This document shows positions 1-64,000 of a DNA stretch of 64,000 bases, piece by piece. Source of the DNA: Azoarcus sp. DN11. GTDB taxonomy: Bacteria > Pseudomonadota > Gammaproteobacteria > Burkholderiales > Rhodocyclaceae. Numbering within the stretch: position 1 is the stretch's first letter; each line of letters opens with the position of its first letter. The position numbers were made by a program, and so were the translations under genes. Where the stretch lies: assembly GCF_003628555.1 (NCBI RefSeq), contig NZ_CP021731.1:186001-250000 (forward strand). The letters run 5' to 3'. Under the pieces are notes generated by a model. That model made no database searches and had not been told where the DNA came from. It was given only the letters and a program-made list of their open reading frames with translations.

Positions 1-254
1 GAATTTCTTGGCCATGTCGGGGAGCCTCGTGACCGCTTGGGTTGCGGATTCTGTAGATGTCCGACAACTTTACTCGGTTATGGCCGGCGAACTTTGATGT
101 CCGTCAAGATTGCCCGGTGTCGCGACGGCTGCACCGCAGGCGCGGGCGGCGTATAGTCGCGGGTCCGCGAAGCGCTCTTCCCTTTTCGCTCCGCCTGCCG
201 ACCCCGCGCCGCAGCCTCCCGTCCAGGCTGCGGCGCCCGCACTGCCGAATCAAG

Positions 255-1358
255 ATGTCACTGCCCCGTTTCGATCCCGCCGACTACCCCGCCCAGCTCG
301 CCGACAAGGTGGCCCGCTTCGCGAGCGATTTTGCGCCGCTGGGCGTCTCTGCCCCGGAGGTGTTCGCGTCCGAGCCGCTGCACTACCGCCTGCGGGCGGA
401 ATTCCGCATGTGGCACCACGGCGATGGCCTCGTCGACTACGCGATGTTCGCCGCGGACGACCCGAAGACGCCGGTGCTGCTCGAAGACTTCCCCGCGGCG
501 GCGGCGCCGATCTGCGCACTGATGCCGCGCCTGCGCGACGCGCTGCGGGCGGACGACGTGCTGCGCAGGAAGATCTTCCAGGTCGAGTTCCTCGCGACGC
601 TGAGCGGCGAACTGATGGTGAGCCTGGTCTATCACCGCGCCCTCGACGAGGCGTGGGCGGTGGCGGCGCGCCTGCTCGCGGAGCGGCTGGGCGTGCAGGT
701 CATCGGCCGCAGCCGCAAGCAGAAGATCGTGCTCGATCGCGACTGGCTGCTGGAAGAGTTCGACGTGGACGGCCGGCGCCTGCGCTACCAGCAGATCGAA
801 GGCAGCTTCACGCAGCCCAACGGCGGCGTGAACCGGCAGATGCTCGGCTGGGCGCGGCGCCAGGTGATGGGCGTCGGCGGCGACCTGCTCGAGCTCTATT
901 GCGGCAACGGCAACTTCACGATGGCGCTGGCGCCGCTCTTCGAGCGCGTGCTCGCGACCGAGGTCAGCAAGTCCTCGGTGCGCGCCGCGCACTACAACCT
1001 CGAGGCCAACGGCATCGACAACATCACGATGGTGCGCATGTCGAGCGACGAGATCAGCGACGCCTTCGCCGGCGGGCGCGAGTACCGGCGCATGAAGGAT
1101 GTCGATCTCGCGAACTACCGCTTCTCCACGCTCTTCGTCGACCCGCCGAGGAGCGGCCTCGACGACGCCACCGTGACGCTCGCGCGCGGCTTCGACCGCA
1201 TCCTCTACATCTCGTGCAACCCGGTGACGCTGCGCGACAACGTCGCCGCCCTCGCCGACACGCACGACATCGCCGCCGCCGCGGTGTTCGACCAGTTCCC
1301 CTACACGCACCACCTCGAGGCCGGGCTGCTGCTGACGCGGCGTACCGCGGGCGGCTGA
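255..1358 (+). CDS. trmA: tRNA (uracil-5-)-methyltransferase TrmA
   Basis: Makes 5-methyluridine at position 54 of tRNA with S-adenosylmethionine, in the cytoplasm. The protein is 367 residues, the usual TrmA length (E. coli about 366). The ATG at 255 is chosen because the alignable protein begins MSLPRFDPADY; the open frame runs further upstream to 57 but that part is low-complexity Arg-rich. Visible motifs: the SAM-binding ELYCGNGNFTMALA stretch, a VDPPRSG motif, and the catalytic-cysteine segment YISCNPVTLRDN near the C-terminus. The final HHLEAG is also typical. It stands alone and meets the leftward gene at 1363 tail to tail with only 4 bases between stops. Confidence 0.95.
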   Translation: MSLPRFDPADYPAQLADKVARFASDFAPLGVSAPEVFASEPLHYRLRAEFRMWHHGDGLVDYAMFAADDPKTPVLLEDFPAAAAPICALMPRLRDALRADDVLRRKIFQVEFLATLSGELMVSLVYHRALDEAWAVAARLLAERLGVQVIGRSRKQKIVLDRDWLLEEFDVDGRRLRYQQIEGSFTQPNGGVNRQMLGWARRQVMGVGGDLLELYCGNGNFTMALAPLFERVLATEVSKSSVRAAHYNLEANGIDNITMVRMSSDEISDAFAGGREYRRMKDVDLANYRFSTLFVDPPRSGLDDATVTLARGFDRILYISCNPVTLRDNVAALADTHDIAAAAVFDQFPYTHHLEAGLLLTRRTAGG

Positions 1359-1362
1359 TCGT

Positions 1363-1725
1363 TCAGCGGCGGTGTCCCTGGGGTCGCGGCGTCGACGGCG
1401 GATCGGGGCGCTCGGCGTCCTCCAGCGGATAGGAGTCGGCGAAATAGGCCGGCCCCTTCATGATCAGCACGATCACCGCGCCGATCGCCAGCACGGTGAC
1501 GCTGCTGAAGGTCAGGCCGAGGATGCTGAGGCCGATGATGTCCGCGGTCGTGATGCTGGCGGTCGGATCCGGCCCGAACCCGGCCCACGCCAGCAGGCGC
1601 GCGAGTGCCGGCGCCAGGCCGGCGATCAGCGCGCCACCCACCAGCACGAAGGGAAGTCGTAAGAGCAGGTTGCGTTCAAACACCGTCGAGACGGCGGTTC
1701 TGTCGGGGAGGTGCGGGGAGTTCAT
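1363..1725 (-). CDS. small hypothetical membrane protein
   Basis: Predicted 120 residues. The start at 1725 (MNSPHLPD) is preceded on the minus strand by an AGGAG ribosome site, so the longer open frame reaching 1908 is not used. There is an N-terminal cytoplasmic stretch, then two clear hydrophobic segments (about residues 22-45 and 58-88, the latter rich in I, L and V), and a short polar Pro/Arg-rich tail. I recognise no family motif. The gene is convergent with trmA. It is most likely an inner-membrane protein of unknown role. Confidence 0.6.
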   Translation of the reverse strand: MNSPHLPDRTAVSTVFERNLLLRLPFVLVGGALIAGLAPALARLLAWAGFGPDPTASITTADIIGLSILGLTFSSVTVLAIGAVIVLIMKGPAYFADSYPLEDAERPDPPSTPRPQGHRR

Positions 1726-1862
1726 GGCGACTCCTTTCGTTCTGGTGGGGGTTGGACGTTGCGCGGGGCGGATGATTCCATGCGAAATCGCTTCAGGGTG
1801 CAAGCAGCGGGACCCGACCCCGGATCTGACCGCGAGCCGATCGTCGAGACGGATCGCCCGGT

Positions 1863-2588
1863 TTAACGTGCTCCCGCTTCCTGCGAACGGGGAATTGTCG
1901 CCTCGCACTCGCGCAGGCGCTTGCGTGCGGCCGCAATGGTCTTGTAGTTGTTCGGATTGCCGAGGCAGTCGTCGCGTTGTTCGACACGTAGCACGCCGGG
2001 CGTGGAATCGAAATGCAAGGCGATGGTGGTGACGAATTCGGGCGGTTCGTAACGGGCCTCGGCGGGTTCCGCGCTGTCAGAATATCCGAGGGTGATCAGA
2101 AGGACGTCGCGCGCAGCGCCCGCAACAGCCATCGCCTTAATGCTCTGGCACCGGGGTTTGCCTTTCAACAGACGGCGGTCGCGGACGATGTTGAGCGGGA
2201 TGACTTCGGCCAGACTCAAAGTACCGGCGCCGAACAGAAATAAATGACAGACCATGTGGCTATTCACCATCCAGTCACAGTTGCTGTCACAGTCTGGTAA
2301 AGGGTCAATATTCGAGGTGTATTGCGCTGCGGCGCTCAGATACTTCTTTCCGGAAATCGTCCATGCGAAGATCGAATTGTCTATATCCTCCTTACCGTCA
2401 AATACCCAAATGTTGTCACTGAACATCCCCTTGGCGCGGGGGGCTGCGTAGCGCTTGATCGATAGTTCGATGGACGGAATTACCGGTTTGACATCCAAAG
2501 TCTTGTCCAGGGTAATTTCGGCCACGGAGTGAGAAGCCGGCAGGCACGTCAGCGCTAGCGATACGAGGGCTGTATACAGGAGGCGCAC
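1863..2588 (-). CDS. secreted hypothetical protein, candidate T6SS immunity protein
   Basis: Predicted 241 residues starting with GTG at 2588; a GGAG lies about 11 bases upstream. Residues 1-23 form a signal peptide (MRLLYTALVSLALTCLPASHSVAE), so the mature protein should be periplasmic. It has several cysteines (a DCDSNCDW segment, VCHL, RCQS, DDCLG) that could pair as disulfides. I recognise no family. It is the last gene of the leftward vgrG-effector-this gene unit, 16 bases after the effector. A wall-degrading effector acts in the periplasm, so a secreted protein directly downstream is the expected place for its immunity partner. That role is inferred from position and signal peptide only. 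Its base composition is visibly less GC-rich than its neighbours. Confidence 0.6.
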   Translation of the reverse strand: MRLLYTALVSLALTCLPASHSVAEITLDKTLDVKPVIPSIELSIKRYAAPRAKGMFSDNIWVFDGKEDIDNSIFAWTISGKKYLSAAAQYTSNIDPLPDCDSNCDWMVNSHMVCHLFLFGAGTLSLAEVIPLNIVRDRRLLKGKPRCQSIKAMAVAGAARDVLLITLGYSDSAEPAEARYEPPEFVTTIALHFDSTPGVLRVEQRDDCLGNPNNYKTIAAARKRLRECEATIPRSQEAGAR

Positions 2589-2604
2589 GGACGATTTGCT
2601 CCAA

Positions 2605-3912
2605 TCAGGTGAATGCGGCGTAAGCGAGTTTCACGTAGCTGCGTCGCAGCAGAACGGGGTTGTTGGCCGCGACCTTGTAACTGCCATTATTGTGATGGTC
2701 GATCTCACCCGGATTGACAATCCGGGTGACGGCATCGATGACAGCATCGGTGATACCTCCATCAGCTGCTCGCCAACACTTGTTATCCAGCCAGAACGAC
2801 ACCGCCGAACGGATGGCATAGGGCATGTGGCCGACCAAATCATTCTGTTGCTCGAAATCGACGTTTTCGTCCCAGATCTCCCGATGTCGAGCTGTAAAGT
2901 CTCGGTAGTTGCGTCGTCCAGTCAGCTGCTTCATGCCCCGTCCGCGGAAGCGCCAGCCATCGCCGGCTTCAGTGTTGCCTAGCCCTATACTCTTTCTTCC
3001 TGTCCCATACGCCTTATTCGCAATCGTCTCCTGTTCGGCAGGCTTTGTTCGCTTGGTGCCGTCGGGCAGTGTCGTGACTGTCCGACCATCGATCTGCGCT
3101 TCGTTCGGGTGCCGCTTGTAATACCTGAAAGTGCTCTTGAGCCCGTCCGGGCTGTAGTCCAGGCTCTCCGCGGCACCGGAGAGCAATGATCCGGCCTCGC
3201 GCTTGATCTGACCGAAGAAATGCGCGCGCCGCACGGGTGTATCGAGTTTGAATTTTCGCAGGTCGGCATTGAGTTCGTCCGCCACCGCCTGCAGGTGTGA
3301 GTCGGTCGGTGCGCCGCCCTTATTCTTCGGGAAGATCGTGCGCAATTGTGCGACGGTGATCTTGTCCGGCACGGGCCGTTCGGCAGGGAACAGCGGGTTG
3401 CCTTGCTCATCACGCTCGGGCGCCGGGGGATGAACTCCCTGGTTGGCCGCGGGCGAGGGGCCGGGTGGCGGCGGGGGGCGAGGGGCCTCGGGGCGAGGCA
3501 GTGGCGCCTTGGGCTTTTCCGGTTTGTCCGTTTCTCCCAGCACCTTGAGGGTGTTCAGGCGCTTGCGCACCAACATGGGCTGACCGAGCAAGGGTACGAC
3601 CGGGTCCAGTTCCTCGAAGTCCTCGCGCTGGCGCGACCAGACCCACACCCGGATCGGAGCAAGCGTTTTCGGCTGGAATTCGATGCAATAGTGTGCGTCG
3701 GAAGTGGTGCCCGTCAGTTCCCGGCCATCGAAGCGGATTCTGTATTGCACGCCGTCGAGCGCATTCATGTAGCGGTTGACGAAACAGATCATGACTTTGC
3801 CGGGCGACAGGGGAGCGGCTTCACCGCTGGTGTCCGGGAAAGTGGTGCCATCCGGCAGGAGGGTCTGGATTTCCTTCGCCATCCTTTCGAGAAAGTCTTC
3901 CCAGGCGCTCAT
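2605..3912 (-). CDS. VgrG-linked GH19-type (chitinase/lysozyme-like) peptidoglycan effector
   Basis: Predicted 435 residues. Residues 1-125 are a beta-rich N-terminal domain of unknown type, 135-180 a Pro-rich linker (PRPEAPRPPPPPGP), and about 185-435 a GH19-like lytic domain. In that domain the segment RRAHFFGQIKREAGSL carries the putative catalytic Glu at the place of the family's HESG motif, and RFRGRGMKQLTGRRNY matches the YRGRGLIQLTGRxNY signature. The likely role is cleavage of cell-wall glycan in rival cells after T6SS delivery. Its ATG overlaps the vgrG stop (ATGA), which argues for coupled translation and for VgrG as carrier. A phage endolysin is the alternative, but no phage genes are near and the N-terminal domain plus linker is unlike a plain endolysin. 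Confidence 0.8.
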   Translation of the reverse strand: MSAWEDFLERMAKEIQTLLPDGTTFPDTSGEAAPLSPGKVMICFVNRYMNALDGVQYRIRFDGRELTGTTSDAHYCIEFQPKTLAPIRVWVWSRQREDFEELDPVVPLLGQPMLVRKRLNTLKVLGETDKPEKPKAPLPRPEAPRPPPPPGPSPAANQGVHPPAPERDEQGNPLFPAERPVPDKITVAQLRTIFPKNKGGAPTDSHLQAVADELNADLRKFKLDTPVRRAHFFGQIKREAGSLLSGAAESLDYSPDGLKSTFRYYKRHPNEAQIDGRTVTTLPDGTKRTKPAEQETIANKAYGTGRKSIGLGNTEAGDGWRFRGRGMKQLTGRRNYRDFTARHREIWDENVDFEQQNDLVGHMPYAIRSAVSFWLDNKCWRAADGGITDAVIDAVTRIVNPGEIDHHNNGSYKVAANNPVLLRRSYVKLAYAAFT

Positions 3913-6900
3913 GCGAACTCTCCCGTGTCGCGGACGTGGTCCACGCTATCGATGAAATCCGTCCATTCGCTCTCCCCTGCGAACAGTTCAATCGATTCGG
4001 CGCTTGCGGTGCTGACCACGAAGCTGCGATTGAGCTCGTCGAGCGTCCCGCGGGCGATCAGTTCCGGCGTTTCGCCCCGCGTCCACACTTCAAAGCCGGT
4101 ACCGAACAGTGCAGGGTCGTTATGGATCAGGCTCCCGATGTCAAAAACGGCCGTGCAGGATCCGCAGGCGCCTGACGCAAGTTCGCCGAGGCCCGACACC
4201 GGGAAACTCGGTAGTTTCACCGTCGTTGCCTTCGGCCCCGTCAGATTCTTCCTGCTCGCCTTGAGCGCAACCTTCCCCGGCGCATGCAGCTGGATGTCGC
4301 CCCCTTCGATCCTGAGATACGCCCCCTGCGCCGTGGCGAGGATGTGCTTCTTGGCGCTTGCCGACACGGCGGCGGAGGTGCTGGCGATGGTTACCTTCCT
4401 GTCGGCGGCGGCGGTGAACTTGCCGCTCTGGCTTTGCACGCTGATCGCGCCGCTTGCGGCGTGCAGGTGGATCCCGGTTTCGGTGTTGGGTTTTGCACCG
4501 TTCGGGGCTTTGCCGGCGGTGAAGAGGGCGATGCCGTTGCGGGCCGCCATGCCGTGATTGCCCTGGCTGACGAGCTGGGCGTCGCCGGTCGCGGTGACGA
4601 GGTGGTGGCCGGTGGCGAGGATCTGGTCCTGCGGGGTGAGGAGGGCGATGCCGGCGGGGGCGCTGTACTGGATTCGCGGCGACGACCAGGCGGCGACGGT
4701 GCCGGTGCCGCCGGCGGTGCGGCGGATGCCGTCGCTCGGGGCGTCGCGGCCGGGTGCCTGATGGCCAGCTGTGGCGGCGAGGGTGTCGCGGGCGCGGGCG
4801 AGCGAGGCGGTGGCGGGCAGCGGGTCGGGGGCCTTGTCGGGCGCGAGTCCGGCCAGCCTCTGCACGAGGCCGAGGGCCTGTTCGGTCTGGTCGATGGCTT
4901 CGCGGCTGTCGAGGTGGTGGCCACTGGCGTCGGGTCGGGCGTCGGCGCTGATGAGGAGGCCGCTGCCGGCGCGCACGGCGATGGCCGCGCGGGTCGCGAG
5001 TTCGGCGCCGTGCCCGCGGCTGGCCTGCCGGGCGTTGCCGGTTTGCTGCTTGAGGTGGCCGAGCTGCAGCTGCGTGGCGTGCTGGGTGGTCGAGAGTTCG
5101 ATGCGCCCTTCGCCCGGCGTGTCGTCGAAGACGAGCTGGTTGTGGCCGCCGAGTCCGCTGCGGCTCGCCGCGAGTTCCTGCGTCTTCAGGCCGGAGAGGC
5201 TGGCGCGGTGGCTGTGCGCGGGATCGGATTGTCCGGCGAACCAGGCCGGGGCGTTGGCGGTGGCGTGCTGCGTGCCGCCGGCGAGGCGGTTGCCGGCGGC
5301 GTCCGGGGTGCCCTGGCCGTTGTAGACGCTGCCGATGACGACGGGGCGGTCGATGTTGCCGTGCTGGAAGGCGACCAGCACTTCCTGTCCCGGCCGCGGG
5401 ACGAAGTGGCCGCCCCAGTCGGCGCCGGCCATCGGCGAGAGCACCCGCAGCCACACGCCGCGCGTGGCATCGGCCGGGGCGTTGTCGCTGCCGCCGGGGT
5501 GGGGCTGGCGGCTGGCGGCGCGGCTGCCGCGTTGCCAGTGGAATTGCACGCGGATGCGGTGGTCGCGGTCGGTGTGGGTGGGCGCCGGCTCGCCTCGGCC
5601 GGTGCAGTCGCCGACGACGATCGCGGTGGCGGGGCCGGTCGCGGTGGGGCGCGGGTGGATCGTGCGGCCGTGGCCGTCGTGCATCAGCGGGCGCCACGGC
5701 ACGCTGGCGGGGACGCACTGGAGGCGGTTGCGATAGAAGTCGACTTGTCCGGCGTCCTCGCCGGAGTCGGCGGTCGCGGGCCGCAGCGTCGCGAGGTTGT
5801 TGCGTGCCTGATGCGTGACGGCGGTGATCAGGAAGCGGCGTCGGTCGGTGTCCGCGTGGCGTGCGTGGTCGAGGAGTTCGAAGGTGGTGCCCGGGGCGGC
5901 GCCGCGCGCGCTGCCTTCGCCGCCGAACTGCTGCGTGCGCGCGTCGATGGCCTCGCGCTGGCGGCGGATCATGCGTTCGCCGTCCGCCGCGGCCTGCCAG
6001 GCGTAGGGCCCGGGGTCGTCGGTGGCGGAGGTGGGGACGGAGGCTCCGACAGGCGTGGCGCTGTCGGCAGCTTGCGGGCGCGTCGCGCGGCTGCGGTAAT
6101 CCCAGCTGGCGGCGCGCGTGCTGCTTGTGTCGAGGCGGGCGATCGCGGTCCAGCGGTCGAGGCTGTCTTCGGCGAGCGTCGCGCCGGCCTGGGTGAAGCG
6201 GAGGCGCGCGTGCGGGGCGTCGCGGAAGGCGGTGTTGTCGTCGGCGATCATCAGCGTGTGCGACCCGAGTGCCGCGTCCGTGTCGACCTGGTGCTCGAAC
6301 CAGCAGAACAGGCCTTCTTCGGCGAGCAGGCGCTTGAAGAAGGCGAGGTCGCTTTCGCGGTACTGCGCGGTCATGCCGCGCCGCGGGTAGAGGGCGGGGT
6401 CGGCGAGCTGCCAGCGCCACGCGGGGACGAGGTGGCCCTGTCCGCGCCAGTCGGTGAGCAGTTCGTCGATGATGTCGACGACGCTCATGTCCTGGAAGAG
6501 ATAGCTGTCCTGCGTATGGCCGAGGAAGCTCAGCCAGGGCTCGATCGTCAGCCGGTAGCGCGCGAAGCCGCCGTCGGCGCCGAGGCGGGCGGCGTGGGTG
6601 ATGTGGCCGTGGAAGGGGCGGCGTTCGGTGCGCGAGGCGGATGTCAGGAGATCGACGCGCGCGGGCTGGCCGAGGAGCGTGGCGAGCGGCAGGTGGGCGT
6701 CGACGCTCAGCGCGGTGAGCGCGATGCGGAATCCGGCATGGTCGGCGAGCGGGCCGAGGGCCTCGTCGATGTCGGCCGTTTCGGCAAGCAGCACGTCGGG
6801 CCCGAGCGGCGTCGTCAGGGTGAGCAGGCGCGCGGTCTGGCGCCAGCCGGCGCCGCCGGCGATGAGGTCGGGAATGCTGGGCATGTGAGATCCGGGACGC

Positions 6901-6944
6901 ACGCGTGCCGTCTCGGCATGGTTGCCGGAGAAGTCGAATAGCAT
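3909..6944 (-). CDS. vgrG: type VI secretion tip protein VgrG with DUF2345 domain
   Basis: Predicted 1011 residues, the spike protein at the tip of the T6SS tube. Order: gp27-like base domain (about 25-440; RESDLAFFKRLLAEEGLFCWFEH is typical), OB-fold gp5 region (about 450-545; HRIRVQFHWQRG, WGGHFVPRPGQEVLVAFQ, RPVVIGSVYNG), then a DUF2345 beta-helix region (about 660-890) and an extra C-terminal tail of roughly 110 residues with a CGSC motif. The start at 6944 is the longest; MPSIPDL at 6884 is the alternative, and neither has a strong ribosome site. It heads the leftward unit with the effector and candidate immunity gene. No hcp, tssB/C or clpV is in the window, so this is an orphan vgrG island served by a T6SS elsewhere. 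Confidence 0.93.
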   Translation of the reverse strand: MLFDFSGNHAETARVRPGSHMPSIPDLIAGGAGWRQTARLLTLTTPLGPDVLLAETADIDEALGPLADHAGFRIALTALSVDAHLPLATLLGQPARVDLLTSASRTERRPFHGHITHAARLGADGGFARYRLTIEPWLSFLGHTQDSYLFQDMSVVDIIDELLTDWRGQGHLVPAWRWQLADPALYPRRGMTAQYRESDLAFFKRLLAEEGLFCWFEHQVDTDAALGSHTLMIADDNTAFRDAPHARLRFTQAGATLAEDSLDRWTAIARLDTSSTRAASWDYRSRATRPQAADSATPVGASVPTSATDDPGPYAWQAAADGERMIRRQREAIDARTQQFGGEGSARGAAPGTTFELLDHARHADTDRRRFLITAVTHQARNNLATLRPATADSGEDAGQVDFYRNRLQCVPASVPWRPLMHDGHGRTIHPRPTATGPATAIVVGDCTGRGEPAPTHTDRDHRIRVQFHWQRGSRAASRQPHPGGSDNAPADATRGVWLRVLSPMAGADWGGHFVPRPGQEVLVAFQHGNIDRPVVIGSVYNGQGTPDAAGNRLAGGTQHATANAPAWFAGQSDPAHSHRASLSGLKTQELAASRSGLGGHNQLVFDDTPGEGRIELSTTQHATQLQLGHLKQQTGNARQASRGHGAELATRAAIAVRAGSGLLISADARPDASGHHLDSREAIDQTEQALGLVQRLAGLAPDKAPDPLPATASLARARDTLAATAGHQAPGRDAPSDGIRRTAGGTGTVAAWSSPRIQYSAPAGIALLTPQDQILATGHHLVTATGDAQLVSQGNHGMAARNGIALFTAGKAPNGAKPNTETGIHLHAASGAISVQSQSGKFTAAADRKVTIASTSAAVSASAKKHILATAQGAYLRIEGGDIQLHAPGKVALKASRKNLTGPKATTVKLPSFPVSGLGELASGACGSCTAVFDIGSLIHNDPALFGTGFEVWTRGETPELIARGTLDELNRSFVVSTASAESIELFAGESEWTDFIDSVDHVRDTGEFA

Positions 6945-6997
6945 ATACGAAAAACATAATTGGCGGGCTCAGAAGGTCGGCCGCCGGGCTACCAGGT

Positions 6998-7024
6998 GCC
7001 CTTCGACAAGCTCGGGGCGAACGG
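6998..7024. repeat. REP-like half element GCCCTTCGACAAGCTC..GAACGG
   Basis: The intergenic stretch between vgrG and the potF-like gene carries a CCCTTCGACAAGCTCGGGGCGAACGG unit. A near-copy forms one arm of the palindrome at 42386-42450 in this window. Two independent intergenic copies show a dispersed repeat. Similar CTTCGACAAGCTCAGG units are common in beta- and gammaproteobacterial intergenic DNA (recalled, not searched). Confidence 0.6.
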
Positions 7025-7214
7025 CGTCAACTCTGTCGCTTTGCCGCGTCCTGCCTGCGCGGGATCGCACTGAGCGGGCAACACGGGGTCGAAGGCTCAG
7101 GGCGATGGCCTGCGGCGGGCCGGGCGGGGCGCTGGCGCCGCGAAAAATGTTGCTTACATTCTCCGGGCGCGTGTGCAGAATGGCGCTACGTGGGGCTTGG
7201 TGCGGAGGAGTGCG

Positions 7215-8318
7215 ATGCGACTGCACGGGTTTCTGGCTGCGGCATTCGGTCTTTTCGGGTGGGCCGTGATTGCGTCCGGTGCGGGGGCGGCCGACGAGCG
7301 CGCGCTCAACGTCTACAACTGGAACGACTACATCGCGCGCGACACGATCCCCGCCTTCGAGAAGGCCACCGGCATCGCGGTGAAGTACGACCTGTACGAC
7401 AGCAACGCGACGCTGCAGGGCAAGCTGCTGGCCGGGTCGAGCGGCTACGACGTCGTGTATCCGAGCGTCGAGTATGCGGGGCGGCAGATCCAGGCGGGCA
7501 TCTTCCAGCCGCTGGACAAGGCGCGCCTGCCCAATTACTCCAACCTCGATCCGCTGATCCTGAAGGCAGTCGAGCGCGCGGACCCTGGCAACCGCTTCGT
7601 CGTGCCCTACATGTGGTACACGACCGGCGTCGCGATCAACGTCGACAGGGTCGAGAAGGCGCTCGGCGGCAAGCTGCCCGACAATGCGTGGGACCTGCTC
7701 TTCGATCCGGCCGTGACGGCGCGCCTGAAGGGCTGCGGCATTGCACTGATGGACGAGGCGAGCGACGTGATCCCGGCGGCGATGATCTACATCGGTGCCG
7801 ACACGTCGAAGATGGCGCCGGCCGACATCCGTGCCGCGGTCGAGCGCATCCGTCCGGTGCGGCGCGACATCCGCGTGTTCAATTCGTCGCCGATCGACCT
7901 GATGGCCAAGGGCAGCGTGTGCGTCGCGATGATGTTCTCGGGCGACGCGCTGATCGCGGCGCGGCGCGCCAACGAGTCGCACACCGGGGCGAACGTCCGC
8001 TACCTGATCCCGAAGGCGGGGGCGATGATGTCGGTGGATGTGATGGCGATCCCGCGCGATGCGCCGCACGTCGCCAACGCACACGCGTGGATCAACACGA
8101 TGCTGGATCCGAAGGTCGTGGCGCAGATTTCCAACGAGACCTATTACCTCAGCGCGAACAAGGCGGCGCTGCCGCTCACGGCGGCCGAGATCACCGGCAA
8201 TCCGGCGATCAACGTGCCCGAGGCGCTGAAGCGGCACCTGCAGGCGAAGCCGGTGCTGACGCAGGACGCCCAGCGCGAGCTCACGCAGGCGTTCAACCGC
8301 TTCAAGACCGCCAGGTAG
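7215..8318 (+). CDS. polyamine ABC transporter, periplasmic substrate-binding protein (PotF/PotD-like)
   Basis: Predicted 367 residues. ATG 7215 follows GGAGGAG at 7204-7210. Residues 1-25 are a signal peptide ending in GAGAAD. The mature protein opens with LNVYNWNDYIARDTIPAFEKATGIAVKYD, the classic PotD/PotF start, and continues with AGSSGYDVVYPS and VPYMWYTTGVAINVD. It captures putrescine/spermidine-type substrates in the periplasm and passes them to the two permeases downstream. First gene of a four-gene unit with the ATPase at 8341 and permeases at 9459 and 10403. Whether it prefers putrescine (PotF) or spermidine (PotD) cannot be told by eye. Confidence 0.9.
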   Translation: MRLHGFLAAAFGLFGWAVIASGAGAADERALNVYNWNDYIARDTIPAFEKATGIAVKYDLYDSNATLQGKLLAGSSGYDVVYPSVEYAGRQIQAGIFQPLDKARLPNYSNLDPLILKAVERADPGNRFVVPYMWYTTGVAINVDRVEKALGGKLPDNAWDLLFDPAVTARLKGCGIALMDEASDVIPAAMIYIGADTSKMAPADIRAAVERIRPVRRDIRVFNSSPIDLMAKGSVCVAMMFSGDALIAARRANESHTGANVRYLIPKAGAMMSVDVMAIPRDAPHVANAHAWINTMLDPKVVAQISNETYYLSANKAALPLTAAEITGNPAINVPEALKRHLQAKPVLTQDAQRELTQAFNRFKTAR

Positions 8319-8340
8319 CGGGACGATCGGGCCGGCCGCC

Positions 8341-9462
8341 GTGGCACAGGATAGCGACTCCGGATCCCGGCCGCGCCGGGACTACCTGCGCATCGAGGGC
8401 GTGACCAAGCGTTTCGACGACACGCTCGCGGTCGATGGCGTGTCGCTCGCGATCGCCGAGCGCGAGATCTTCGCGCTGCTGGGCAGTTCCGGCTGCGGCA
8501 AGACCACGCTGCTGCGCATGCTCGCGGGGCTGGAGACGCCCGACGCCGGCCGCATCGTGCTCGACGGCGAGGACGTTGCGGCGGTGCCCGCGTACCGGCG
8601 GCCGACGAACATGATGTTCCAGTCCTACGCGCTGTTTCCGCACCTGACGGTCGAGGCTAACGTCGCCTTCGGGCTGTGGCAGGAGCGGCCGCGGCTGGCG
8701 CGCGCCGAGGTCGCCGCGCGCGTCGCGGCGATGCTGGAGCTGGTGCAGATGCAGCGCTACGCGCGCCGCAAGCCGCACGAGCTCTCGGGCGGACAGCAGC
8801 AGCGCGTCGCGCTCGCGCGCAGCCTCGCGAAGGAACCCAAGCTGCTGCTGCTCGACGAGCCGCTCGCCGCGCTCGACAAGAAGATCCGCCAGCGCACGCA
8901 GCTCGAGCTCGTGAACCTGATCGAGCGCGTCGGCGTCACCTGCATCCTCGTCACGCACGACCAGGAGGAGGCGATGACGATGGCCGGACGCATCGGCGTG
9001 ATGAACGAGGGGCGCCTGCTGCAGGTCGGCACGCCGGGCGAGATCTACGAGACGCCCAACTGCCGCTTCACCGCCGAATTCGTCGGCGAGACCAACCTGT
9101 TCCGCGGGCGGGTCGATGGCGCTGTGCTGCATTGCGAGGATTTTCCCGCGCCGATCCTACTGCCCGCCAATGCCGACCCGGACGACGGCGGGGAGGCCTG
9201 GCTGTCGGTGCGCCCCGAGCGCGTCGCGCTGAGCCGGCCGGGCGCCGCGCCCGCGGGCGCCGGCTGCAACGCCGCGGCGGGCGAGGTCGCCGAGATCGCC
9301 TACCTCGGCAGCCATTCCGTGTATCACGTGCGGCTGGCGAACGGCCGCATCGTGATCGCGAGCGTGCCGTCCGCGCATTGGCGCGACGCCGCGCCGCCGA
9401 CCTGGGGCGACGCCGTGCACGTCGCGTGGTTCGCGCCCGACGGCGTGGTGCTGACGCGATGA
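8341..9462 (+). CDS. polyamine ABC transporter ATP-binding protein (PotA/PotG-like)
   Basis: Predicted 373 residues from a GTG start 22 bases after the binding-protein gene. Walker A is GSSGCGKTT, the signature LSGGQQQR, Walker B LLLLDEPLAALD, and the switch His lies in LVTHDQEEAMTMAG. Residues from about 250 to the end form the TOBE regulatory region (LSVRPERVALS). It powers uptake of polyamine through the permeases encoded immediately downstream; its stop overlaps the next start (ATGA). The length and the TOBE tail place it with importer ATPases of the Pot type. Confidence 0.93.
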   Translation: MAQDSDSGSRPRRDYLRIEGVTKRFDDTLAVDGVSLAIAEREIFALLGSSGCGKTTLLRMLAGLETPDAGRIVLDGEDVAAVPAYRRPTNMMFQSYALFPHLTVEANVAFGLWQERPRLARAEVAARVAAMLELVQMQRYARRKPHELSGGQQQRVALARSLAKEPKLLLLDEPLAALDKKIRQRTQLELVNLIERVGVTCILVTHDQEEAMTMAGRIGVMNEGRLLQVGTPGEIYETPNCRFTAEFVGETNLFRGRVDGAVLHCEDFPAPILLPANADPDDGGEAWLSVRPERVALSRPGAAPAGAGCNAAAGEVAEIAYLGSHSVYHVRLANGRIVIASVPSAHWRDAAPPTWGDAVHVAWFAPDGVVLTR

Positions 9463-10406
9463 AACGGGCGCGCTGCTTCCTCCTGCGCGGGCACTTCTGG
9501 GTCGGGCTGCTGCCCTGGGCGTGGATGCTGCTGTTCTTCGCGCTGCCCTTCGCGCTGATCCTCAAGGTGAGCCTGTCGACGCCCGAGCTCGCGGTGCCGC
9601 CCTATGTGTCGCCCTTCGTGGTGGAGCCGGGTGCGGTGCTGCCGCATTTCCGCCCGGACCTCGCTAGTTACCGCCGCCTGCACGACGAGCTGCTGGCGCT
9701 GGGGCAGGCCGGCGCGGACCTGCAATACCTCTCCGCGTGGGGCGGCTCGCTGCTGCTCGCGGCGCTGACGACGCTGCTGTGCCTGCTGATCGGCTATCCG
9801 TTCGCGTACCACATCGCACGCTCGCACGAGGCGGCGCGCAACACGCTGCTGATGCTGGTGATGCTGCCCTTCTGGACGTCCTTCCTGCTGCGCGTGTATG
9901 CGTGGATGTCGCTCCTCGACAGCAGCGAGCTGGGCCTCATCAACCGCCTGCTGCTCGGCGCGGGGCTGGTCGATGCGCCGCTGCAGCTCCTCTACAACCG
10001 CGGCGCGGTGCTGCTCGGCATGGTGTACAGCTACCTGCCCTTCATGGTGCTGCCGCTCTATGCGAACCTCGTGAAGCTCGACCAGCGCCTGCTCGAGGCG
10101 GCGGCCGACCTCGGCGCGAAGCCGTGGATGACCTTCCTGCGCGTGACCCTGCCGCTGTCGCGCCGCGGCATCGTCGCCGGCTCGATGCTGGTGTTCATCC
10201 CGGCGGTGGGCGAGTTCGTGATCCCGGACCTGCTGGGCGGCGGCGACGTGCTGATGATCGGCCGCAAGATCTGGGACGACTTCGGCCCTAACCAGGACTG
10301 GCCGATGGCTGCGGCGGTGGCCGTGACGATGGTGCTGGTGCTGATCGTGCCGATCGCGCTGCTGCATCGTCACGGGCGCGCCAACGGCAACGGGGCGCAG
10401 CGATGA
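9459..10406 (+). CDS. polyamine ABC transporter permease 1 (PotH/PotB-like)
   Basis: Predicted 315 residues. ATG 9459 overlaps the ATPase stop. It is an inner-membrane permease with about six hydrophobic segments: the first is WVGLLPWAWMLLFFALPFALI, then a periplasmic loop (PPYVSPFVVEPG), and a later cluster. The EAA loop that docks the ATPase is visible as LLEAAADLGAKPWMTFLRVTLPLSRRGI. The GEFVIPDLLGGG segment is typical of PotB/PotH. It pairs with the following permease to form the membrane channel. Confidence 0.92.
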   Translation: MKRARCFLLRGHFWVGLLPWAWMLLFFALPFALILKVSLSTPELAVPPYVSPFVVEPGAVLPHFRPDLASYRRLHDELLALGQAGADLQYLSAWGGSLLLAALTTLLCLLIGYPFAYHIARSHEAARNTLLMLVMLPFWTSFLLRVYAWMSLLDSSELGLINRLLLGAGLVDAPLQLLYNRGAVLLGMVYSYLPFMVLPLYANLVKLDQRLLEAAADLGAKPWMTFLRVTLPLSRRGIVAGSMLVFIPAVGEFVIPDLLGGGDVLMIGRKIWDDFGPNQDWPMAAAVAVTMVLVLIVPIALLHRHGRANGNGAQR

Positions 10407-11260
10407 ACGCGCGCTCCCGCCCCGGCGCGACGGCCTGGCTCGTCGTCGTGTACGCCTTCCTGTACCTGCCGATCCTGTGCCTGGTCGTGTTTTCCTTCAC
10501 CGCGGGCGAGATCACCACCGAGCTCGACGGCTTCTCGCTGCGCTGGTACGCGGAGCTGCTGCGTGACGAGGAGCTGATCGCTGCCGTGCTGCTGTCGCTG
10601 CGCGTCGGCGCGTTCGCGGCGACGGCGGCGGTGATCGTCGGCAGCGCGGCGGCCTTCGTGCTCGCGCGCTGCGGGCGCTATCCGGGCAGTGCCGCCTTCG
10701 CCGGCATGACGACCGCGCCGATGGTGATGCCCGAAGTCGTGATCGGCCTGTCGCTGGTGCTGTTGTTCACCCATCCGGTCTTCGCCTTCCTCGGCGGGCG
10801 CGGAGTCGCGGCGATCTGGGCGGCGCACACGACGCTGTGCACGGCCTACGTGACCGTGCTGGTGCAGTCGCGCCTGCGCGAGATGGACCGCGCGCTCGAA
10901 GAGGCGGCGCTCGATCTTGGCTGCCCGCCCCTCAAGGTCTTCTTCGTCATCACGGTGCCGGTGATCGCGCCGGCGCTCGCGGCCGGCTGGCTGCTCGCGT
11001 TCACGCTGTCGATGGACGACTTCGTGCTCGCGGCGATGCTCTCCGACCCCGGCAGCACGACGCTGCCGGTGCTCGTGTTCGCACGCCTGCACCACGGCCT
11101 CAAGCCGGAGATCAACGCGCTCGCGACGGTGATCGTCGCGGTCGTGTCGCTCGCGGTCGTCATCGCCAACCGGGTCATGCTGTCGGCACAGCAGAAACGC
11201 ATGGCCGCGACGCAGCATGCGGCAGGAATTTCACCTGCGGTGGGACAGCCGTTACACTGA
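10403..11260 (+). CDS. polyamine ABC transporter permease 2 (PotI/PotC-like)
   Basis: Predicted 285 residues, start overlapping the potH-like stop (ATGA). About six membrane segments; the first is TAWLVVVYAFLYLPILCLVVFSF. The EAA loop reads LEEAALDLGCPPLKVFFVITVPVIAPAL, followed by FTLSMDDFVLAAMLSDPGSTTLPVLVF, which is the PotC/PotI signature region. It completes the importer encoded from 7215 onward. The next gene starts 18 bases downstream, so read-through into the ABC exporter is likely. Confidence 0.92.
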   Translation: MNARSRPGATAWLVVVYAFLYLPILCLVVFSFTAGEITTELDGFSLRWYAELLRDEELIAAVLLSLRVGAFAATAAVIVGSAAAFVLARCGRYPGSAAFAGMTTAPMVMPEVVIGLSLVLLFTHPVFAFLGGRGVAAIWAAHTTLCTAYVTVLVQSRLREMDRALEEAALDLGCPPLKVFFVITVPVIAPALAAGWLLAFTLSMDDFVLAAMLSDPGSTTLPVLVFARLHHGLKPEINALATVIVAVVSLAVVIANRVMLSAQQKRMAATQHAAGISPAVGQPLH

Positions 11261-11278
11261 GGGATCCCGACATTCGGA

Positions 11279-13165
11279 GTGAATGGATTGCGCATCCCTG
11301 AGACCGCCGCGACCGAGGAAGACGAACAGGCGGTGCAGGCGACCGTCGCCGTGCTCGCGGACCACGAGGCGGCGCACGATCGCCCCGCCAGCCTGCCGGC
11401 GATGTACCGCGCGCTGTGGCAGCACGCGGACGGGGTGCGCCACCTGATCTTCGGCGCCTTCGGGCTGCTGCTCGCGTCGCAGCTCTTCAAGCTCGCCGTG
11501 CCGTGGTTCGCCGGCAACGCGATCAACGCGATCCAGAAAGGCGGCATCGAGGCCTTGTCCAGCGCCGGGCGCTGGCTGATCCTGCTGTTCACGGCCATCG
11601 TCGCGACCTGGCTGCTGCACGGCCCGGGCCGCATCCTCGAGCGCAACGTCGCGCTGCGCGTGCGCGAACGCCTGTCGGCGCTGCTGGTCGGGCGCCTGAT
11701 GCGCGCGCCCCTGGCGTGGCACGAGCGCCACCATTCGGGCGAGATCACGCATCGCGTGCAGCAGAGCACGGGCGCCCTGTACGACTTCGCGCAGAGCCAG
11801 TTCATCTACCTGCAGAACACCGTGCAGCTGATCGGCCCCATCGTCGCGCTGTGGCTGATCTCCTCGCTCGTCGGCAGCGTCGCGGTGATCGGCTACGGCC
11901 TCATCGCGCTGATGATCACGCGCTTCGACCGCGTGATGATGAAGATCGCCGTCGACACCAACCGCGCCGAGCGCGCCTGGTCGGCGACGATGGTCGACGT
12001 GCTCGGCAACGTGCTGTCGGTGCTCGCGCTGCGCCGTGCCGACGGCGTCGCGCGGCTGATCGCGGCGCGGCTGGAGGCGATGGCGGGGCCGTTGAAGCGC
12101 AGCATCGTCATCAACGAGGGGAAGTGGGCGGCGGTGGACCTCCTCGCGAGCCTGCTGTGGTGCATCCTGGTCGCCGTGTACGCCGCGCAGGCGGCGGGGC
12201 TGATCGGTGCCGGGGCCGCCGCGGGCGTCGCGAGCGGCATCGCGCTGGGCAAGGTGTTCATGGTGTACGAATACTCGCAGCAGGCCGGCGGGGTGATCAC
12301 CGCGATCGCGTCGCACTTCCAGTCGCTGTCGCGCCAGCGTGCCGACTTCGCCTCGGCGCGGCCGGTGTTCGCCGCACGCGAGGCCGCCGAGCCGGCGCGC
12401 TGTTCGGCCGAAGGCGAGCCGTGGCGGCACATGACGGTCACCGACCTGCGCTTCGCGCACGCCGGCAGCGACCGTGCGGGCGCCGCGATCGACATCCCGC
12501 ACCTGGAACTCGAACGCGGCCGCCGCTACGCGCTGGTCGGCCCCAGCGGCGCGGGCAAGAGCACGCTGCTGCGCCTGCTGGCGGGGCTGGACACGCCCGT
12601 CGAGGCGGTCGTGAGCTTCGACGCGATCCCCGCGCCGGAGACGGCCTCGATCCTGCGCGGCATCGCGACGCTGATCCCGCAGCAGGCCGAGATGTTCGAC
12701 GGCACGGTCGCCGAGAACCTGCTGCTGGGCGGCACGGCCAGTCCCGACAGCATCAGCGCGGCGCTGCGGGCGACCTGCGCGGATGCCTTCGTCGAGGGCC
12801 TGCACGGCGGGCTGGCGGCGCGCGTTGTCGAAGGCGGCGCGAACTGGTCCGGCGGCCAGCGCCAGCGCCTCGCGCTCGCCCGCGGCGTGCTCGCCGCCGA
12901 CGGCAGCTCGCTGGTGCTGCTCGACGAGCCGACCAGCGCGCTCGACCCGGAAACCGAGGCGCGCGTGTACCAGGGCATCTTCGACCACTTCGCCGACGCG
13001 GTCCTCGTCTCGTCGGTGCATCGCCTGCACCTGCTCGACCGCTTCGACGGCGTGATCCTGATGCAGGACGGACGCATCGAGGCGATGGGGACGGCGTGGG
13101 AGCTTGCGCAGGCGTCGCCGCTGTTCCGCGAGATGCTCGCGGCGCAGGGCGGCGTGCGCGCCTGA
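11279..13165 (+). CDS. exporter-type ABC transporter, fused membrane and ATPase domains
   Basis: Predicted 628 residues from GTG 11279 just after a GGAG. About residues 50-330 form an ABC-exporter membrane domain with six hydrophobic segments (HLIFGAFGLLLASQLFKLAVPWFAG is the first). About residues 385-620 are the ATPase: Walker A GPSGAGKST, signature WSGGQRQR, Walker B LVLLDEPTSALD, and a His switch in LVSSVHRLH. It should work as a homodimer in the inner membrane. The substrate is unknown. Its tight spacing to the Pot-like operon suggests co-transcription. The ATPase half is compact and its Q-loop/Walker A spacing is short, as in lipid or peptide exporters; nothing more specific can be seen. 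Confidence 0.85.
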   Translation: MNGLRIPETAATEEDEQAVQATVAVLADHEAAHDRPASLPAMYRALWQHADGVRHLIFGAFGLLLASQLFKLAVPWFAGNAINAIQKGGIEALSSAGRWLILLFTAIVATWLLHGPGRILERNVALRVRERLSALLVGRLMRAPLAWHERHHSGEITHRVQQSTGALYDFAQSQFIYLQNTVQLIGPIVALWLISSLVGSVAVIGYGLIALMITRFDRVMMKIAVDTNRAERAWSATMVDVLGNVLSVLALRRADGVARLIAARLEAMAGPLKRSIVINEGKWAAVDLLASLLWCILVAVYAAQAAGLIGAGAAAGVASGIALGKVFMVYEYSQQAGGVITAIASHFQSLSRQRADFASARPVFAAREAAEPARCSAEGEPWRHMTVTDLRFAHAGSDRAGAAIDIPHLELERGRRYALVGPSGAGKSTLLRLLAGLDTPVEAVVSFDAIPAPETASILRGIATLIPQQAEMFDGTVAENLLLGGTASPDSISAALRATCADAFVEGLHGGLAARVVEGGANWSGGQRQRLALARGVLAADGSSLVLLDEPTSALDPETEARVYQGIFDHFADAVLVSSVHRLHLLDRFDGVILMQDGRIEAMGTAWELAQASPLFREMLAAQGGVRA

Positions 13166-13572
13166 AGCGGCAAATGGCTGTGTCGGGGCGTCTGCCAACG
13201 CGGCGCTGAAACGAAGGTGTGCGACGGTTCCGGTGCTTGTGGCCTGCCGCCGCTGTTCAAATCGGGGCTGAGGCGACGTCGGGGAGGAATCCGGCCGGAG
13301 CTGCCGAGCACACCTATGAGCGATGGCTCGGCAGCGTCAGCTTTCCGGTGCGAGGCGCCTGAACTCCCGGATGCGGCCATTATCTGACGCTCACTGGCCG
13401 CGCAGGGCCGCCGTTCGAGCGACTACTCTGCGTGGAGAGTAGTCCGACGGCCGGGCAGACATTGCTTTTGCCTTTCATAACCGATTTGCAAGTGCATCAC
13501 GTCGATAGTGGAATGACCAAACATGCGCTCGGCGTGTAGCCTTGATCGGTCGTTTTATTTTTTCCTTAAATA
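13166..13572. other. 407-base intergenic stretch with a perfect hairpin; left edge of the accessory block
   Basis: No gene is supported here. At 13421-13444 there is a perfect 9-base inverted repeat, GACTACTCT and AGAGTAGTC around a 6-base loop. It has no T-run, so it is a dyad rather than an intrinsic terminator. The last 80 bases before 13573 are AT-rich (TTTTATTTTTTCCTTAAATA) and probably hold the promoter of the EamA gene. Composition changes across this stretch from very GC-rich to moderate, marking the left edge of the chromate/cytochrome block. Confidence 0.5.
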
Positions 13573-14613
13573 ATGAACGTCAGCGTCCTCCACGCACTCC
13601 TTGCGGCAGCCCTGTTCGGCGCAAGCACCCCGTTTGCAAAACTCTTGACCGGTGGGTTACCGCCGTTGCTGATCGCGGGGCTCCTCTACCTCGGCAGCGG
13701 CGTCGGCCTCACCATCGTCAGACTGGCACGCGACCGCGGGTGGGCACCGTCCGGCCTGTTGCCGTCGGAATGGCCGTGGTTTGCGGGCGCCATTCTGTTC
13801 GGCGGCGTGCTCGGACCGATGGCTTTACTCTTTGGGCTCACCTACACGGTCGCCTCGACCGCGTCGCTGCTGCTCAACCTCGAAGCCGTTCTGACGGCCG
13901 CCATTGCGTGGGTGGTGTTCAAGGAGAACGCCGATCGGCGCATCGTGCTAGGCATGGTCGCAATCGTCGCCGGCGGGTTGGTATTGGCGTGGCCTGCAGA
14001 CGACGGTGGCGCCTCTCGCTGGATCGGCCCGGTTGCCGTAGCGGCGGCCTGCCTGTGCTGGGCGATCGACAACAATCTGACGCGCAACGTGTCCGCGTCC
14101 GACGCCTTCTTCATTGCGGGCATCAAGGGTCTGACGGCGGGTAGCGTCAATACGGTGCTCGCGTTTATCCTCGGCGCGGCCTGGCCCGATGGCGGGATTG
14201 TCCTCGGGGCGATGACCGTAGGGTTGCTCGGCTATGGGATCAGCCTGGTGCTCTTCGTGCTCGCGCTGCGCGGCTTGGGGACGGCGCGCACGGGCGCCTA
14301 TTTTTCCGTCGCCCCCTTTATCGGGGCGGCGGTGTCGTTGGCCTTGCTCGGCGAGACGACGTCACTGGCGTTCTGGCTGGCGGCCGCCCTGATGGGCATC
14401 GGGGTGTGGTTGCATCTCACGGAGAAGCACGAACACGTCCACTGGCACGAACCGATGGAGCATACCCATCGGCACATCCACGACGAGCATCATCAGCACT
14501 TACACGATTTCCAGTGGGATCCGTCGAAGCCGCACACCCACCGGCATCGACACGCGGCGATGAAGCATAAGCACCCGCATTTCCCGGACATTCACCACCG
14601 GCACTCGCATTGA
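13573..14613 (+). CDS. EamA/DMT-family transporter with histidine-rich C-terminal tail
   Basis: Predicted 346 residues. Residues 1-280 contain about ten hydrophobic segments arranged as two EamA repeats (LLAAALFGASTPFAKLL at the start; YFSVAPFIGAAVSLALLGE near the end of the second). From about 281 to 346 the protein is a polar tail with roughly two dozen histidines (HEHVHWHEPMEHTHRHIHDE and following), a plausible soft metal-binding region on the cytoplasmic or periplasmic face. DMT proteins export or import small metabolites. The tail and the adjacent chr genes suggest a metal-linked job, but no substrate can be assigned. It precedes chrB by 140 bases on the same strand. Confidence 0.85.
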   Translation: MNVSVLHALLAAALFGASTPFAKLLTGGLPPLLIAGLLYLGSGVGLTIVRLARDRGWAPSGLLPSEWPWFAGAILFGGVLGPMALLFGLTYTVASTASLLLNLEAVLTAAIAWVVFKENADRRIVLGMVAIVAGGLVLAWPADDGGASRWIGPVAVAAACLCWAIDNNLTRNVSASDAFFIAGIKGLTAGSVNTVLAFILGAAWPDGGIVLGAMTVGLLGYGISLVLFVLALRGLGTARTGAYFSVAPFIGAAVSLALLGETTSLAFWLAAALMGIGVWLHLTEKHEHVHWHEPMEHTHRHIHDEHHQHLHDFQWDPSKPHTHRHRHAAMKHKHPHFPDIHHRHSH

Positions 14614-14693
14614 TTGCGTGGCGAGTGCGTCTAGAGCAGGGCGTTGCAGTCAGCGATGACGGAGAGAGTGCGCTGTAACAGACGTTTCTTTTT

Positions 14694-14722
14694 TTGAAAT
14701 ACACAATGTTTAGATGTAGTAT
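14694..14722 (+). promoter_or_regulatory. predicted sigma-70 promoter of chrB
   Basis: TTGAAA at 14694-14699 and TAGTAT at 14717-14722 are separated by 17 bases, the optimal spacing. Transcription would start near 14729, about 25 bases ahead of the chrB ATG. It lies in the most AT-rich intergenic stretch of this neighbourhood. Confidence 0.6.
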
Positions 14723-14743
14723 GTGATTCATACAGGAAATCAC
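14723..14743. promoter_or_regulatory. candidate ChrB operator (inverted repeat)
   Basis: GTGATT (14723-14728) and AATCAC (14738-14743) form a 6-base inverted repeat with a 9-base spacer, directly after the -10 box and across the expected transcription start. ChrB proteins are known as chromate-responsive regulators of chr operons, so autorepression at this site is a reasonable inference. The short arms make it only suggestive. Confidence 0.4.
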
Positions 14744-14753
14744 TTATTACATC

Positions 14754-15695
14754 ATGAACTGGCTACTCCTTATTGCAACCCTTCCTGGACAGGCCGGGAG
14801 CCTGCGCCTTCGATTCTGGCGCCATCTCAAAGGAGTCGGAGCGGCGAACTTGCGCGATGGCGTCTACCTGTTGCCTGCACAGGAGCCCGCGCGGCCAGGG
14901 CTGGCAGCTTTATGCGATGAATTGATCGCCGCAGGAGGTAGCGCCTGGCTGTTGGATGTGCCGGGCCAGTCTCCGGACGTGGAGCAGGCTTGGCGAGCCT
15001 TGTTCGATCGCAGCGACGCCTATCGGGAATGGCGGGCGGCGCTGGCTACGGTGCAGGACGGGCTGACCGAAACGGCGGAAACGGACGCCCGTCGTCAGAT
15101 GCGGCAGTTACGCAAGGATCTCGAAGCCATTGCGGCGACCGATTTTTTCCCGGACCAGCAGCTCGACATCTCACGCCGGACGCTCGCCGACGCCGAGCGG
15201 CGATTGACCCGCCAGTTCTCCCCCGACGAGCCTGAAGCATTTGGGGGCGCCGTACCTCGACTGGAGCTGTCTGACTACCAAGGCCGCCGATGGGCGACGC
15301 GTGCACACCTTTGGGTGGACCGAGTGGCCTCCGCATGGCTGATCCGGCGCTTCATCGATCGCGATGCCCGCTTCGTTTGGCTTGAGGATGTCCGCGCATG
15401 CCCGGCCGATGCACTGGGTTTCGACTTCGATGGCGCAGCGTTCACGCACGTCGGCGACCTCGTGACCTTCGAGACTCTGCTGGCGAGCTTCGGTCTGGAC
15501 GCGGATCCAGGCTTGTTTCGCCTTGGAGCCTTGGTACATGCCCTGGATGTCGGCGACGGCTTCGCGCCGGAAGGTCAGGGCTTCGAGGCCATTCTTGAGG
15601 GCGCACGCCAGCGCCACACCGATGACAACAAGCTGCTGGAAGAAATCGGCCCCGTCCTCGATTCCCTCCATGCCTACTTCGCACAGACGAAGTGA
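14754..15695 (+). CDS. chrB: chromate resistance regulator ChrB
   Basis: Predicted 313 residues, ATG 14754. The N-terminal half (about 1-160) starts MNWLLLIATLPGQAGSLRLRFWRHLKGVGA, the ChrB N-terminal domain, with a winged-helix-like character and a predicted helical stretch around 100-150. The C-terminal half (about 180-313) is the ChrB_C domain, with RAHLWVDRVASAWLIRRFIDRDARFVW. ChrB senses chromate and controls chrA expression. The gene is followed by chrA after 34 bases. A paralogous stand-alone ChrB_C gene is found at 17363. Confidence 0.9.
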   Translation: MNWLLLIATLPGQAGSLRLRFWRHLKGVGAANLRDGVYLLPAQEPARPGLAALCDELIAAGGSAWLLDVPGQSPDVEQAWRALFDRSDAYREWRAALATVQDGLTETAETDARRQMRQLRKDLEAIAATDFFPDQQLDISRRTLADAERRLTRQFSPDEPEAFGGAVPRLELSDYQGRRWATRAHLWVDRVASAWLIRRFIDRDARFVWLEDVRACPADALGFDFDGAAFTHVGDLVTFETLLASFGLDADPGLFRLGALVHALDVGDGFAPEGQGFEAILEGARQRHTDDNKLLEEIGPVLDSLHAYFAQTK

Positions 15696-15729
15696 CCCGC
15701 TTTCCCCAAATCTGCCAAGCGAGGTTTCT

Positions 15730-16902
15730 ATGACCGCACCATCCACGCACCCCAGCTATACGCTGTGGCAAATCGTCCTCTACATGCTGCGCCTCGGCTC
15801 GCTGGGTTTTGGCGGGCCCGTTGCGCTGGTCGGCTACATGCATCGTGACCTCGTCGAGCAACGCGGCTGGATCAGCGAATCGGACTACAAGGAAGGCATC
15901 GCGCTCGCGCAGATGGCACCCGGTCCGCTTGCCGCACAGCTCGCCATCTACCTCGGCTACGTCCACTACCGCCTCCTTGGGGCAACGCTGGTGGGCATCG
16001 CCTTCGTCGTGCCGTCGTTCCTGATGGTGGTGGCCTTGGGCTGGGCCTACGTCGCCTTCGGCGGGCTGCAATGGATGCAGTCGGTCTTTTACGGGGTCGG
16101 TGCGGCAGTCATCGGCATCATCGCGATCAGCGCGTTCAAGCTGACGAAGAAGAGTGTCGGCCAGGACAAACTTCTGTGGGCGATCTTTCTGACGCTCGCG
16201 GCCGTCACCGTCATTACGGAATCCGAGGTTGCCTGGCTGTTCATTGCCGCGGGTGTCCTCGTCTGGTTCTGGCGCGCGCCGCCGGAATGGCTCAAGAAGG
16301 GTGGGGTGGCCGCGGCTCTTTCGGCGCAATTGCCACCCGCCGCCGGTCTAGCCACGTCCTTCGATCCGGCGCTCCTGACCCAGATCGGGCTTTTCTTCGC
16401 CAAGGCAGGTGCTTTCGTTTTTGGTTCCGGCCTCGCCATCGTGCCCTTCCTCTACGGGGGCGTCGTCACGGAGTATCACTGGCTCAACGACAAGCAGTTC
16501 GTGGATGCGGTCGCCGTCGCGATGATCACGCCGGGGCCGGTGGTGATCACCGTCGGCTTTATCGGCTATCTGGTGGCCGGGCTGCCCGGTGCCAGCGTCG
16601 CGGCGCTGGCGACCTTCCTGCCATGCTATCTCTTCACCGTCATCCCGGCGCCGTACTTCAAGAAGTACGGCAAGCGGCCCGGTGTTGTCGCGTTCGTCGA
16701 TGGCATCACGGCCGCGGCAGTCGGGGCCATCACGGGTTCGGTCATCGTCATCGCCCAGCGGTCGATCACGGACCTGCCCACGGCCTTGCTGGCGGTGTCG
16801 GCGACGGCTGTCCTATGGAAGTTCAAGAAGCTTCAGGAACCCGTCGTCGTGATCGTCGCGGCGGCTCTCGGTCTTGCCCTGTATCCCCTGATGCATCCCT
16901 GA
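15730..16902 (+). CDS. chrA: chromate efflux transporter ChrA
   Basis: Predicted 390 residues, the long two-domain (LCHR) form of the CHR family. It expels chromate from the cytoplasm using the proton motive force. ATG 15730 is chosen because the protein then starts MTAPSTHPSYTLWQIVLYMLRLGSLGFGGPVALVGYM, the family's N-terminal signature. The second half repeats the motif as FFAKAGAFVFGSGLAIVPFLYGGVV with AMITPGPVVITVGFIGY. About ten membrane segments are visible. It follows chrB and is transcribed with it. The longer open frame upstream to 15523 is antisense-like overlap with chrB and is not used. Confidence 0.93.
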   Translation: MTAPSTHPSYTLWQIVLYMLRLGSLGFGGPVALVGYMHRDLVEQRGWISESDYKEGIALAQMAPGPLAAQLAIYLGYVHYRLLGATLVGIAFVVPSFLMVVALGWAYVAFGGLQWMQSVFYGVGAAVIGIIAISAFKLTKKSVGQDKLLWAIFLTLAAVTVITESEVAWLFIAAGVLVWFWRAPPEWLKKGGVAAALSAQLPPAAGLATSFDPALLTQIGLFFAKAGAFVFGSGLAIVPFLYGGVVTEYHWLNDKQFVDAVAVAMITPGPVVITVGFIGYLVAGLPGASVAALATFLPCYLFTVIPAPYFKKYGKRPGVVAFVDGITAAAVGAITGSVIVIAQRSITDLPTALLAVSATAVLWKFKKLQEPVVVIVAAALGLALYPLMHP

Positions 16903-16932
16903 GTTGGAGGAGCCATCATTCCCTATGCACGG

Positions 16933-17358
16933 ATGCCGCTGTCGTGCGACCCGACGAAGCTGTCAGGCTTGTCCGTGCTGAAGAATGTTCTCTGGCTGCT
17001 GGCTGCCCTGGGCTTCGCTAGCACGGCTAGTGCTGGACAGGAGGGGGCAGGTTGGCGCGCCGTCAGCGGCAAGGCGCTGCAGGCGCTCTTTGCCGACCAG
17101 GACCTGGGTGACGGCGTGCATTACGCCGATCAATTCCATCGCGACGGCCTGCTCACCGGCATGAACATGGGGAAGCCCGCCCGGGGCACCTGGAAAGTGA
17201 CTGGGAAATACCTGTGCTACACCTGGAGCCGGCGCGGCAGTGAGGAAGAGTGCTACGAGGTCCGGCTGCGCGGCCATGAGGTCCGGATGTTCCGGGATGG
17301 CTACGAAGCCTTTTCAGGGACCTTGACCCCCATTCAATCCCTTCCATCGAAGGAGTGA
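16933..17358 (+). CDS. small exported protein of the chromate operon
   Basis: Predicted 141 residues from ATG 16933. An internal GTG at 16975 would give MLKNVLWLLAALGFASTASAG, a clean signal peptide, so the true start may be there. GGAGGAG lies at 16906-16912, too far from either for comfort. The mature domain is about 100 residues with a pattern (GKALQALFADQDLGDGVHYADQF, GKPARGTWKVTGKYLCYTW, two cysteines flanking a charged loop) that looks like a small periplasmic beta protein. I do not recognise a named family with certainty. It sits between chrA and the ChrB_C gene, 4 bases from the latter, so a role in chromate stress is inferred. Confidence 0.65.
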   Translation: MPLSCDPTKLSGLSVLKNVLWLLAALGFASTASAGQEGAGWRAVSGKALQALFADQDLGDGVHYADQFHRDGLLTGMNMGKPARGTWKVTGKYLCYTWSRRGSEEECYEVRLRGHEVRMFRDGYEAFSGTLTPIQSLPSKE

Positions 17359-17362
17359 CCCC

Positions 17363-17785
17363 ATGAAATGGATTACCCGCGAGCGCCCGAAAATCGACCG
17401 CATCGCCTGCCCTTGGCTGATTGCTCGCTTCATCGACGAGAGCCCGGAGTTTCTCTACGTGCCGTCGGGCGAGGTAATGAAGATCGCCGCCGAGACCGGG
17501 TCCATTCCCTATGACGTATCCGGGGTGGAGTTGGGCCACCATGGCGACCAGTGCAGCTTCGACGCTTTCATCGCCAAGTACGAACTGGCCGATCCGCCCC
17601 TGCAGAAGCTGGCGACTATTGTCCGCGCCGCCGACACCGGTCGGCCCGACTTGGCCAAGGAAGCGGCCGGGCTCCTGGCCATCTCGAAGGGATTGTCCCT
17701 CAATTTCGAGGACGACCACGAGATGCTCAAATACGGCATGGTGATCTACGACGCCCTCTATGCCTGCTGTGCGGAAATTCGCTGA
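17363..17785 (+). CDS. stand-alone ChrB C-terminal-domain protein
   Basis: Predicted 140 residues. AAGGAG is 7 bases ahead of ATG 17363. The whole protein corresponds to the ChrB_C domain: KIDRIACPWLIARFIDESPEFLYVP lines up with VDRVASAWLIRRFIDRDARFVW in chrB of the same cluster, and both end in a helical DALYA/DSLHA segment. It lacks the ChrB N-terminal half, so it is unlikely to bind DNA by itself. It may modulate ChrB or act enzymatically on chromate or a reduction product. It shares the operon with chrBA. It carries extra Cys and His (HHGDQC, YACCAEI). Confidence 0.85.
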   Translation: MKWITRERPKIDRIACPWLIARFIDESPEFLYVPSGEVMKIAAETGSIPYDVSGVELGHHGDQCSFDAFIAKYELADPPLQKLATIVRAADTGRPDLAKEAAGLLAISKGLSLNFEDDHEMLKYGMVIYDALYACCAEIR

Positions 17786-18150
17786 CGCGAAACAGGGTTT
17801 CTGTTGCTCCTGGTCGCCAATGCGCTGCTCGCTAACGGCGTCGAACGCATGGTTGCGCAGGAGTGCTTGCCGCCGTTGCTCGCTCCGGCCTGGGACCCTT
17901 CCGTCATCCTCGCCGACGGGCAGAGCATCGGACGCTTCCGTGCCGATTTTCACGTTTATCGAGCACGACCTCCCGGCGTTCTCCTGGCTGCCAGCCTTGC
18001 ATTCCGGTGCTATGCGCTGTGGCGACTCTGCAGTCCGCAAACCGATGGGGCATCGGATACGCAATCCTGACGAGAAATTCAGAAACTCTTCAGTGGAGTC
18101 AGGATTACAGCCTCTCTAGCATATCTCCTGTCCAATCTTTCCATTCCGTC
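17786..18150. other. 365-base stretch with a weak ORF, possibly a gene remnant
   Basis: A TTG-initiated frame at 17804-18070 would give 88 residues beginning MLLVANALLANGVERMVAQECL. The N-terminal part looks protein-like, but the tail (LAFRCYALWRLCSPQTDGASD) does not, and other frames carry equally plausible pieces. I read this as a decayed fragment rather than a working gene. The promoter for the response regulator at 18151 should lie in the last 100 bases, but no strong boxes stand out. Confidence 0.3.
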
Positions 18151-18849
18151 ATGCGCATCCTGATCGTCGAAGACGAACTCAAATTAGCCGAGGCCCTCAA
18201 GCAGGGGCTCGAGGCCGAGCATTACGAAGTGAAATTGGCCTGCAGCGGCGAAGAGGGGTTCTTCCTCGTCAACACGGAAGTCTTTGACTTGATGCTTCTC
18301 GACCTGATGTTGCCGGGGAGAGACGGCTTCGAGGCGCTGGCCGCCTTGCGCGGGCGGGGCCTGCAAACCCCTGCATTGATCATCTCAGCAAGGGATGCCG
18401 TTGAGGATCGCATACGCGCGCTGGACAGCGGCGCCGACGACTACCTCGTCAAGCCGTTCGCGTTTCCGGAACTCCTCGCCAGGATCCGCGCCTTGATCCG
18501 CCGCGGACGGGCCGACGAGATTCTTCGCCTGCGAGTGGCCGATCTGGAAATCGACTTGCTTACGCGCAGAGTCACTCGCGGCGACCAACTTCTCGATTTG
18601 ACGGGCCGCGAATTCGAACTCCTCGAATACCTGCTGCGCCACGAAGGGCAGATCGTCTCCCGCGAAATGCTGGCGCGGGACGTTTGGAACGAGGTCCAGC
18701 GGGCCACACCGCTGGACAACGTAATCGACGTCCATATCGCCCGCCTGCGCAAGAAGGTGGACGGCACCTCAGCGGCCAAGCTGATCCACACGCTGCGCGG
18801 AGTCGGATTCACGGTGCGCGAGACGACACCGGGCGGATTGGACGTCTGA
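18151..18849 (+). CDS. OmpR/CusR-type response regulator
   Basis: Predicted 232 residues from ATG 18151. The receiver domain (1-120) has the acidic pocket ED at 7-8, phospho-acceptor Asp51 (LLDLMLPG), and Lys in DDYLVKPF. The C-terminal winged-helix domain (about 130-225) shows LLDLTGREFELLEYLLRHEGQIVSREML and NVIDVHIARLRKKVD, typical of the CusR/IrlR metal-response group. Its partner kinase is most likely the histidine kinase at 21797, three genes downstream. The eight-haem cytochrome follows after 65 bases. It probably controls this module. Confidence 0.9.
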   Translation: MRILIVEDELKLAEALKQGLEAEHYEVKLACSGEEGFFLVNTEVFDLMLLDLMLPGRDGFEALAALRGRGLQTPALIISARDAVEDRIRALDSGADDYLVKPFAFPELLARIRALIRRGRADEILRLRVADLEIDLLTRRVTRGDQLLDLTGREFELLEYLLRHEGQIVSREMLARDVWNEVQRATPLDNVIDVHIARLRKKVDGTSAAKLIHTLRGVGFTVRETTPGGLDV

Positions 18850-18914
18850 CCGGACATGGAGGCGGCCGAGGGGTGACGAACTAGCGTTATTGTTGTTCTT
18901 AGGGAGAATGCATA

Positions 18915-20690
18915 ATGAATATGACAGAAATAGCACGGAAAACAATCCGTTGGGGCAGGGCGATAGCGGTATTCGGGTTGGCCGGGCTGGCCCATCTTGC
19001 AATGGCGCAAACGACGCTGACGCCGACGGAAACGTTCTCGGCGGCGCGAGAGGCCCACCGCGTCGAATCGGGGCAGAAGTTCTTCGGCGACGCCAAGTAT
19101 GCCGGCAGCGATAGCTGCAAGTCCTGCCACGAGAAGCAGTACGGCGAGTGGAAGAACACCTGGCATTCCAAGATGCAACGCCTGGCGACGCCCGACGTCG
19201 TCGTCGGCGATTTCAACAACCGCATCGTCACCTACAAGGACGTGGCGATCAAGGACAAGGACGGCCATCCGGCCAAGGATAAGGACGGCAAGGAGATCAA
19301 GCTCACCTTCCAGGTCCGCGCCCACCGCGAGGGAGACAAGTTCTTCTTCACGGTGCTCGACCAGGACAATCCCGCCAACAACCAGACCTACGAGATTTAC
19401 AAGGCACTGGGCGGCAAGTGGGACCAGCAATATGAAATCAAGGTTGGCGACAACTTGTTGCCGGGCATCCTGCGCTGGTCGGTGGCCAACAACGGCTGGA
19501 TCGTCAACTCCTACCGCCCCGATGAATGGGTGATCGCCGACGGCACGCCCGACGGCCGCCCCCGCAAGCCGGAGGAACTGCCCAAGAATCGCTTCGCCGA
19601 AGCCAAGTGTTCGGGCTGTCATACCACCGGCAACGACTTCTATAAGGATGAGGCGGGTGTCTGGAAGGCCAAGCCCAATGGCACGAGCGAGATGGCCGTC
19701 GCCTGCGAGCGCTGCCATGGCCCGGCGAGCAAGCACGTCGCCGAGGCGGAGGAGGCCAAGGCGGCCGGCAAGAAGCTCGCGCCCGAGGCGACCACCATCG
19801 TGCATCCGCTCAAGGATCTCAACAGCCTTCAGCAGCTCGAAATGTGCGCCCAATGCCATGGGCGCCACAGCAACAAGGAAATTCCCGACATCAACTTCCA
19901 ACTGGGCTTTCGCCCCGGCGATGTGGACATGACGACCCGCGCGCGCTTCTGGAACTATTCGAGCACCCCCAAGCACTCGGAGAACCATTATTTCTGGGTC
20001 AACGACTGGGCCGCGCGCAACCGCCAACAGTGGCAGGACTTCACCAAGAGCAAGCACTTCAGCAAGGCTGGCATGAGTTGCCTGACTTGCCATACCTTCC
20101 ACGGCGAATGGGAGAACGCGCAGCTGCGAATGAAGCCCGAACAGCTTTGCGTGTCCTGCCATGCCAGCGGCGGCTATGCGAAGCGGCCCAACGCCGAGAT
20201 GTTCAAGGACAGTCCGATGGAGAAGGCCGGTGTGCAGTGCGTCGACTGCCACATGCCGAAGATCGGCTACCGCTCCGACAAGACCGCGACCAAGCCGCAT
20301 CCCTGGGATGTCACCGCGCACACTTTCATGGTGGCAAAGCCGGAGTTGGAACTGCGCCAGGAAATCCGCAGCAGTTGCACGAGTTGCCACGTCGAAGGCA
20401 ATAAATTGGCTTCAGGCGCTCAGGCCCCTGCTTTCGACATCAATACGCTCGACGTCGTGCTCAAGCAGAAGCAGTCCATGACGCGCGCCGAGATCGATGC
20501 CGTGGAGGCCGTGTTGACCAAGGCCGAGCAAGGCAAGTCGGCGGAGGCCAAGAAGCTCATGGCGGACGCCCGCGGCAAGCTGAACTTCGTTTTGCTCGAT
20601 GGCAGCATGGGGTTCCATAACCAGGAGAAAGCCATGAACTACATCGCCGAGGCGCGTAAGTTGGCCGAGAAGGCCGTCAAGAGCAAATAA
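18915..20690 (+). CDS. periplasmic octahaem cytochrome c
   Basis: Predicted 591 residues; AGGGAGA precedes ATG 18915. Residues 1-31 are a signal peptide ending LAMAQ. There are eight CXXCH haem sites: CKSCH, CSGCH, CERCH, CAQCH, CLTCH, CVSCH, CVDCH and CTSCH. The first is at 68-72. Sites 2-8 lie in the central third, and the last 120 residues form haem-free helices ending in the SMGFHNQEKAMNYIAEA motif, which resembles the C-terminal helices of NrfA/octahaem-type reductases. No CXXCK site is seen, so a standard nitrite reductase active site is not evident. It probably moves electrons in the periplasm or reduces an oxyanion. Flanked by the regulator and a porin, with chr genes upstream. Confidence 0.88.
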   Translation: MNMTEIARKTIRWGRAIAVFGLAGLAHLAMAQTTLTPTETFSAAREAHRVESGQKFFGDAKYAGSDSCKSCHEKQYGEWKNTWHSKMQRLATPDVVVGDFNNRIVTYKDVAIKDKDGHPAKDKDGKEIKLTFQVRAHREGDKFFFTVLDQDNPANNQTYEIYKALGGKWDQQYEIKVGDNLLPGILRWSVANNGWIVNSYRPDEWVIADGTPDGRPRKPEELPKNRFAEAKCSGCHTTGNDFYKDEAGVWKAKPNGTSEMAVACERCHGPASKHVAEAEEAKAAGKKLAPEATTIVHPLKDLNSLQQLEMCAQCHGRHSNKEIPDINFQLGFRPGDVDMTTRARFWNYSSTPKHSENHYFWVNDWAARNRQQWQDFTKSKHFSKAGMSCLTCHTFHGEWENAQLRMKPEQLCVSCHASGGYAKRPNAEMFKDSPMEKAGVQCVDCHMPKIGYRSDKTATKPHPWDVTAHTFMVAKPELELRQEIRSSCTSCHVEGNKLASGAQAPAFDINTLDVVLKQKQSMTRAEIDAVEAVLTKAEQGKSAEAKKLMADARGKLNFVLLDGSMGFHNQEKAMNYIAEARKLAEKAVKSK

Positions 20691-20710
20691 GCGTTTCCTG
20701 CAACCGACAA

Positions 20711-20737
20711 GAGGGGAGAGTTTCTCTTCCCCCTTTT
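20711..20737 (+). terminator. probable intrinsic terminator or attenuator after the cytochrome gene
   Basis: GAGGGGAGAG, TTT, then CTCTTCCCCC form a GC-rich stem with a single bulge, followed by TTTT. It lies 21 bases after the cytochrome stop and 21 bases before the porin ATG, so it may reduce rather than stop transcription into the porin. Confidence 0.5.
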
Positions 20738-20757
20738 CGCAGTAAGAGTCTCTACCC

Positions 20758-21789
20758 ATGACTTTCAAAACCATCCTGTTCCCTATCATATCCGGCTGCG
20801 TCGTCACGGTCGTATCGCTCCCTGCCGTAGCCGGCGAGCCTGTGTTCGGTGAGCCGACGCTGTACGGGCGGATCAACGCCACCGTCGAACGGGCAAGAAT
20901 CGGCGGCAGCGGCGCCGATACCGATCTCGTGGACAACGGTTCCCGCCTCGGCATGCGTGCCGGCAAGGTGCTTTCCGACGAGACATCGGTGATGATTCAG
21001 CTTGAAGGACGTATCCGGCCGGAAGATGATCACGCGGGATGGATACTCAAGACCCGTGACAATTGGGTCGGCATCAAGAATGAGACGCTGGGAACGTTGC
21101 GCCTCGGCAAGATGGAAGGCCCTCTCTATCATGCCACGTATGATGAAATCAGCATGCACAACCACGACAGCGGCCGATCCTCCGACAAGCTTCTTTGGGA
21201 GGATGCGACGGGGGGGCGGATGACCAAATCCGTGTACTACAGTGCTCCCTTCTCCGGGCCGGTCAAGGTCGAGGTGCTGCACGCCTTCCTGGACAAGGAC
21301 AACGGCAAGCCGCACGCCTCGAATCCGCGTCATGACGAGTTCGCGGTGACCTACGAGTACGGCGAGTCGTGGATCGCCGGCGGGTACGCCGAAAGCCGGG
21401 ATCTGGACGTCAACAAGGCATGGACGATCGGCGCCGCCACAACAATCCAAGGGATCGTCCTTGCCGGCGTGGTCGAGAGGGCGGCGAGCCTTCCCGAGGG
21501 CGGGTCGTCCTCGCATCGCAACTATGCGCGGGTCGCAGTGAAATATCCGTTCGGCAAGCATGAGCTTCACGTCAATTACGGCGTTGCCGGCAATTGGTCC
21601 GGCCGCCCCGATAGTGGCGCCACGCAAAGCACCCTCGGCTACAACTACAACCTGACCGAGAAAACCAAGATCTACGGGTTCGTCACCCGGATCAAGAACG
21701 ATGCCAACGCTTCTTACAGCTTCCTTGAGCATACCCCGACGGGAGCGTCCAACACCTCTTTGGCGCTGGGAGTTCGCCATAATTTCTGA
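20758..21789 (+). CDS. outer-membrane porin (gram-negative porin family)
   Basis: Predicted 343 residues. Signal peptide 1-25 ends SLPAVAG. The mature chain starts EPVFGEPTLYGRINATVERAR and has alternating beta strands, an SRLGMRAGKVL and LGTLRLGKMEGPLY pair typical of betaproteobacterial porins, and a terminal phenylalanine (LALGVRHNF) used for outer-membrane assembly. It should be a trimeric pore. Placed between an octahaem cytochrome and a sensor kinase, it may admit the cytochrome's substrate or help place it, but specificity cannot be read. The kinase starts 8 bases after its stop. Confidence 0.88.
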   Translation: MTFKTILFPIISGCVVTVVSLPAVAGEPVFGEPTLYGRINATVERARIGGSGADTDLVDNGSRLGMRAGKVLSDETSVMIQLEGRIRPEDDHAGWILKTRDNWVGIKNETLGTLRLGKMEGPLYHATYDEISMHNHDSGRSSDKLLWEDATGGRMTKSVYYSAPFSGPVKVEVLHAFLDKDNGKPHASNPRHDEFAVTYEYGESWIAGGYAESRDLDVNKAWTIGAATTIQGIVLAGVVERAASLPEGGSSSHRNYARVAVKYPFGKHELHVNYGVAGNWSGRPDSGATQSTLGYNYNLTEKTKIYGFVTRIKNDANASYSFLEHTPTGASNTSLALGVRHNF

Positions 21790-21796
21790 AGACTCT

Positions 21797-23239
21797 ATGA
21801 AATCCGAAAAAGGCGTGTCGCCGGCATGGCGGTGGGCCGCGCTAAGTATCCGCGCGCGGCTGTCGATGAGCTATGCCGCGGCATTGGGCATGATGCTCGT
21901 TATTTATGCGGCTTTCGTCTACACGACGGTGCGAGAGCGCTTCGGCGTCGAGATCGACCATCGCCTCGATCAGGAGGTCGAGATCGCCGAGCAAGCGCTG
22001 GTGCGAGATGCTACCGGGCAACTGTCCTGGCGAATGCCCGGAGAGCGGGTCGACGGTTACGTGACCTTAGCCAACATGCTGTGGGTCGACGTACATCTAA
22101 CCGACGGGACTTTGGTTTATCGCCTAACCGGCGGTTACGCGAAGAACCGAAATCCGGAGGCCCTGCCCTTCGGTAGGCGAGCGCCCGGCTTTTTCTCGAC
22201 CCGACTCAGCAGCGGTGTGTCGCTTCGGGTGTTGCAGCGGGAGGTCGAGGTGGACGGGATTCGCGCCGTCATTCGCGCGGCATTTCCCGAGGAGCAGATC
22301 GAGCGGGAATTGGCTTCCTTGCTTTGGGTGCTCGCCGTCGGCCTGCCGCTTGCCATCGGGGCTGCCGGAATTGCCGGCTACTGGCTGGCAGGTAGGGCGC
22401 TGGCGCCTGTCTCGAAAATGACTGATGAGGCACAGTCCATCACCGCTGACCGTTTGCACGCCCGTCTGCCCATCGCCAACCCCAACGACGAACTGGGCCG
22501 CCTCGGTACCACCTTCAACGATCTGTTTGCCCGGCTCGAAGGATCCTTCGAGCAACTGCGCCGATTCACCTCCGACGCCTCCCACGAGTTGAGGACCCCG
22601 CTGACGGTTATCCGCAGTGTCGGCGAGGTCGCGCTGCGCGAGCGCCACGACGAAGCCGGCTACCGTGAAATCATCGGGGCCATGTTGGAAGAGTCGGATC
22701 GACTGGCCCAGTTGGTGCAAAGCCTGCTAACCCTGGCCAGGGCGGACGGCGGACGCATTCCATTGAATCCCGCGCCGTTCGATCTGGCGGAACTGGGCGA
22801 GGAAACGGCCAGTCATCTTCAGATTCTCGCCGAGGAGAAATCTCAGCAACTCCTCTTCGATAATCGCGCCGGACAGCTGCCGGTCATGGGGGATCGAAGC
22901 GTCATGCGGCAGGCAGTGCTCAACGTTCTGGACAATGCCATCAAGTACAGTCCGGAAAAGGGACCTATCAGGGTCGTGGCGCGCTGCGATAACGGCAGGG
23001 CGATTCTTGAGATTGAGGACAGCGGGCCGGGAATCGCCCTAGAGCATCGCGCCAAGGTCTTCGATCGGTTTTACCGCATCGACTCTGGGCGCAGCCGCAA
23101 GGAAGGCGGATTCGGGCTCGGCCTGGCCATCGCACGTTGGGCCGTCGAGGCCAATGGGGGAAGAATCGTTGTCCAGCGGGGGGATCCCGGCGGGAGCGTG
23201 TTCAGAATGACGCTGCCCCTTTCGAAACAAGCGGACTGA
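21797..23239 (+). CDS. membrane sensor histidine kinase (heavy-metal type)
   Basis: Predicted 480 residues from ATG 21797. Membrane segment 1 (about 21-45, MSYAAALGMMLVIYAAFVYTTV), a periplasmic sensor of about 140 residues, membrane segment 2 (about 176-200), a HAMP linker, then the HisKA box with the phosphorylated His in FTSDASHELRTPLTVIRS. The ATPase domain has N box NVLDNAIKYSP, G1 DSGPGI, F box FDRFYR and G2 GFGLGLAIA. This CusS/IrlS-type kinase should serve the OmpR-type regulator at 18151. The periplasmic signal is unknown. The longer frame starting in the porin is not used. Confidence 0.9.
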   Translation: MKSEKGVSPAWRWAALSIRARLSMSYAAALGMMLVIYAAFVYTTVRERFGVEIDHRLDQEVEIAEQALVRDATGQLSWRMPGERVDGYVTLANMLWVDVHLTDGTLVYRLTGGYAKNRNPEALPFGRRAPGFFSTRLSSGVSLRVLQREVEVDGIRAVIRAAFPEEQIERELASLLWVLAVGLPLAIGAAGIAGYWLAGRALAPVSKMTDEAQSITADRLHARLPIANPNDELGRLGTTFNDLFARLEGSFEQLRRFTSDASHELRTPLTVIRSVGEVALRERHDEAGYREIIGAMLEESDRLAQLVQSLLTLARADGGRIPLNPAPFDLAELGEETASHLQILAEEKSQQLLFDNRAGQLPVMGDRSVMRQAVLNVLDNAIKYSPEKGPIRVVARCDNGRAILEIEDSGPGIALEHRAKVFDRFYRIDSGRSRKEGGFGLGLAIARWAVEANGGRIVVQRGDPGGSVFRMTLPLSKQAD

Positions 23240-23243
23240 GTCG

Positions 23244-23978
23244 ATGCAAGGCGAAATTAGCGCCCTTCCTCCTCCGAGTGTGCTGGCGGTCGCAGGATTG
23301 TCCCGACGGTTCGGTGACTATCAGGCGCTTGTCCAAGCCGATTTCGAGGTCTATCCCGGCGAAATTCTGGGAATCATCGGGCCGAACGGGGCAGGCAAGA
23401 CAACACTGATGGAATGCCTGGCGGGATTGCAGCCCGCCGATGCCGGCGAGGTGACGTTCCGTGGGCGTCGGCTTGCGCCCGGCAGGCGCAAGGAGGCAAT
23501 GTTCTACCTGCCGGACGGGATTACCCCTTGGGCGGAACAACCCGTCTGCCGAATCACTGGTTTCTTTCGCGAGATGTTCGGCCGAAGCCTGGCCGATGAG
23601 AGGCTTGCGATCGACCGCCTGGCATTGGGTCCCGTCCTGGGGAAAGCGACGTCCGCCTTGTCCAAGGGGTATCGGCGGCGCTTGCTGCTCGCCCTGGCTC
23701 TGCTGACGCCGCATCCCGTCTTGATTCTGGATGAGCCCTTCGATGGCTTCGACTTGCGCCAGACCCTTGGGGTCATGGCTCTGTTGCGGGAAATCGCCGC
23801 AGAAAAGCGGACACTGATTCTCTCGATCCATCAACTCAATGATGCCGAACGCATCTGCGACCGGCTGTTGCTGCTGGATGCCGGGCGGGTTCTCGGATGC
23901 GGAACCCTGGCCGAGTTGCGCCAGCAGGCCGATCTGTCCCACGGCTCCCTGGAGGAGGTGTTCCTTGCGCTTACCTGA
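23244..23978 (+). CDS. ABC-2-type transporter ATP-binding protein (NosF-like)
   Basis: Predicted 244 residues. Walker A GPNGAGKTT, signature LSKGYRRRL, Walker B PVLILDEPFDGFD and a His in ILSIHQLND are all present. Length and short C-terminus match ATPases that pair with ABC-2 permeases such as NosF-NosY. It starts 4 bases after the kinase gene and overlaps the permease gene by 14 bases, which fixes the partner. Likely function: drives export or assembly of a component for the cytochrome module. Confidence 0.88.
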   Translation: MQGEISALPPPSVLAVAGLSRRFGDYQALVQADFEVYPGEILGIIGPNGAGKTTLMECLAGLQPADAGEVTFRGRRLAPGRRKEAMFYLPDGITPWAEQPVCRITGFFREMFGRSLADERLAIDRLALGPVLGKATSALSKGYRRRLLLALALLTPHPVLILDEPFDGFDLRQTLGVMALLREIAAEKRTLILSIHQLNDAERICDRLLLLDAGRVLGCGTLAELRQQADLSHGSLEEVFLALT

Positions 23979-25326
23979 TCGTTTGCGGATAGCGCGGGTT
24001 CTGCTGCGGCATGAAATTCGTGGCGTCCTCGCCTCCAAGGCACTGTGGGCGATGCTGTTGGTGCTTTCCCCGCTGGTTGGCTACAGTTTCATTCAAGCGG
24101 TTTCTCTGTTCGGCGAGGCCAGCAAGTCAGCCTTGGAGTTTCCCGAATTGCGGCGCGGCATGACGCCCCTGGATGGCATTCTCGTGCCGACCCTGGGATC
24201 GCTCTATATGGCGATAACCCTACTGTTCCCTTTCGTCGCCATCCGTGTCGTCGGCCAGGACAAGCAATCCGGGGCCGCCAAACTGGCCGAGCAGTACCCG
24301 GTAGGCATGGGAACCTTGCTAACCGTCAAAACGCTGGCCGTCGGCGTTGCCTGGTGCCTTGCCATGATTCCCGCCTTGTCGGCCACGGCGATCTGGGGTG
24401 TCGCGGGAGGGCACACCCATTTGCCGGAACTGACCAACCTCCTGCTGGGGCATGCGCTGTACGGTTTTGCCGTCACCGGCATCGCTTTCTTTGCGGCGGC
24501 GGTCGCAGATTCTGTGGCGACCGCCGCGATTGTCGCCCTGGCCTTTACACTGGGATTCTGGGTGTTGGACTTCGCCGCCGGCAGCAGCCAGCTGGACTGG
24601 GTGCAGACGGCTTCGCGCCTTTCATTGACCGCACTATTGCGGCAGTTCGAGCATGGCTTGTTCGGGTTGCCCCAGGTACTGGAAACCATCCTGCTGGGCC
24701 TCTCGCTGATCGTGGCGGCGGGGCTTTGGCTCTCCTGCGGTCGCCGCCTATCCCGAAAAATCGGTGGCAGCCTGTGCGTTGCTGCCGCCGCTGGATTGTT
24801 GCTGGCGGCTTCCGGCCACGCAGGCTTCTATCGCGATTTCAGCGAGGATCGTCGCAACAGCTTCGGCGCAGCGGAGGAGGCGGCGCTGGCCCGCATGCCG
24901 CAGCGCTTGATCATTACGCTGAATCTTTCCCCGGACGATAGCCGTCTGAAGGATATCGAGACCAACGTGCTGAGCAAGTTGAGGCGGCAGGTGCCGGGGC
25001 TGGAAGTCGGTTTCGGCGATGCCGGGAGAGTCGGGCTGTTCGGTTCTTCGGGCGACCAACGCTACGGGCTGATCATCTACGAATATGCGGGCAAGCGGAT
25101 GGAAAGCCGTTCCAGCGATCCGCGCGAAATCTTGTCGATCATCCATGGCTTGGCCGACGTCACGGTACAGTCGGAGGATGCGACACCCTACCCAGGCTAT
25201 CCGCTAGTGGCGGATGTCGCCTGGTCGGGTTACTGGTTTTATTGCGGTTTCCCCCTGCTGACACTCATATTCTGGCGCTTCTCGCGGATGACGCCAAGGC
25301 ATGACATTGGAAAGGAGAAGAGATGA
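23965..25326 (+). CDS. ABC-2-type permease with a C-terminal soluble domain
   Basis: Predicted 453 residues from TTG 23965, chosen because GGAGGAGG lies 6 bases ahead of it and the ATPase reading frame ends just after; the earlier ATG at 23839 lies inside the ATPase gene. It has about six membrane segments in residues 20-290 (ALWAMLLVLSPLVGYSFIQAV first; GHALYGFAVTGIAFFAAAVADSVATAA later), then a soluble region of roughly 120 residues (RLIITLNLSPDDSRLKDIETNVLSKL) and a final segment (YWFYCGFPLLTLIFW). The soluble part resembles the auxiliary domain of GldG-like proteins. Substrate unknown. The last gene of the unit overlaps its stop. Confidence 0.8.
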   Translation: MRLPDRLRIARVLLRHEIRGVLASKALWAMLLVLSPLVGYSFIQAVSLFGEASKSALEFPELRRGMTPLDGILVPTLGSLYMAITLLFPFVAIRVVGQDKQSGAAKLAEQYPVGMGTLLTVKTLAVGVAWCLAMIPALSATAIWGVAGGHTHLPELTNLLLGHALYGFAVTGIAFFAAAVADSVATAAIVALAFTLGFWVLDFAAGSSQLDWVQTASRLSLTALLRQFEHGLFGLPQVLETILLGLSLIVAAGLWLSCGRRLSRKIGGSLCVAAAAGLLLAASGHAGFYRDFSEDRRNSFGAAEEAALARMPQRLIITLNLSPDDSRLKDIETNVLSKLRRQVPGLEVGFGDAGRVGLFGSSGDQRYGLIIYEYAGKRMESRSSDPREILSIIHGLADVTVQSEDATPYPGYPLVADVAWSGYWFYCGFPLLTLIFWRFSRMTPRHDIGKEKR

Positions 25327-26054
25327 ATTCGGCCAATCTGTTTAGGTCACTGATATGCGGCGTCACACTGGTCGCGATCTTGCCGGCCGCGGCCGCGGCG
25401 GCGACGGAGATGAAAATCGACTTTTCGACGGAGAAGGTCGGCGCCGAACCCACCAGCTTTGTTGCCACCGTTGGCAACTGGGCCATTGCAAAGGACGGAG
25501 ACAACGTTGTGCTGGCCGTCGAGGGCTCGACGTGGTCGCGCAACCAGCCCACGGCGGGAATCGCCGACAAGGCCAGGGCGCTGTATGGCGAGCGCTACGC
25601 CGAATTTCTCGATAATGTGAAATCCTACGCGTACTACCCGTTGGCCGTCGCCAAGGATGTGGAAGATTTCCGCGAGGGAGAGATCAGTTTCCGTTTCAAG
25701 GGGATCAGCGGTCGCATCGACCAAGGGGCGGGTATCGCCTTCAACCTTAAACCCAACGGCGACTATCTGATTCTGCGTGCCAACTGCCTGGAAGATAACC
25801 TGGTCCTGTTCAAGTACGAGCGCGGCAATCGCAGCGCGGTCAAATGGATTCGGAACACGCCGACGCCCTCGAAGCAGTGGCATGACTTGCGTCTGGTTGT
25901 TCAGGGAAAGAACGTCAAAGGCTACCTTGACGGCAAGCTGTATCTCGAACACACGCTTTCCGAACCTGTCTCCGGCCGAGTTGGCGTCTGGTCGAAAGCG
26001 GACAGCGTCGTGTATTTCGACGACTTCCGCGTCGAAACCGCGAAAACACAGTGA
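25323..26054 (+). CDS. exported LamG/DUF1080-like protein
   Basis: Predicted 243 residues. ATG 25323 overlaps the permease stop and follows GGAAAGGAG. Residues 1-27 are a signal peptide (LAILPAAAAAATE). The rest is a concanavalin-like beta sandwich: EGEISFRFKGISGRIDQGAGIAFNL, DNLVLFKYERG, WHDLRLVVQGKNVKGYLDGKLYLEHTL and SKADSVVYFDDFRVE are the family's strand pattern. Such domains bind carbohydrate-like or matrix ligands in the periplasm. It may be the ABC system's extracytoplasmic partner. Last gene of the cluster; GC-rich leftward genes follow after 307 bases. Confidence 0.75.
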   Translation: MNSANLFRSLICGVTLVAILPAAAAAATEMKIDFSTEKVGAEPTSFVATVGNWAIAKDGDNVVLAVEGSTWSRNQPTAGIADKARALYGERYAEFLDNVKSYAYYPLAVAKDVEDFREGEISFRFKGISGRIDQGAGIAFNLKPNGDYLILRANCLEDNLVLFKYERGNRSAVKWIRNTPTPSKQWHDLRLVVQGKNVKGYLDGKLYLEHTLSEPVSGRVGVWSKADSVVYFDDFRVETAKTQ

Positions 26055-26361
26055 TCAGGGCGCGCCCTTTGAACTGCCTGGGTCAAAGATTAACCTCTCG
26101 TCAGCGTCTAGCGACGACCAGCACTGGCTGGAGTTTCAATACCGGCCATGCGCTCAATGCCGCCACAACACACACCAGCAGGAAGTTGTGTGCGTCCAGT
26201 TGTGCAATTTGGGGCCGACGTCCTGTCGCTGGGTGATTACGCCGAATGACTGCCAGACTCAGTTACCTGCCGTTGGAAACCCAAAGCGCCGAACGGCAGG
26301 TGTGGGTCGGTGGCGGCCGGCCGAACCTCGCGGGAACTGCCGATCGCTCCGGCGGGCCGGA
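26055..26361. other. 307-base intergenic stretch with a 10-base inverted repeat; right edge of the accessory block
   Basis: No gene is supported. ACCTGCCGTT (26265-26274) and AACGGCAGGT (26292-26301) form a perfect inverted repeat around a 17-base loop, followed by GTGTGGGTCGGTGGCGGCC. No T-run follows, so it is not an ordinary terminator. It may be a remnant repeat. The block of less GC-rich genes from 13573 ends here. Confidence 0.45.
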
Positions 26362-26922
26362 TCAACTGCCCGAGCCCGCGTCCGCACTCCGCGCCCCGGT
26401 CAGGACCAGCCGGCCATCCTTGACGGGAATGCGCTCACCGGGTTCGTGGTCCATGCGCACGTGGCCGAGCTGCTCGCCGAGCCGGTATTTGACGTCATAG
26501 CCGATCACCCGTTCGCTGGTGTCCGTCACCGTCTTGCACCGGGTTTCGGTGGTGCTGTAGGTGTCGTTGGCCTGCATGTTCTCCTGGACCTTCTTGCCCG
26601 CATAACCGCCGGCGGCCGCGCCGGCGAGGGTGGCGACCTTCTTGCCGGAGCCTGCGCCGATCTGGTTGCCCAGCAGCCCGCCGGCCAGCGCACCGACCAC
26701 CGTGCCGGCGATCTGGTGCTGGTCCTTGACCGGGGCGCGATGATTCACCACGACGTCCTTGCACACTTCGCGCGGCGTCTTGACCGCTTCCTTGAGCGGC
26801 TGCACGGCGACCACCTCGGCGTACTTCGGTCCGTGGTCGACCAGGTTGTAGGTGGCGACGGCACCCCCGGCGGTGACGCCCAGCGCCCCCAGCCCGATGC
26901 CCAGCATCATCGATTTATCCAT
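26362..26922 (-). CDS. glycine-zipper 2TM-type lipoprotein-like envelope protein
   Basis: Predicted 186 residues. Residues 1-22 are a hydrophobic N-terminal segment (MLGIGLGALGVTAGGAVATYNL). The centre is a glycine-zipper repeat, GTVVGALAGGLLGNQIGAGSGKKVATLAGAAAGGYAG, the hallmark of the Rick_17kDa/YMGG-like outer-membrane family. Then follows KTVTDTSERVIGYDVKYRLGEQLGHVRMDHEPGERIPV, the usual C-terminal domain seen in these proteins. No lipobox Cys is visible, so it is probably inner-membrane anchored. Role in envelope integrity is inferred from the family. Leftward; separate from its neighbours. Confidence 0.8.
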   Translation of the reverse strand: MDKSMMLGIGLGALGVTAGGAVATYNLVDHGPKYAEVVAVQPLKEAVKTPREVCKDVVVNHRAPVKDQHQIAGTVVGALAGGLLGNQIGAGSGKKVATLAGAAAGGYAGKKVQENMQANDTYSTTETRCKTVTDTSERVIGYDVKYRLGEQLGHVRMDHEPGERIPVKDGRLVLTGARSADAGSGS

Positions 26923-27272
26923 AGGTTCTCAGTGGTTCCCGAATCTGGTGCGAAGAACTCGCGGTAACCGATTCTACTTCCGCGTCCGCTGCCGGTTCGG
27001 GTGGGGAAACAAAGAGATACCCAAACGTCGTTCGGAAATGTAACCGGGGACGAAATCGAGGTCGGGAAAGGCCGCGGCCGCCGCACCGGCGGCGATCGTC
27101 TGCCGGACGGGCAGGGGCGCCGTCGTTGCGAAGGGGGTTGCGGCCGCGGTGGAAGCGGTCACCGGACGCCGTGCGGCGAGCAGGCGCCCGAAAGCGCGCG
27201 GGTGAGCGTATCCATGCGGCGTTTGAGACGATCCGGCGCGCTTCGTTCCCGCCCGGGAGAGGCGTTTGCCGC
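26923..27272. other. 350-base stretch without a convincing gene
   Basis: Between two leftward genes. The best candidate is a 62-residue minus-strand frame (26974-27162, ending in SLFPHPNRQRTRK), but it has no ribosome site or recognisable domain, so it is not called. A promoter for the glycine-zipper gene should lie near 26930-27000, but no clear boxes are seen. Confidence 0.3.
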
Positions 27273-28226
27273 TTATTCGGGGCGGAAGGCGTAGAAGAGG
27301 TTGGGTTCGCTGACGACGTAGAGGCTGCCGCGCCCGTCGAGCGCGATCCCGGCCGCCTGCGGGACGCTCTCCGCGAGGCCGGCGAAGCCCGCGCCAAGCC
27401 CCTGGTAGCCGATCTGGCGGCCGTCGTCCGCGTCGATCTCCAGCGCGAGCCGGGAGGCGGCGCTGAGCAGCAGCAGGTGGCCGGTGCGCGGGTCGAATTG
27501 CACCGAGGAAAGGTCGCGGGCGAGGAGCTTGCCGCGCAGCCAGGCCTCGCGGTCGATGATCCGGGCGTCGCCCTGCCCGGCGAGGCTCGCCTGCAGGTCG
27601 CGGATCTCGTGGAGCTTGCGTGGCGCGTGTTCCGTGACGAAGAGGCGGTCGCCGGCCTCGTCGTAGGCGATGCCTGCGATGCCGGCGCCGATGCCGTCAC
27701 CCGGCGCGAGCGTCAGCGTCGGCAGGTTGTCGCGCGACAGGACTGCGTCGGGGCCGGCCGGGACGGGCGCGACGACGAGCGACTGGTGCGCTTCGACCAG
27801 CAGCAGACGGCCGTCGCCCAGCACGGTGACGCCGGCGACGTCGTGGAAGCCGGCGAGCGGATGGCGCGCCAGCACTTCGCCGCGGGCGTCGAGTGCGAGG
27901 AGCTGCGGCGGTTCATTGCCGACCGCCCACAGGTGGCCGCGCTGCGCGTCCCACGCGAGGCCGGAGAGCTTGCGCGTGACGCCCGCGACGGGGCGGGCCT
28001 CGACGCTCACGCGGTAGTCGGTCAATGCGCTGACCGTGCCTTGCGGGCGGGCCGGCTTCAGCGCGGCGATCGTCGCGGCGAAGGCGCGGTCGGGCAGCCC
28101 GGGGTCGGCCTGCAGCGCGAGGCCCAGCGCCAGCGCCGCGACGATGCCGCCCCACCAGGCATTCGGTCGGGGGAACGCGAGAGGTTTCGCGAGGCGTTTC
28201 GAGAGGGGATTCGACAGGGTGGTCAT
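27273..28226 (-). CDS. SdiA-regulated / YjiK-type beta-propeller protein
   Basis: Predicted 317 residues from 28226 (MTTLSNPLSKR), with AAGGC ahead; the longer frame to 28367 is rejected as unneeded. An N-terminal membrane anchor is present (WWGGIVAALALGLALQADPG), then a propeller with KLSGLAWDAQRGHLWAVGNEPPQLLALD, DVAGVTVLGDGRLLLVEAHQSL and GIAGIAYDEAGDRLFVTEHAP blades, the YjiK/SdiA-regulated pattern (LSGLawd..t..ly...). Its biochemical role is not known. The end of the protein (YVVSEPNLFYAFRPE) is complete. Confidence 0.8.
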   Translation of the reverse strand: MTTLSNPLSKRLAKPLAFPRPNAWWGGIVAALALGLALQADPGLPDRAFAATIAALKPARPQGTVSALTDYRVSVEARPVAGVTRKLSGLAWDAQRGHLWAVGNEPPQLLALDARGEVLARHPLAGFHDVAGVTVLGDGRLLLVEAHQSLVVAPVPAGPDAVLSRDNLPTLTLAPGDGIGAGIAGIAYDEAGDRLFVTEHAPRKLHEIRDLQASLAGQGDARIIDREAWLRGKLLARDLSSVQFDPRTGHLLLLSAASRLALEIDADDGRQIGYQGLGAGFAGLAESVPQAAGIALDGRGSLYVVSEPNLFYAFRPE

Positions 28227-28446
28227 GGCGCTGCCTTGTGTGTTCGTGCATGCAGCGTCCAGTCTCGCAGGCCAATGTTTCAGGCGCTTGTCGACCGGTG
28301 CGGGTCGCGTGCTACTGTAGCCGGCTGCGCGGCGGAAGTGGCTTCCACGGACATCGCTATGCGACATGGATTGTCGCGAGCGGGCGTTAGAGTGCGTACC
28401 GTGGCCGCGGCGGCGGCGGAAGAGTGTGCGGGAGACGGGAACAGGT

Positions 28447-31400
28447 ATGGGGCGCGAGGACGATCTGGCGGGCGAACCGGGCGGCGGGCTGATGGTGATT
28501 CACGGCAATCACCCGGAGGCGCTGCGCGACGTGCTGGTCGCGTGGATGAAGCGCCATCCGCTGGCGCCGCTGGAGAACGAGCTGATCCTCGTGCAGAGCA
28601 ATGGCATCGCGCAGTGGCTGAAGATGGCGCTGGCGGCCGACGAGGCGGCGGGCGGCTGCGGCATCGCGGCGGCGCTGGATGCCTTCCTGCCGTCGCGTTT
28701 CGTGTGGCAGGCCTATCGCGCGGTGCTGGGCATGGAGGCCGTGCCCGAGGTGTCGCCCTTCGACAAGCCGCGGCTGGTGTGGCGGCTGATGCGCCTGCTG
28801 CCGGCATTGCTGGTGCGCGCGGAGTTCGCGCCGCTCGCGCGCTTCCTCGCCGACGACGCGGACCTGCGCAAGCGCCACCAGCTCGCTGAGCGCCTCGCCG
28901 ACCTTTTCGACCAGTACCAGATGTATCGCGCCGACTGGCTCGCGGCGTGGGCCGAGGGCGACGATGTCGTGCTGACCGCGCGTGGCGGACGTGAGCCCTT
29001 GCCGGCCGCGCAGCGCTGGCAGCCGGCGCTGTGGCGGGCGCTGCTCGAAGACGTCGGGGCGGCCGCAGCGGGCAGCGGCCGGGCGGCCGTGCATACGCGC
29101 TTCCTCGCCGCCGTCGCGCGGCTGCAGGGCGCGGCGCGCCCGCCTGCGCTGCCGCGCCGCGTGATGGTCTTCGGCATCTCCTCGCTGCCGGCGCAGACGC
29201 TCGAAGTGCTCGCCGCGATCGCGCAGTGGAGCCAGGTGCTGCTGTGCGTGCATAACCCCTGCGAGCACTACTGGGCCGACATCATCGCGGACAAGGACCT
29301 GCTGCGCGCGGGGCGCTCGCGGCAGTCGCGCCGCGCCGGCATGCCGGAAGTACTGGCCGAAGAGGCGCTGCACCTGCATGCCCACCCGCTGCTCGCGGCG
29401 TGGGGCAAGCAGGGGCGCGACTTCATCGGGCTCCTCGACGAGCACGACGCGGGCGAGGCGCGCGCCCGCTATGCGTCGCAGTTCGCGGAACTCTCCCAGC
29501 GCATCGACCTCTTCGAATCGCACGGCGAGGACTCGCTGTTGCACCAGCTGCAGGACGACATCCGCGACCTGCGCCCGCTCGCCGAGACGCGCGCCCGCTG
29601 GCCGGCGGTCGATCCGGCGTCGGACCCTTCGATCCGCTTCCACGTCGCGCACGGCCCGCAGCGCGAAGTCGAGATCCTGCACGACCAGCTGCTCGCGGCC
29701 TTCAACGCCGACGCCAGCCTGCGCCCGCGCGACGTGATCGTGATGGTCCCCGACATCGACGCCTACGCGCCGCACATCCAGGCAGTGTTCGGCCTGATGG
29801 ACGCCGACGATCCGCGCTTCATCCCCTTCACGGTCGCCGACCAGGGCCTGCGCCACCACGATCCGCTGCTCAACGCGGTCGAAAAGCTCCTCGGCCTGCC
29901 GCAGTCGCGGGTGGCCGTGTCCGACGTGCTCGACCTCCTCGAAGTCCCGGCCTTGCGCGCGCGCTTCGGCATCGACGAGGACGACGTGCCGCTGCTGCAC
30001 CGCTGGGTGCGCGGCGCCAACATCCGCTGGGGCCTGCACGCCGAGCAGCGCGCGAGCCTCGGCCTGCCCGACGGCGCCGAGCAGAATTCCTGGCTCTTCG
30101 GCCTGCGGCGCATGCTGCTGGGTTACGCGGTCGGCGGCGCGAGCGACACGGATGGGGCCTGGCAGGGCATCGAGCCGTACGACGAGATCGGCGGCCTCGA
30201 CGCGGGGCTCGTCGGTCCGCTCGCGGCGCTGCTGGAGCGGCTCGACGCGAGCTGGCGGATGCTGCGCGATCCGGCGACGGTCGACGACTGGTGCGCGCGC
30301 CTGCGCGGCCTGCTCGCCGACTTCTTCGATCCCGCCGACGGCAGCGGCGCCTTCACGCTGCAACGCCTCGAGGCGGCGCTGCAGGCGTGGCAGGAAGCCT
30401 GTGCCGCGGCCGATCTCACGGAAGCGCTCCCCTTGTCCGTGGTGCGCGAACACTGGCTCGCGCAGATGGACGAATCGGGCCTGTCGCAGCGTTTCTTCGC
30501 CGGCGCCGTGACTTTCGCGACGCTGATGCCGATGCGCGCGATCCCCTTCCGCCACGTATGCCTGCTCGGCATGAACGACGGCGACTACCCGCGCACGCGC
30601 ATGCCGATGGACTTCGACCTGATGGGGCGCGACTACCGCCCCGGCGACCGTTCGCGGCGCGAGGACGACCGTTATCTCTTCCTCGAAGCGCTGCTCTCGG
30701 CACGCGAACGCCTGCACGTGAGCTGGGTCGGGCGCAGCATCCACGACAACACCGAGCGCCCGCCGTCGGTGCTGGTCGGGCAGCTGCGCGACCATCTCGC
30801 GGCCGGCTGGCGGCTCGCGGGGGAGGACGGCGACGATGCCGGCGACCGCCTCCTCGCCGCGCTCACCGTCGAGCACCGCCTGCAGCCCTTCAGCGCCGAC
30901 TACTTCCCCGCCGCCGGCAGCGCCACGCCGCTCTTCACCTATGCGCGCGAATGGCGCGAGGGCCATGCCGCCCCCGCCGAGGCTGCTGTAGCGGGCGCGT
31001 TGCCCCCGCTCGAAGAGACCGAGCCGCTGACCCTGCGCGAGCTCGCCGATTTCCTCAAGGAGCCCGCGAAGGTCTTCCTGCGCCGGCGCCTCGGGGTGTA
31101 TTTCGAGCTGCCCGATCCGTCGAGCGAGGACCACGAACCCTTCGCGCTCGACGCGCTGGAGAACTGGCAGCTGCAGGACGAACTCATCGCCGCCCAGCTC
31201 GACGCGCTGCGCCATGACGCGCTGCGCCATGACGCGCCGCGCGAGGAGGCGCTGGCGCGGACGCTCGCGCGCATCGAGCGACGCGGCGAACTCGCGCCCG
31301 GGCACTTCGCGGCGCTGATGCAGGCGCAGCTTGCCGAGCCGATGGAAAACCTCTTCGAGCGCTACACCAAGGCGCTGGACGAATGGCCGGAGGCGGTCGA

Positions 31401-32031
31401 GCCGGACGAGGAAATCATGTTCGAACACGAGGTCGGTGGCGCGCGCCTCGCCGTCGCGGATCGCCTCGGCAGCCTGCGCCGCAGCGCGGACGGTAGGCGT
31501 GGCCGCATCGTGCTGGAACGCAGCGGCGTGGTGACGAAGCAGAGGAAGTACCGCCGCGACAAGCTGCTGCGCCACTGGATCGCACACGTCGCGGGCCACC
31601 TCGCGGGCGTACCGCTGACGAGCCACGTCGTCGGCAAGGTCGGCGACGCACCCATGGATGCGCTCGACGTCGAGGCCGCGTGCGGCTGGTTCCACGACCT
31701 GCTCCAGGCCTGGCATGAAGGCCTCGTGCGCCCGCTGCCGCTCGCCGCGCAGACCGCCTTCGCGTGGATCGAAGCGGGCGGGCGCAGCGATACGCCGAAG
31801 GACAGCGACGCCGGCCGCGCCGCGCGCCTCGCCTACGAGGGTGACGGCTTCTGGCGCCGCGGCGAGATCGAGGACAGCCCCTATCTCGCGCGCGCATGGC
31901 CCGATTTCGATGCGCTGTGGGCGGACGGCGAGTTCGCGCGCCGCGCCGACACACTGCTGCGGCCGGTCTATCTGGGGATCGGCACGGCCAAGGACCACAA
32001 GCTGGGCCTCGCGCAGGGAGCCGAGGCATGA
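28447..32031 (+). CDS. recC: exodeoxyribonuclease V subunit gamma RecC
   Basis: Predicted 1194 residues. RecC holds the Chi-recognition channel of the RecBCD helicase-nuclease that processes double-strand ends for recombination. The ATG at 28447 has GGGAGA some 15 bases upstream; ATG 28492 (MVIHGNHPEALRD) is where family similarity begins and could be the true start. Recognisable segments: ENELILVQSNGIAQWLKMALA, VFGISSLPAQTLEVLAAIAQW, FRHVCLLGMNDGDYPRTRMPMDFDLM and LSARERLHVSWVGRSIHDN, all RecC hallmarks. It is the first of three overlapping genes; recB starts at its stop. Confidence 0.93.
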   Translation: MGREDDLAGEPGGGLMVIHGNHPEALRDVLVAWMKRHPLAPLENELILVQSNGIAQWLKMALAADEAAGGCGIAAALDAFLPSRFVWQAYRAVLGMEAVPEVSPFDKPRLVWRLMRLLPALLVRAEFAPLARFLADDADLRKRHQLAERLADLFDQYQMYRADWLAAWAEGDDVVLTARGGREPLPAAQRWQPALWRALLEDVGAAAAGSGRAAVHTRFLAAVARLQGAARPPALPRRVMVFGISSLPAQTLEVLAAIAQWSQVLLCVHNPCEHYWADIIADKDLLRAGRSRQSRRAGMPEVLAEEALHLHAHPLLAAWGKQGRDFIGLLDEHDAGEARARYASQFAELSQRIDLFESHGEDSLLHQLQDDIRDLRPLAETRARWPAVDPASDPSIRFHVAHGPQREVEILHDQLLAAFNADASLRPRDVIVMVPDIDAYAPHIQAVFGLMDADDPRFIPFTVADQGLRHHDPLLNAVEKLLGLPQSRVAVSDVLDLLEVPALRARFGIDEDDVPLLHRWVRGANIRWGLHAEQRASLGLPDGAEQNSWLFGLRRMLLGYAVGGASDTDGAWQGIEPYDEIGGLDAGLVGPLAALLERLDASWRMLRDPATVDDWCARLRGLLADFFDPADGSGAFTLQRLEAALQAWQEACAAADLTEALPLSVVREHWLAQMDESGLSQRFFAGAVTFATLMPMRAIPFRHVCLLGMNDGDYPRTRMPMDFDLMGRDYRPGDRSRREDDRYLFLEALLSARERLHVSWVGRSIHDNTERPPSVLVGQLRDHLAAGWRLAGEDGDDAGDRLLAALTVEHRLQPFSADYFPAAGSATPLFTYAREWREGHAAPAEAAVAGALPPLEETEPLTLRELADFLKEPAKVFLRRRLGVYFELPDPSSEDHEPFALDALENWQLQDELIAAQLDALRHDALRHDAPREEALARTLARIERRGELAPGHFAALMQAQLAEPMENLFERYTKALDEWPEAVEPDEEIMFEHEVGGARLAVADRLGSLRRSADGRRGRIVLERSGVVTKQRKYRRDKLLRHWIAHVAGHLAGVPLTSHVVGKVGDAPMDALDVEAACGWFHDLLQAWHEGLVRPLPLAAQTAFAWIEAGGRSDTPKDSDAGRAARLAYEGDGFWRRGEIEDSPYLARAWPDFDALWADGEFARRADTLLRPVYLGIGTAKDHKLGLAQGAEA

Positions 32032-35000
32032 CCGCCGCCATGACGACTGCCCACCCGAGCCCCGCCCGCAAGCTCGACCCGCTCGCCTTCCCGCTGCACG
32101 GCAGCCGGCTCATCGAGGCGAGCGCCGGCACCGGCAAGACCTTCACGATCGCCGCACTGTACGTGCGCCTCGTGCTCGGCCACGGCGGCGACGCGGCCTT
32201 CGCACGCCCGCTCACGCCGCCCGAGATCCTCGTCGTGACCTTTACCGACGCTGCGACCAAGGAGCTGCGCGACCGCATCCGCGCGCGCCTCGCCGAGGCC
32301 GCGACGTGCTTCCGCGCCGATCCGGCGGCGGTCGGCACGCTGGCACGCGGCCAGGACTTCCTGCACGACCTGCGTGCCGACTACCCGCCCGCCGCGTGGC
32401 CCGGCTGCGCGCGCAAGCTGCAGCTCGCCGCGGAATGGATGGACGAGGCGGCGGTGTCGACGATCCACGGCTGGTGCAGGCGTATGCTCAACGAGCACGC
32501 TTTCGACAGCGACAGCCTGTTCACGCAGCAGCTCGAAACCGACCAGGGCGAACTGCTCGCCGAGGTCGTGCGCGACTTCTGGCGCAGCTTCTTCGTGCCG
32601 CTGGACGAACGCGCGGTGGCGCAGATCGCCGGCTGGTGGGCGACCCCGGACGCGCTGCTGGCGCAGCTCGGCAAGCTCGTCGAACACGCCGAGGCGCTGG
32701 AGGATGCGCCCGTGCCGGCCGCGGCGATCGCCACCGCGCGCGACGAAAAGGCCCGCGCGCTCGCGGCACTCAAGGCCCCGTGGGCGGAATGGATCGAGGC
32801 GCTGCAGGAATTGTTCGACGGCGCGGTCGCGGCGAAGAAGATCAACGGCCACAAGCTCAAGAAGGCGCATTACGACAACTGGCTCGACCTCCTGCGCGCC
32901 TGGATCGTCGATGCGGACCAGGTCACGCCCGCGCTCTCCGATTCGGCGTGGAAGCGGCTGACGCCCGAGGGCTTCGCCGAAGCCTGGAAGGACGGCGAGG
33001 CGCCCCGGCATCCCGCGCTCGAAGCGCTGTCGTCCCTGCGGGGCGAACTGGCGCAGCTCCCCGACGCCCGCGCCGAGCTGCTGCGCTTCGCCGCGCGCTG
33101 GGTTGCCCGGCGCTTCGCCGCCGAGCAGCAGCGCCGCGCGCAGATGGGCTTCAACGATCTCCTCACGCGCCTTGCCGCCGCCCTGCAGCAGCGCAACGGC
33201 GCACGGCTGGCCGAAGTGATCCGCGCGCAGTTCCCGGTCGCGCTGATCGACGAATTCCAGGACACCGACCCGGTCCAGTACGACATCTTCGACCGCGTCT
33301 ATCGCATCGATACGAACGCCCCCGACACCGGCGTCGTGCTGATCGGCGATCCCAAGCAGGCGATCTACGCCTTCCGCGGCGCCGACATCTTCACTTACCT
33401 GCGCGCGCGCCGCGACGCCGGCGGGCGGCTCTTCACGCTGGGGACCAACTACCGCTCCACCGACGGCATGGTCGCCGCGGTGAACCGCTGCTTCGCGCAG
33501 GCCGAGGCGCGCGCGGACGGCCAAGGCGCCTTCCTGTTCCGCGCGCAGGACGACAACCCCGTGCCCTTCCAGCCGGTCGTCGCCCACGGCCGGCGCGAGC
33601 GCCTTGTCGTCGATGACGCGCCCGTCGTCGCGCTGACCTGCTGGACGCTGGAGGCCGGCGAAAACGGCCATGCGCTCACGGCGGGCCCCTACCGCGCGCG
33701 CATGGCCGCCGCTTGTGCGGCCGCGATCGTGCGCCTGTTGAACCTCGGCCAGCAGGGTCGGGCAGGCTTCGCGCGCGAGGGCGAGCCGCTTGCTGCGCTG
33801 CGCCCGGCCGACATCGCGATCCTCGTGAACAGCCGCACCGAGGCCGACGCCGTGCGCGCCGCGCTGGCCGCGGGCGGCGTGCGCAGCGTGTATCTCTCCG
33901 ACCAGGAATCCGTGTTCGCGAGCCCGCAGGCGGCCGAATTGCAGCGGTGGCTCGCCGCCTGCGCCGAGCCGGACGACGAGCGCCTGCTGCGCGCCGCGCT
34001 CGCCACGCCCTGCCTCGGACTCGACTGGGCCGCACTCGACCGCCTGCGCCGCGACGAGCTCGAGTGGGAAGCGCGCGTACTGCAGTTCCGCGACTATCGC
34101 CAGCTGTGGCGCCGGCAGGGCGTGTTGCCGATGCTGCGGCGCCTCTTGGGCGACTTCGGCGTGCCGCGGCGGCTCCTCGGTGCGGGAGAGGGCGCACCGC
34201 CCGACGGCGAACGCGCGCTCACCGACCTGCTGCATCTCGCCGAACTGCTGCAGCACGCGAGCGTCGCGCTCGAAGGCGAACACGCGCTGATCCGCCATCT
34301 GGCCGAACAGCGCGCGGACGCCGCGAACGGCGACGACGCGCGCAAGCTGCGCCTCGAAAGCGACGCCGATCTCGTGCAGGTCGTCACCGTGCACAAGTCC
34401 AAGGGCCTCGAGTACCCGCTCGTGTTCCTGCCTTTCGCGTGCACCTGCCGCGTCGTCGATCCGGCCGACCTGCCGCTCAAGCTGCACGACGACGCGGGCC
34501 GCCTCAGGCTGGTGCTGGAAGCGGAGGGGGACGACCTCCCGCGCGCCGACCGGGAACGCCTCGGCGAGGACCTGCGCAAGCTCTACGTCGCGCTGACGCG
34601 CGCGCGCCACGCGACCTGGATCGGCGTCGCACCGGTCGACAAGCTCGACCGCAGCGCGCTCGGCCATCTCCTCGCGGGCGGCGCGGCGATCGCGGCGGAT
34701 GAACTGCCCGCGGCCCTCGCCGCCTTGCGCGGCGACTGCGAACACATCGCGATCGCGGCCGCGCCCGAACCGACCCGCGAGCGCTTCACGCCGCGCACCG
34801 CCCAGACCGCCATCGGCGCCGCGCGCGAGCCGCGCCGCCCGGTGCGCGAAGCCTGGTGGATCGCGAGCTATTCGGCGCTGCGCACCGCGGAGGCGGGCAG
34901 CGCGCAAGCCCTTGCCGGCGAAGCCTCCGCGGCCGCCGCGGAAAGCCTGCCGCCCGCTGCCGACACGCCCGCCGAGGATACCTTTTCCGAGATCCTCGAC

Positions 35001-35786
35001 GAAACGCCCGGCGTCCCCGCCGCCCCCGCGGGCGACTCGCGCCTGCACCGTTTCGCGCGCGGCGCCGGCCCCGGCACCTTCCTCCACGAACTCCTCGAAT
35101 GGGCGGCCCGCGAAGGCTTCGGTCGCGTGCTCGCGGCGCCCGAACGCGCCCGCGACATGATCGCGCGCCGCTGCGCCGTGCGCGGCTGGAGCCACTGGAC
35201 CGACACGCTCGCGGGCTGGCTGATCGACTTCGTCGCGACGCCGCTGCCGCTGCCCGACGGCGCCACGCCCCGCTTCGCCGACCTCGCGGGCGCCCGCCCG
35301 GAGATGGAATTCTGGTTCGAGGCGCACCACGCCGACCTCGCCCGCCTCGACGCCCTCGTGCACCGGCACACGCTCGCCGCCGCGCCGCGGCCCGCGCTCG
35401 CCCCGGGCCAGCTCAACGGCATGCTCAAGGGCTTCATCGACCTCGTCTTCGAACACCGGGGGCGCTACTACGTGGCCGACTACAAATCCAACTGGCTGGG
35501 GCCCGACGACGCGGCCTACACCGCGGAGGCGATGCGCGACGCGGTGCTCGCGAAGCGCTACGAGCTGCAATACGTGCTCTACCTCTTTGCGCTGCACCGC
35601 CTGCTCAAGTCGCGCCTGCCCGACTACGACTACGACCGCCATGTCGGCGGCGCCGTGTACCTCTTCCTGCGCGGCAGCCACGCGCCGACGCGGGGCCTGC
35701 ACTGCGAACGCCCGCCGCGCGCGCTGATCGAGGCGCTCGACGCCGAATTCGGCATGGCCGTCACGGCCGGGGAGGGCGTGCGATGA
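32028..35786 (+). CDS. recB: exodeoxyribonuclease V subunit beta RecB
   Basis: Predicted 1252 residues. It is a 3'-5' SF1 helicase plus nuclease. The ATG at 32028 overlaps the recC stop, with GGGAG 7 bases ahead. Walker A is EASAGTGKTFT near residue 31, the helicase motif VTFTDAATKELRDRIR follows, and Walker B is VALIDEFQDTDPVQYDIF. VTVHKSKGLEYPLVFLP is motif V-like. The C-terminal nuclease carries FIDLVFEHRGRYYVADYKSN with the DYK catalytic residues. It works with RecC and RecD in the cytoplasm. Its stop overlaps recD. Confidence 0.95.
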   Translation: MTAAMTTAHPSPARKLDPLAFPLHGSRLIEASAGTGKTFTIAALYVRLVLGHGGDAAFARPLTPPEILVVTFTDAATKELRDRIRARLAEAATCFRADPAAVGTLARGQDFLHDLRADYPPAAWPGCARKLQLAAEWMDEAAVSTIHGWCRRMLNEHAFDSDSLFTQQLETDQGELLAEVVRDFWRSFFVPLDERAVAQIAGWWATPDALLAQLGKLVEHAEALEDAPVPAAAIATARDEKARALAALKAPWAEWIEALQELFDGAVAAKKINGHKLKKAHYDNWLDLLRAWIVDADQVTPALSDSAWKRLTPEGFAEAWKDGEAPRHPALEALSSLRGELAQLPDARAELLRFAARWVARRFAAEQQRRAQMGFNDLLTRLAAALQQRNGARLAEVIRAQFPVALIDEFQDTDPVQYDIFDRVYRIDTNAPDTGVVLIGDPKQAIYAFRGADIFTYLRARRDAGGRLFTLGTNYRSTDGMVAAVNRCFAQAEARADGQGAFLFRAQDDNPVPFQPVVAHGRRERLVVDDAPVVALTCWTLEAGENGHALTAGPYRARMAAACAAAIVRLLNLGQQGRAGFAREGEPLAALRPADIAILVNSRTEADAVRAALAAGGVRSVYLSDQESVFASPQAAELQRWLAACAEPDDERLLRAALATPCLGLDWAALDRLRRDELEWEARVLQFRDYRQLWRRQGVLPMLRRLLGDFGVPRRLLGAGEGAPPDGERALTDLLHLAELLQHASVALEGEHALIRHLAEQRADAANGDDARKLRLESDADLVQVVTVHKSKGLEYPLVFLPFACTCRVVDPADLPLKLHDDAGRLRLVLEAEGDDLPRADRERLGEDLRKLYVALTRARHATWIGVAPVDKLDRSALGHLLAGGAAIAADELPAALAALRGDCEHIAIAAAPEPTRERFTPRTAQTAIGAAREPRRPVREAWWIASYSALRTAEAGSAQALAGEASAAAAESLPPAADTPAEDTFSEILDETPGVPAAPAGDSRLHRFARGAGPGTFLHELLEWAAREGFGRVLAAPERARDMIARRCAVRGWSHWTDTLAGWLIDFVATPLPLPDGATPRFADLAGARPEMEFWFEAHHADLARLDALVHRHTLAAAPRPALAPGQLNGMLKGFIDLVFEHRGRYYVADYKSNWLGPDDAAYTAEAMRDAVLAKRYELQYVLYLFALHRLLKSRLPDYDYDRHVGGAVYLFLRGSHAPTRGLHCERPPRALIEALDAEFGMAVTAGEGVR

Positions 35787-37921
35787 CCCGTGCGACCCGC
35801 GGCAGCCGTCCCGGCGCCGAGCTGATGGGCGACCTGTTCGATCCCGCGCCGGCGGCGCTCCTCGCCGGCCTCCCGCAGCTGCTGCGGCGCTGGGTCGAGC
35901 ACGGCTGGCTGCGCCCGCTCGACCGCGCCTTCGCGCAATTCCTGCGCGACCATGCGCCCGACGCCGACCCGCTGCTCCTCCTCGCCGCCGCGCTCGCGAG
36001 CCACCAGCTCGGCCGCGGCCACGTCTGCCTCGACCTCGCCGCGACGCTCGCCGACCCGCGCTTCGCGCTGTCGCTGCCGCCCGAAGGGGATGACGAGAGC
36101 GACCTGCCGCCGCTGCCCGACGAAGTGCTCGCCGGCGTCACGCTCGAATGCTGGCGCGCGGCGCTCGACCACCCGCTCCTCGTCGCCCCTGGCGCCGGCA
36201 ACACCCCCCTCGTCTGCGTCGGCACCCGTGTCTACCTGCGCCGCTACTGGCAGTACGAGCGCGACGTGCGCGCGGGCATCGACGCGCGCCTCGCCGCCCC
36301 GCCCGCGGCGCCGGACCCCGCCCCCTTCCGCCAGGCGCTCGACGCGCTCTTCCCGCCGCGGGCAGACGATGCGGTCGATTGGCAGAAGCTCGCCTGCGCC
36401 CTCGTCGCGCGCAGCGCCTTCGGCATCGTCACCGGCGGCCCCGGCACCGGCAAGACCACCACCGTCGTGCGACTGCTCGCGCTGCTGCAAAGCCTCGCCC
36501 TCACCGGCGCGCCGCAGCGCCCGCTGCGCATCCGCCTCGCCGCGCCCACCGGCAAGGCCGCGGCGCGCCTCAACGAATCGATCGCCGGCGCCGTTGAGAA
36601 GCTCGCGCTCGCCGACCTGCCCGGCGGCGAAGCGGTGCGCGCGGCGATCCCGACCGCGGTGAGCACGCTGCACCGCCTGCTCGGCAGCCGCCCCGACACG
36701 CGCCATTTCCGCCACGACGCGGCGAATCCGCTGCCGCTCGACGTGGTCGTCGTCGACGAGGCCTCGATGGTGGACCTCGAGATGATGGCCGCGCTGCTCG
36801 CCGCGCTGCCCGCGCACGCACGCCTCGTGCTGCTCGGCGACAAGGACCAGCTCGCCTCGGTCGAGGCCGGCGCCGTGCTCGGCGAACTGTGCGCCGGCGC
36901 CCGAGAAGGCCGCTACACGCCGGCGACGCGCGACTGGCTCGTCGACGTCGCGGGCGCGCGCCTCGACGCCGCCCTCGTCGACCCGCAGGGCGGACCGCTC
37001 GACCAGGCCGTCGCGATGCTGCGCGTGAGCCACCGCTTCAGCGCCGACAGCGGCATCGGGCGCCTCGCCGAGGCCGTGAACGCGGGCGATCTCGCGGCGA
37101 TGCACGCCTTGTGGCCGCGGGGCTGCGCGGATCTCGCGCGTGTGCGCGTCGCGGCCGGCGATGATGGCGCCTTCCGCGCCCTCGTGATCGACGGCGGCGG
37201 GGCGAACTTCCCCGCGCCAGGGCGCGGCGGCCGCAGCGGCGACGCCGCCCTGGCGCCGCCCGTGGGCTTCGGCCACTACCTTGCGGCCCTGCGCGACGGC
37301 CAGCCGAGCGCCGATGCCGACCCGGCCGCCTTCGACGACTGGGCGCGCATTGTGCTCGCCGCGCATGGCCGGTTCCAGCTCCTGTGTGCGCTGCGCCGCG
37401 GACCGTGGGGCGTGGAAGGGCTCAACGAGCGCGTCGCGCGCCTGCTGCATGCGGCCGGCCTGATCCCGGCCAGCCACGGCTGGTACCTCGGCCGGCCCGT
37501 GCTGGTCACCCACAACGACTACGGCCTGGGCCTCATGAACGGCGACATCGGCATCACGCTGGCCCGCCCGCGGCCCGCCGCGAACGGCGGCGAACCGCAG
37601 TGGGCGCTGCGCGTCGCCTTCCCCGCCGGTGACGGCACGGCCGCCATCCGCTGGGTGCTGCCGAGCCGCCTGCAGGCGGTCGAGACCGTGTATGCGATGA
37701 CCGTGCACAAGTCGCAGGGCTCGGAATTCGCGCATGCCGCGCTGCTGCTGCCCGATGCGCTGAATCCCGTGCTCACGCGCGAGCTCGTCTACACCGGCAT
37801 CACGCGCGCGCGCGAGCGGCTGACGCTGGCAACGGCGGGCCCCGACCGCGTGCTGGACGAGGCGGTGCAGCGCCGCGTGTTGCGCGCGAGCGGGCTGCTG
37901 GCTGGCCCGTCTTCCGTGTGA
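35783..37921 (+). CDS. recD: exodeoxyribonuclease V subunit alpha RecD
   Basis: Predicted 712 residues, ATG 35783 overlapping the recB stop. The fast 5'-3' SF1 helicase of RecBCD. Walker A GGPGTGKTTTV at about residue 220, then LAAPTGKAAARLNESI, Walker B VVVVDEASMVDLEMM, GDKDQLASVEAGAVLGEL, and C-terminal TVHKSQGSEFAHAALLLP and ELVYTGITRARERL, the RecD signature set. It is a little longer than E. coli RecD (608), with an insertion around residues 400-450 (PAPGRGGRSGDAALAPP). It ends the recCBD operon. Confidence 0.95.
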   Translation: MTRATRGSRPGAELMGDLFDPAPAALLAGLPQLLRRWVEHGWLRPLDRAFAQFLRDHAPDADPLLLLAAALASHQLGRGHVCLDLAATLADPRFALSLPPEGDDESDLPPLPDEVLAGVTLECWRAALDHPLLVAPGAGNTPLVCVGTRVYLRRYWQYERDVRAGIDARLAAPPAAPDPAPFRQALDALFPPRADDAVDWQKLACALVARSAFGIVTGGPGTGKTTTVVRLLALLQSLALTGAPQRPLRIRLAAPTGKAAARLNESIAGAVEKLALADLPGGEAVRAAIPTAVSTLHRLLGSRPDTRHFRHDAANPLPLDVVVVDEASMVDLEMMAALLAALPAHARLVLLGDKDQLASVEAGAVLGELCAGAREGRYTPATRDWLVDVAGARLDAALVDPQGGPLDQAVAMLRVSHRFSADSGIGRLAEAVNAGDLAAMHALWPRGCADLARVRVAAGDDGAFRALVIDGGGANFPAPGRGGRSGDAALAPPVGFGHYLAALRDGQPSADADPAAFDDWARIVLAAHGRFQLLCALRRGPWGVEGLNERVARLLHAAGLIPASHGWYLGRPVLVTHNDYGLGLMNGDIGITLARPRPAANGGEPQWALRVAFPAGDGTAAIRWVLPSRLQAVETVYAMTVHKSQGSEFAHAALLLPDALNPVLTRELVYTGITRARERLTLATAGPDRVLDEAVQRRVLRASGLLAGPSSV

Positions 37922-38223
37922 GCCGGCCGCCGCGCACTGGCCCCGCGGGTGTTTCGGGATAGGCCGAATGCCAAGTGATCCGTATGCGGAAATTCGTGAC
38001 GGATAGCCGTTATTACCTGAATCGGATAGGAAAAAATGCGGCTATCGGTACCCGGGGCGGGGAAGCCCCGTAAGGTTTGCGGCGTGCGGGATGTGCCGCG
38101 GCCAGCTGCATCTTGTAGCGTTAAGTCGTTCACGGTTTTCGCCGGTGATTGCGCGCACACTGCATCGAGGGTGCGCACGGGGCATTTCACCCGTCGTGCC
38201 TCTTGCAAGAGGTCGATGCAAAC
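37922..38223. other. 302-base intergenic stretch with a GC hairpin before the NtrB-like kinase
   Basis: No gene is supported. CGGGGC (38053-38058) and GCCCCG (38065-38070) form a perfect 6-base stem with a GGGGAA loop. No T-run follows and it does not fit any riboswitch I know. I found no convincing sigma-54 site here, so the kinase/regulator pair may have a sigma-70 promoter. Confidence 0.4.
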
Positions 38224-39639
38224 ATGGACAGCGTCCGGAAACCCTTCAACCTGCGCAAATGGTTCTCCATCGTCAGCCTGGTGGTGACGGGGGGGGCGGC
38301 AATTGTCTCGGGCGCGATCCTGTCCAGCTTTTTCGTGAACGAGGCGATCAAGCGCGACGCGATGCTGACGACGCAGTTCATCCAGTCGATCGCCGAGATC
38401 GAGTCGCGCCACGCCCGCCTGGGCCCGAACCACACCAGCCTCGCCGCCATTCTCGATGATCGCCTGACGGCGCGGGAGCTCGGCGTTCCGGAGGAAAACC
38501 TCGAGCGTGCACGCGCGGAATTCTTCGATCATCTCCGCCAGATGCCCGAAGCCCTGCTCGCGACCGTGTTCGCGCCTGACGCCTTCGTGATCTGGTCGGC
38601 CAATCCCAAGCTGACCGGGCAGAGGCTAAGTGACAACGACGAGCTGCAGGAAGTCCTCGAGCACCGCCAGACGGTGGCCGCGGGCCATCTCAAGGAGTCC
38701 GAGGGCAAGAAGGCCGAGCAGAAGTTCGTGCGCGAGCCGAAGGACATGTACATCGAGAACTACGTGCCCCTGCTCAACACCGACGGGAGCGTGGCCTCCG
38801 TGGTCGAGATCTACAAGGAGCCGCGGGACCTCATCAGTTCGCTCAAGCGCGGCTATCTGCTGATCTGGCTGGCCGCCCTGCTGTCGGGCGGCGCGATCTA
38901 CGGATGCCTGCACTGGATCATCGACCGGGCCGCGCGCGAACTCGACGCCCAGCAGCGCGAGATCGTCGAGAACCAGACGCTGGTCGCGCTCGGCGAGATG
39001 TCGTCGGCGATCGCGCACGGCCTGCGCAACCCGCTCGCCTCGATCCGCTCCAGCGCCGAAGTCGCGCTCGAACTGGGCGATTCCGGGACCACGAAGAACC
39101 TCAACGACATCATCACCCAGGTCGATCGCGTGTCAAAGTGGGTACGGGAATTGCTACAGTTTTCGAGGCCGATCACCGACCAGAATGAGGCCGTGAACGT
39201 CGTGACTGCGCTGGACAACGCGCTGAGCACCTACGATGTGCAGATACAGCGGGCCGGCATCGAAATCGACTGGGCGCCGCAAGCGGCACCCGCGGTGGCG
39301 GTGCAAGCCAACGGCTCGCTGCTGGAACAGGCGCTCAACAGCGTGTTCTCCAACGCGATCGAGGCGATGCCGCGCGGCGGGCGCCTCGGCGTGGCCGTCG
39401 AGCAGCCCGCGCGCGACCGCGTCACGGTCAGGGTGGCCGACACCGGCTGCGGGATGTCCGAGGCGCAGCTGAAGACGCTCTTCAAGCCGTTCCACACGAC
39501 AAAACGTGGCGGCCTGGGGGTTGGATTGGTGCTGGTAAGCCGGATAATGGAACGCTTCGGTGGTGCGGTTGAACTGGACAGCAAGGAACAGGCGGGAACC
39601 ACCGTCCGTCTGACCTTCAAGGTAGCGAATCAGGAGTAG
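38224..39639 (+). CDS. membrane-bound NtrB-like sensor histidine kinase
   Basis: Predicted 471 residues from ATG 38224; the frame upstream to 38149 is not used. Membrane segment 1 is at about 15-37 (WFSIVSLVVTGGAAIVSGAILSSFF), followed by an extracytoplasmic sensor (about 40-208) containing IENYVPLLNTDGSVASVVEIYKEP, a segment often seen in Cache/PAS-like sensors, then membrane segment 2 at about 212-232. The HisKA box has His265 in MSSAIAHGLRNPLASIRSS (HG instead of the usual HE). The ATPase domain shows NAIEAMP, DTGCGM and GGLGVGLVLVSRIMERFG. It pairs with the regulator 4 bases downstream. In Pseudomonas putida GB-1, a sigma-54 kinase/regulator set (MnxS/MnxR) is needed for Mn oxidation, an interesting parallel. 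Confidence 0.88.
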   Translation: MDSVRKPFNLRKWFSIVSLVVTGGAAIVSGAILSSFFVNEAIKRDAMLTTQFIQSIAEIESRHARLGPNHTSLAAILDDRLTARELGVPEENLERARAEFFDHLRQMPEALLATVFAPDAFVIWSANPKLTGQRLSDNDELQEVLEHRQTVAAGHLKESEGKKAEQKFVREPKDMYIENYVPLLNTDGSVASVVEIYKEPRDLISSLKRGYLLIWLAALLSGGAIYGCLHWIIDRAARELDAQQREIVENQTLVALGEMSSAIAHGLRNPLASIRSSAEVALELGDSGTTKNLNDIITQVDRVSKWVRELLQFSRPITDQNEAVNVVTALDNALSTYDVQIQRAGIEIDWAPQAAPAVAVQANGSLLEQALNSVFSNAIEAMPRGGRLGVAVEQPARDRVTVRVADTGCGMSEAQLKTLFKPFHTTKRGGLGVGLVLVSRIMERFGGAVELDSKEQAGTTVRLTFKVANQE

Positions 39640-39643
39640 GAAG

Positions 39644-41056
<1,413 letters not shown>

Positions 41057-41082
41057 CGCAAGGAGTACGGGAGGGGAGGGGG

Positions 41083-41113
41083 AAAGGGGCGCGACGCGAG
41101 CCGCGCCCTTTTT
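41083..41113 (+). terminator. intrinsic terminator after the two-component operon
   Basis: AAAGGGGCGCG (41083-41093) and CGCGCCCTTTT (41102-41112) form an 11-pair stem with one G-T pair around an 8-base loop, ending in TTTTT. It sits 27 bases after the regulator stop, ahead of the convergent gspF, and could work weakly for that strand too. Confidence 0.8.
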
Positions 41114-41150
41114 CCTGTCGCGGTGCCGCCGGGACCGCGTGCGCGGGCGC

Positions 41151-42341
41151 TTACTGGATGCTGCTCGCCAGCTCGAAGATCGGGATGTACATCAGGATCA
41201 CGATGACGCCGATCACCAGGCCGATGAAGACCATCAGCAGCGGTTCGAACAGGCGCACGAACCACTCGATGAAGCGGCCCATCTCCTCGTCGTAGAAGTC
41301 GGCGGTGCGCTCCATCATTTCGCCCAGGTTGCCCGCGTGCTCGCCGGCGCGCAGCATGCGCAGCGACACCGGCGTCGCCAGGTGGTTCTTTTCCAGCGCC
41401 CAGGACAGCGCCTGGCCTTCGCGCACGCGCGCGGCGACTTCATCCAGGCGGCTGCGCACGCCGACGCCGAGCAGGCCGCGCACCATGCCGATCGCGGTCA
41501 GGATGGGGATGCCGCCTTGCAGCAGGATGCCCAGCGAGCGGTAGAAGCGCGCCATCTCGTAGATGAACAGCCGCTTGCGGATCGCCGGCACGGCCTCCAG
41601 CGCCTTCGCCAGCGCGCGCCGCACCGGCGGCTGGCGCAGCAGCAGTGCCGCCCCGGCGACGGCCGCCACCGCGCCGGCGCCCAGCGCCGCCTGGTGCGCG
41701 TGCAGGAACTGGCCGGCGCTCAGCAGCACGCGCGAGAGCCACGGCAGGTTGGAGCCGAGGTCCTCGAACACCACCGCGAAGCGCGGCACCACGTAACCGA
41801 TCAGGAACAGCAGCACGCCGCAGCCGACGAGGAACAGCAGCACCGGATACACCGCGGCGCTGACGATCTTCTGGCGCACTTCGTCGACGCGGCTGCGGTA
41901 GGCCACGTAACGGCCCAGCGCGGCGCCGACCTCGCCGGTCTTCTCGCTCGACTGGATCAGCGCGACGTACAGCTCGGGAAAGACTTCGGGCGTGCGCGCA
42001 AGCGCCTGCGACAGCGACTTGCCCTCGTACAGCGCGCGCACCAGGTCGTCCAGCACCTTGCGCGCCTGGGCGTCGCTCTCCTTCTCGGTGAGGCTCTCCA
42101 GCGCATCGATGAGGGCGAGGCCGGCGTTGAGCAGTGTCGCCAGCTCCTGGCTGAAGAGCACCAGCGGAAAGGCTTCCCGCCGCTGCCAGCGCAGCGCCGG
42201 CAGGCGTCGGGCCGTGCGCAGCGACATCACGCGCAGGCCCTGGTCCTCGGCCTGGCGGCGCGCGTCGGCGAGGTTCGCCGCGTCGATCGTCAGTGCGACG
42301 ACGCTGGCCTCGCGGCTGACCCCCTTGACGTGAAAGCGCAT
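41151..42341 (-). CDS. gspF: type II secretion inner-membrane platform protein GspF
   Basis: Predicted 396 residues, starting at 42341. Two T2SS/T4P F-domains: FPLVLFSQELATLLNAGLALIDALESL in the first and EMARFYRSLGILLQGGIPILTAIGMV in the second. Three membrane segments are visible (about 163-190, 210-235 and 365-390). YEGKSLSQALARTPEVFPELYVALIQSSEKTGEVGAALGRYVAY is a typical cytoplasmic helix region. GspF anchors the assembly ATPase and pseudopilus in the inner membrane. Paired with gspG upstream on the same strand across a repeat. It belongs with gspE and the secretin at 58250-64000. Confidence 0.92.
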   Translation of the reverse strand: MRFHVKGVSREASVVALTIDAANLADARRQAEDQGLRVMSLRTARRLPALRWQRREAFPLVLFSQELATLLNAGLALIDALESLTEKESDAQARKVLDDLVRALYEGKSLSQALARTPEVFPELYVALIQSSEKTGEVGAALGRYVAYRSRVDEVRQKIVSAAVYPVLLFLVGCGVLLFLIGYVVPRFAVVFEDLGSNLPWLSRVLLSAGQFLHAHQAALGAGAVAAVAGAALLLRQPPVRRALAKALEAVPAIRKRLFIYEMARFYRSLGILLQGGIPILTAIGMVRGLLGVGVRSRLDEVAARVREGQALSWALEKNHLATPVSLRMLRAGEHAGNLGEMMERTADFYDEEMGRFIEWFVRLFEPLLMVFIGLVIGVIVILMYIPIFELASSIQ

Positions 42342-42385
42342 GGCGGCACCTGCTGAAAAGTGGCGATTAACCCGGCGACCAATTG

Positions 42386-42450
42386 CCGTTCGGGCCGAGC
42401 GTGTCGAAGCCCCTGCTGAGCCCGCCCTTCGGCAAGCTCAGGGCGAACGG
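42386..42450. repeat. REP-like imperfect palindrome between gspG and gspF
   Basis: CCGTTCGGGCCGAGCGTGTCGAAG and its near reverse complement CTTCGGCAAGCTCAGGGCGAACGG are separated by a short GC-rich loop. The right arm is nearly identical to the element at 6998-7024. It could form a large hairpin in the gspG-gspF transcript and tune the relative amount of GspF made. Confidence 0.65.
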
Positions 42451-42483
42451 GGGGGGCTATTCAATGGCCTTGTCGATAACGTC

Positions 42484-42930
42484 TCACTGCCAGCTGTTCA
42501 CGTCGGCGTTTTCGCCGTCGCCGCCCGGCTGGCCATCCTTGCCCAGCGAGGACAGGTCGTATTCGCCGTGCTCGCCGGGTGCCGCGTAGATGTAATTGCG
42601 GCCCCACGGGTCGGCCGGAATGTTCTTCTGCAGGTAGGGGCCGGCCCACCGCGGCTCGTTGGCGGGGCGCGTCACCAGCGCCGCCAGGCCCTGTTCGGTC
42701 GTCGGGTAGTGGCCGGTGTCGAGGCGGTACAGGTCCAGCGCCTTGGCGAAACCCTCGACCTGCGCACGTGCGGCCTTCACTTCCGATTTGCCGAGCTGGC
42801 TGAAATATTTCGGCGCCACCAGGCCGGCGAGCAGGCCCAGCACCACCAGCACGACCAGCAGTTCCAGCAGGGTGAAGCCGCGCGAAGGGCCGCGGGCGGC
42901 GCCGCGGCGAAGCATTCGACAGTCATCCAT
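42484..42930 (-). CDS. gspG: type II secretion major pseudopilin GspG
   Basis: Predicted 148 residues from ATG 42930 (MDDCRMLRRGAARG); an internal ATG at 42915 is an alternative. The prepilin cleavage motif is RGFTLLELLVVLVVLGLLAGLVAPKYF with Glu at +5. The C-terminal part has PADPWGRNYIYAAPGEHGEYDLSSLGKDGQPGG, the conserved Ca-binding tail of GspG. It is the main subunit of the pseudopilus that pushes exoproteins through the secretin. Transcribed leftward with gspF, divergent from the lytic transglycosylase, behind a sigma-54-like site at 43005-43019. Confidence 0.93.
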   Translation of the reverse strand: MDDCRMLRRGAARGPSRGFTLLELLVVLVVLGLLAGLVAPKYFSQLGKSEVKAARAQVEGFAKALDLYRLDTGHYPTTEQGLAALVTRPANEPRWAGPYLQKNIPADPWGRNYIYAAPGEHGEYDLSSLGKDGQPGGDGENADVNSWQ

Positions 42931-43004
42931 GATGTTGTCCGCAGAAATGAGGGAGGTGTCCCGCCAGTGTAGGAACAGGCTTCGGGCGGCGTCAATTTGC
43001 AGCA

Positions 43005-43019
43005 GCAGGAAACATGCCG
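43005..43019 (-). promoter_or_regulatory. weak sigma-54-like promoter facing gspG
   Basis: On the minus strand the sequence reads CGGCATG, N4 (TTTC), CTGC. The GG-N10-GC spacing of sigma-54 promoters is kept, but several consensus bases (TGGCACG..TTGC) differ. It lies about 75 bases ahead of the gspG start, back to back with the stronger site at 43053. Confidence 0.4.
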
Positions 43020-43052
43020 GGGGCGTGACAGGTGTCGCGGGCCGGAAGGGGA

Positions 43053-43067
43053 AGGCACGCCGCTTGC
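43053..43067 (+). promoter_or_regulatory. sigma-54-type promoter of the lytic transglycosylase gene
   Basis: AGGCACG, N4 (CCGC), TTGC matches the -24/-12 consensus TGGCACG-N4-TTGC at all but the first base. Start of transcription would be near 43079, right at the 5' side of the hairpin at 43084-43099. Confidence 0.65.
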
Positions 43068-43083
43068 GTAGCACCGTCCGGAG

Positions 43084-43099
43084 CGGGGATTCGTCCCCG
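43084..43099 (+). promoter_or_regulatory. leader hairpin with TTCG loop
   Basis: CGGGGA, TTCG, TCCCCG: a perfect 6-pair stem closed by a stable TTCG tetraloop. It would lie within the first 20 bases of the transglycosylase mRNA if transcription starts from the sigma-54 site, where it may protect the 5' end. Confidence 0.5.
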
Positions 43100-43127
43100 G
43101 TGTACATGACCGTCCTGGAGCCGCCAC

Positions 43128-43760
43128 ATGAAACCGCCGATCCCGCTTCTCGCCGCCGTCTGGTTCGCACTGCCGCTGGCCGCGCAGGCCGATGTCTATC
43201 TCAAGGTCGAACCGGACGGGACGGTCACGCTCACCGACGAACCGCGTCGCGGTTTCGAACGCGTCGTCACGGCGCCCGCCCCCAGGAGTGGGGGATCGGC
43301 CCCCATAGGCGGGACCGGCCTCGTCCACGGCGAGCCGTCGGGCGAGATCGGTGCGCTGCCCTTCGCTCCGCAGGTCGCTGCGGCCGCGGCCGAGCACGAT
43401 CTGCCGGAGGCGCTCATCCATGCGGTGATCCGCGTCGAATCCAACTACGACCCGCGGGCGGTGTCGCCCAAGGGGGCGGTCGGCCTGATGCAGCTGATGC
43501 CCCGCACGGCGCGTGCGATGGGCGTCGTCGACGCACGCAATCCGGCCGAAAACATCCGTGGCGGCGCGCGTTACCTCAAGCGCCTGCTGGAGATGTTCGG
43601 CAACGACGTCGGGCGCGCCGTGGCCGCGTACAACGCCGGACCGGGCGCGGTCGTGCGCAGCGGCGGCATGCCGCCGTTCGCCGAGACGCGGCGTTACGTG
43701 CCGCGCGTGATCGAGCATTTCGAGCGCCTGGGTGGCCGCCGCGCCGGGAGGCTGTCGTGA
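43128..43760 (+). CDS. exported lytic transglycosylase (SLT family)
   Basis: Predicted 210 residues. Signal peptide about 1-21 (LLAAVWFALPLAAQADV), then a short DUF4124-like segment (YLKVEPDGTVTLTDEP), then an SLT domain: LPEALIHAVIRVESNYDPRAVSPKGAVGLMQLMPRTA with catalytic Glu in VESNYD, GGARYLKRLL, and AVAAYNAGPGAV. It cuts peptidoglycan glycan strands. Small SLTs often clear space for secretion machines, and this one is divergent from gspGF behind its own sigma-54-type promoter, so a role in building the T2SS channel is plausible. Confidence 0.88.
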   Translation: MKPPIPLLAAVWFALPLAAQADVYLKVEPDGTVTLTDEPRRGFERVVTAPAPRSGGSAPIGGTGLVHGEPSGEIGALPFAPQVAAAAAEHDLPEALIHAVIRVESNYDPRAVSPKGAVGLMQLMPRTARAMGVVDARNPAENIRGGARYLKRLLEMFGNDVGRAVAAYNAGPGAVVRSGGMPPFAETRRYVPRVIEHFERLGGRRAGRLS

Positions 43761-43825
43761 ACGACCGGGGGAATCTCCCGTTGTTGGGGGAGTACCCCCA
43801 CTCTTTGTGGCTGTGGGAGAATGCC

Positions 43826-43839
43826 CCCCGAAAGCGGGG
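43826..43839. promoter_or_regulatory. candidate enhancer dyad CCCCGAAAGCGGGG (copy 1)
   Basis: This 14-base sequence recurs exactly, on the other strand, at 57446-57459, and a degenerate form (CCGAAAGTGGG) is at 45632-45642. All three lie 65-97 bases ahead of a sigma-54-like -24/-12 element, the usual place for binding of an NtrC-type activator. Function is inferred. Confidence 0.45.
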
Positions 43840-43935
43840 GAGATGAGGAGGAGGTGGCGCTCGACCCCCGACACTGGCTGCGCATCGGGCCGGCGCCATG
43901 CGCCAGATCAAGGAACGTAGCCGGTGAGTGCAGTA

Positions 43936-43950
43936 TGGTGCGGCGTTTGT
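43936..43950 (+). promoter_or_regulatory. weak sigma-54-like promoter before the DUF2946-like gene
   Basis: TGGTGCG, N4 (GCGT), TTGT keeps the GG at -24 but has GT in place of GC at -12, so it is well below consensus. It is listed because it lies 97 bases after the CCCCGAAAGCGGGG dyad, close to the 94 bases seen at the multicopper oxidase promoter. Confidence 0.25.
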
Positions 43951-44075
43951 TCAAGGTCTCCGGGGAAGGGTCCCCGGGGAAATGCCGATGCGGAACAGGG
44001 GAAAATGAGCACGATGGGTGAGGTCGCCGCCCGGCCGCAGCGGTTCGGAGCGCACGCCACGGCGAGGCAGCCGTG

Positions 44076-44486
44076 ATGGCGTGCGGGCGTCCGGCTGCCG
44101 GAAGGGGGCAGCACGGCGAGCGCATCCTCGTCGCGGTGCTGGCCTTCGTGCTGTGGCTGGCGCCCATCCTCGCGCTGGGCCACGCGATAACGCACGACCC
44201 GGTGCCGGGGTCCGACATCTGCCGGGCGCAGTCCGCCGGGAGTGCGGACGAGCATCCCGCCACCGGGGGCGGCCATCGCTGCCAGGATTGCTGCTGCTCG
44301 GCGGTGCGCCTCGGCGGCGGGCCGCCGGCGAGCACGGGCTGGTTCTTCCTTCCGGCGTCCGCGCCCGTGCTCGCGGGCGACGTGTCCTCCGTTCCGCGCC
44401 CGCTCGTGTGGCGCGACCTTGCGCCGCCCCCGCGTGCGCCCCCCTCCCCGGCCGCTGATTCTGCCGTCGCACCCGGCATCGGCTGA
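44076..44486 (+). CDS. DUF2946-like Cys/His-containing membrane protein
   Basis: Predicted 136 residues from ATG 44076 (GTG 44073 is possible). One hydrophobic segment (about 17-37, ILVAVLAFVLWLAPILALGHAITH) is followed by a short region with HRCQDCCCSA and ICRAQ, and a Pro-rich tail. This architecture (signal/anchor, then CxxCCC and His) fits DUF2946-type proteins found in copper gene clusters. It precedes the His-rich outer-membrane protein and the multicopper oxidase, so copper handling is a fair inference. Assignment to the family is by eye only. Confidence 0.6.
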   Translation: MACGRPAAGRGQHGERILVAVLAFVLWLAPILALGHAITHDPVPGSDICRAQSAGSADEHPATGGGHRCQDCCCSAVRLGGGPPASTGWFFLPASAPVLAGDVSSVPRPLVWRDLAPPPRAPPSPAADSAVAPGIG

Positions 44487-44564
44487 TCGTCCGATGCCGC
44501 CCGATCACGAATTCAGGCCCTGATCCGCCCATCTGCGTGGTGGACGGGGCCGGGGAGTCCAACC

Positions 44565-45530
44565 ATGTTTTGCCTTCGCCCTGTCGCGGCGAGCGCGCTC
44601 GCGCTCGCGCTTGCCGTACCGTCAGCCGCCTTCGCGTCCTGCGGCTCCGCCTTTTGCTCGGTCAATACCAGCTCGGCCTTCATGAACGCCGGCCTCGCGG
44701 GTGACACCCGCCTGGGCCTGCGCTACGAGTTCATCGACCAGCGCCACCCCATGCACGGCGACAACGACGTGTCGGTGGGCGAGCTCCCGCGCCATCACGA
44801 CGAAGTGCGCACGCTCAACCGCAACACGCTGTTCACGCTGGAGCGCGATCTCGCACCGGACTGGACGATCGGCGCGACGCTGCCGCTGGTTGACCGCAGC
44901 CACAAGCACATCCACAACCACCATGAAGAAGACGGCGACGTGCACCACGTCCCCGAGACCTGGAATTTCCGCGAGCTCGGCGACCTGCGCATCGAGGCGC
45001 GCCACGAACTCCTTACCAGCCGTGAGCAGGGGGTTGGCGTGAGCTTCGGGGTCAAGCTGCCCACCGGCCGCACCAACCTGAAGAACCGCGACGGCGACCT
45101 GGCCGAGCGCAGCCTGCAGCCGGGCAGCGGCACCACCGACCTGCTGCTGGGGGCGCACTGGCGCCGGGAACTGGCGGGCGGCTCGACGGCGTTCGCGAGC
45201 GTCAGCGCGGATCTGGCGACCGCAGAGCATGACGGCTACCGCCCCGGCCACCGCATGCACCTCGATGTCGGCTGGCTCAAGCCGGTCAGCGACCGCCTGA
45301 GCTTCCCGCTGCAGCTCAACGTGTCGTACAAGGCGCGTGACCGCGGCGCCGAGGCCGAGCCGGAGGATTCGGGCGCGACGACGGTGGCGCTGAGTCCGGG
45401 AGTCAGCTGGCAGATGTCGCCGCACTGGCAGCTCTACGGCTACTACCAGCGTCCCATCTATCAGCACGTGAACGGCGTGCAGCTCACGTCGCGCTGGAGC
45501 GCCGTGCTCGGAACGACCTACGCGTTCTGA
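44565..45530 (+). CDS. His-rich outer-membrane beta-barrel protein
   Basis: Predicted 321 residues. Signal peptide about 1-24 ends SAAFAS. The mature chain alternates polar/hydrophobic strands (LGLRYEFIDQRH, TLFTLERDLAPDWTIGATLPLV, VGVSFGVKLPTGRTNLKNRDGD) and ends in TYAF with terminal Phe, as outer-membrane barrels do. A loop rich in His and acids (SHKHIHNHHEEDGDVHHV at about 105-124) could bind metal. Two cysteine pairs sit at the start (SCGSAFCSV). It may be a metal-linked channel; no named family is certain. It directly precedes the multicopper oxidase promoter region. Confidence 0.7.
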   Translation: MFCLRPVAASALALALAVPSAAFASCGSAFCSVNTSSAFMNAGLAGDTRLGLRYEFIDQRHPMHGDNDVSVGELPRHHDEVRTLNRNTLFTLERDLAPDWTIGATLPLVDRSHKHIHNHHEEDGDVHHVPETWNFRELGDLRIEARHELLTSREQGVGVSFGVKLPTGRTNLKNRDGDLAERSLQPGSGTTDLLLGAHWRRELAGGSTAFASVSADLATAEHDGYRPGHRMHLDVGWLKPVSDRLSFPLQLNVSYKARDRGAEAEPEDSGATTVALSPGVSWQMSPHWQLYGYYQRPIYQHVNGVQLTSRWSAVLGTTYAF

Positions 45531-45631
45531 GCCGGCCCCTTTTCCCCCGCCCCGGCCGCGCGACGCCCTGTCGCCGGCCGGAAGCCGCACGCCGCCCGGC
45601 CGCGTGCGGGGAATCCTCGCCCACGCCGCGT

Positions 45632-45642
45632 CCGAAAGTGGG
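45632..45642. promoter_or_regulatory. candidate enhancer motif CCGAAAGTGGG (degenerate copy)
   Basis: It matches the core of the 14-base dyad at 43826 and 57446 with one change (C to T) and incomplete flanks. It ends 94 bases ahead of the sigma-54 promoter at 45736, a normal enhancer distance. Role inferred. Confidence 0.35.
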
Positions 45643-45735
45643 TGCCCCACCCGCAATGCGGGGAAAAGTTGGGGAATCTTTCCGCGCTGACCTTCTGCAA
45701 TAACGCAACGCATTGAAAAATAGCCAGATTTATCC

Positions 45736-45750
45736 TGGCACGGGCGTTGC
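45736..45750 (+). promoter_or_regulatory. sigma-54 promoter of the multicopper oxidase operon
   Basis: TGGCACG, N4 (GGCG), TTGC is an exact match to the core -24/-12 consensus TGGCACG-N4-TTGC, and the base before it is C as in the extended consensus. Transcription should start near 45762 and requires an activator ATPase such as the NtrC-type protein at 39644. The next gene is the multicopper oxidase at 45870. Confidence 0.8.
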
Positions 45751-45869
45751 GAGGAGGTTCACGGGATTTCCCGCCCGTGGTCCGGCTCGGGTGTGCAAAG
45801 GCCCAGCCGGGTATGGCGTGGCAGTCTGCAGTCGAGTCGTCATGGCGTTGCATCCGTGGGGGAACGACG

Positions 45870-46592
45870 ATGAAGGGCACGCATCCGAAGGAGTTGGCAC
45901 CTGCCGCAGCCGGTGGCGCATGCCGCCGGCTGCGGCTGTCCGGCCTGCTCGCGCTGGCCGGCGCCACGCTGTTTGCGGCCGGTGAGGCGAAGGCGGCGAT
46001 CACGTGCACGCGCACGCTGGTGGCCGACGTGGTGGCGCTCGACCAGCCGCTGATGTTCAACCGGCTCGGCGCGCAGAACATCAACGGCATGATGTTTGCG
46101 CTCGAGGAGGACGTGGTCGATGCGGCCGGCCGGACGCTCGCGGCCGGCGGTGCGAAGTCGCCTGGCAACGTCAGGCTGCGCGACGACAAGCGCCCGCGTC
46201 CGCTGGTGCTGCGCATCGCGGCGGGCGAATGCCTGACCGTTCGGCTGACCAACCTGCTCGCCCCGACCGCCAACGCGCGCACCGCGTCGCCGCCCGAGAT
46301 GCACATCGACGAGCAGGTCGCCGACCGCCACGTCGGCTTCTTCGCGCAGGGCATGCAGGCGGTCAACAGCATCGCCGACCTCGGCGACAACGTCGGCCGG
46401 AACATGAGCTCGCTGGTGGCGCCGGGCAACAGCAGGACCTATACGCTCTACGGCGAGCGCGAAGGGACTTTCGCGATCACGAGCTACGGCGCGACCTTCG
46501 GCGGCGAGGGCACTGCCGGCAACACCACCAGCGGCCTGTTCGGCCAGCTCACCGTGTTGCCCCCGGGGGGGGCGCCTATCGCAACGTCGTGA
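45870..46592 (+). CDS. giant multicopper oxidase, N-terminal part (frame broken at a G8 tract)
   Basis: 240 residues in this frame. ATG 45870 follows GGGGGAA. Residues 1-43 are a signal peptide (LSGLLALAGATLFAAGEAKAA). Then come cupredoxin-like segments ITCTRTLVADVVALDQPLMFNRLG, RPLVLRIAAGECLTVRLTNLL and MHIDEQVADRHVGFFAQGMQAVNSI. The frame runs into TGA at 46590-46592 just after CCCCC-G8 at 46560-46572. A tract of nine or six G would join it to the next frame as one protein of about 1,930 residues. The gene is the first of the operon that follows the sigma-54 promoter at 45736. Confidence 0.85.
   Translation: MKGTHPKELAPAAAGGACRRLRLSGLLALAGATLFAAGEAKAAITCTRTLVADVVALDQPLMFNRLGAQNINGMMFALEEDVVDAAGRTLAAGGAKSPGNVRLRDDKRPRPLVLRIAAGECLTVRLTNLLAPTANARTASPPEMHIDEQVADRHVGFFAQGMQAVNSIADLGDNVGRNMSSLVAPGNSRTYTLYGEREGTFAITSYGATFGGEGTAGNTTSGLFGQLTVLPPGGAPIATS
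46560..46572 (+). other. C5-G8 homopolymer where the multicopper oxidase frame breaks
   Basis: CCCCC then GGGGGGGG. Upstream the frame reads LTVLPPGG; downstream, YRNVVSEEEL is in another frame. One more G, or two fewer, would restore a single reading frame. A sequencing or assembly slip at this homopolymer, a real pseudogene, or slippage-based phase switching are all possible. The end of the first frame and a GTG start of the second overlap as GTGA at 46589-46592, so coupled translation of two polypeptides is a further option. Confidence 0.85.
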
Positions 46593-49500
46593 GCGAGGAA
46601 GAGCTGCGCCTCGCCGCCGACAAGAACGGCGACGGCGTGCTGACCGCGGCGGCCGGCGAGCTGACGGCGGCCGGGCAGCCGGTCGTGAATTACGAGGCGC
46701 GCTTCCCCGACGCCGAGCCGTGGATCTCCGAGGGCAAGGCCGGCAAGCCGGTGCTCAACATGGTCGACGGCACGCGCATCGTGCATACGGAGCTCGACGC
46801 CGTGGTGCTGGGCCCGGATCCCTACGGCACCTTCCCCGCTTCGACCTACCCGCTGGAGGCGATCGGCAAGCGCAACCCCGCCTACCCCAACCGCCTCGAG
46901 CCGTTCCGCGACTTCTCGGTGATCTTCCACGACGAGACGGCGGCGGCGCAGGCCTTCCCGGGCTTCTTCGACGACCCGGTGTTCGGCTACGTGCTGAAGG
47001 CGACCCGCGACGCGTTCATGATCAACTACGGCTCCGGCGGCATCGGCGCCGAGATCATCGCCAACCGCATCGGCGTCGGCCCGATGCACGACTGCCTGCG
47101 CTGCGCGTACGAGGAATTCTTTCTCTCCGCCTACGCGGTCGGCGATCCGGCACTGCTGGTCGACATCCCCGCGAACGTCGGCCTCGAGGCGCTGAAGCCG
47201 GGCCAGGCCCCGCAGCCCGGCACGACCGGCATCAAGGCGACCAAGGCGCTGTATCCGCAGGATCCGGCGAACGTGCATCACAGCTACATCGGCGACTTCG
47301 TGAAGTACCACAACGTGCACGTGGGCAAGGAACAGCACGTGTTCCACCTGCACAACCACCAGTGGTTGTTCAACCCGAACGACGACAACTCCAACTACAT
47401 CGACGCCCAGGGCATCGGGCCGGGTTCGGGCTACACCTACGAGCTGGTGAATGGCGGCTCGGGCAACCGCAACCGCTCGCCCGGCGACGCGATCTACCAC
47501 TGCCACTTCTACCCGCACTTCGCCCAGGGCATGTGGTACCTGTGGCGCATCCACGACACCTTCGAGGCCGGCACCCGGCTGCAGGTGTCGAACGGCGCCA
47601 AGGGCTACCACAGCACGCCGTTTGCGCTGCAGGACGGCACGCCCGCACCGGGCGCGCGCGCCCTGCCCGACGGCGAGCTGGTGGTCGGTGCGCCGATCCC
47701 GGCCGTGGTGCCGCTGCCGGGCAAGGCGATGCCGCCGATGCCGGGCAAGGTGGAGGTCGTGACCAAGTACGTCACCGACCCGGCCGGCGCGAGCCACATC
47801 GCCGGCTCCAGGGCGCTGGTCGACCGCAGCGCCGCCAACCGGAACGCCGACGGCACGCTGAAGAACCCGGGCTATCCGTTCTGGGTCGCGGGCATCGAGG
47901 CGACGATGGGGCAGCGTCCGCCGACCCCGCCGCTCGACATGCTCACGCCGGCGAAGGCGCAGGCGCTCAAGAACAGCGGCAACCCGCTGTGGTCCGGTCT
48001 CGTGCCGGCGCAGGCGGAGGGCTGGGACGGCGGCCTGCCGCGCGGCACGCTCGAAGGGAAACTGTCGGGCGGCACGGCCGAGGTGACGACCAGCCCGGTC
48101 GACTTCCTGAAGAAGCTGACGTCGGCGAAGGCGGTGTACTTCCCCGAGGAAGGCACGGACGCGGAGCAGGCCGCGATGGCTTTCCACGCGCAGCCTTTCC
48201 ACGTCAGCTACGCGGTCGACCCGACCGGTGCCACGGTCAGGGCGGCGAACTTCAAGACCAACGGCGCGAAGCCTTCGGTCGCCGCGCCCTATGCCGAGCC
48301 CTGCATCGACGACACGCAGAAGCAGCTCACCAGCTCCGCGGGCGCGGGCACCTGGTTCAGCGGCGCGACCCTGACCGCGATGTGGATCGGCAAGGCCTCG
48401 AAATACAACGCGACCACGCCGCGCGTGTACAAGGGCGCCAACATCCAGTTCGACGCGGTGCTCAACAAGGCCGGCTACCACTTCCCGCAGCAGCGCATCA
48501 TCACGCTGTGGGAGGACGCGATGCCGGTGATCAACAAGCAGCAGGCGCCCGAGCCGCTGGTGATGCGCGTCAACACCTTCGACTGCGCGATGTACTACCA
48601 CACCAACCTGGTGCCGGAGTACTACGAGCTGGACGACTACCAGGTGCGCACGCCGACCGACATCATCGGCCAGCACATCCACCTGCCGAAATGGGATCTG
48701 ACGACGACCGACGGGGCGGCCAACGGCTGGAACTACGAGGACGGCACACTCGCGCCGGGCGCGGTGGTCGAGAGCATCCACGCGATCCGCCAGTACAACC
48801 ACTGCGCCGAGCCGGCCGATCGGCGCGACGGCACCAACGTCTGCCCCGTTGCGAAGAAGCACCCCTACTTCGGACAGTTCAATCGTCCGGACTGGATGGG
48901 CGCGCGCACGACGATGCAGCGCTGGTTCGCGGACCCGGTGCTGAACCAGCACAGCGTCGACCGCGGCCTCGGCAACATCTTCACGCATGACCACTACGGC
49001 CCCTCGACCCACCAGCAGATCGGCCTGTACGGCACCGTGCTGACCGAGCCGGCCGGTTCGACGTGGTACCACGCCGAGACCGGCACCCCGCTGTACACGC
49101 GTGCGGACGGCGGCCCGACCTCGTGGCAGGCGGTGATCAGCTCGGGCGACATCGACAACGACAAGATCGATGACAGCTTCCGCGAGTTCTACCTCGAGTT
49201 CACCGACTTCCAGCATGCCTACGAAGCCGGCGTGTATGTGGGCGCCGGCCCGGACGGCAGGCCCGACCCGGTGAGGTACCCGACCAGCCGCGACAGCTTC
49301 CGCTATGCGATCAACCCGCCGGCGAAGATGACCACGCAACCCATCTTCCCCGACATGCAGCGCATGGCCGCGGGCGCCCAGAAGCCCACCTGCCCGGTGC
49401 GTCCCTGCCCGCAGGCGATCTCGACGGACGACCCGGGGATGTTCTCGGTGAACTACCGCAACGAACCGGTGGCGCTGCGCATCTACGACCCGACCAGGAC

Positions 49501-51661
49501 CGGCCCCGACGGCAAGCCCGGCATGCAGGCGGACGGCGACGCCGGTGATCTCGCCTTCGCGCTGCAAAGCCGTACCGACCGCAAGATCGCGAACTTCAAC
49601 CTCGCGCCCGGCGCGATCACGCAGGCGACCGGTCCGACCGGCGGCGTCACGACCTTCCCGCCGCACATCAACAAGGGAGGCGACGTCGCGGGCGATCCCT
49701 TCACGCCGATGCTGCGCACCTACGCGGGCGACATCGTGCGCGTGCGCGTGCAGGCCGGCGGCCAGGAGGAGGCGCACAGCGTCAGCATCCACGGCGTGAA
49801 GTGGCTGCAGGCCGGCTCGAGCTTCGGCGCGGCGCCCAACTCGGGCTGGCGCAACGGCCAGATGGTCGGCATCTCCGAGCAGTTCAGCCTCGGCATGCCG
49901 GTGGCCATGTACGCCCACCCGGACACGCCGGCGGCCGACTACCTGTACTCGATCAACGCCTCGATCGAGGGCTACTGGAACGGCTCGTGGGGCGTGATGC
50001 GCAACTATGCCGAGAAGCGTGCCGACCTGTTCGCGACGCCCAATAACCCGCAACCGGTTGCTGCCGCCAACGCGGCGGACTTCAACGGCATCTGCCCGAA
50101 GACCTACACCGATCCCGTGCTCGGCGTGCTGCCGGTCAAGCAGCGCGACTTCAGCGTGGTAGTGGCGCTCGCCAACGACATCCTGCCCAACCCGCTCGGC
50201 CTGACCATCGGCATGGCGGACAGCAACGGCAAGCATGTCGGCGGCCCGCTCAAGGCCGGCGGCGGCACGCTGGTGTACAACGCGCGTCCGACCAGCATCC
50301 CGGCCGCGACCCTCATCGACCACGCGACCGGCCAGACGATCACGATCGGCGGCAAGTCGGGGCCGCTGCACGACCCGACCGCGATCATGTACGTGCGCAA
50401 GGAGGACCTCGATCCGACCACCGGCAAGCTGAAGGCCGGCGTCCCGGTCGAACCCCTGGTGCTGCGCGCGGCGTCCGGCGAATGCGTGAACGTGGTGCTG
50501 GAGAACCGCCTGCCGGCGGAGATGCCGGACCTGCCGTCGCCCAACCTGATGGCGCCGGTGGTCGTGCGCGACCGCTACGACCCGCTCGGCACCACCGCCT
50601 TCAACAACAACCTGATGCGCCCGTCCGCGCACGCCGGCTTCCACACCCAGCTGCTGATGTACGACGTGACGCGGTCGGACGGCACCAACGTCGGCATCAA
50701 CCCGGTACAGACGGTTGCGCCCGGCGGGGCGCCGAAGACCTATCAATTCTACGTGGGAGACCTGGCGCGCGCGTATTCCAAGGCCACTTCCCTGGTGAAG
50801 GGGACAACCTCCACCCGGACGGGGAACGCCGACACGATCAGTGCCGTGGGGATCGAGTTCGGCGGCGTCAACATCATGCCGGCGGACAAGATCAAGCAGC
50901 CGCAGAAGGGCCTCAACGGTGCGTTCGTCGCCATGCCGCCGGAATCGACCTGGGTCGAGGACGGCAACATGCGCGCCGCCGCCACGGTGAGCAAGACCAC
51001 GAAGCCCGCGCTCGTCACCTACCGCGACTTCGCGCTGCAGTGGGCGAAGGGCCTGAACATGCGCTGGGCCAACGGGGATCCGGTGGAGAACATCGCCGCC
51101 GAGGGGCCGATGGTGCATGAGGATCCGGAAGACAACTCTTCGATGGCGGTGAACTACCGGGTCGAGCCGCTGTGGTACCGCTTCGGCAAGGCGCCGGACG
51201 CACCTTTCGGCCACGCCAACGGCGCCGGCCTCGCGGACGTGCCCAATGCCAACGAGGCCTACAGCAACGCGCTGGTCGGCGGCGCGGACCCGGAGACCCC
51301 GGTGCTGACGGTGACGCGGGGCCAGCCGTTCCGCATCCACCTGGTGCAGGCGTCGGGCGGCAGCCGCATGGGCACCTTCGCCCTCCACGGCCACGTCTGG
51401 CAGCGCGATCCGTACCGTGCGCACAACGCGGTGCAGAGCGGCTACCCGTCGGTGAAGTACGGCGTCGCCTCGACGCGGATCCTGGAGAACCCGCTGGGGA
51501 TGTACCTGGGCGGCCAGGAAAGCATCCTGCCGGCCGCGCACTTCACCTTCAACCTCGAAAGCGCGGGGGGCGCCAATGCCATCGCGGGCGACTACCTGTA
51601 CCGCGACTTCGAGTCGCTGGGCAACCTGAGCGGCCGCTGGGGCATCGTGCGGGTGGAGTGA
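46589..51661 (+). CDS. giant multicopper oxidase, main part (MofA/OmpB-like)
   Basis: About 1,690 residues when started at GTG 46589; the reading frame is open for some way upstream too. Just after the break lies DKNGDGVLT, an EF-hand-like Ca site. Copper-site motifs follow: HVFHLHNHQW (about 47337), IYHCHFYPHFAQGMW (about 47490), QHIHLPKWD (about 48670), THDHYGPSTHQQIGLYG (about 48985), HSVSIHGVKW (about 49779) and FALHGHVWQRDPY (about 51379). The cupredoxin pattern of the N-terminal part repeats near 50450 as EPLVLRAASGECVNVVLENRL. Size and motifs fit the MofA/MnxG/OmpB class rather than ordinary laccases, so oxidation of Mn(II) or another metal outside the cell is likely. It is followed by propeller, SCO and cytochrome genes. 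Confidence 0.88.
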   Translation: MSEEELRLAADKNGDGVLTAAAGELTAAGQPVVNYEARFPDAEPWISEGKAGKPVLNMVDGTRIVHTELDAVVLGPDPYGTFPASTYPLEAIGKRNPAYPNRLEPFRDFSVIFHDETAAAQAFPGFFDDPVFGYVLKATRDAFMINYGSGGIGAEIIANRIGVGPMHDCLRCAYEEFFLSAYAVGDPALLVDIPANVGLEALKPGQAPQPGTTGIKATKALYPQDPANVHHSYIGDFVKYHNVHVGKEQHVFHLHNHQWLFNPNDDNSNYIDAQGIGPGSGYTYELVNGGSGNRNRSPGDAIYHCHFYPHFAQGMWYLWRIHDTFEAGTRLQVSNGAKGYHSTPFALQDGTPAPGARALPDGELVVGAPIPAVVPLPGKAMPPMPGKVEVVTKYVTDPAGASHIAGSRALVDRSAANRNADGTLKNPGYPFWVAGIEATMGQRPPTPPLDMLTPAKAQALKNSGNPLWSGLVPAQAEGWDGGLPRGTLEGKLSGGTAEVTTSPVDFLKKLTSAKAVYFPEEGTDAEQAAMAFHAQPFHVSYAVDPTGATVRAANFKTNGAKPSVAAPYAEPCIDDTQKQLTSSAGAGTWFSGATLTAMWIGKASKYNATTPRVYKGANIQFDAVLNKAGYHFPQQRIITLWEDAMPVINKQQAPEPLVMRVNTFDCAMYYHTNLVPEYYELDDYQVRTPTDIIGQHIHLPKWDLTTTDGAANGWNYEDGTLAPGAVVESIHAIRQYNHCAEPADRRDGTNVCPVAKKHPYFGQFNRPDWMGARTTMQRWFADPVLNQHSVDRGLGNIFTHDHYGPSTHQQIGLYGTVLTEPAGSTWYHAETGTPLYTRADGGPTSWQAVISSGDIDNDKIDDSFREFYLEFTDFQHAYEAGVYVGAGPDGRPDPVRYPTSRDSFRYAINPPAKMTTQPIFPDMQRMAAGAQKPTCPVRPCPQAISTDDPGMFSVNYRNEPVALRIYDPTRTGPDGKPGMQADGDAGDLAFALQSRTDRKIANFNLAPGAITQATGPTGGVTTFPPHINKGGDVAGDPFTPMLRTYAGDIVRVRVQAGGQEEAHSVSIHGVKWLQAGSSFGAAPNSGWRNGQMVGISEQFSLGMPVAMYAHPDTPAADYLYSINASIEGYWNGSWGVMRNYAEKRADLFATPNNPQPVAAANAADFNGICPKTYTDPVLGVLPVKQRDFSVVVALANDILPNPLGLTIGMADSNGKHVGGPLKAGGGTLVYNARPTSIPAATLIDHATGQTITIGGKSGPLHDPTAIMYVRKEDLDPTTGKLKAGVPVEPLVLRAASGECVNVVLENRLPAEMPDLPSPNLMAPVVVRDRYDPLGTTAFNNNLMRPSAHAGFHTQLLMYDVTRSDGTNVGINPVQTVAPGGAPKTYQFYVGDLARAYSKATSLVKGTTSTRTGNADTISAVGIEFGGVNIMPADKIKQPQKGLNGAFVAMPPESTWVEDGNMRAAATVSKTTKPALVTYRDFALQWAKGLNMRWANGDPVENIAAEGPMVHEDPEDNSSMAVNYRVEPLWYRFGKAPDAPFGHANGAGLADVPNANEAYSNALVGGADPETPVLTVTRGQPFRIHLVQASGGSRMGTFALHGHVWQRDPYRAHNAVQSGYPSVKYGVASTRILENPLGMYLGGQESILPAAHFTFNLESAGGANAIAGDYLYRDFESLGNLSGRWGIVRVE

Positions 51662-51716
51662 GCAGCACGCAGTCCGGGGACCCGGAAACGGGGCCCCAAA
51701 ACCGGGGGAAAGCACC

Positions 51717-53684
51717 GTGAGCAGACTTCGCTTCGCAACAGGCTCGCTGCTGGTGTCCTGCGCCTTGTCGGGATCGCTTGCCGCGGCGCCGGCGCCGGTC
51801 CCCGCGCCGGGGGGCGCGGCGGCGGAGGCCAGACCCGCGGCCAGCGGGCGCGTGACGCGCGACGGCGTGGCGATCGACTTCGAGGCGCGCCCGGCGGACG
51901 GGGCCACCGAGCTGGTCGAAGGCGGTCTTGCCGACCTCACCTTCCGCATCACCGACGCCAGGACGGGCACGGGCGTGCCGGGGCTCAGGCCGGGTGCGTG
52001 GCTCGACCTCGCGCAGGTGATCGCGAACCCGAAGGCCAACGAGCAGAAGGAATGCAAGGACAAGATCGCCCTCTACCTGAAGGGCGTGGTCGGCGTGCGG
52101 CCGATGGTGGACCTCAACAGCTACTACCTGATGGTGCTCAACCAGGACCCCAGCATCAGCGTCATCGATCCTCTGACCTCGATGGCTGGCGTGACCAGCA
52201 CGCTCACGCGCATCATGCTCAAGCGCCCGCCGATGGACTGGGCCAGGAGCGTCGACGGCAAGCACATGTTCGTGTCGATGCCGACCGCCGGTCAGGTCGC
52301 GGTCGTCGACACGGGCAGCTTCCGCGTCGTCGCCGACGTCGATGCCGGTGACGAGCCGGTGCGCGTCGCGGTGCAGCCCGACGGGCACTACCTGTGGGTC
52401 GGCAACAACGCGCGCGATCCCGGCAAGAGCGGCGTCACGGTGATCGACGCCCACGGCTTCGAGCCGGTGAAGCGCTTCGCGACCGGCAAGGGCCACCACG
52501 AGATCGCCTTCAGCGACGACTCGCGCCACGCCTTCGTGACCAACCGCGACGCGGGTAGCGTGAGCGTGTTCGACGTCGCCGCGCTCGAGAAGGTGGTGGA
52601 CATCCCGACCGGTCCGCGGCCGATCTCGGTGGCCCTGTCGGGCCTGTCGAAGGCGCTGTACGTCGCCGACGGCGAGGCCGGCACGATCACGGTGATCGAC
52701 GCGAAGACGCTTGCGCCGCGCAAGGTGATCCAGGCCCGGCCCGGCCTCGGCCCGGTGCGCTTCACGCTCGACGGCCGCTTCGCCTTCGCGCTCAACACGC
52801 GGGAGAACACCGCGACGGTGATCGACGCGGGCGGCGACGAGATCGTGCATGAACTCGGCGTTGCCGCCGAACCCTACGAGGTGAGCTTCACGCCGGGCTA
52901 TGCCTACGTGCGCGGCCTCGCGACCGAGAACGTGGCGATGGTGAGGCTCGACACGCTCGGCAAGGGCCGCGAACCGGTGCTGCAGAGCTTCGCCGCGGGC
53001 GCCGAGGCGCCCAGGCTCGCCGGCGACCTGCCGCTGGCGGCGAGCCTCGCCACGCGCAGCGATGAGGGCGCGGTGTTCGTCGTCAATCCGGCGAACAACA
53101 CCACCTACTTCTACATGGAAGGCATGAATGCGCCGATGACCGGCTACCTCCACCGCGGCCACACGGCGCGCGCGGTGACGGTGGTCGACCGCGCGATGAA
53201 GCAGACCGAACCGGGCGTGTTCTCGACGCAGGTGACGCTGCCGGCGTCGGGCAAGTTCGACGTCGCCTTCATGCTCGACCGCCCGCAGGTGCTGCACTGC
53301 TTCAGCGCCGACGTGAAGCCCGGCGCGATCAGCGACGCGAAGCTCGCCGCACCGCGCCTCGAGTTCCTGCCCGCGCCGGTGACCGTGCAGGCGCCGGGCA
53401 AGGCGACGGTGCGCTTCCGCCTCGTCGCCGGCCGCAAGGACACGCCGCGCACCGGCGTCAAGGACCTCGGCGTGACCTGGTTCCTGGCGCCGGCCGGCGC
53501 GCGCCAGCACACGGCGGCGCGCGAGGTGGGCGAGGGCGTGTATGAGGCGGAGCTGCCGCTCGCGCAGACCGGCGCGTACTACGTGCATGTCGATTCGGCG
53601 GCGCTGCGCGAGACGCAGAAGAAGCCCTACCTGACGCTGCGCGCGGTTTCCGCGGTGGCGGCGGGGACGAAGGACGGCAACTGA
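51717..53684 (+). CDS. exported YVTN beta-propeller protein
   Basis: Predicted 655 residues from GTG 51717 after GGGGGAAAG. Signal peptide about 1-24. The centre (about 150-450) has repeated 40-residue YVTN-type blades: MFVSMPTAGQVAVVDTGSFRVVADVDAG, AFVTNRDAGSVSVFDVAALEKVVDIPTGPRPISVAL, LYVADGEAGTITVIDAKTLAPRKVI. The last 250 residues are beta-sandwich-like (KFDVAFMLDRPQVLHCFSADV). An early CKD segment has a lone Cys; no CXXCH is seen, so it is not a haem protein. It may be a scaffold or electron partner for the multicopper oxidase, 55 bases upstream. Confidence 0.82.
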   Translation: MSRLRFATGSLLVSCALSGSLAAAPAPVPAPGGAAAEARPAASGRVTRDGVAIDFEARPADGATELVEGGLADLTFRITDARTGTGVPGLRPGAWLDLAQVIANPKANEQKECKDKIALYLKGVVGVRPMVDLNSYYLMVLNQDPSISVIDPLTSMAGVTSTLTRIMLKRPPMDWARSVDGKHMFVSMPTAGQVAVVDTGSFRVVADVDAGDEPVRVAVQPDGHYLWVGNNARDPGKSGVTVIDAHGFEPVKRFATGKGHHEIAFSDDSRHAFVTNRDAGSVSVFDVAALEKVVDIPTGPRPISVALSGLSKALYVADGEAGTITVIDAKTLAPRKVIQARPGLGPVRFTLDGRFAFALNTRENTATVIDAGGDEIVHELGVAAEPYEVSFTPGYAYVRGLATENVAMVRLDTLGKGREPVLQSFAAGAEAPRLAGDLPLAASLATRSDEGAVFVVNPANNTTYFYMEGMNAPMTGYLHRGHTARAVTVVDRAMKQTEPGVFSTQVTLPASGKFDVAFMLDRPQVLHCFSADVKPGAISDAKLAAPRLEFLPAPVTVQAPGKATVRFRLVAGRKDTPRTGVKDLGVTWFLAPAGARQHTAAREVGEGVYEAELPLAQTGAYYVHVDSAALRETQKKPYLTLRAVSAVAAGTKDGN

Positions 53685-53696
53685 GGAGGGGGGACG

Positions 53697-54392
53697 ATGA
53701 CGAACGGAGCAAGGCGCATGCAGCACGATCGCAAGGCCGTCATGCGCGCCGGCCTGGCCGCGGTGGCGGTCGCGGCGGCCGTGGGCATCCTCATGCCGGG
53801 CGCGGCGCGGGCGCACGCCGAACATGCGAAGCCGCAGGGCGCCACGGCCGGCGCCCACGCGAACCACGGCGCATCCGGCCCGACGCGGCCCGAAGACGTG
53901 ACGGTGCGCCTCCCCGACGTGACGCTGCTGGACCAGCACAGCCGCGAACGGCGCCTCAAGCCCGACGTGATCGGCGATCGCGTCGTGGTGATGGATTTCG
54001 TCTATACCAGCTGTACGACCGTGTGCCCGGTGGCCTCCGCGATCATGGCCGAAGTGCAGCAGAAGCTCGCCGCGCGGGTGGGGCGCGAGGTTGCGCTCGT
54101 GTCGCTGACCGTGGACCCGGTGCGCGACACCCCGGCGCGCCTGCGCGACTACGCCGGCGCCCGCGGCGCGGGCGAGGGCTGGTCGTGGCTCACTGGCAGC
54201 GCCACGGAGGTCAACGACACGCTCAAGGGCCTGGGCACGTGGACGCCGGACTTCGAGGACCATCCCGTCGTGATGATGGTCGGCGACGGCCGCAGCGGCA
54301 AATGGACGCGCTTCTACGGCTTCGCGGACCCCGCGGTGCTGGTCGCGCAGGTCGAATCGCTCATCGCGGCGCGTGCCGCAACCCGGGAGTAA
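53697..54392 (+). CDS. SCO1/SenC-family copper chaperone (first copy)
   Basis: Predicted 231 residues; GAGGAGGGGGG precedes ATG 53697. An N-terminal membrane anchor or signal (about 16-40) is followed by a His-rich segment (AHAEHAKPQGATAGAHANHG) that may hold copper. The thioredoxin-like SCO domain has the copper ligands in FVYTSCTTVCPVAS (CXXXCP) and the conserved His in FEDHPVVMM. SCO proteins deliver copper to copper enzymes in the periplasm. Placement right after the multicopper oxidase and propeller genes points to loading of that oxidase. A second SCO gene follows directly. Confidence 0.92.
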   Translation: MTNGARRMQHDRKAVMRAGLAAVAVAAAVGILMPGAARAHAEHAKPQGATAGAHANHGASGPTRPEDVTVRLPDVTLLDQHSRERRLKPDVIGDRVVVMDFVYTSCTTVCPVASAIMAEVQQKLAARVGREVALVSLTVDPVRDTPARLRDYAGARGAGEGWSWLTGSATEVNDTLKGLGTWTPDFEDHPVVMMVGDGRSGKWTRFYGFADPAVLVAQVESLIAARAATRE

Positions 54393-54396
54393 GCAC

Positions 54397-55029
54397 ATGA
54401 TCGCTGCACGCCGCACCGTCTTCCTCGCCGCCTTCGCGGCGCTCGCACAGGTCCTCACCCTCGCCGCCGCCGCGCAAGCGGCCGCGCAGGCCGTGGCGCC
54501 CCCCGCCACCGGCGGCACGCACGACGCGCGTGCCTACTTCACCGACACCGAGCTCGTCGACCAGCACGGCCGCAAGGTCCGGTTCTACAGCGACGTGCTG
54601 AAGGACCGCGTCGTGATGCTCAACGTGGTCTACGCGAACTGCAAGGACGCCTGCCCGCTCATCACGCGCAAGCTCACGGAAGTGCGCGCCACGCTGGGCG
54701 AGGAGGCCGCGCGCAAGGTGCATTTCATCTCGATCAGCAGCGACCCGCTGCACGACACGCCGGCCTCGCTGAAGGCCTTCGCGGCGAAGAACCACGCCGA
54801 TAGCCCGAACTGGATCTTCCTCACCGGCGACAAGGCGAAGGTCGACTTCGTGCTGAGCCGCCTCGGCCAGCTCGGCAACAGCGTCGAGGAGCATTCGACG
54901 CTGCTGATCGCCGGCGACGTGCCGAACAAGCGCTGGAGCAAGATCCGCCCCGACGCACCGCCGCCGGCGATCGCCGAGCGCCTGAGGCTGCTCACCGAAC
55001 CGGTGGAGAAGGTGAGCCTGGGACGGTAA
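54397..55029 (+). CDS. SCO1/SenC-family copper chaperone (second copy)
   Basis: Predicted 210 residues. GGGAGTAAGCAC precedes ATG 54397, 4 bases after the first SCO gene's stop. Signal peptide about 1-28. The SCO motif is VVYANCKDACPLITR (CXXXCP), with the His ligand in VEEHSTLLIAG. Its sequence differs clearly from the first copy (no His-rich region; different loops), so the pair is not a recent duplication. Two SCO proteins may act in series, one carrying copper and one reducing the target's cysteines, but this is inference. Confidence 0.92.
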   Translation: MIAARRTVFLAAFAALAQVLTLAAAAQAAAQAVAPPATGGTHDARAYFTDTELVDQHGRKVRFYSDVLKDRVVMLNVVYANCKDACPLITRKLTEVRATLGEEAARKVHFISISSDPLHDTPASLKAFAAKNHADSPNWIFLTGDKAKVDFVLSRLGQLGNSVEEHSTLLIAGDVPNKRWSKIRPDAPPPAIAERLRLLTEPVEKVSLGR

Positions 55030-55034
55030 CGATC

Positions 55035-56621
55035 ATGGCAAGCCGCCGCCTTACAGGGTGGTCGGGTCTGATGGCCGCGCTACTCTGCGTCGCGGGGCCT
55101 GTGGCCGCAATCGAGCTGACTGCTTCCGAACAGGCCGGCAAGCAGATCTTCGTCGAAGGCCGCAGCGCCTCGGGCAGCACCATTGCGGCCCGCGTCGGGG
55201 GCGCGGACACGGCGATACCGGGAACGGTGGTGCCGTGTGCCAACTGCCACGGCGCCGATGGCCGCGGGAGGCGCGAGGGGGGCGTGCGCCCGCCCGACAT
55301 CACCTGGCGGCGGCTTGCCCTTCCTTATGGCCAGCGCATGGAAAACGGGCGCGAACGGCCCGCCTACGACGCGGCGAGCTTCGCGCGCGCGATCACCACC
55401 GGGGTCGATTCCGCCGGCAACCGGCTCGACCCCGCGATGCCGCGCTTCACGATGTCGGCGCGCGACGCCGAGGACCTCACGGCCTACCTGAAGCGCCTCG
55501 AGGACGACGGCGACCCGGGCCTCGCGCAGGACGCCGTGCGCGTCGGCACGCTGCAGCCCGCGACGGGGCTGCTGGCCGAGCTGGGCACGACCGTCACGGC
55601 CATCCTGCGCGGCACTTTCGACGCCGTGAACGCCGGCGGCGGGGTGCACGGCCGGCGCATCGAGCTGGTCGTCGCCGATCCCGGCAGCGATGCCGCGGGC
55701 GCGGAGGCCGCGCTGCGCCGCCTCGTCGACGAGGAAAAGGTGTTCGCCCTCGTCGCGCCGCTGGTGCCGGCGCTCGACGGGCGCCTGGGCGCGCTCGCCG
55801 ACGCCGCGCACATCCCCGTGGTCGGCCCGCTCGCGCAGCTGTCGGCGAGCGGCGGCCGCTTCGTGTTCGATCCGCTGCCCGGCCTCGGCGAGCAGCTCGG
55901 TGCGCTCGGCGAATACGCCGCCGCCACGCTCAAGCTCACGAATCCGCCGGTCGCGATCGTGCATCCGGACGAACCCCGCAGCGCCGCCATCGCCAGCGCG
56001 CTCGCCGGGCGCCTCGCGCGCCACGGCTGGTCGCAGGTGCGCGCCTACGCCTACGTGCCGGGCGCGTTCAACGCCTCCTGGGTGGGCACGGCGGTGGCCG
56101 GCCAGGGCGCGAAGGCGGTCTTCTTCATCGGCCGCGACGCCGACTTCGGCGCGCTCGCCGCGCAGGAGCCGTTGCAGAAGGCGCCGCCGTGGCTGTTCGC
56201 GGCGGCGAACCAGGTCGGCCCGGCCGTGCTGCGGCTGCCCGCGCCGCAAGCCGAGCGCGTGTTCATCGCCTACCCGACCTTGCCGCAGGACTGGAGCCCG
56301 CAAGGCGCGGGCGCGCTGCGTGCGGTGCGCGCCCGCAGCGGCGCGGGCGACCGCCACCCCGCCTTCCAGGTCGGCGCCTACGTCGCGGCGTTGGTGATGG
56401 TGGAAGGCTTCAAGCGCGCCGGGCGCGACGTGAGCCGCGACAAGTTCGTTGCCGCGCTGGAGGGCATGCGTGGCTTCCAGACCGGCGTGGCGCCCGCGAT
56501 CGGCTTCGGCCCCGGGCAGCGCGTCGGCGCGCCGGGCGCCCACATCGTCGGCGTGGATGCGCAGAAGCACATTTTCCGCCCGACCGGCCGCTATGTGCGC
56601 CTTGACACAGTACAAGAATGA
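55035..56621 (+). CDS. cytochrome c fused to a periplasmic ABC-type binding protein domain
   Basis: Predicted 528 residues. Signal peptide about 1-26. Residues 30-152 are a class I cytochrome c with CANCHG at 68-73 and a likely axial Met in MPRFTMSARD. From about 165 the chain becomes a Leu/Ile/Val-binding-protein (type I PBP) fold: VRVGTLQPATGLLAELGTTV, NAGGGVHGRRIELVVADPGSDAAGAEAALRRLVDEEKVFALVAPLV, KAVFFIGRDADFGALAAQ, and VEGFKRAGRDVSRDKFVAALEG. Such a fusion in one protein is unusual. It may sense a ligand while passing electrons. It follows the SCO genes in the multicopper oxidase operon, where Leptothrix mofC also encodes a haem protein. Confidence 0.88.
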   Translation: MASRRLTGWSGLMAALLCVAGPVAAIELTASEQAGKQIFVEGRSASGSTIAARVGGADTAIPGTVVPCANCHGADGRGRREGGVRPPDITWRRLALPYGQRMENGRERPAYDAASFARAITTGVDSAGNRLDPAMPRFTMSARDAEDLTAYLKRLEDDGDPGLAQDAVRVGTLQPATGLLAELGTTVTAILRGTFDAVNAGGGVHGRRIELVVADPGSDAAGAEAALRRLVDEEKVFALVAPLVPALDGRLGALADAAHIPVVGPLAQLSASGGRFVFDPLPGLGEQLGALGEYAAATLKLTNPPVAIVHPDEPRSAAIASALAGRLARHGWSQVRAYAYVPGAFNASWVGTAVAGQGAKAVFFIGRDADFGALAAQEPLQKAPPWLFAAANQVGPAVLRLPAPQAERVFIAYPTLPQDWSPQGAGALRAVRARSGAGDRHPAFQVGAYVAALVMVEGFKRAGRDVSRDKFVAALEGMRGFQTGVAPAIGFGPGQRVGAPGAHIVGVDAQKHIFRPTGRYVRLDTVQE

Positions 56622-56664
56622 GGTGATGAACTAATGTAGTAAATACCGATGGGAGGAGACGGGC

Positions 56665-57387
56665 TTGAGGACAGACCGGGCATCCGGCGGGCACGCCGTC
56701 ACGACGCAGGGAAGGAGAGGAGGGGCCGCGCGCCGCCGTGCGTCGTGCGGTCTGCGGCATGTGACGGCGGCCCTGTGCCTGGTCTGCACCCTCGCGTTGC
56801 CGGCGCCGGCCTCCGCGCAGGAGGTCGGCGTCGCGGCACGCGTCAATGGCGCCGAAATCACCGTCTTCCGCCTCGAACGCCATTTCGAGGACTACCTCCG
56901 GCTCAAGGCGCGCAATGTCGCCGCCATCCGCAGCCCCGACGTGTTCAAGCGCCTCAAGCGCGAAGCGCTCGACCAGCTCATCGACAAGGAGCTGCTGTGG
57001 CAGGAGTCGCAGCGCCGCGGCGTGAAGGTCGATGACGCGGCGGTCGAGGAGATGCGCAGCGGCATCGAATCGGGATTCGCGACGCGCGAGGCCTACGAGC
57101 GCCGCGTCCGCGACGCCGGCTTCGACGAAGCCTCCTACGCCGAATACCTGCGCCGCGAGCTCGCGGCGAGCCGCACCCTGCAGGCGCTCGCGGGCACGCC
57201 CCGGATCAGCGACGAGGACGTGCGGCGCACGCTGGAGCAGGAGCCGGCGCCCGCGGGCATGCCCGAGGCCGAGGCGCAGCGCCAGGTGCGCGCGTACCTG
57301 GCCGCGAGCCGCCGCGCCGAAGCCGGCCGCGAGGCGCTGCAACGATTGCGCGAGTCCGCACGGGTGGAGGTGCTGCAGCCGTTCTGA
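56665..57387 (+). CDS. SurA N-terminal-domain-like periplasmic chaperone without PPIase domain
   Basis: Predicted 240 residues. TTG 56665 is chosen because GGGAGGAG precedes it by about 6 bases; GTG 56761 is a possible alternative that still keeps the signal sequence (AALCLVCTLALPAPASAQ). Mature residues show VGVAARVNGAEITVFRLERHFEDYLRLKARN and LKREALDQLIDKELLWQESQRRGVKVDDAAVEEM, the SurA_N/PpiD helical fold. The parvulin PPIase domain is absent: the protein ends with a helix after residue 180. It is the last gene of the operon. Leptothrix mofB is recalled as a peptidyl-prolyl isomerase-like protein, so a foldase near this oxidase type is expected. Confidence 0.82.
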   Translation: MRTDRASGGHAVTTQGRRGGAARRRASCGLRHVTAALCLVCTLALPAPASAQEVGVAARVNGAEITVFRLERHFEDYLRLKARNVAAIRSPDVFKRLKREALDQLIDKELLWQESQRRGVKVDDAAVEEMRSGIESGFATREAYERRVRDAGFDEASYAEYLRRELAASRTLQALAGTPRISDEDVRRTLEQEPAPAGMPEAEAQRQVRAYLAASRRAEAGREALQRLRESARVEVLQPF

Positions 57388-57445
57388 CGGGCGTCCGGCC
57401 GCATGCCCCGATTTGGGGACTGGCGGCCGGTAGCGGGTGGTTTTT

Positions 57446-57459
57446 CCCCGCTTTCGGGG
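57446..57459. promoter_or_regulatory. candidate enhancer dyad CCCCGCTTTCGGGG (copy 2, reverse orientation)
   Basis: The exact reverse complement of the 14-base sequence at 43826-43839. It lies about 65 bases ahead of the sigma-54 site at 57524. It could also act as a weak hairpin ending the upstream operon, since the run TTTTT lies on its 5' side for leftward reading, so its role is not certain. Confidence 0.45.
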
Positions 57460-57523
57460 GTGAAAAGGGCAACGGATCGGCGAAGTCATCGAAGAAATGG
57501 CCCAATCCGCGGCATGTATCGCG

Positions 57524-57538
57524 TGGCACGCGGCGTGC
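57524..57538 (+). promoter_or_regulatory. sigma-54-type promoter of the response regulator/gspE operon
   Basis: TGGCACG, N4 (CGGC), GTGC matches the consensus TGGCACG-N4-TTGC at all but one base. Transcription would start near 57550, 53 bases ahead of the response regulator ATG at 57603. It is in a 215-base gap after the multicopper oxidase operon. Confidence 0.65.
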
Positions 57539-57602
57539 TGTAGTTGTGTCAAACGGGATCCGGCAGGCGATGCCGGAATCGGCTGGAAAGCGGAGAGCGG
57601 CC

Positions 57603-58148
57603 ATGTCATCCACCACAAGAGTCCTGATCGTCGAGGACGAGGACATCCTCGCAGGCAACCTGCAGGCCTACCTCGAACGCGTCTGCTGCGAAGCCCGCGT
57701 CGCGCCGGACGGAGGCAGTGCGATCCGGTCGATCGATGCCTTTGTCCCGGATGTGCTGGTGCTCGACTATCGCCTGCCCGACATGACCGGCTTCCAGGTG
57801 CTGGACGCGATCCGGTCGCGCTGCGCCCACGCCAACGCGATCCTGATCACGGGGCAGCCGCGCAACGAGGTGCAGCAGGAAGCGGCGCGGCGCGGGATCG
57901 CGCACATCCTGTTCAAACCCTTTCCGCTCGCCGAGTTGTCCAAGGTCGTGTGCAGCATCGGCCCCTACGTTTCGGCGCACATCGCCGGTGATGCGGAGCC
58001 GCACGACGCGCACGGGCCGACGCATCCGGACCGGCGCCAGCACAAGCACAACCGCTTCCCGATGCGGCTGTATGACGGAACCTGGCTGTTCGCGGACCGC
58101 CGGCATGCGCACAAGTCCGGGCAGGATTGCGCAGACGACGAAGAATGA
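57603..58148 (+). CDS. response regulator with receiver domain and short basic C-terminus
   Basis: Predicted 181 residues from ATG 57603, with GGAGAG ahead. The receiver domain occupies residues 1-125: acid pair ED at 11-12, Asp55 in VLDYRLPDMTGFQVL, and Lys in ILFKPFPLAEL. After residue 130 the chain is His/Arg-rich (HDAHGPTHPDRRQHKHNRF) and ends with no recognised output domain. It probably signals by protein contact. It is the first gene of the gspE operon, so it may connect a phosphorelay with secretion. Confidence 0.85.
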   Translation: MSSTTRVLIVEDEDILAGNLQAYLERVCCEARVAPDGGSAIRSIDAFVPDVLVLDYRLPDMTGFQVLDAIRSRCAHANAILITGQPRNEVQQEAARRGIAHILFKPFPLAELSKVVCSIGPYVSAHIAGDAEPHDAHGPTHPDRRQHKHNRFPMRLYDGTWLFADRRHAHKSGQDCADDEE

Positions 58149-58249
58149 GGGCGGAAAGGTGCGGCGGGGCGCAGACGATGGCAGAATCATCGCGCAGCGC
58201 TGCGAAACATGGCAGGGCCGGCCCTTCTGGCCGGAAGGAGACTGATGCA

Positions 58250-59974
58250 ATGGATATGCATGTCATCCCTGAAATGGTCGTACCGGACAGTGCCGAGGGC
58301 GTTGTCCAGAGGCTCGATGTCGCGCTGCTGCGTTCGGCGCGCGACCGCGCCGCGGCCCACGGCCGCCGCATGATCGACGAACTGGAGGAGCTCGCCGGCC
58401 TCGATCCGCGCGAATTCGTGCGCCGCCTTGCCGCCACGCTGCATTACCCGGTGCTGTGCGGCGAGGAGCTTTTCGCCGGCGCGCCGGACTTCTCCAAGGT
58501 GTCGCTCGCCGAGGCCATCAAGCACGAATTCGTGCTCGTGAAGCGTTCGCCGGACGCGGGCGGCGGCCTCATCGGCGTGTTCTCCGACCCCTTCGACGAC
58601 GCGCGCCTCGCGTGGATCGACGAGCGCCTCGGCGGTGCCGAGCTGCATCTGGCGCATCCGGCCGACCTCGCGGCCTGCCTCGCGCGCCACGAGGAGGACT
58701 TCCATGCGATCGACTCGCTCGCCGCGGCGCAGGAGGAATGCGCTGCCGCCGAGGACGTCGAGACGCTCTCGCTCGCCCGCATCAGCGAGGACTCCAGCGT
58801 CGTCGTGAAGCTGGTCAACTCGACCCTCTACGACGCGCTCAAGGCCAAGGCCAGCGACATCCACCTCAGCGCCACCGGCAGCGGCATGGTCATCAAGTAC
58901 CGCGTCGACGGCGTGCTCGACACCGCCAGCCGGGTGCAGGGCGCCGACGTCGCCGAGCAGATGATCTCGCGCGTGAAGGTGATGGCGGAGCTCGACATCG
59001 CCGAGAAGCGCGTGCCGCAGGACGGCCGCTTCAAGGTGTCGATCAAGGGCCGCCAGATCGATTTCCGCGTGTCGATCATCCCCAGCATCTTCGGCGAGGA
59101 CGCCGTGCTGCGCGTGCTCGACAAGCAGGACCTCGCCGACCAGGTGCATGGCGTGCGCCTCGACTCGCTCGGCTTCGAGCCCGACGTGATGAAAACCCTG
59201 CGCCGCCTCGCGAGCGAGCCCTACGGCATGGTGCTCGTCACTGGCCCCACCGGCAGCGGCAAGACCACCACGCTGTACGCGATGCTCACCGAGATCAACC
59301 GCGGCGTCGACAAGATCATCACGATCGAGGACCCGGTCGAATACCAGCTCCCCGGCGTGCTGCAGATCCCGGTCAACGAGAAGAAGGGCCTCACCTTCGC
59401 GCGCGGCCTGCGCTCCATCCTGCGCCACGACCCGGACAAGATCATGGTCGGCGAGATCCGCGACGCCGACACCGCGCAGATCGCCGTGCAGTCGGCGCTC
59501 ACCGGCCACCTCGTGTTCACGACCATCCACGCCAACAACGTGTTCGACGTGATCGGGCGCTTCACGCAGATGGAGGTCGACCCGTACAGCTTCGTTTCGG
59601 CGCTGAACGGCGTGCTCGCGCAGCGCCTGATCCGGCTCGCGTGCCCGCACTGTGCCGTCGAAACGCAGCCGCGGCACGACGAACTCCGTGCCGCCGGCCT
59701 CGATCCGGCCGAGGTCAGGGGCTGGCGCTTCGTGCATAGCCCCGGCTGCGGCCGCTGCCGCGGCACCGGCTACCGTGGCCGCACCGCGATCGCCGAAGTG
59801 CTGCTGCTCGACGACGAACTGCGCCAGACCATCATCGACCACCGGCCCATCGCCGAACTGAAGGAGCTCGCGAAGAAGCGCGGCCTGCGCCTGCTGCGCG
59901 AGTCGGCGCTCGACCTGGTGCGTACCGGCGAGACCACGCTCGAGGAGATCAACCGTGTCACTTTTGTCGCGTGA
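58250..59974 (+). CDS. gspE: type II secretion ATPase GspE
   Basis: Predicted 574 residues. GGAAGGAG precedes ATG 58250. The N-terminal domain (about 1-190) links to the membrane partner. The ATPase core has Walker A GPTGSGKTTTLYA, the Asp box ITIEDPVEYQLP, Walker B IMVGEIRDADTAQIA, and His in TGHLVFTTIHANN. The tetracysteine zinc site is CPHC...CGRC near residue 466-500. It drives pseudopilus assembly with GspF from the cytoplasm. The next gene starts inside its last 20 bases. Confidence 0.95.
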   Translation: MDMHVIPEMVVPDSAEGVVQRLDVALLRSARDRAAAHGRRMIDELEELAGLDPREFVRRLAATLHYPVLCGEELFAGAPDFSKVSLAEAIKHEFVLVKRSPDAGGGLIGVFSDPFDDARLAWIDERLGGAELHLAHPADLAACLARHEEDFHAIDSLAAAQEECAAAEDVETLSLARISEDSSVVVKLVNSTLYDALKAKASDIHLSATGSGMVIKYRVDGVLDTASRVQGADVAEQMISRVKVMAELDIAEKRVPQDGRFKVSIKGRQIDFRVSIIPSIFGEDAVLRVLDKQDLADQVHGVRLDSLGFEPDVMKTLRRLASEPYGMVLVTGPTGSGKTTTLYAMLTEINRGVDKIITIEDPVEYQLPGVLQIPVNEKKGLTFARGLRSILRHDPDKIMVGEIRDADTAQIAVQSALTGHLVFTTIHANNVFDVIGRFTQMEVDPYSFVSALNGVLAQRLIRLACPHCAVETQPRHDELRAAGLDPAEVRGWRFVHSPGCGRCRGTGYRGRTAIAEVLLLDDELRQTIIDHRPIAELKELAKKRGLRLLRESALDLVRTGETTLEEINRVTFVA

Positions 59975-60752
59975 GCGCCTCATCGCGGTACTCGCCCCGG
60001 CGCGGGTGACGCTGCTGCGCGCGGGGCCCGGGCGCCCCACGCCGGGCGGCGCCTGCGACTGCGAGGGCGGCTGGGACGGTGCCGTCGATGCGCTGCAGGG
60101 CCTGCTGCGCGAGGCCGGCGTGCGCCGGAGCGACGTCACGGTCGTGCTCTCCTGCCACTTCGCGCACTTCCGCCTCGTGCCGTGGAGCGACGCGATCAGT
60201 TCGCCCGCCGAACTCGAAGCCTTCGCGCGCATCGGCTTCGAGGACGTCTACGGCGCCGTCGCGGCCGGCTGGGCGCTGCGCATCTCGCCCGAGGCGGCCG
60301 GTCGGCCGCGCGTCGCCGTGGCGATCGAAAAGGCCCTGCTGGAGCGCCTGCACACCATCGTCGAGGGCGCGGGGCTGCGCCTCGCCTCGGTGCAGCCCTA
60401 CCTGATGGCCGCCTACAACCGCCTGCAGCCGAGCCTCGCGCGCGACGACTTCGTGTTCGCCGTCGCCGAGCCGGGCCGCTGCAGCATGCTGCTCGCGCGT
60501 GCCGGCCAGTGGCTCAGCGTGCGCTCCAGCGCGGCCGGCGACAACGAACACGCGGTCGCGGATCTCCTCGAACGCGAATGCGAACTCAACGGCATCGGCG
60601 ACCCGCAGTCGGGGCCGGTGCCGCCGGTATTCATCCATGCCCCGGGGCGCGCCGCGAGCGCGTGGCCGCCGGTGGAAGGCGTCACTCCGCGCGCCCTGAC
60701 GCTGGGCAGCGGGGACGATCCGTGGCAGGACATGGCGCGGGCGGTGGCGTGA
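59955..60752 (+). CDS. PilM/GspL-like cytoplasmic assembly protein
   Basis: Predicted 265 residues from GTG 59955, overlapping gspE by 20 bases. The region GVRRSDVTVVLSCHFAHFRLVPWSDAISS and FARIGFEDVYG looks like the actin-like PilM/MshI/GspL fold. No membrane segment is seen. It should link GspE to the PilN/PilO-like proteins encoded next. Assignment rests on position in the gene order and weak sequence pattern. Confidence 0.7.
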   Translation: MSLLSRERLIAVLAPARVTLLRAGPGRPTPGGACDCEGGWDGAVDALQGLLREAGVRRSDVTVVLSCHFAHFRLVPWSDAISSPAELEAFARIGFEDVYGAVAAGWALRISPEAAGRPRVAVAIEKALLERLHTIVEGAGLRLASVQPYLMAAYNRLQPSLARDDFVFAVAEPGRCSMLLARAGQWLSVRSSAAGDNEHAVADLLERECELNGIGDPQSGPVPPVFIHAPGRAASAWPPVEGVTPRALTLGSGDDPWQDMARAVA

Positions 60753-61297
60753 TGAAACGGCTACAGCTCGACTTCCGTCGTTCGCCCCCCGCCGGTGCCG
60801 GGGGCTGGGCGCTGCTCGCCGTGGGCGCCGTCCTCGCCGGCACGGTGACGTGGGCCGGCGTGCACATCCGGGGCGAGATCGCGGCGCAGGACGCGACCGC
60901 GCGCCAGATCCTCGCCGGCCTGCCCGGGCCCCTGCGCGACAGCAGGCCGGCCGCGGCGGGCGGCAGCGAGCGCGACGGCGCGCTGGCGGGCATGCATCGC
61001 GTGCAGGCGAGCATCGACAACCGCCCCTGGCAGGCGCTGTTCGCGACGCTCGAGGGCCTCGCCAGCGACGACGTCGCGCTGCTGGCGCTGACACCGGACG
61101 CGCGCAAGCACCAGCTCCGCATCACTGCCGAGGCGCGCGACCTCGGCGCGATGCTCGATTACCACCGCAAGCTGGAGGGCACGCCCGCGCTGCGCGACGT
61201 GGCGCTGGTCAGCCACGAGTTCGCCGAGCAGGTGCCGGGCCGGCCGGTGCGCTTCAGCCTCGTCGCAAGCTGGGTGACCGACCATGCCAATCCATAA
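60752..61297 (+). CDS. PilN-like inner-membrane assembly protein
   Basis: Predicted 181 residues, ATG 60752 sharing one base with the previous stop. One membrane segment (about 18-38, AGGWALLAVGAVLAGTVTWAG) follows a short basic cytoplasmic start (MKRLQLDFRRSP), the PilN plan. The rest is a periplasmic ferredoxin-like domain (RPWQALFATLEGLASDDVALLALTPDARKHQLRITAEA). It should form a heterodimer with the PilO-like protein downstream. Family call is by architecture and position. Confidence 0.72.
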   Translation: MKRLQLDFRRSPPAGAGGWALLAVGAVLAGTVTWAGVHIRGEIAAQDATARQILAGLPGPLRDSRPAAAGGSERDGALAGMHRVQASIDNRPWQALFATLEGLASDDVALLALTPDARKHQLRITAEARDLGAMLDYHRKLEGTPALRDVALVSHEFAEQVPGRPVRFSLVASWVTDHANP

Positions 61298-61832
61298 GCT
61301 CACGCTCCACGAAGCCGTGCGCCGCCTGGGCCTGCCCGGCCTCGGCGGCGCCCTCCTGCTGGCCGCCGCCGCGGCCGGCACCCTGTCGGTCGTGCTGCCC
61401 GGCCTCGGGGCGCGCGAGCGCGCCGGGCAGCAGGTGCTGCGCGCGCAGGCCCAGGCCGCCGCCGCCCGACGCGGCGAAGTGCCCGACGCGCTGCCGCCCG
61501 CACGCCAGCTCGACGACTTCTACGCCGGCCTGCCGCCCCAACTCGCCGCGACGAAGGCGATCGACGGCCTGTATACGGCTGCCGACGCGGAAAAAATCTC
61601 CCTCGCGCGCGGCGAATACTCGCTCGCCGTCGAACAGGGCTCCGACATGGCGCGCTACCAGATCCTGCTGCCGGTGCGCGGCACCTACGCGCAACTGCGC
61701 CGCTTCCTCGACGCCGCGATCGCGAAGGTGCCGGGCCTCAGCGTGGAGGACCTGGACATCCAGCGCAAGGAGGTCTCCGAGACCGAGCTCGAAGGCCGCA
61801 TCCGCATGACCCTTTACCTGTCGAGGCGGTGA
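61284..61832 (+). CDS. PilO/GspM-like inner-membrane assembly protein
   Basis: Predicted 182 residues from ATG 61284, overlapping the PilN-like gene by 14 bases. A short cytoplasmic start, one membrane segment (about 22-40, LGGALLLAAAAAGTLSVVLPGL), a helical stalk and a C-terminal domain with YQILLPVRGTYAQLRRFLDAAIAKVPGLSVEDLDIQRKE, which resembles the PilO ferredoxin-like domain. It should pair with the PilN-like protein and connect to the secretin via the next gene's product. Confidence 0.75.
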   Translation: MPIHKLTLHEAVRRLGLPGLGGALLLAAAAAGTLSVVLPGLGARERAGQQVLRAQAQAAAARRGEVPDALPPARQLDDFYAGLPPQLAATKAIDGLYTAADAEKISLARGEYSLAVEQGSDMARYQILLPVRGTYAQLRRFLDAAIAKVPGLSVEDLDIQRKEVSETELEGRIRMTLYLSRR

Positions 61833-62407
61833 TGGCGAACCGGCGTGGGCTCTTCTGGCTGGCATTCCTCGGCGCGGCCGCGGCGCTCGCGGTCATTCCG
61901 GAATTCTTCGACAAGGCGCCCGACGAGGCCGCGCAACCGGTGAGCCGTCCGCGCGCAACGGCGAGCGCACCGCCCGCCGCGCAGGCCGGACAGCTCGCCG
62001 GGCTGCGTTCCGCGGCACCGCCCGCCGCGGGGCAGGACGACGCGGCAAGCGCTGCCGCCCCGAGCGCCCCGGAGGCGGGGCCGGCCGCGCCCCGCCCCGT
62101 GCCTGAACTCTTCGCCGCGCACAGCTGGTACGTCCCGCCCCCGCCGCCCCCGCCGCCGCCCCCCGCCCCGCCGCCCCCGCCCCCGGTGCCCGTCGCGCCG
62201 CCCGTCCCCTACGAATATCTCGGCAAGCTCGCCGACGGCAATTCCGTGCGCGTGTTCCTCGTGCGCGGCGACCGCCCCTACACGGTTTCCGAAGGCGATG
62301 TACTGGACGGCAGCTACAGGGTGCAACGCATCACGGACACCACGATGACGCTCGTCTATCTTCCTCTCAACATGCCCCAAACCTTGCCCGTGGGAAGCAA
62401 ACCATGA
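61832..62407 (+). CDS. PilP/GspC-like protein with poly-proline linker
   Basis: Predicted 191 residues from ATG 61832 (GTG 61829 is possible, overlapping the previous stop). One membrane segment (about 8-24), an Ala/Pro linker, then an extreme proline tract near residue 105 (ten prolines in a row, then PAPPPPPPPVPV), and a C-terminal homology-region domain: YEYLGKLADGNSVRVFLVRGDRPYTVSEGDVLDGSYRVQRITDTTMTLVYL. The last domain is the GspC/PilP HR region that contacts the secretin's N0 domain. Long proline runs stall ribosomes without EF-P. Overlaps the secretin start. Confidence 0.78.
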   Translation: MANRRGLFWLAFLGAAAALAVIPEFFDKAPDEAAQPVSRPRATASAPPAAQAGQLAGLRSAAPPAAGQDDAASAAAPSAPEAGPAAPRPVPELFAAHSWYVPPPPPPPPPPAPPPPPPVPVAPPVPYEYLGKLADGNSVRVFLVRGDRPYTVSEGDVLDGSYRVQRITDTTMTLVYLPLNMPQTLPVGSKP

Positions 62408-64000
62408 TGACGGATACCGTGCTCCGCCGAGTTGTCCCCCATGTCGCGATCGTGGTGCTGGCGTCATCGCTCGCCGGCTGTGCCAACGACGCCCTGCAGC
62501 GCGACGGCATGCGCCTGATCGACGAGGGACATTACGAGGAAGGACTGGCCAAGCTCGACGAGGCCGTGCGCGAACAGCCGCGCGACCCCTCCGCCAATGT
62601 GGCGCAGACGACGCAGCGCCAGCGCGTGATCACCGCGCTGCTGGCCAACGCCGAGCGCGCCCGTCGCATGCGCGACAACAACGCTGCGGCGCGCGACTAC
62701 GAGCGGGTGCTCGGCATCGAGCCGGCCAACGAGCGTGCGGCCGAGGCGCTGCATCAGCTCGAGCAGCTGCGCAACGCCGGCGAGAGCGTGCGTCAGGCCC
62801 AGGTCGCGCTGCGCCGCGGCGACCTCGACGGTGCCGACCGCCTGGTGCGCCAGGTGCTCGTGCTCGACCCGCGCCACGAGGGCGCGCTGGCGCTCAGGCG
62901 CGAGATCGAGGACATCCGCTCGCGCACCGTCCAGACCTATCCGCAGCTGCGCACGAAGATGGCTGCGCCCGTGACGCTGGAGTTCCGCGACGGCAACCTC
63001 AGGCAGATCTTCGAAGTGCTGTCGCGCACTGCCGGCATCAACTTCCTGTTCGACAAGGACGTGAAGCCCGACCTCAGGGCGACGCTGTTCGTGCGCCAGG
63101 TCCCGGTCGAGCAGGCGGTCGAGCTGCTGCTGCTGCAGAACCAGCTGCAGCAGAAAGTCATCAGCGACAACACGGTGATGATCTACCCCGACACGCCGCA
63201 GAAGCAGCGCGACTACCAGGACCTCACGATCCGCACCTTCCACCTCGCCAACACCGACGCCAAGACGGCGATGAACATGCTCAAGACCCTGCTCAAGAGC
63301 AAGGACGTGTTCATCGACGAGCGCCTCAACACGCTGACGATGCGCGACTCGGCCGACGCCGTGCGCCTCGCCGAGAAGCTGCTCTCCGCGCAGGGGCTGC
63401 CCGAGCCCGAGGTCGTGCTCGAGGTCCAGGTCATGGAAGTGTCGCGCCAGCGCATCCTCGACCTCGGCCTGCAGTGGCCCAGCACCTTCGGCCTGCTGCG
63501 TCCCGACCTCGGCGGCCCGCCGGGCGTGCTGACCGACTACAACCACGTCAACGGCAGCCGCATCACCGTCGGCCCGTCCCCCGAACTGCGCATCAATGCC
63601 AACGACAGCGACGTGAACACGCTCGCGAACCCGGTGATCCGCGTCAGCAACAAGGAAAAGGCGCGCATCCATATCGGCCAGCGCGTGCCGGTCGTCAGCG
63701 CGACCTCCACCCCCTCGACGCAGGGCCCGGTGATCACCGAGAGCATCCAGTACCTGGAGGTCGGCCTGAAGCTCGAGGTCGAGCCCACCGTGCATCTGGA
63801 CGACGAGGTGATGATCAAGATCGCGCTCGAAGTCAGCAAGGCCACCCAGCAGTCGCCGACCAAGAACGGCACCATCCCCGTGCAGGTCGATACGCGCAAT
63901 GCGGTGACCGTGCTGCGCCTGAAGGACGGCGAGACGCAGGTGCTCGCCGGCCTGGTGCGCAACGATCACGACGTCGCCGGCAACCGCATCCCGGGTCTCG
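62404..64000 (+). CDS. type II secretion secretin GspD-like (partial, cut by window end)
   Basis: 532 codons are in the window and the frame is still open at 64000. ATG 62404 overlaps the previous stop (ATGA). Residues 1-26 are a lipoprotein signal ending LAGC, so it may be a lipidated secretin. About 30-170 are TPR-like helices (GHYEEGLAKLDEAVREQP), then N-domains (VTLEFRDGNLRQIFEVLSRTAGINFLFD, FHLANTDAKTAMNMLKTLL), and the start of the secretin core (PEVVLEVQVMEVSRQRILDLGLQW; LANPVIRVSNKEKARIHIGQRVPVVSA). The TPR-containing N-terminus points to the MshL/PilQ-like atypical group rather than classic GspD. Confidence 0.88.
   Translation, partial: MMTDTVLRRVVPHVAIVVLASSLAGCANDALQRDGMRLIDEGHYEEGLAKLDEAVREQPRDPSANVAQTTQRQRVITALLANAERARRMRDNNAAARDYERVLGIEPANERAAEALHQLEQLRNAGESVRQAQVALRRGDLDGADRLVRQVLVLDPRHEGALALRREIEDIRSRTVQTYPQLRTKMAAPVTLEFRDGNLRQIFEVLSRTAGINFLFDKDVKPDLRATLFVRQVPVEQAVELLLLQNQLQQKVISDNTVMIYPDTPQKQRDYQDLTIRTFHLANTDAKTAMNMLKTLLKSKDVFIDERLNTLTMRDSADAVRLAEKLLSAQGLPEPEVVLEVQVMEVSRQRILDLGLQWPSTFGLLRPDLGGPPGVLTDYNHVNGSRITVGPSPELRINANDSDVNTLANPVIRVSNKEKARIHIGQRVPVVSATSTPSTQGPVITESIQYLEVGLKLEVEPTVHLDDEVMIKIALEVSKATQQSPTKNGTIPVQVDTRNAVTVLRLKDGETQVLAGLVRNDHDVAGNRIPGL

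Follow-up and report, generated by a model that had tools for sequence, protein, structure and literature searches.

Genes of the putative manganese-oxidation cluster

The window analysed here, a 64,000-nucleotide stretch of the Azoarcus sp. DN11 genome, holds an mnxG operon, the genes of an atypical type II secretion system (T2SS) and a kinase/regulator pair in one cluster at 224-252 kb of the genome. The original prediction placed an NtrB/NtrC-like pair next door to these genes, and Pfam domains confirm it: a MnxS-like sensor histidine kinase (38224-39639, plus strand; HisKA and HATPase_c) precedes an NtrC-type sigma-54 activator (39644-41056, plus strand) with receiver, Sigma54_activat and HTH_8 domains (PF00072, PF00158 and PF02954), which is a probable MnxR ortholog. 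The kinase adjoins the regulator in relatives whose loci span both, and an MnxR ortholog adjoins a kinase-like ORF in several relatives. At locus L163 a multicopper oxidase sits between two kinase-like ORFs beside the MnxR ortholog, an arrangement described for strains MS-1 and DSV-1 in part of a published account (PMC11409713). In place of the GAFTGA loop, the window's activator carries GAFTDA; across 23 orthologs, 21 have GAFTDA and 2 have GAYTDA, which at the sequence level is a conserved variant of the loop.

On the minus strand follow gspF (41151-42341; PF00482), encoding the T2SS inner-membrane protein, and gspG (42484-42927; PF08334 and N_methyl), encoding the major pseudopilin; the other cluster genes within the window are on the plus strand. 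These are a lytic transglycosylase (SLT, PF01464; 43128-43760), mnxG itself (45870-51661), a YVTN/cytochrome-d1-type beta-propeller protein (51717-53684), two SCO1/SenC copper chaperones (53697-54392 and 54373-55029; both PF02630), a cytochrome c fused to a periplasmic binding domain (55035-56621) and a SurA-like peptidyl-prolyl isomerase/chaperone (56665-57387). A second operon begins with a stand-alone receiver-domain protein, or response regulator (57603-58148; PF00072), and continues with the gspE ATPase (58247-59974; PF00437), three inner-membrane assembly proteins (59955-61832), a proline-rich membrane protein that is GspC-like from position only (61829-62407) and the secretin gspD (PF00263), which starts at 62404 and runs past the window's end to position 64722. 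Three pseudopilin-like genes follow gspD up to 66222, two with an N_methyl domain and the third named by eye. The cluster thus has a secretin, GspE, GspF, GspG and further pseudopilins. For canonical GspC/L/M, it has PilN and T2SSM_b-type (PilO-like) proteins by Pfam, the PilN match lying just below the cut-off, and PilM-like and GspC-like proteins by position; the PilM/GspL-like gene (59955-60752) matched no Pfam family. The genome also has an rpoN gene, whose open frame spans 604 codons.

By its sequence, the multicopper oxidase is very probably MnxG, of about 1,900 residues, with Mn(II) oxidation as its predicted activity; Mn(II) would be both substrate and signal of the system. The gene is split between frames 45870-46592 and about 46577-51661, with the break at a C5G8 run near 46560-46573. 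Both pieces match the MnxG manganese-oxidase profile of NCBIfam, NF041487, scoring separately 276.7 and 2861.3 bits over profile positions 1-202 and 207-1894, against a curated cut-off of 3100 bits for the whole protein; a protein 85% identical to the window's MnxG (P0002) scores 3155 bits, and mnxG is a single open frame in relatives of the genus. The split could mean that the cluster is decaying here, with mnxG a pseudogene and its regulon a relic. A relative, G030, indeed lacks the oxidase and intact copies of most T2SS genes: mnxG and gspE have no match there, gspF, the transglycosylase, the cytochrome and the SurA-like gene are fragments, as is gspD by eye, and the kinase, regulator, gspG and receiver genes are whole. 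However, the remaining genes of the window's cluster are full-length open frames, its promoter sites are intact, and the break falls in a run prone to slippage or sequencing error. We regard decay as unlikely.

Sigma-54 sites and their conservation

Three near-consensus TGGCACG-N4-TTGC sites had been predicted, one each ahead of the transglycosylase gene, the mnxG operon and the response-regulator/gspE operon, and all three are there to be read, at 0-1 mismatches of 11: TGGCACGGGCGTTGC 5' of mnxG (45736-45750, plus strand) matches fully, and AGGCACGCCGCTTGC 5' of the transglycosylase gene (43053-43067, plus strand) and TGGCACGCGGCGTGC 5' of the response-regulator/gspE operon (57524-57538, plus strand) have one mismatch each. 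All are intergenic and oriented toward the named genes. A fourth site, CGGCATGTTTCCTGC 5' of gspG (43005-43019, minus strand), is as weak as had been claimed, with 3 mismatches.

Sites of this kind are weak evidence on their own, because genome-wide they are no commoner than chance: 121 sites with at most one mismatch stand against 124 for the reversed pattern, and within the window sites with at most two mismatches (23) are rarer than in shuffles (33.7). The cluster's sense-oriented intergenic DNA (2,061 bp) has 3 sites where the genomic rate predicts 0.025, a Poisson P of about 3e-6 from a test chosen post hoc. Conservation is the stronger test, and here the relatives decide. When we required a GG/GC core and at most two mismatches in upstream regions including the window's own, a site was found at 80/80 mnxG loci (opposite strand, 1; shuffles, 2.7), at 64/65 response-regulator/gspE-operon loci (2 and 2.5) and at 46/47 transglycosylase loci (1 and 1.6), in relatives that are mostly Pseudomonas and so not independent of each other. 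Locus L038 lacks a site 5' of its response regulator. The flanks have diverged: the 11 core positions hold 1.7 bits, compared with 0.4-0.5 around them. Conserved GG and GC cores at fixed spacing thus mark the mnxG, gspE-operon and transglycosylase sites, and we infer that these are working sigma-54 (-24/-12) promoters.

The expectation that all four sites would recur in related genomes therefore holds for these three and fails for gspG, where a GG-type core with at most two mismatches occurs in 1/47 loci. A relaxed GCAYG-N4-YTGC pattern is present on the gspG strand in 41/47 loci, usually without the GG (0.4 in shuffles), and on the other strand in 11/47, where the transglycosylase site can itself match.

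The missing genome-wide excess would be expected if the sites were chance matches, or constrained for some other reason, and sigma-70-type promoters drove the genes. Strand-specific conservation amid diverged flanks makes this hardly credible, as does the need for rpoN in a Pseudomonas relative: Pseudomonas sp. MS-1 loses Mn oxidation when it carries rpoN::Tn5, a defect that can be complemented (PMC11409713).

An enhancer-like palindrome and its candidate binder

Upstream of most of the conserved mnxG and gspE-operon sites lies a G-tract palindrome, CCCC-N6-GGGG or its inverse, which is new in this analysis and, judged from sequence, is likely the enhancer of the neighbouring NtrC-type regulator. 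In the window, two dyads precede the gspE operon (57406-57459), namely CCCC-N5-GGGG at 57406-57418 and CCCC-N6-GGGG at 57446-57459, and a GGGG-N6-CCCC copy stands between gspG and the transglycosylase gene, 5' of gspG (43085-43098). The mnxG promoter has a G-tract repeat, GGGGAAAAGTTGGGGAATC (45660-45678), that is not an exact N6 palindrome; a string resembling it also precedes a secreted-protein gene at 1647 kb of the genome.

Across relatives, searching from -165 to -50, we find the palindrome 64-155 bp upstream of the promoter site at 66/79 mnxG and 65/66 gspE-operon loci; the exact form is missing at 13/79 mnxG loci, the window included. Two spaced copies occur at 60/66 gspE-operon promoters, and among non-redundant loci the N6 dyad is found in 43/44 and two spaced copies in 38/44. 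Counted anywhere in the region, the palindrome occurs in 67/80 mnxG, 64/65 gspE-operon and 42/47 gspG/transglycosylase regions, compared with 4.1, 2.1 and 1.5 in shuffles. An IHF-like site (at most one mismatch) lies between enhancer and promoter in 43/68 mnxG loci (6.3 expected) and 28/44 gspE-operon loci (2.9 expected). The transglycosylase promoter has neither element in this position: the palindrome is upstream in 0/25 loci, falling instead 32-42 bp downstream, and an IHF-like site is found in 0/25. The palindrome between the two genes probably serves gspG-gspF, and it may also serve the transglycosylase.

None of 27 other sigma-54-like sites with at most one mismatch examined in this genome has the palindrome upstream. 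The composite of enhancer plus site gives 5 and 5 matches genome-wide against 8 and 3 for controls; since neither is enriched, neither site nor composite alone identifies members of the regulon. One composite match precedes an apparent phenol-degradation operon, named by eye.

That MnxR binds these palindromes is so far a prediction. Sigma-54 control could be real even if the palindrome were bound by a different factor, such as a regulator of copper or stress responses, or shared among several NtrC-type proteins. Half-sites in both arrangements, C4N6G4 and G4N6C4, are odd for one dimer, and at mnxG the window itself has no exact copy; moreover, the operon of a 52%-identical paralog (3148-3153 kb) has an upstream sigma-54 site and a similar palindrome, and such paralogs (L136 and L137, of other genomes) carry a related HTH. 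Nevertheless, an activator with a Fis-type HTH needs half-sites spaced by about one helical turn and placed 60-155 bp upstream, which the palindrome's spacing and position fit. The regulator and mnxG also co-occur, and the HTH, nearly identical among orthologs, is conserved where the palindrome is present. The search took in the genomes behind 20 of the 80 mnxG loci, and in 20/20 an MnxR ortholog is the clear best match at 60-91% identity; G019 and G020 have a second copy at 65-66%, and the other matches listed are all at 52% or below. We therefore favour MnxR as the binder and consider another factor quite improbable.

A probable shared switch for oxidase and exporter

Of 150 genomes, the window's own among them and the rest relatives, 11 have a close MnxG (in G031 as fragments only). 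MnxR at 60% identity or more occurs in 11/11 of these and in 2/139 others; for gspE at 75% or more the counts are 11/11 and 1/139. The regulator is present without mnxG in G030 and G039. In G039 the T2SS genes are kept as well and a different multicopper oxidase adjoins the regulator, which suggests that regulator and exporter form a portable module.

The same case could be read to mean that sigma-54/MnxR control stops at the oxidase operon, with the T2SS genes using ordinary promoters and serving several cargoes. Further T2SS/T4P ATPases, about 60% identical, occur widely, and in the part of the GB-1 account consulted the sigma-54 and IHF sites predicted in P. putida lie 5' of mnxG and mcoA only (PMC11930936). 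Such a limit to the oxidase is very unlikely, however, given the conserved sigma-54 site before the gspE operon, an enhancer-like palindrome there that is the best conserved of all, and the near-restriction of close gspE to genomes with close mnxG.

We thus conclude, with a probability of roughly 85%, that the MnxS/MnxR-MnxG manganese-oxidation module is wired as a single predicted sigma-54 regulon that includes the secretion machine. In this scheme, a signal would lead the histidine kinase (38224) to phosphorylate MnxR (39644), which would bind the G-tract palindromes about 60-155 bp upstream; IHF would bend the intervening DNA, and MnxR would open sigma-54 polymerase waiting at the TGGCACG-N4-TTGC sites. 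The mnxG operon would then supply oxidase, propeller, the two copper chaperones, cytochrome c and SurA-like chaperone, and the receiver/gspE operon the ATPase, inner-membrane platform, secretin and pseudopilins; the transglycosylase would make room for the machine in the cell wall. With both operons under one switch, cargo and exporter would therefore be made together, MnxG being the presumed cargo of this T2SS. The original prediction of one circuit for oxidase, copper loading, electron partners and secretion machine is thus supported by site conservation, palindrome, IHF-like sites and co-occurrence, within limits: the gspG site lacks the GG in most loci, the transglycosylase promoter has no upstream palindrome, and the window's mnxG has only a G-tract repeat.

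Of the precedents named earlier, P. putida MnxG/MnxS/MnxR is the closest and Geobacter OmpB is not, because the oxidase is MnxG. P. putida GB-1 reportedly depends on an Xcm/Gsp-related pathway, the second of T2SS-like type, for secreting its Mn-oxidising factor (de Vrind 2003, as cited in two papers); Xcm is also described in KT2440. Geobacter OmpB is said to be exported by an atypical T2SS (OxpG; Mehta 2006, as cited in PMC5566968), and by description it resembles the window's system in its multicopper protein and SCO1/MofC-like neighbours. In the portion of the literature consulted, OmpB is an extracellular MofA homolog needed for insoluble Fe(III) reduction (PMC5566968), whereas the window's protein is MnxG. 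In the mof operon of Leptothrix discophora, a candidate Mn oxidase likewise has a MofC-like cytochrome and a peptidyl-prolyl isomerase as neighbours; MofA is a different oxidase from MnxG, and the excerpted mof account has no regulator or secretion link.

GB-1 MnxG belongs to the same oxidase family (NF041487) as the window's, and the partial account gives these six genes in the same order (mnxG, YVTN propeller, SCO1, SCO1, cytochrome c/ABC-binding protein, SurA; PMC11409713 Table 4) and likewise an NtrC-type regulator described as sigma-54-dependent (PMC11409713). The window has one kinase and the regulator close to the oxidase, whereas mnxS1, mnxS2 and mnxR are given as a separate putative operon in GB-1. 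Dependence of Mn oxidation on sigma-54 and MnxS/MnxR is already published for Pseudomonas. Excerpts of the GB-1 mnx accounts include no T2SS genes, palindromic enhancer or Ig-like secreted proteins; what is added here is the proposal that this switch also acts on the secretion machine, and perhaps on secreted Ig-like proteins.

These predictions bear on why and how bacteria export a Mn(II) oxidase and on what turns it on. For Azoarcus relatives and the tractable Pseudomonas alike, a candidate enhancer and a putatively co-regulated exporter single out concrete promoters, a machine and new secreted proteins that might be sought in the mineral shell. Tentatively, and at somewhat less than even odds, one code of paired CCCC-N6-GGGG-type palindromes, MnxR, IHF and sigma-54 may govern the oxidase, a dedicated T2SS, the transglycosylase and further secreted proteins. 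If so, the Ig-like proteins would be further cargo or a scaffold on which Mn oxide is deposited. The N-terminal part of this family matched no Pfam family. Its homologs lie beside mnxS/mnxR in several Pseudomonas, and copies in this genome at 1647 and 4832 kb, far from the cluster, have the same two-part signature.

Gene content of the mnx cluster and its known counterparts

The genome of Azoarcus sp. DN11 is one contig of 4.96 Mb, and bases 186001-250000 of it, which form the window, hold a compact set of regulatory, oxidase and secretion genes. A histidine kinase (38224-39639) and an NtrC-type activator (39644-41056) on the plus strand are followed by gspF (41151-42341) and gspG (42484-42927) on the minus strand, and then, again on the plus strand, by a lytic transglycosylase gene (43128-43760) and the oxidase operon (45870-57387), which encodes the oxidase, a YVTN propeller, two SCO1 proteins, a fusion of cytochrome c with a periplasmic binding domain and a SurA-like chaperone. 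A receiver protein (57603-58148, plus strand) precedes gspE and the genes for PilM/PilN/PilO-like proteins, and the plus-strand secretin gene extends beyond the window end, with three pseudopilin-like genes after it, to about 66222 in the numbering of the window. The oxidase matches NCBIfam NF041487 (MnxG manganese oxidase) as two pieces in two frames, and its closest relatives from named genomes, among the candidates scored, are those of Azoarcus and Aromatoleum. Since full-length mnxG copies in relatives from the genus are single open frames of 1,978-1,990 codons, we place a frameshift of this assembly in the C5G8 run near 46560-46573; its cause is a recent mutation or else an error in sequencing.

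Two further features lie between the transglycosylase and mnxG. An outer-membrane-type protein of the Phenol_MetA_deg family (44565-45530) precedes mnxG and recurs in 1/80 relatives (L032) at E<=1e-5, several of these loci being too short. Palindromic G/C tracts are clustered at 43740-43990, 3' of the transglycosylase gene and ahead of a DUF2946 gene (44073), and no sigma-54 site was recognised by eye within this cluster of tracts.

The system is already known in kind, since MnxS/MnxR, rpoN dependence, the six-gene operon and a Gsp-related pathway have been published. The Gsp-related pathway is reportedly required for the Mn-oxidising factor of P. putida GB-1. No paper in the mostly open-access literature searched names mnxG together with type II secretion. 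Mn oxidation in P. putida GB-1 requires MnxS1, MnxS2 and MnxR, that of Pseudomonas sp. MS-1 is abolished by an rpoN insertion and restored by complementation, and the published mnxG operon has the same six genes as the oxidase operon here (PMC11409713). To this the present analysis adds a candidate enhancer common to the promoters, and the proposal that the putative exporter belongs to the regulon as well.

Conservation of the sigma-54 sites

The original prediction had set three strong sigma-54 sites (close to TGGCACG-N4-TTGC) before the transglycosylase gene (43053), mnxG (45736) and the response regulator/gspE operon (57524), and all three are found there. Genome-wide counts were dropped as proof of a regulon, as both the motif (121 sites with at most one mismatch vs 124 for the reversed pattern) and the composite of enhancer plus site stand at control level. 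The 2,061 bp of sense-oriented intergenic DNA in the cluster hold 3 sites vs 0.025 expected, on a question posed post hoc. Because the motif is no commoner than its control and the cluster excess was asked after the event, MnxG loci of relatives were collected by a scan of genome contigs. Of 523 relatives the best 80 were used; Azoarcus/Aromatoleum contributed four of these loci and a single MAG two, and the remainder come mostly from Pseudomonas. Gene order is kept, with gspF-gspG-transglycosylase upstream in many loci and response regulator-gspE-pilM-pilN downstream in most.

Conservation in related genomes, which the prediction had named as a check, is nearly complete for the three strong sites. 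With the window included, sense-strand sites are present before mnxG in 80/80 regions, the response regulator in 64/65 and the transglycosylase in 46/47, vs 1, 2 and 1 on the opposite strand of the same regions; the counts cover upstream regions of at least 150 bp, which leaves out L041, and that for the response regulator also leaves out two loci (L039, L110) in which the gene is sited elsewhere. The 11 core positions carry approximately 1.7 bits each, while the flanks average 0.4-0.5. The weaker site proposed for gspG (43005) falls short of a clean sigma-54 site: an element GCAYG-N4-YTGC is conserved there in 41/47 loci, but the GG is mostly missing.

A palindrome as candidate enhancer

Dyads over-represented 5' of the sites were sought without a preset pattern in non-redundant promoters, with near-identical or short ones removed (81 to 68 for mnxG, 66 to 44 for the gspE operon and 47 to 25 for the transglycosylase). 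CCCC-N6-GGGG is present in 43/44 gspE-operon promoters vs 0.67 expected, and the inverse GGGG-N6-CCCC in 50/68 mnxG promoters vs 1.7 expected. Over all loci with upstream regions of at least 170 bp, either form begins 64-155 bp 5' of the site in 65/66 gspE-operon and 66/79 mnxG promoters; the window's mnxG promoter is among the 13 that lack it and carries a GGGG-N7-GGGGAATC repeat in its place. Two copies are found in 38 of the 44 non-redundant gspE-operon promoters, spaced 41-45 bp apart, or about four helical turns, in 37 of these 38, and in the corresponding window promoter an N6 form is paired with an N5 form. In 42/47 loci the palindrome is also present in the gspG-transglycosylase intergenic region, where it could act for gspG.

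IHF and sigma-54 sites have been predicted ahead of mnxG and mcoA (PMC11930936), in a paper whose main text, when searched, gave no mention of an enhancer or of upstream activation; our own reading of the mcoA promoter was by eye, at one locus (L163). An IHF-like site lies between palindrome and promoter in 43/68 mnxG (6.3 in shuffles) and 28/44 gspE-operon promoters (2.9 in shuffles), and in 0/25 transglycosylase promoters; the window's mnxG promoter has one with 2 mismatches only. Upstream of other sigma-54-like sites of this genome the palindrome is found in 0/27, a test that drew on 30 of the 121 genomic sites. That the palindrome is a terminator was judged unlikely by eye, as it would form a four-pair stem, no T run was noticed and it precedes several separate promoters. 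Judged from sequence, it is likely to be a binding site for the neighbouring activator.

In 20/20 mnxG genomes searched (those of 20 of the 80 loci), the best match to this activator, the putative MnxR ortholog, is 60-91% identical. Two Pseudomonas genomes, G019 and G020, which are those of L110 and L039, carry a second copy of 65-66% identity (L134, L135), and all further listed matches reach at most 52%. The HTH is nearly invariant across orthologs, and GAFTGA is replaced by GAFTDA in 21/23 and by GAYTDA in 2/23. Among mnxR regions of Pseudomonas and Stutzerimonas, 8/15 have site plus palindrome and 7/15 lack the combination. A similar palindrome and a sigma-54 site also precede a locus (L223:3623-8507, C1:3148-3153 kb) in which a paralogous kinase and activator, the latter 52% identical, are accompanied by an ABC transporter.

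Co-occurrence with the oxidase and possible further members

Across 150 genomes, our own included, with the best candidates scored in each, a close MnxG is found in 11 (as fragments in G031) and a distant one in a twelfth, G125. All 11 close-MnxG genomes have the regulator at no less than 71% identity and gspE at no less than 79%; among the remaining 139, the regulator reaches at least 60% in two (G030, G039) and gspE at least 75% in one (G039). In G030, mnxG and gspE have no match, gspF, the transglycosylase, the cytochrome and the SurA-like gene are fragments and gspD is a remnant by eye, while the kinase, regulator, gspG and receiver are kept together with two promoters of this type and their palindromes (L226, G030:C1:2928000-2946000); this locus is a relic of the mnx cluster. 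It also holds a 125-residue ORF with no Pfam family and a signal-peptide-like start, behind a promoter of the same type. G039 (L229, L230) is the same module paired with another multicopper oxidase: its regulator, gspF and transglycosylase gene stand next to genes for an FKBP and for a Cu-oxidase_2 protein of 875 residues, and its response regulator, gspE and secretin lie at a separate place, where a sigma-54 site was seen by eye ahead of the response regulator and no palindrome was found.

Genome-wide, the palindrome with its flanking bases is present at 17 places when up to one mismatch is allowed, vs 4 for the control. Four copies lie within the cluster, and two of the 13 outside, at 921 kb and 1647 kb, precede sigma-54 sites (listed up to 3.96 Mb of the 4.96 Mb) by about 135-150 bp; three more outside regions (L156-L158) have no site plus palindrome. 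Such distant candidate members weaken on checking and are put forward as leads from sequence. At 921 kb (L154:6329-6700, C1:921328) a small secreted Cys/His protein with repeats like PGCDDHGTNTCHSTV has relatives in 5/149 other genomes, 4 of these with mnxG. Among the five relatives' regions (L213-L217), L213 has the site without the palindrome, L217 has a 2-mismatch site with it, and 3/5 have neither. A composite match at 2285 kb was set aside as a regulon member, since it belongs to an apparent phenol-degradation operon (genes named by eye) with its own sigma-54 promoter.

At 1647 kb (L155:6381-8723, C1:1647380) the gene behind site and palindrome encodes an Ig-like protein of 780 residues whose start resembles a signal peptide, and two tandem copies at 4832 kb (L225:5419-7776 and following, C1:4832394-4837030) also have site and palindrome. 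Homologs (31% over the length) adjoin mnxS/mnxR in Pseudomonas, 5 of the 8 mnxR regions with site plus palindrome (L161, L162, L166, L168, L169) have a downstream ORF assigned to the family, and matches over most of the family length occur in 5/11 mnxG genomes and 0/139 others, with the best 6 candidates per genome scored. Because the signature is found in just 1/5 relatives' promoters (L198, among L197, L198, L199, L200 and L208, of which L197 is the downstream copy of a tandem pair), the family is a lead only. Its predicted structure is a string of all-beta beads (pTM 0.43), for which comparison with the PDB was uninformative (query-normalised TM at most 0.17 among the 50 matches listed). 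The family carries Big_9 and an N-terminal part without a Pfam family, as in a further example at L162:1163-4858; in protein searches that scored the candidates sharing most words, this N-terminal part has at least 279 relatives, including proteins from Rubrivivax sp. A210, a reported Mn oxidiser, and Methylobacter.
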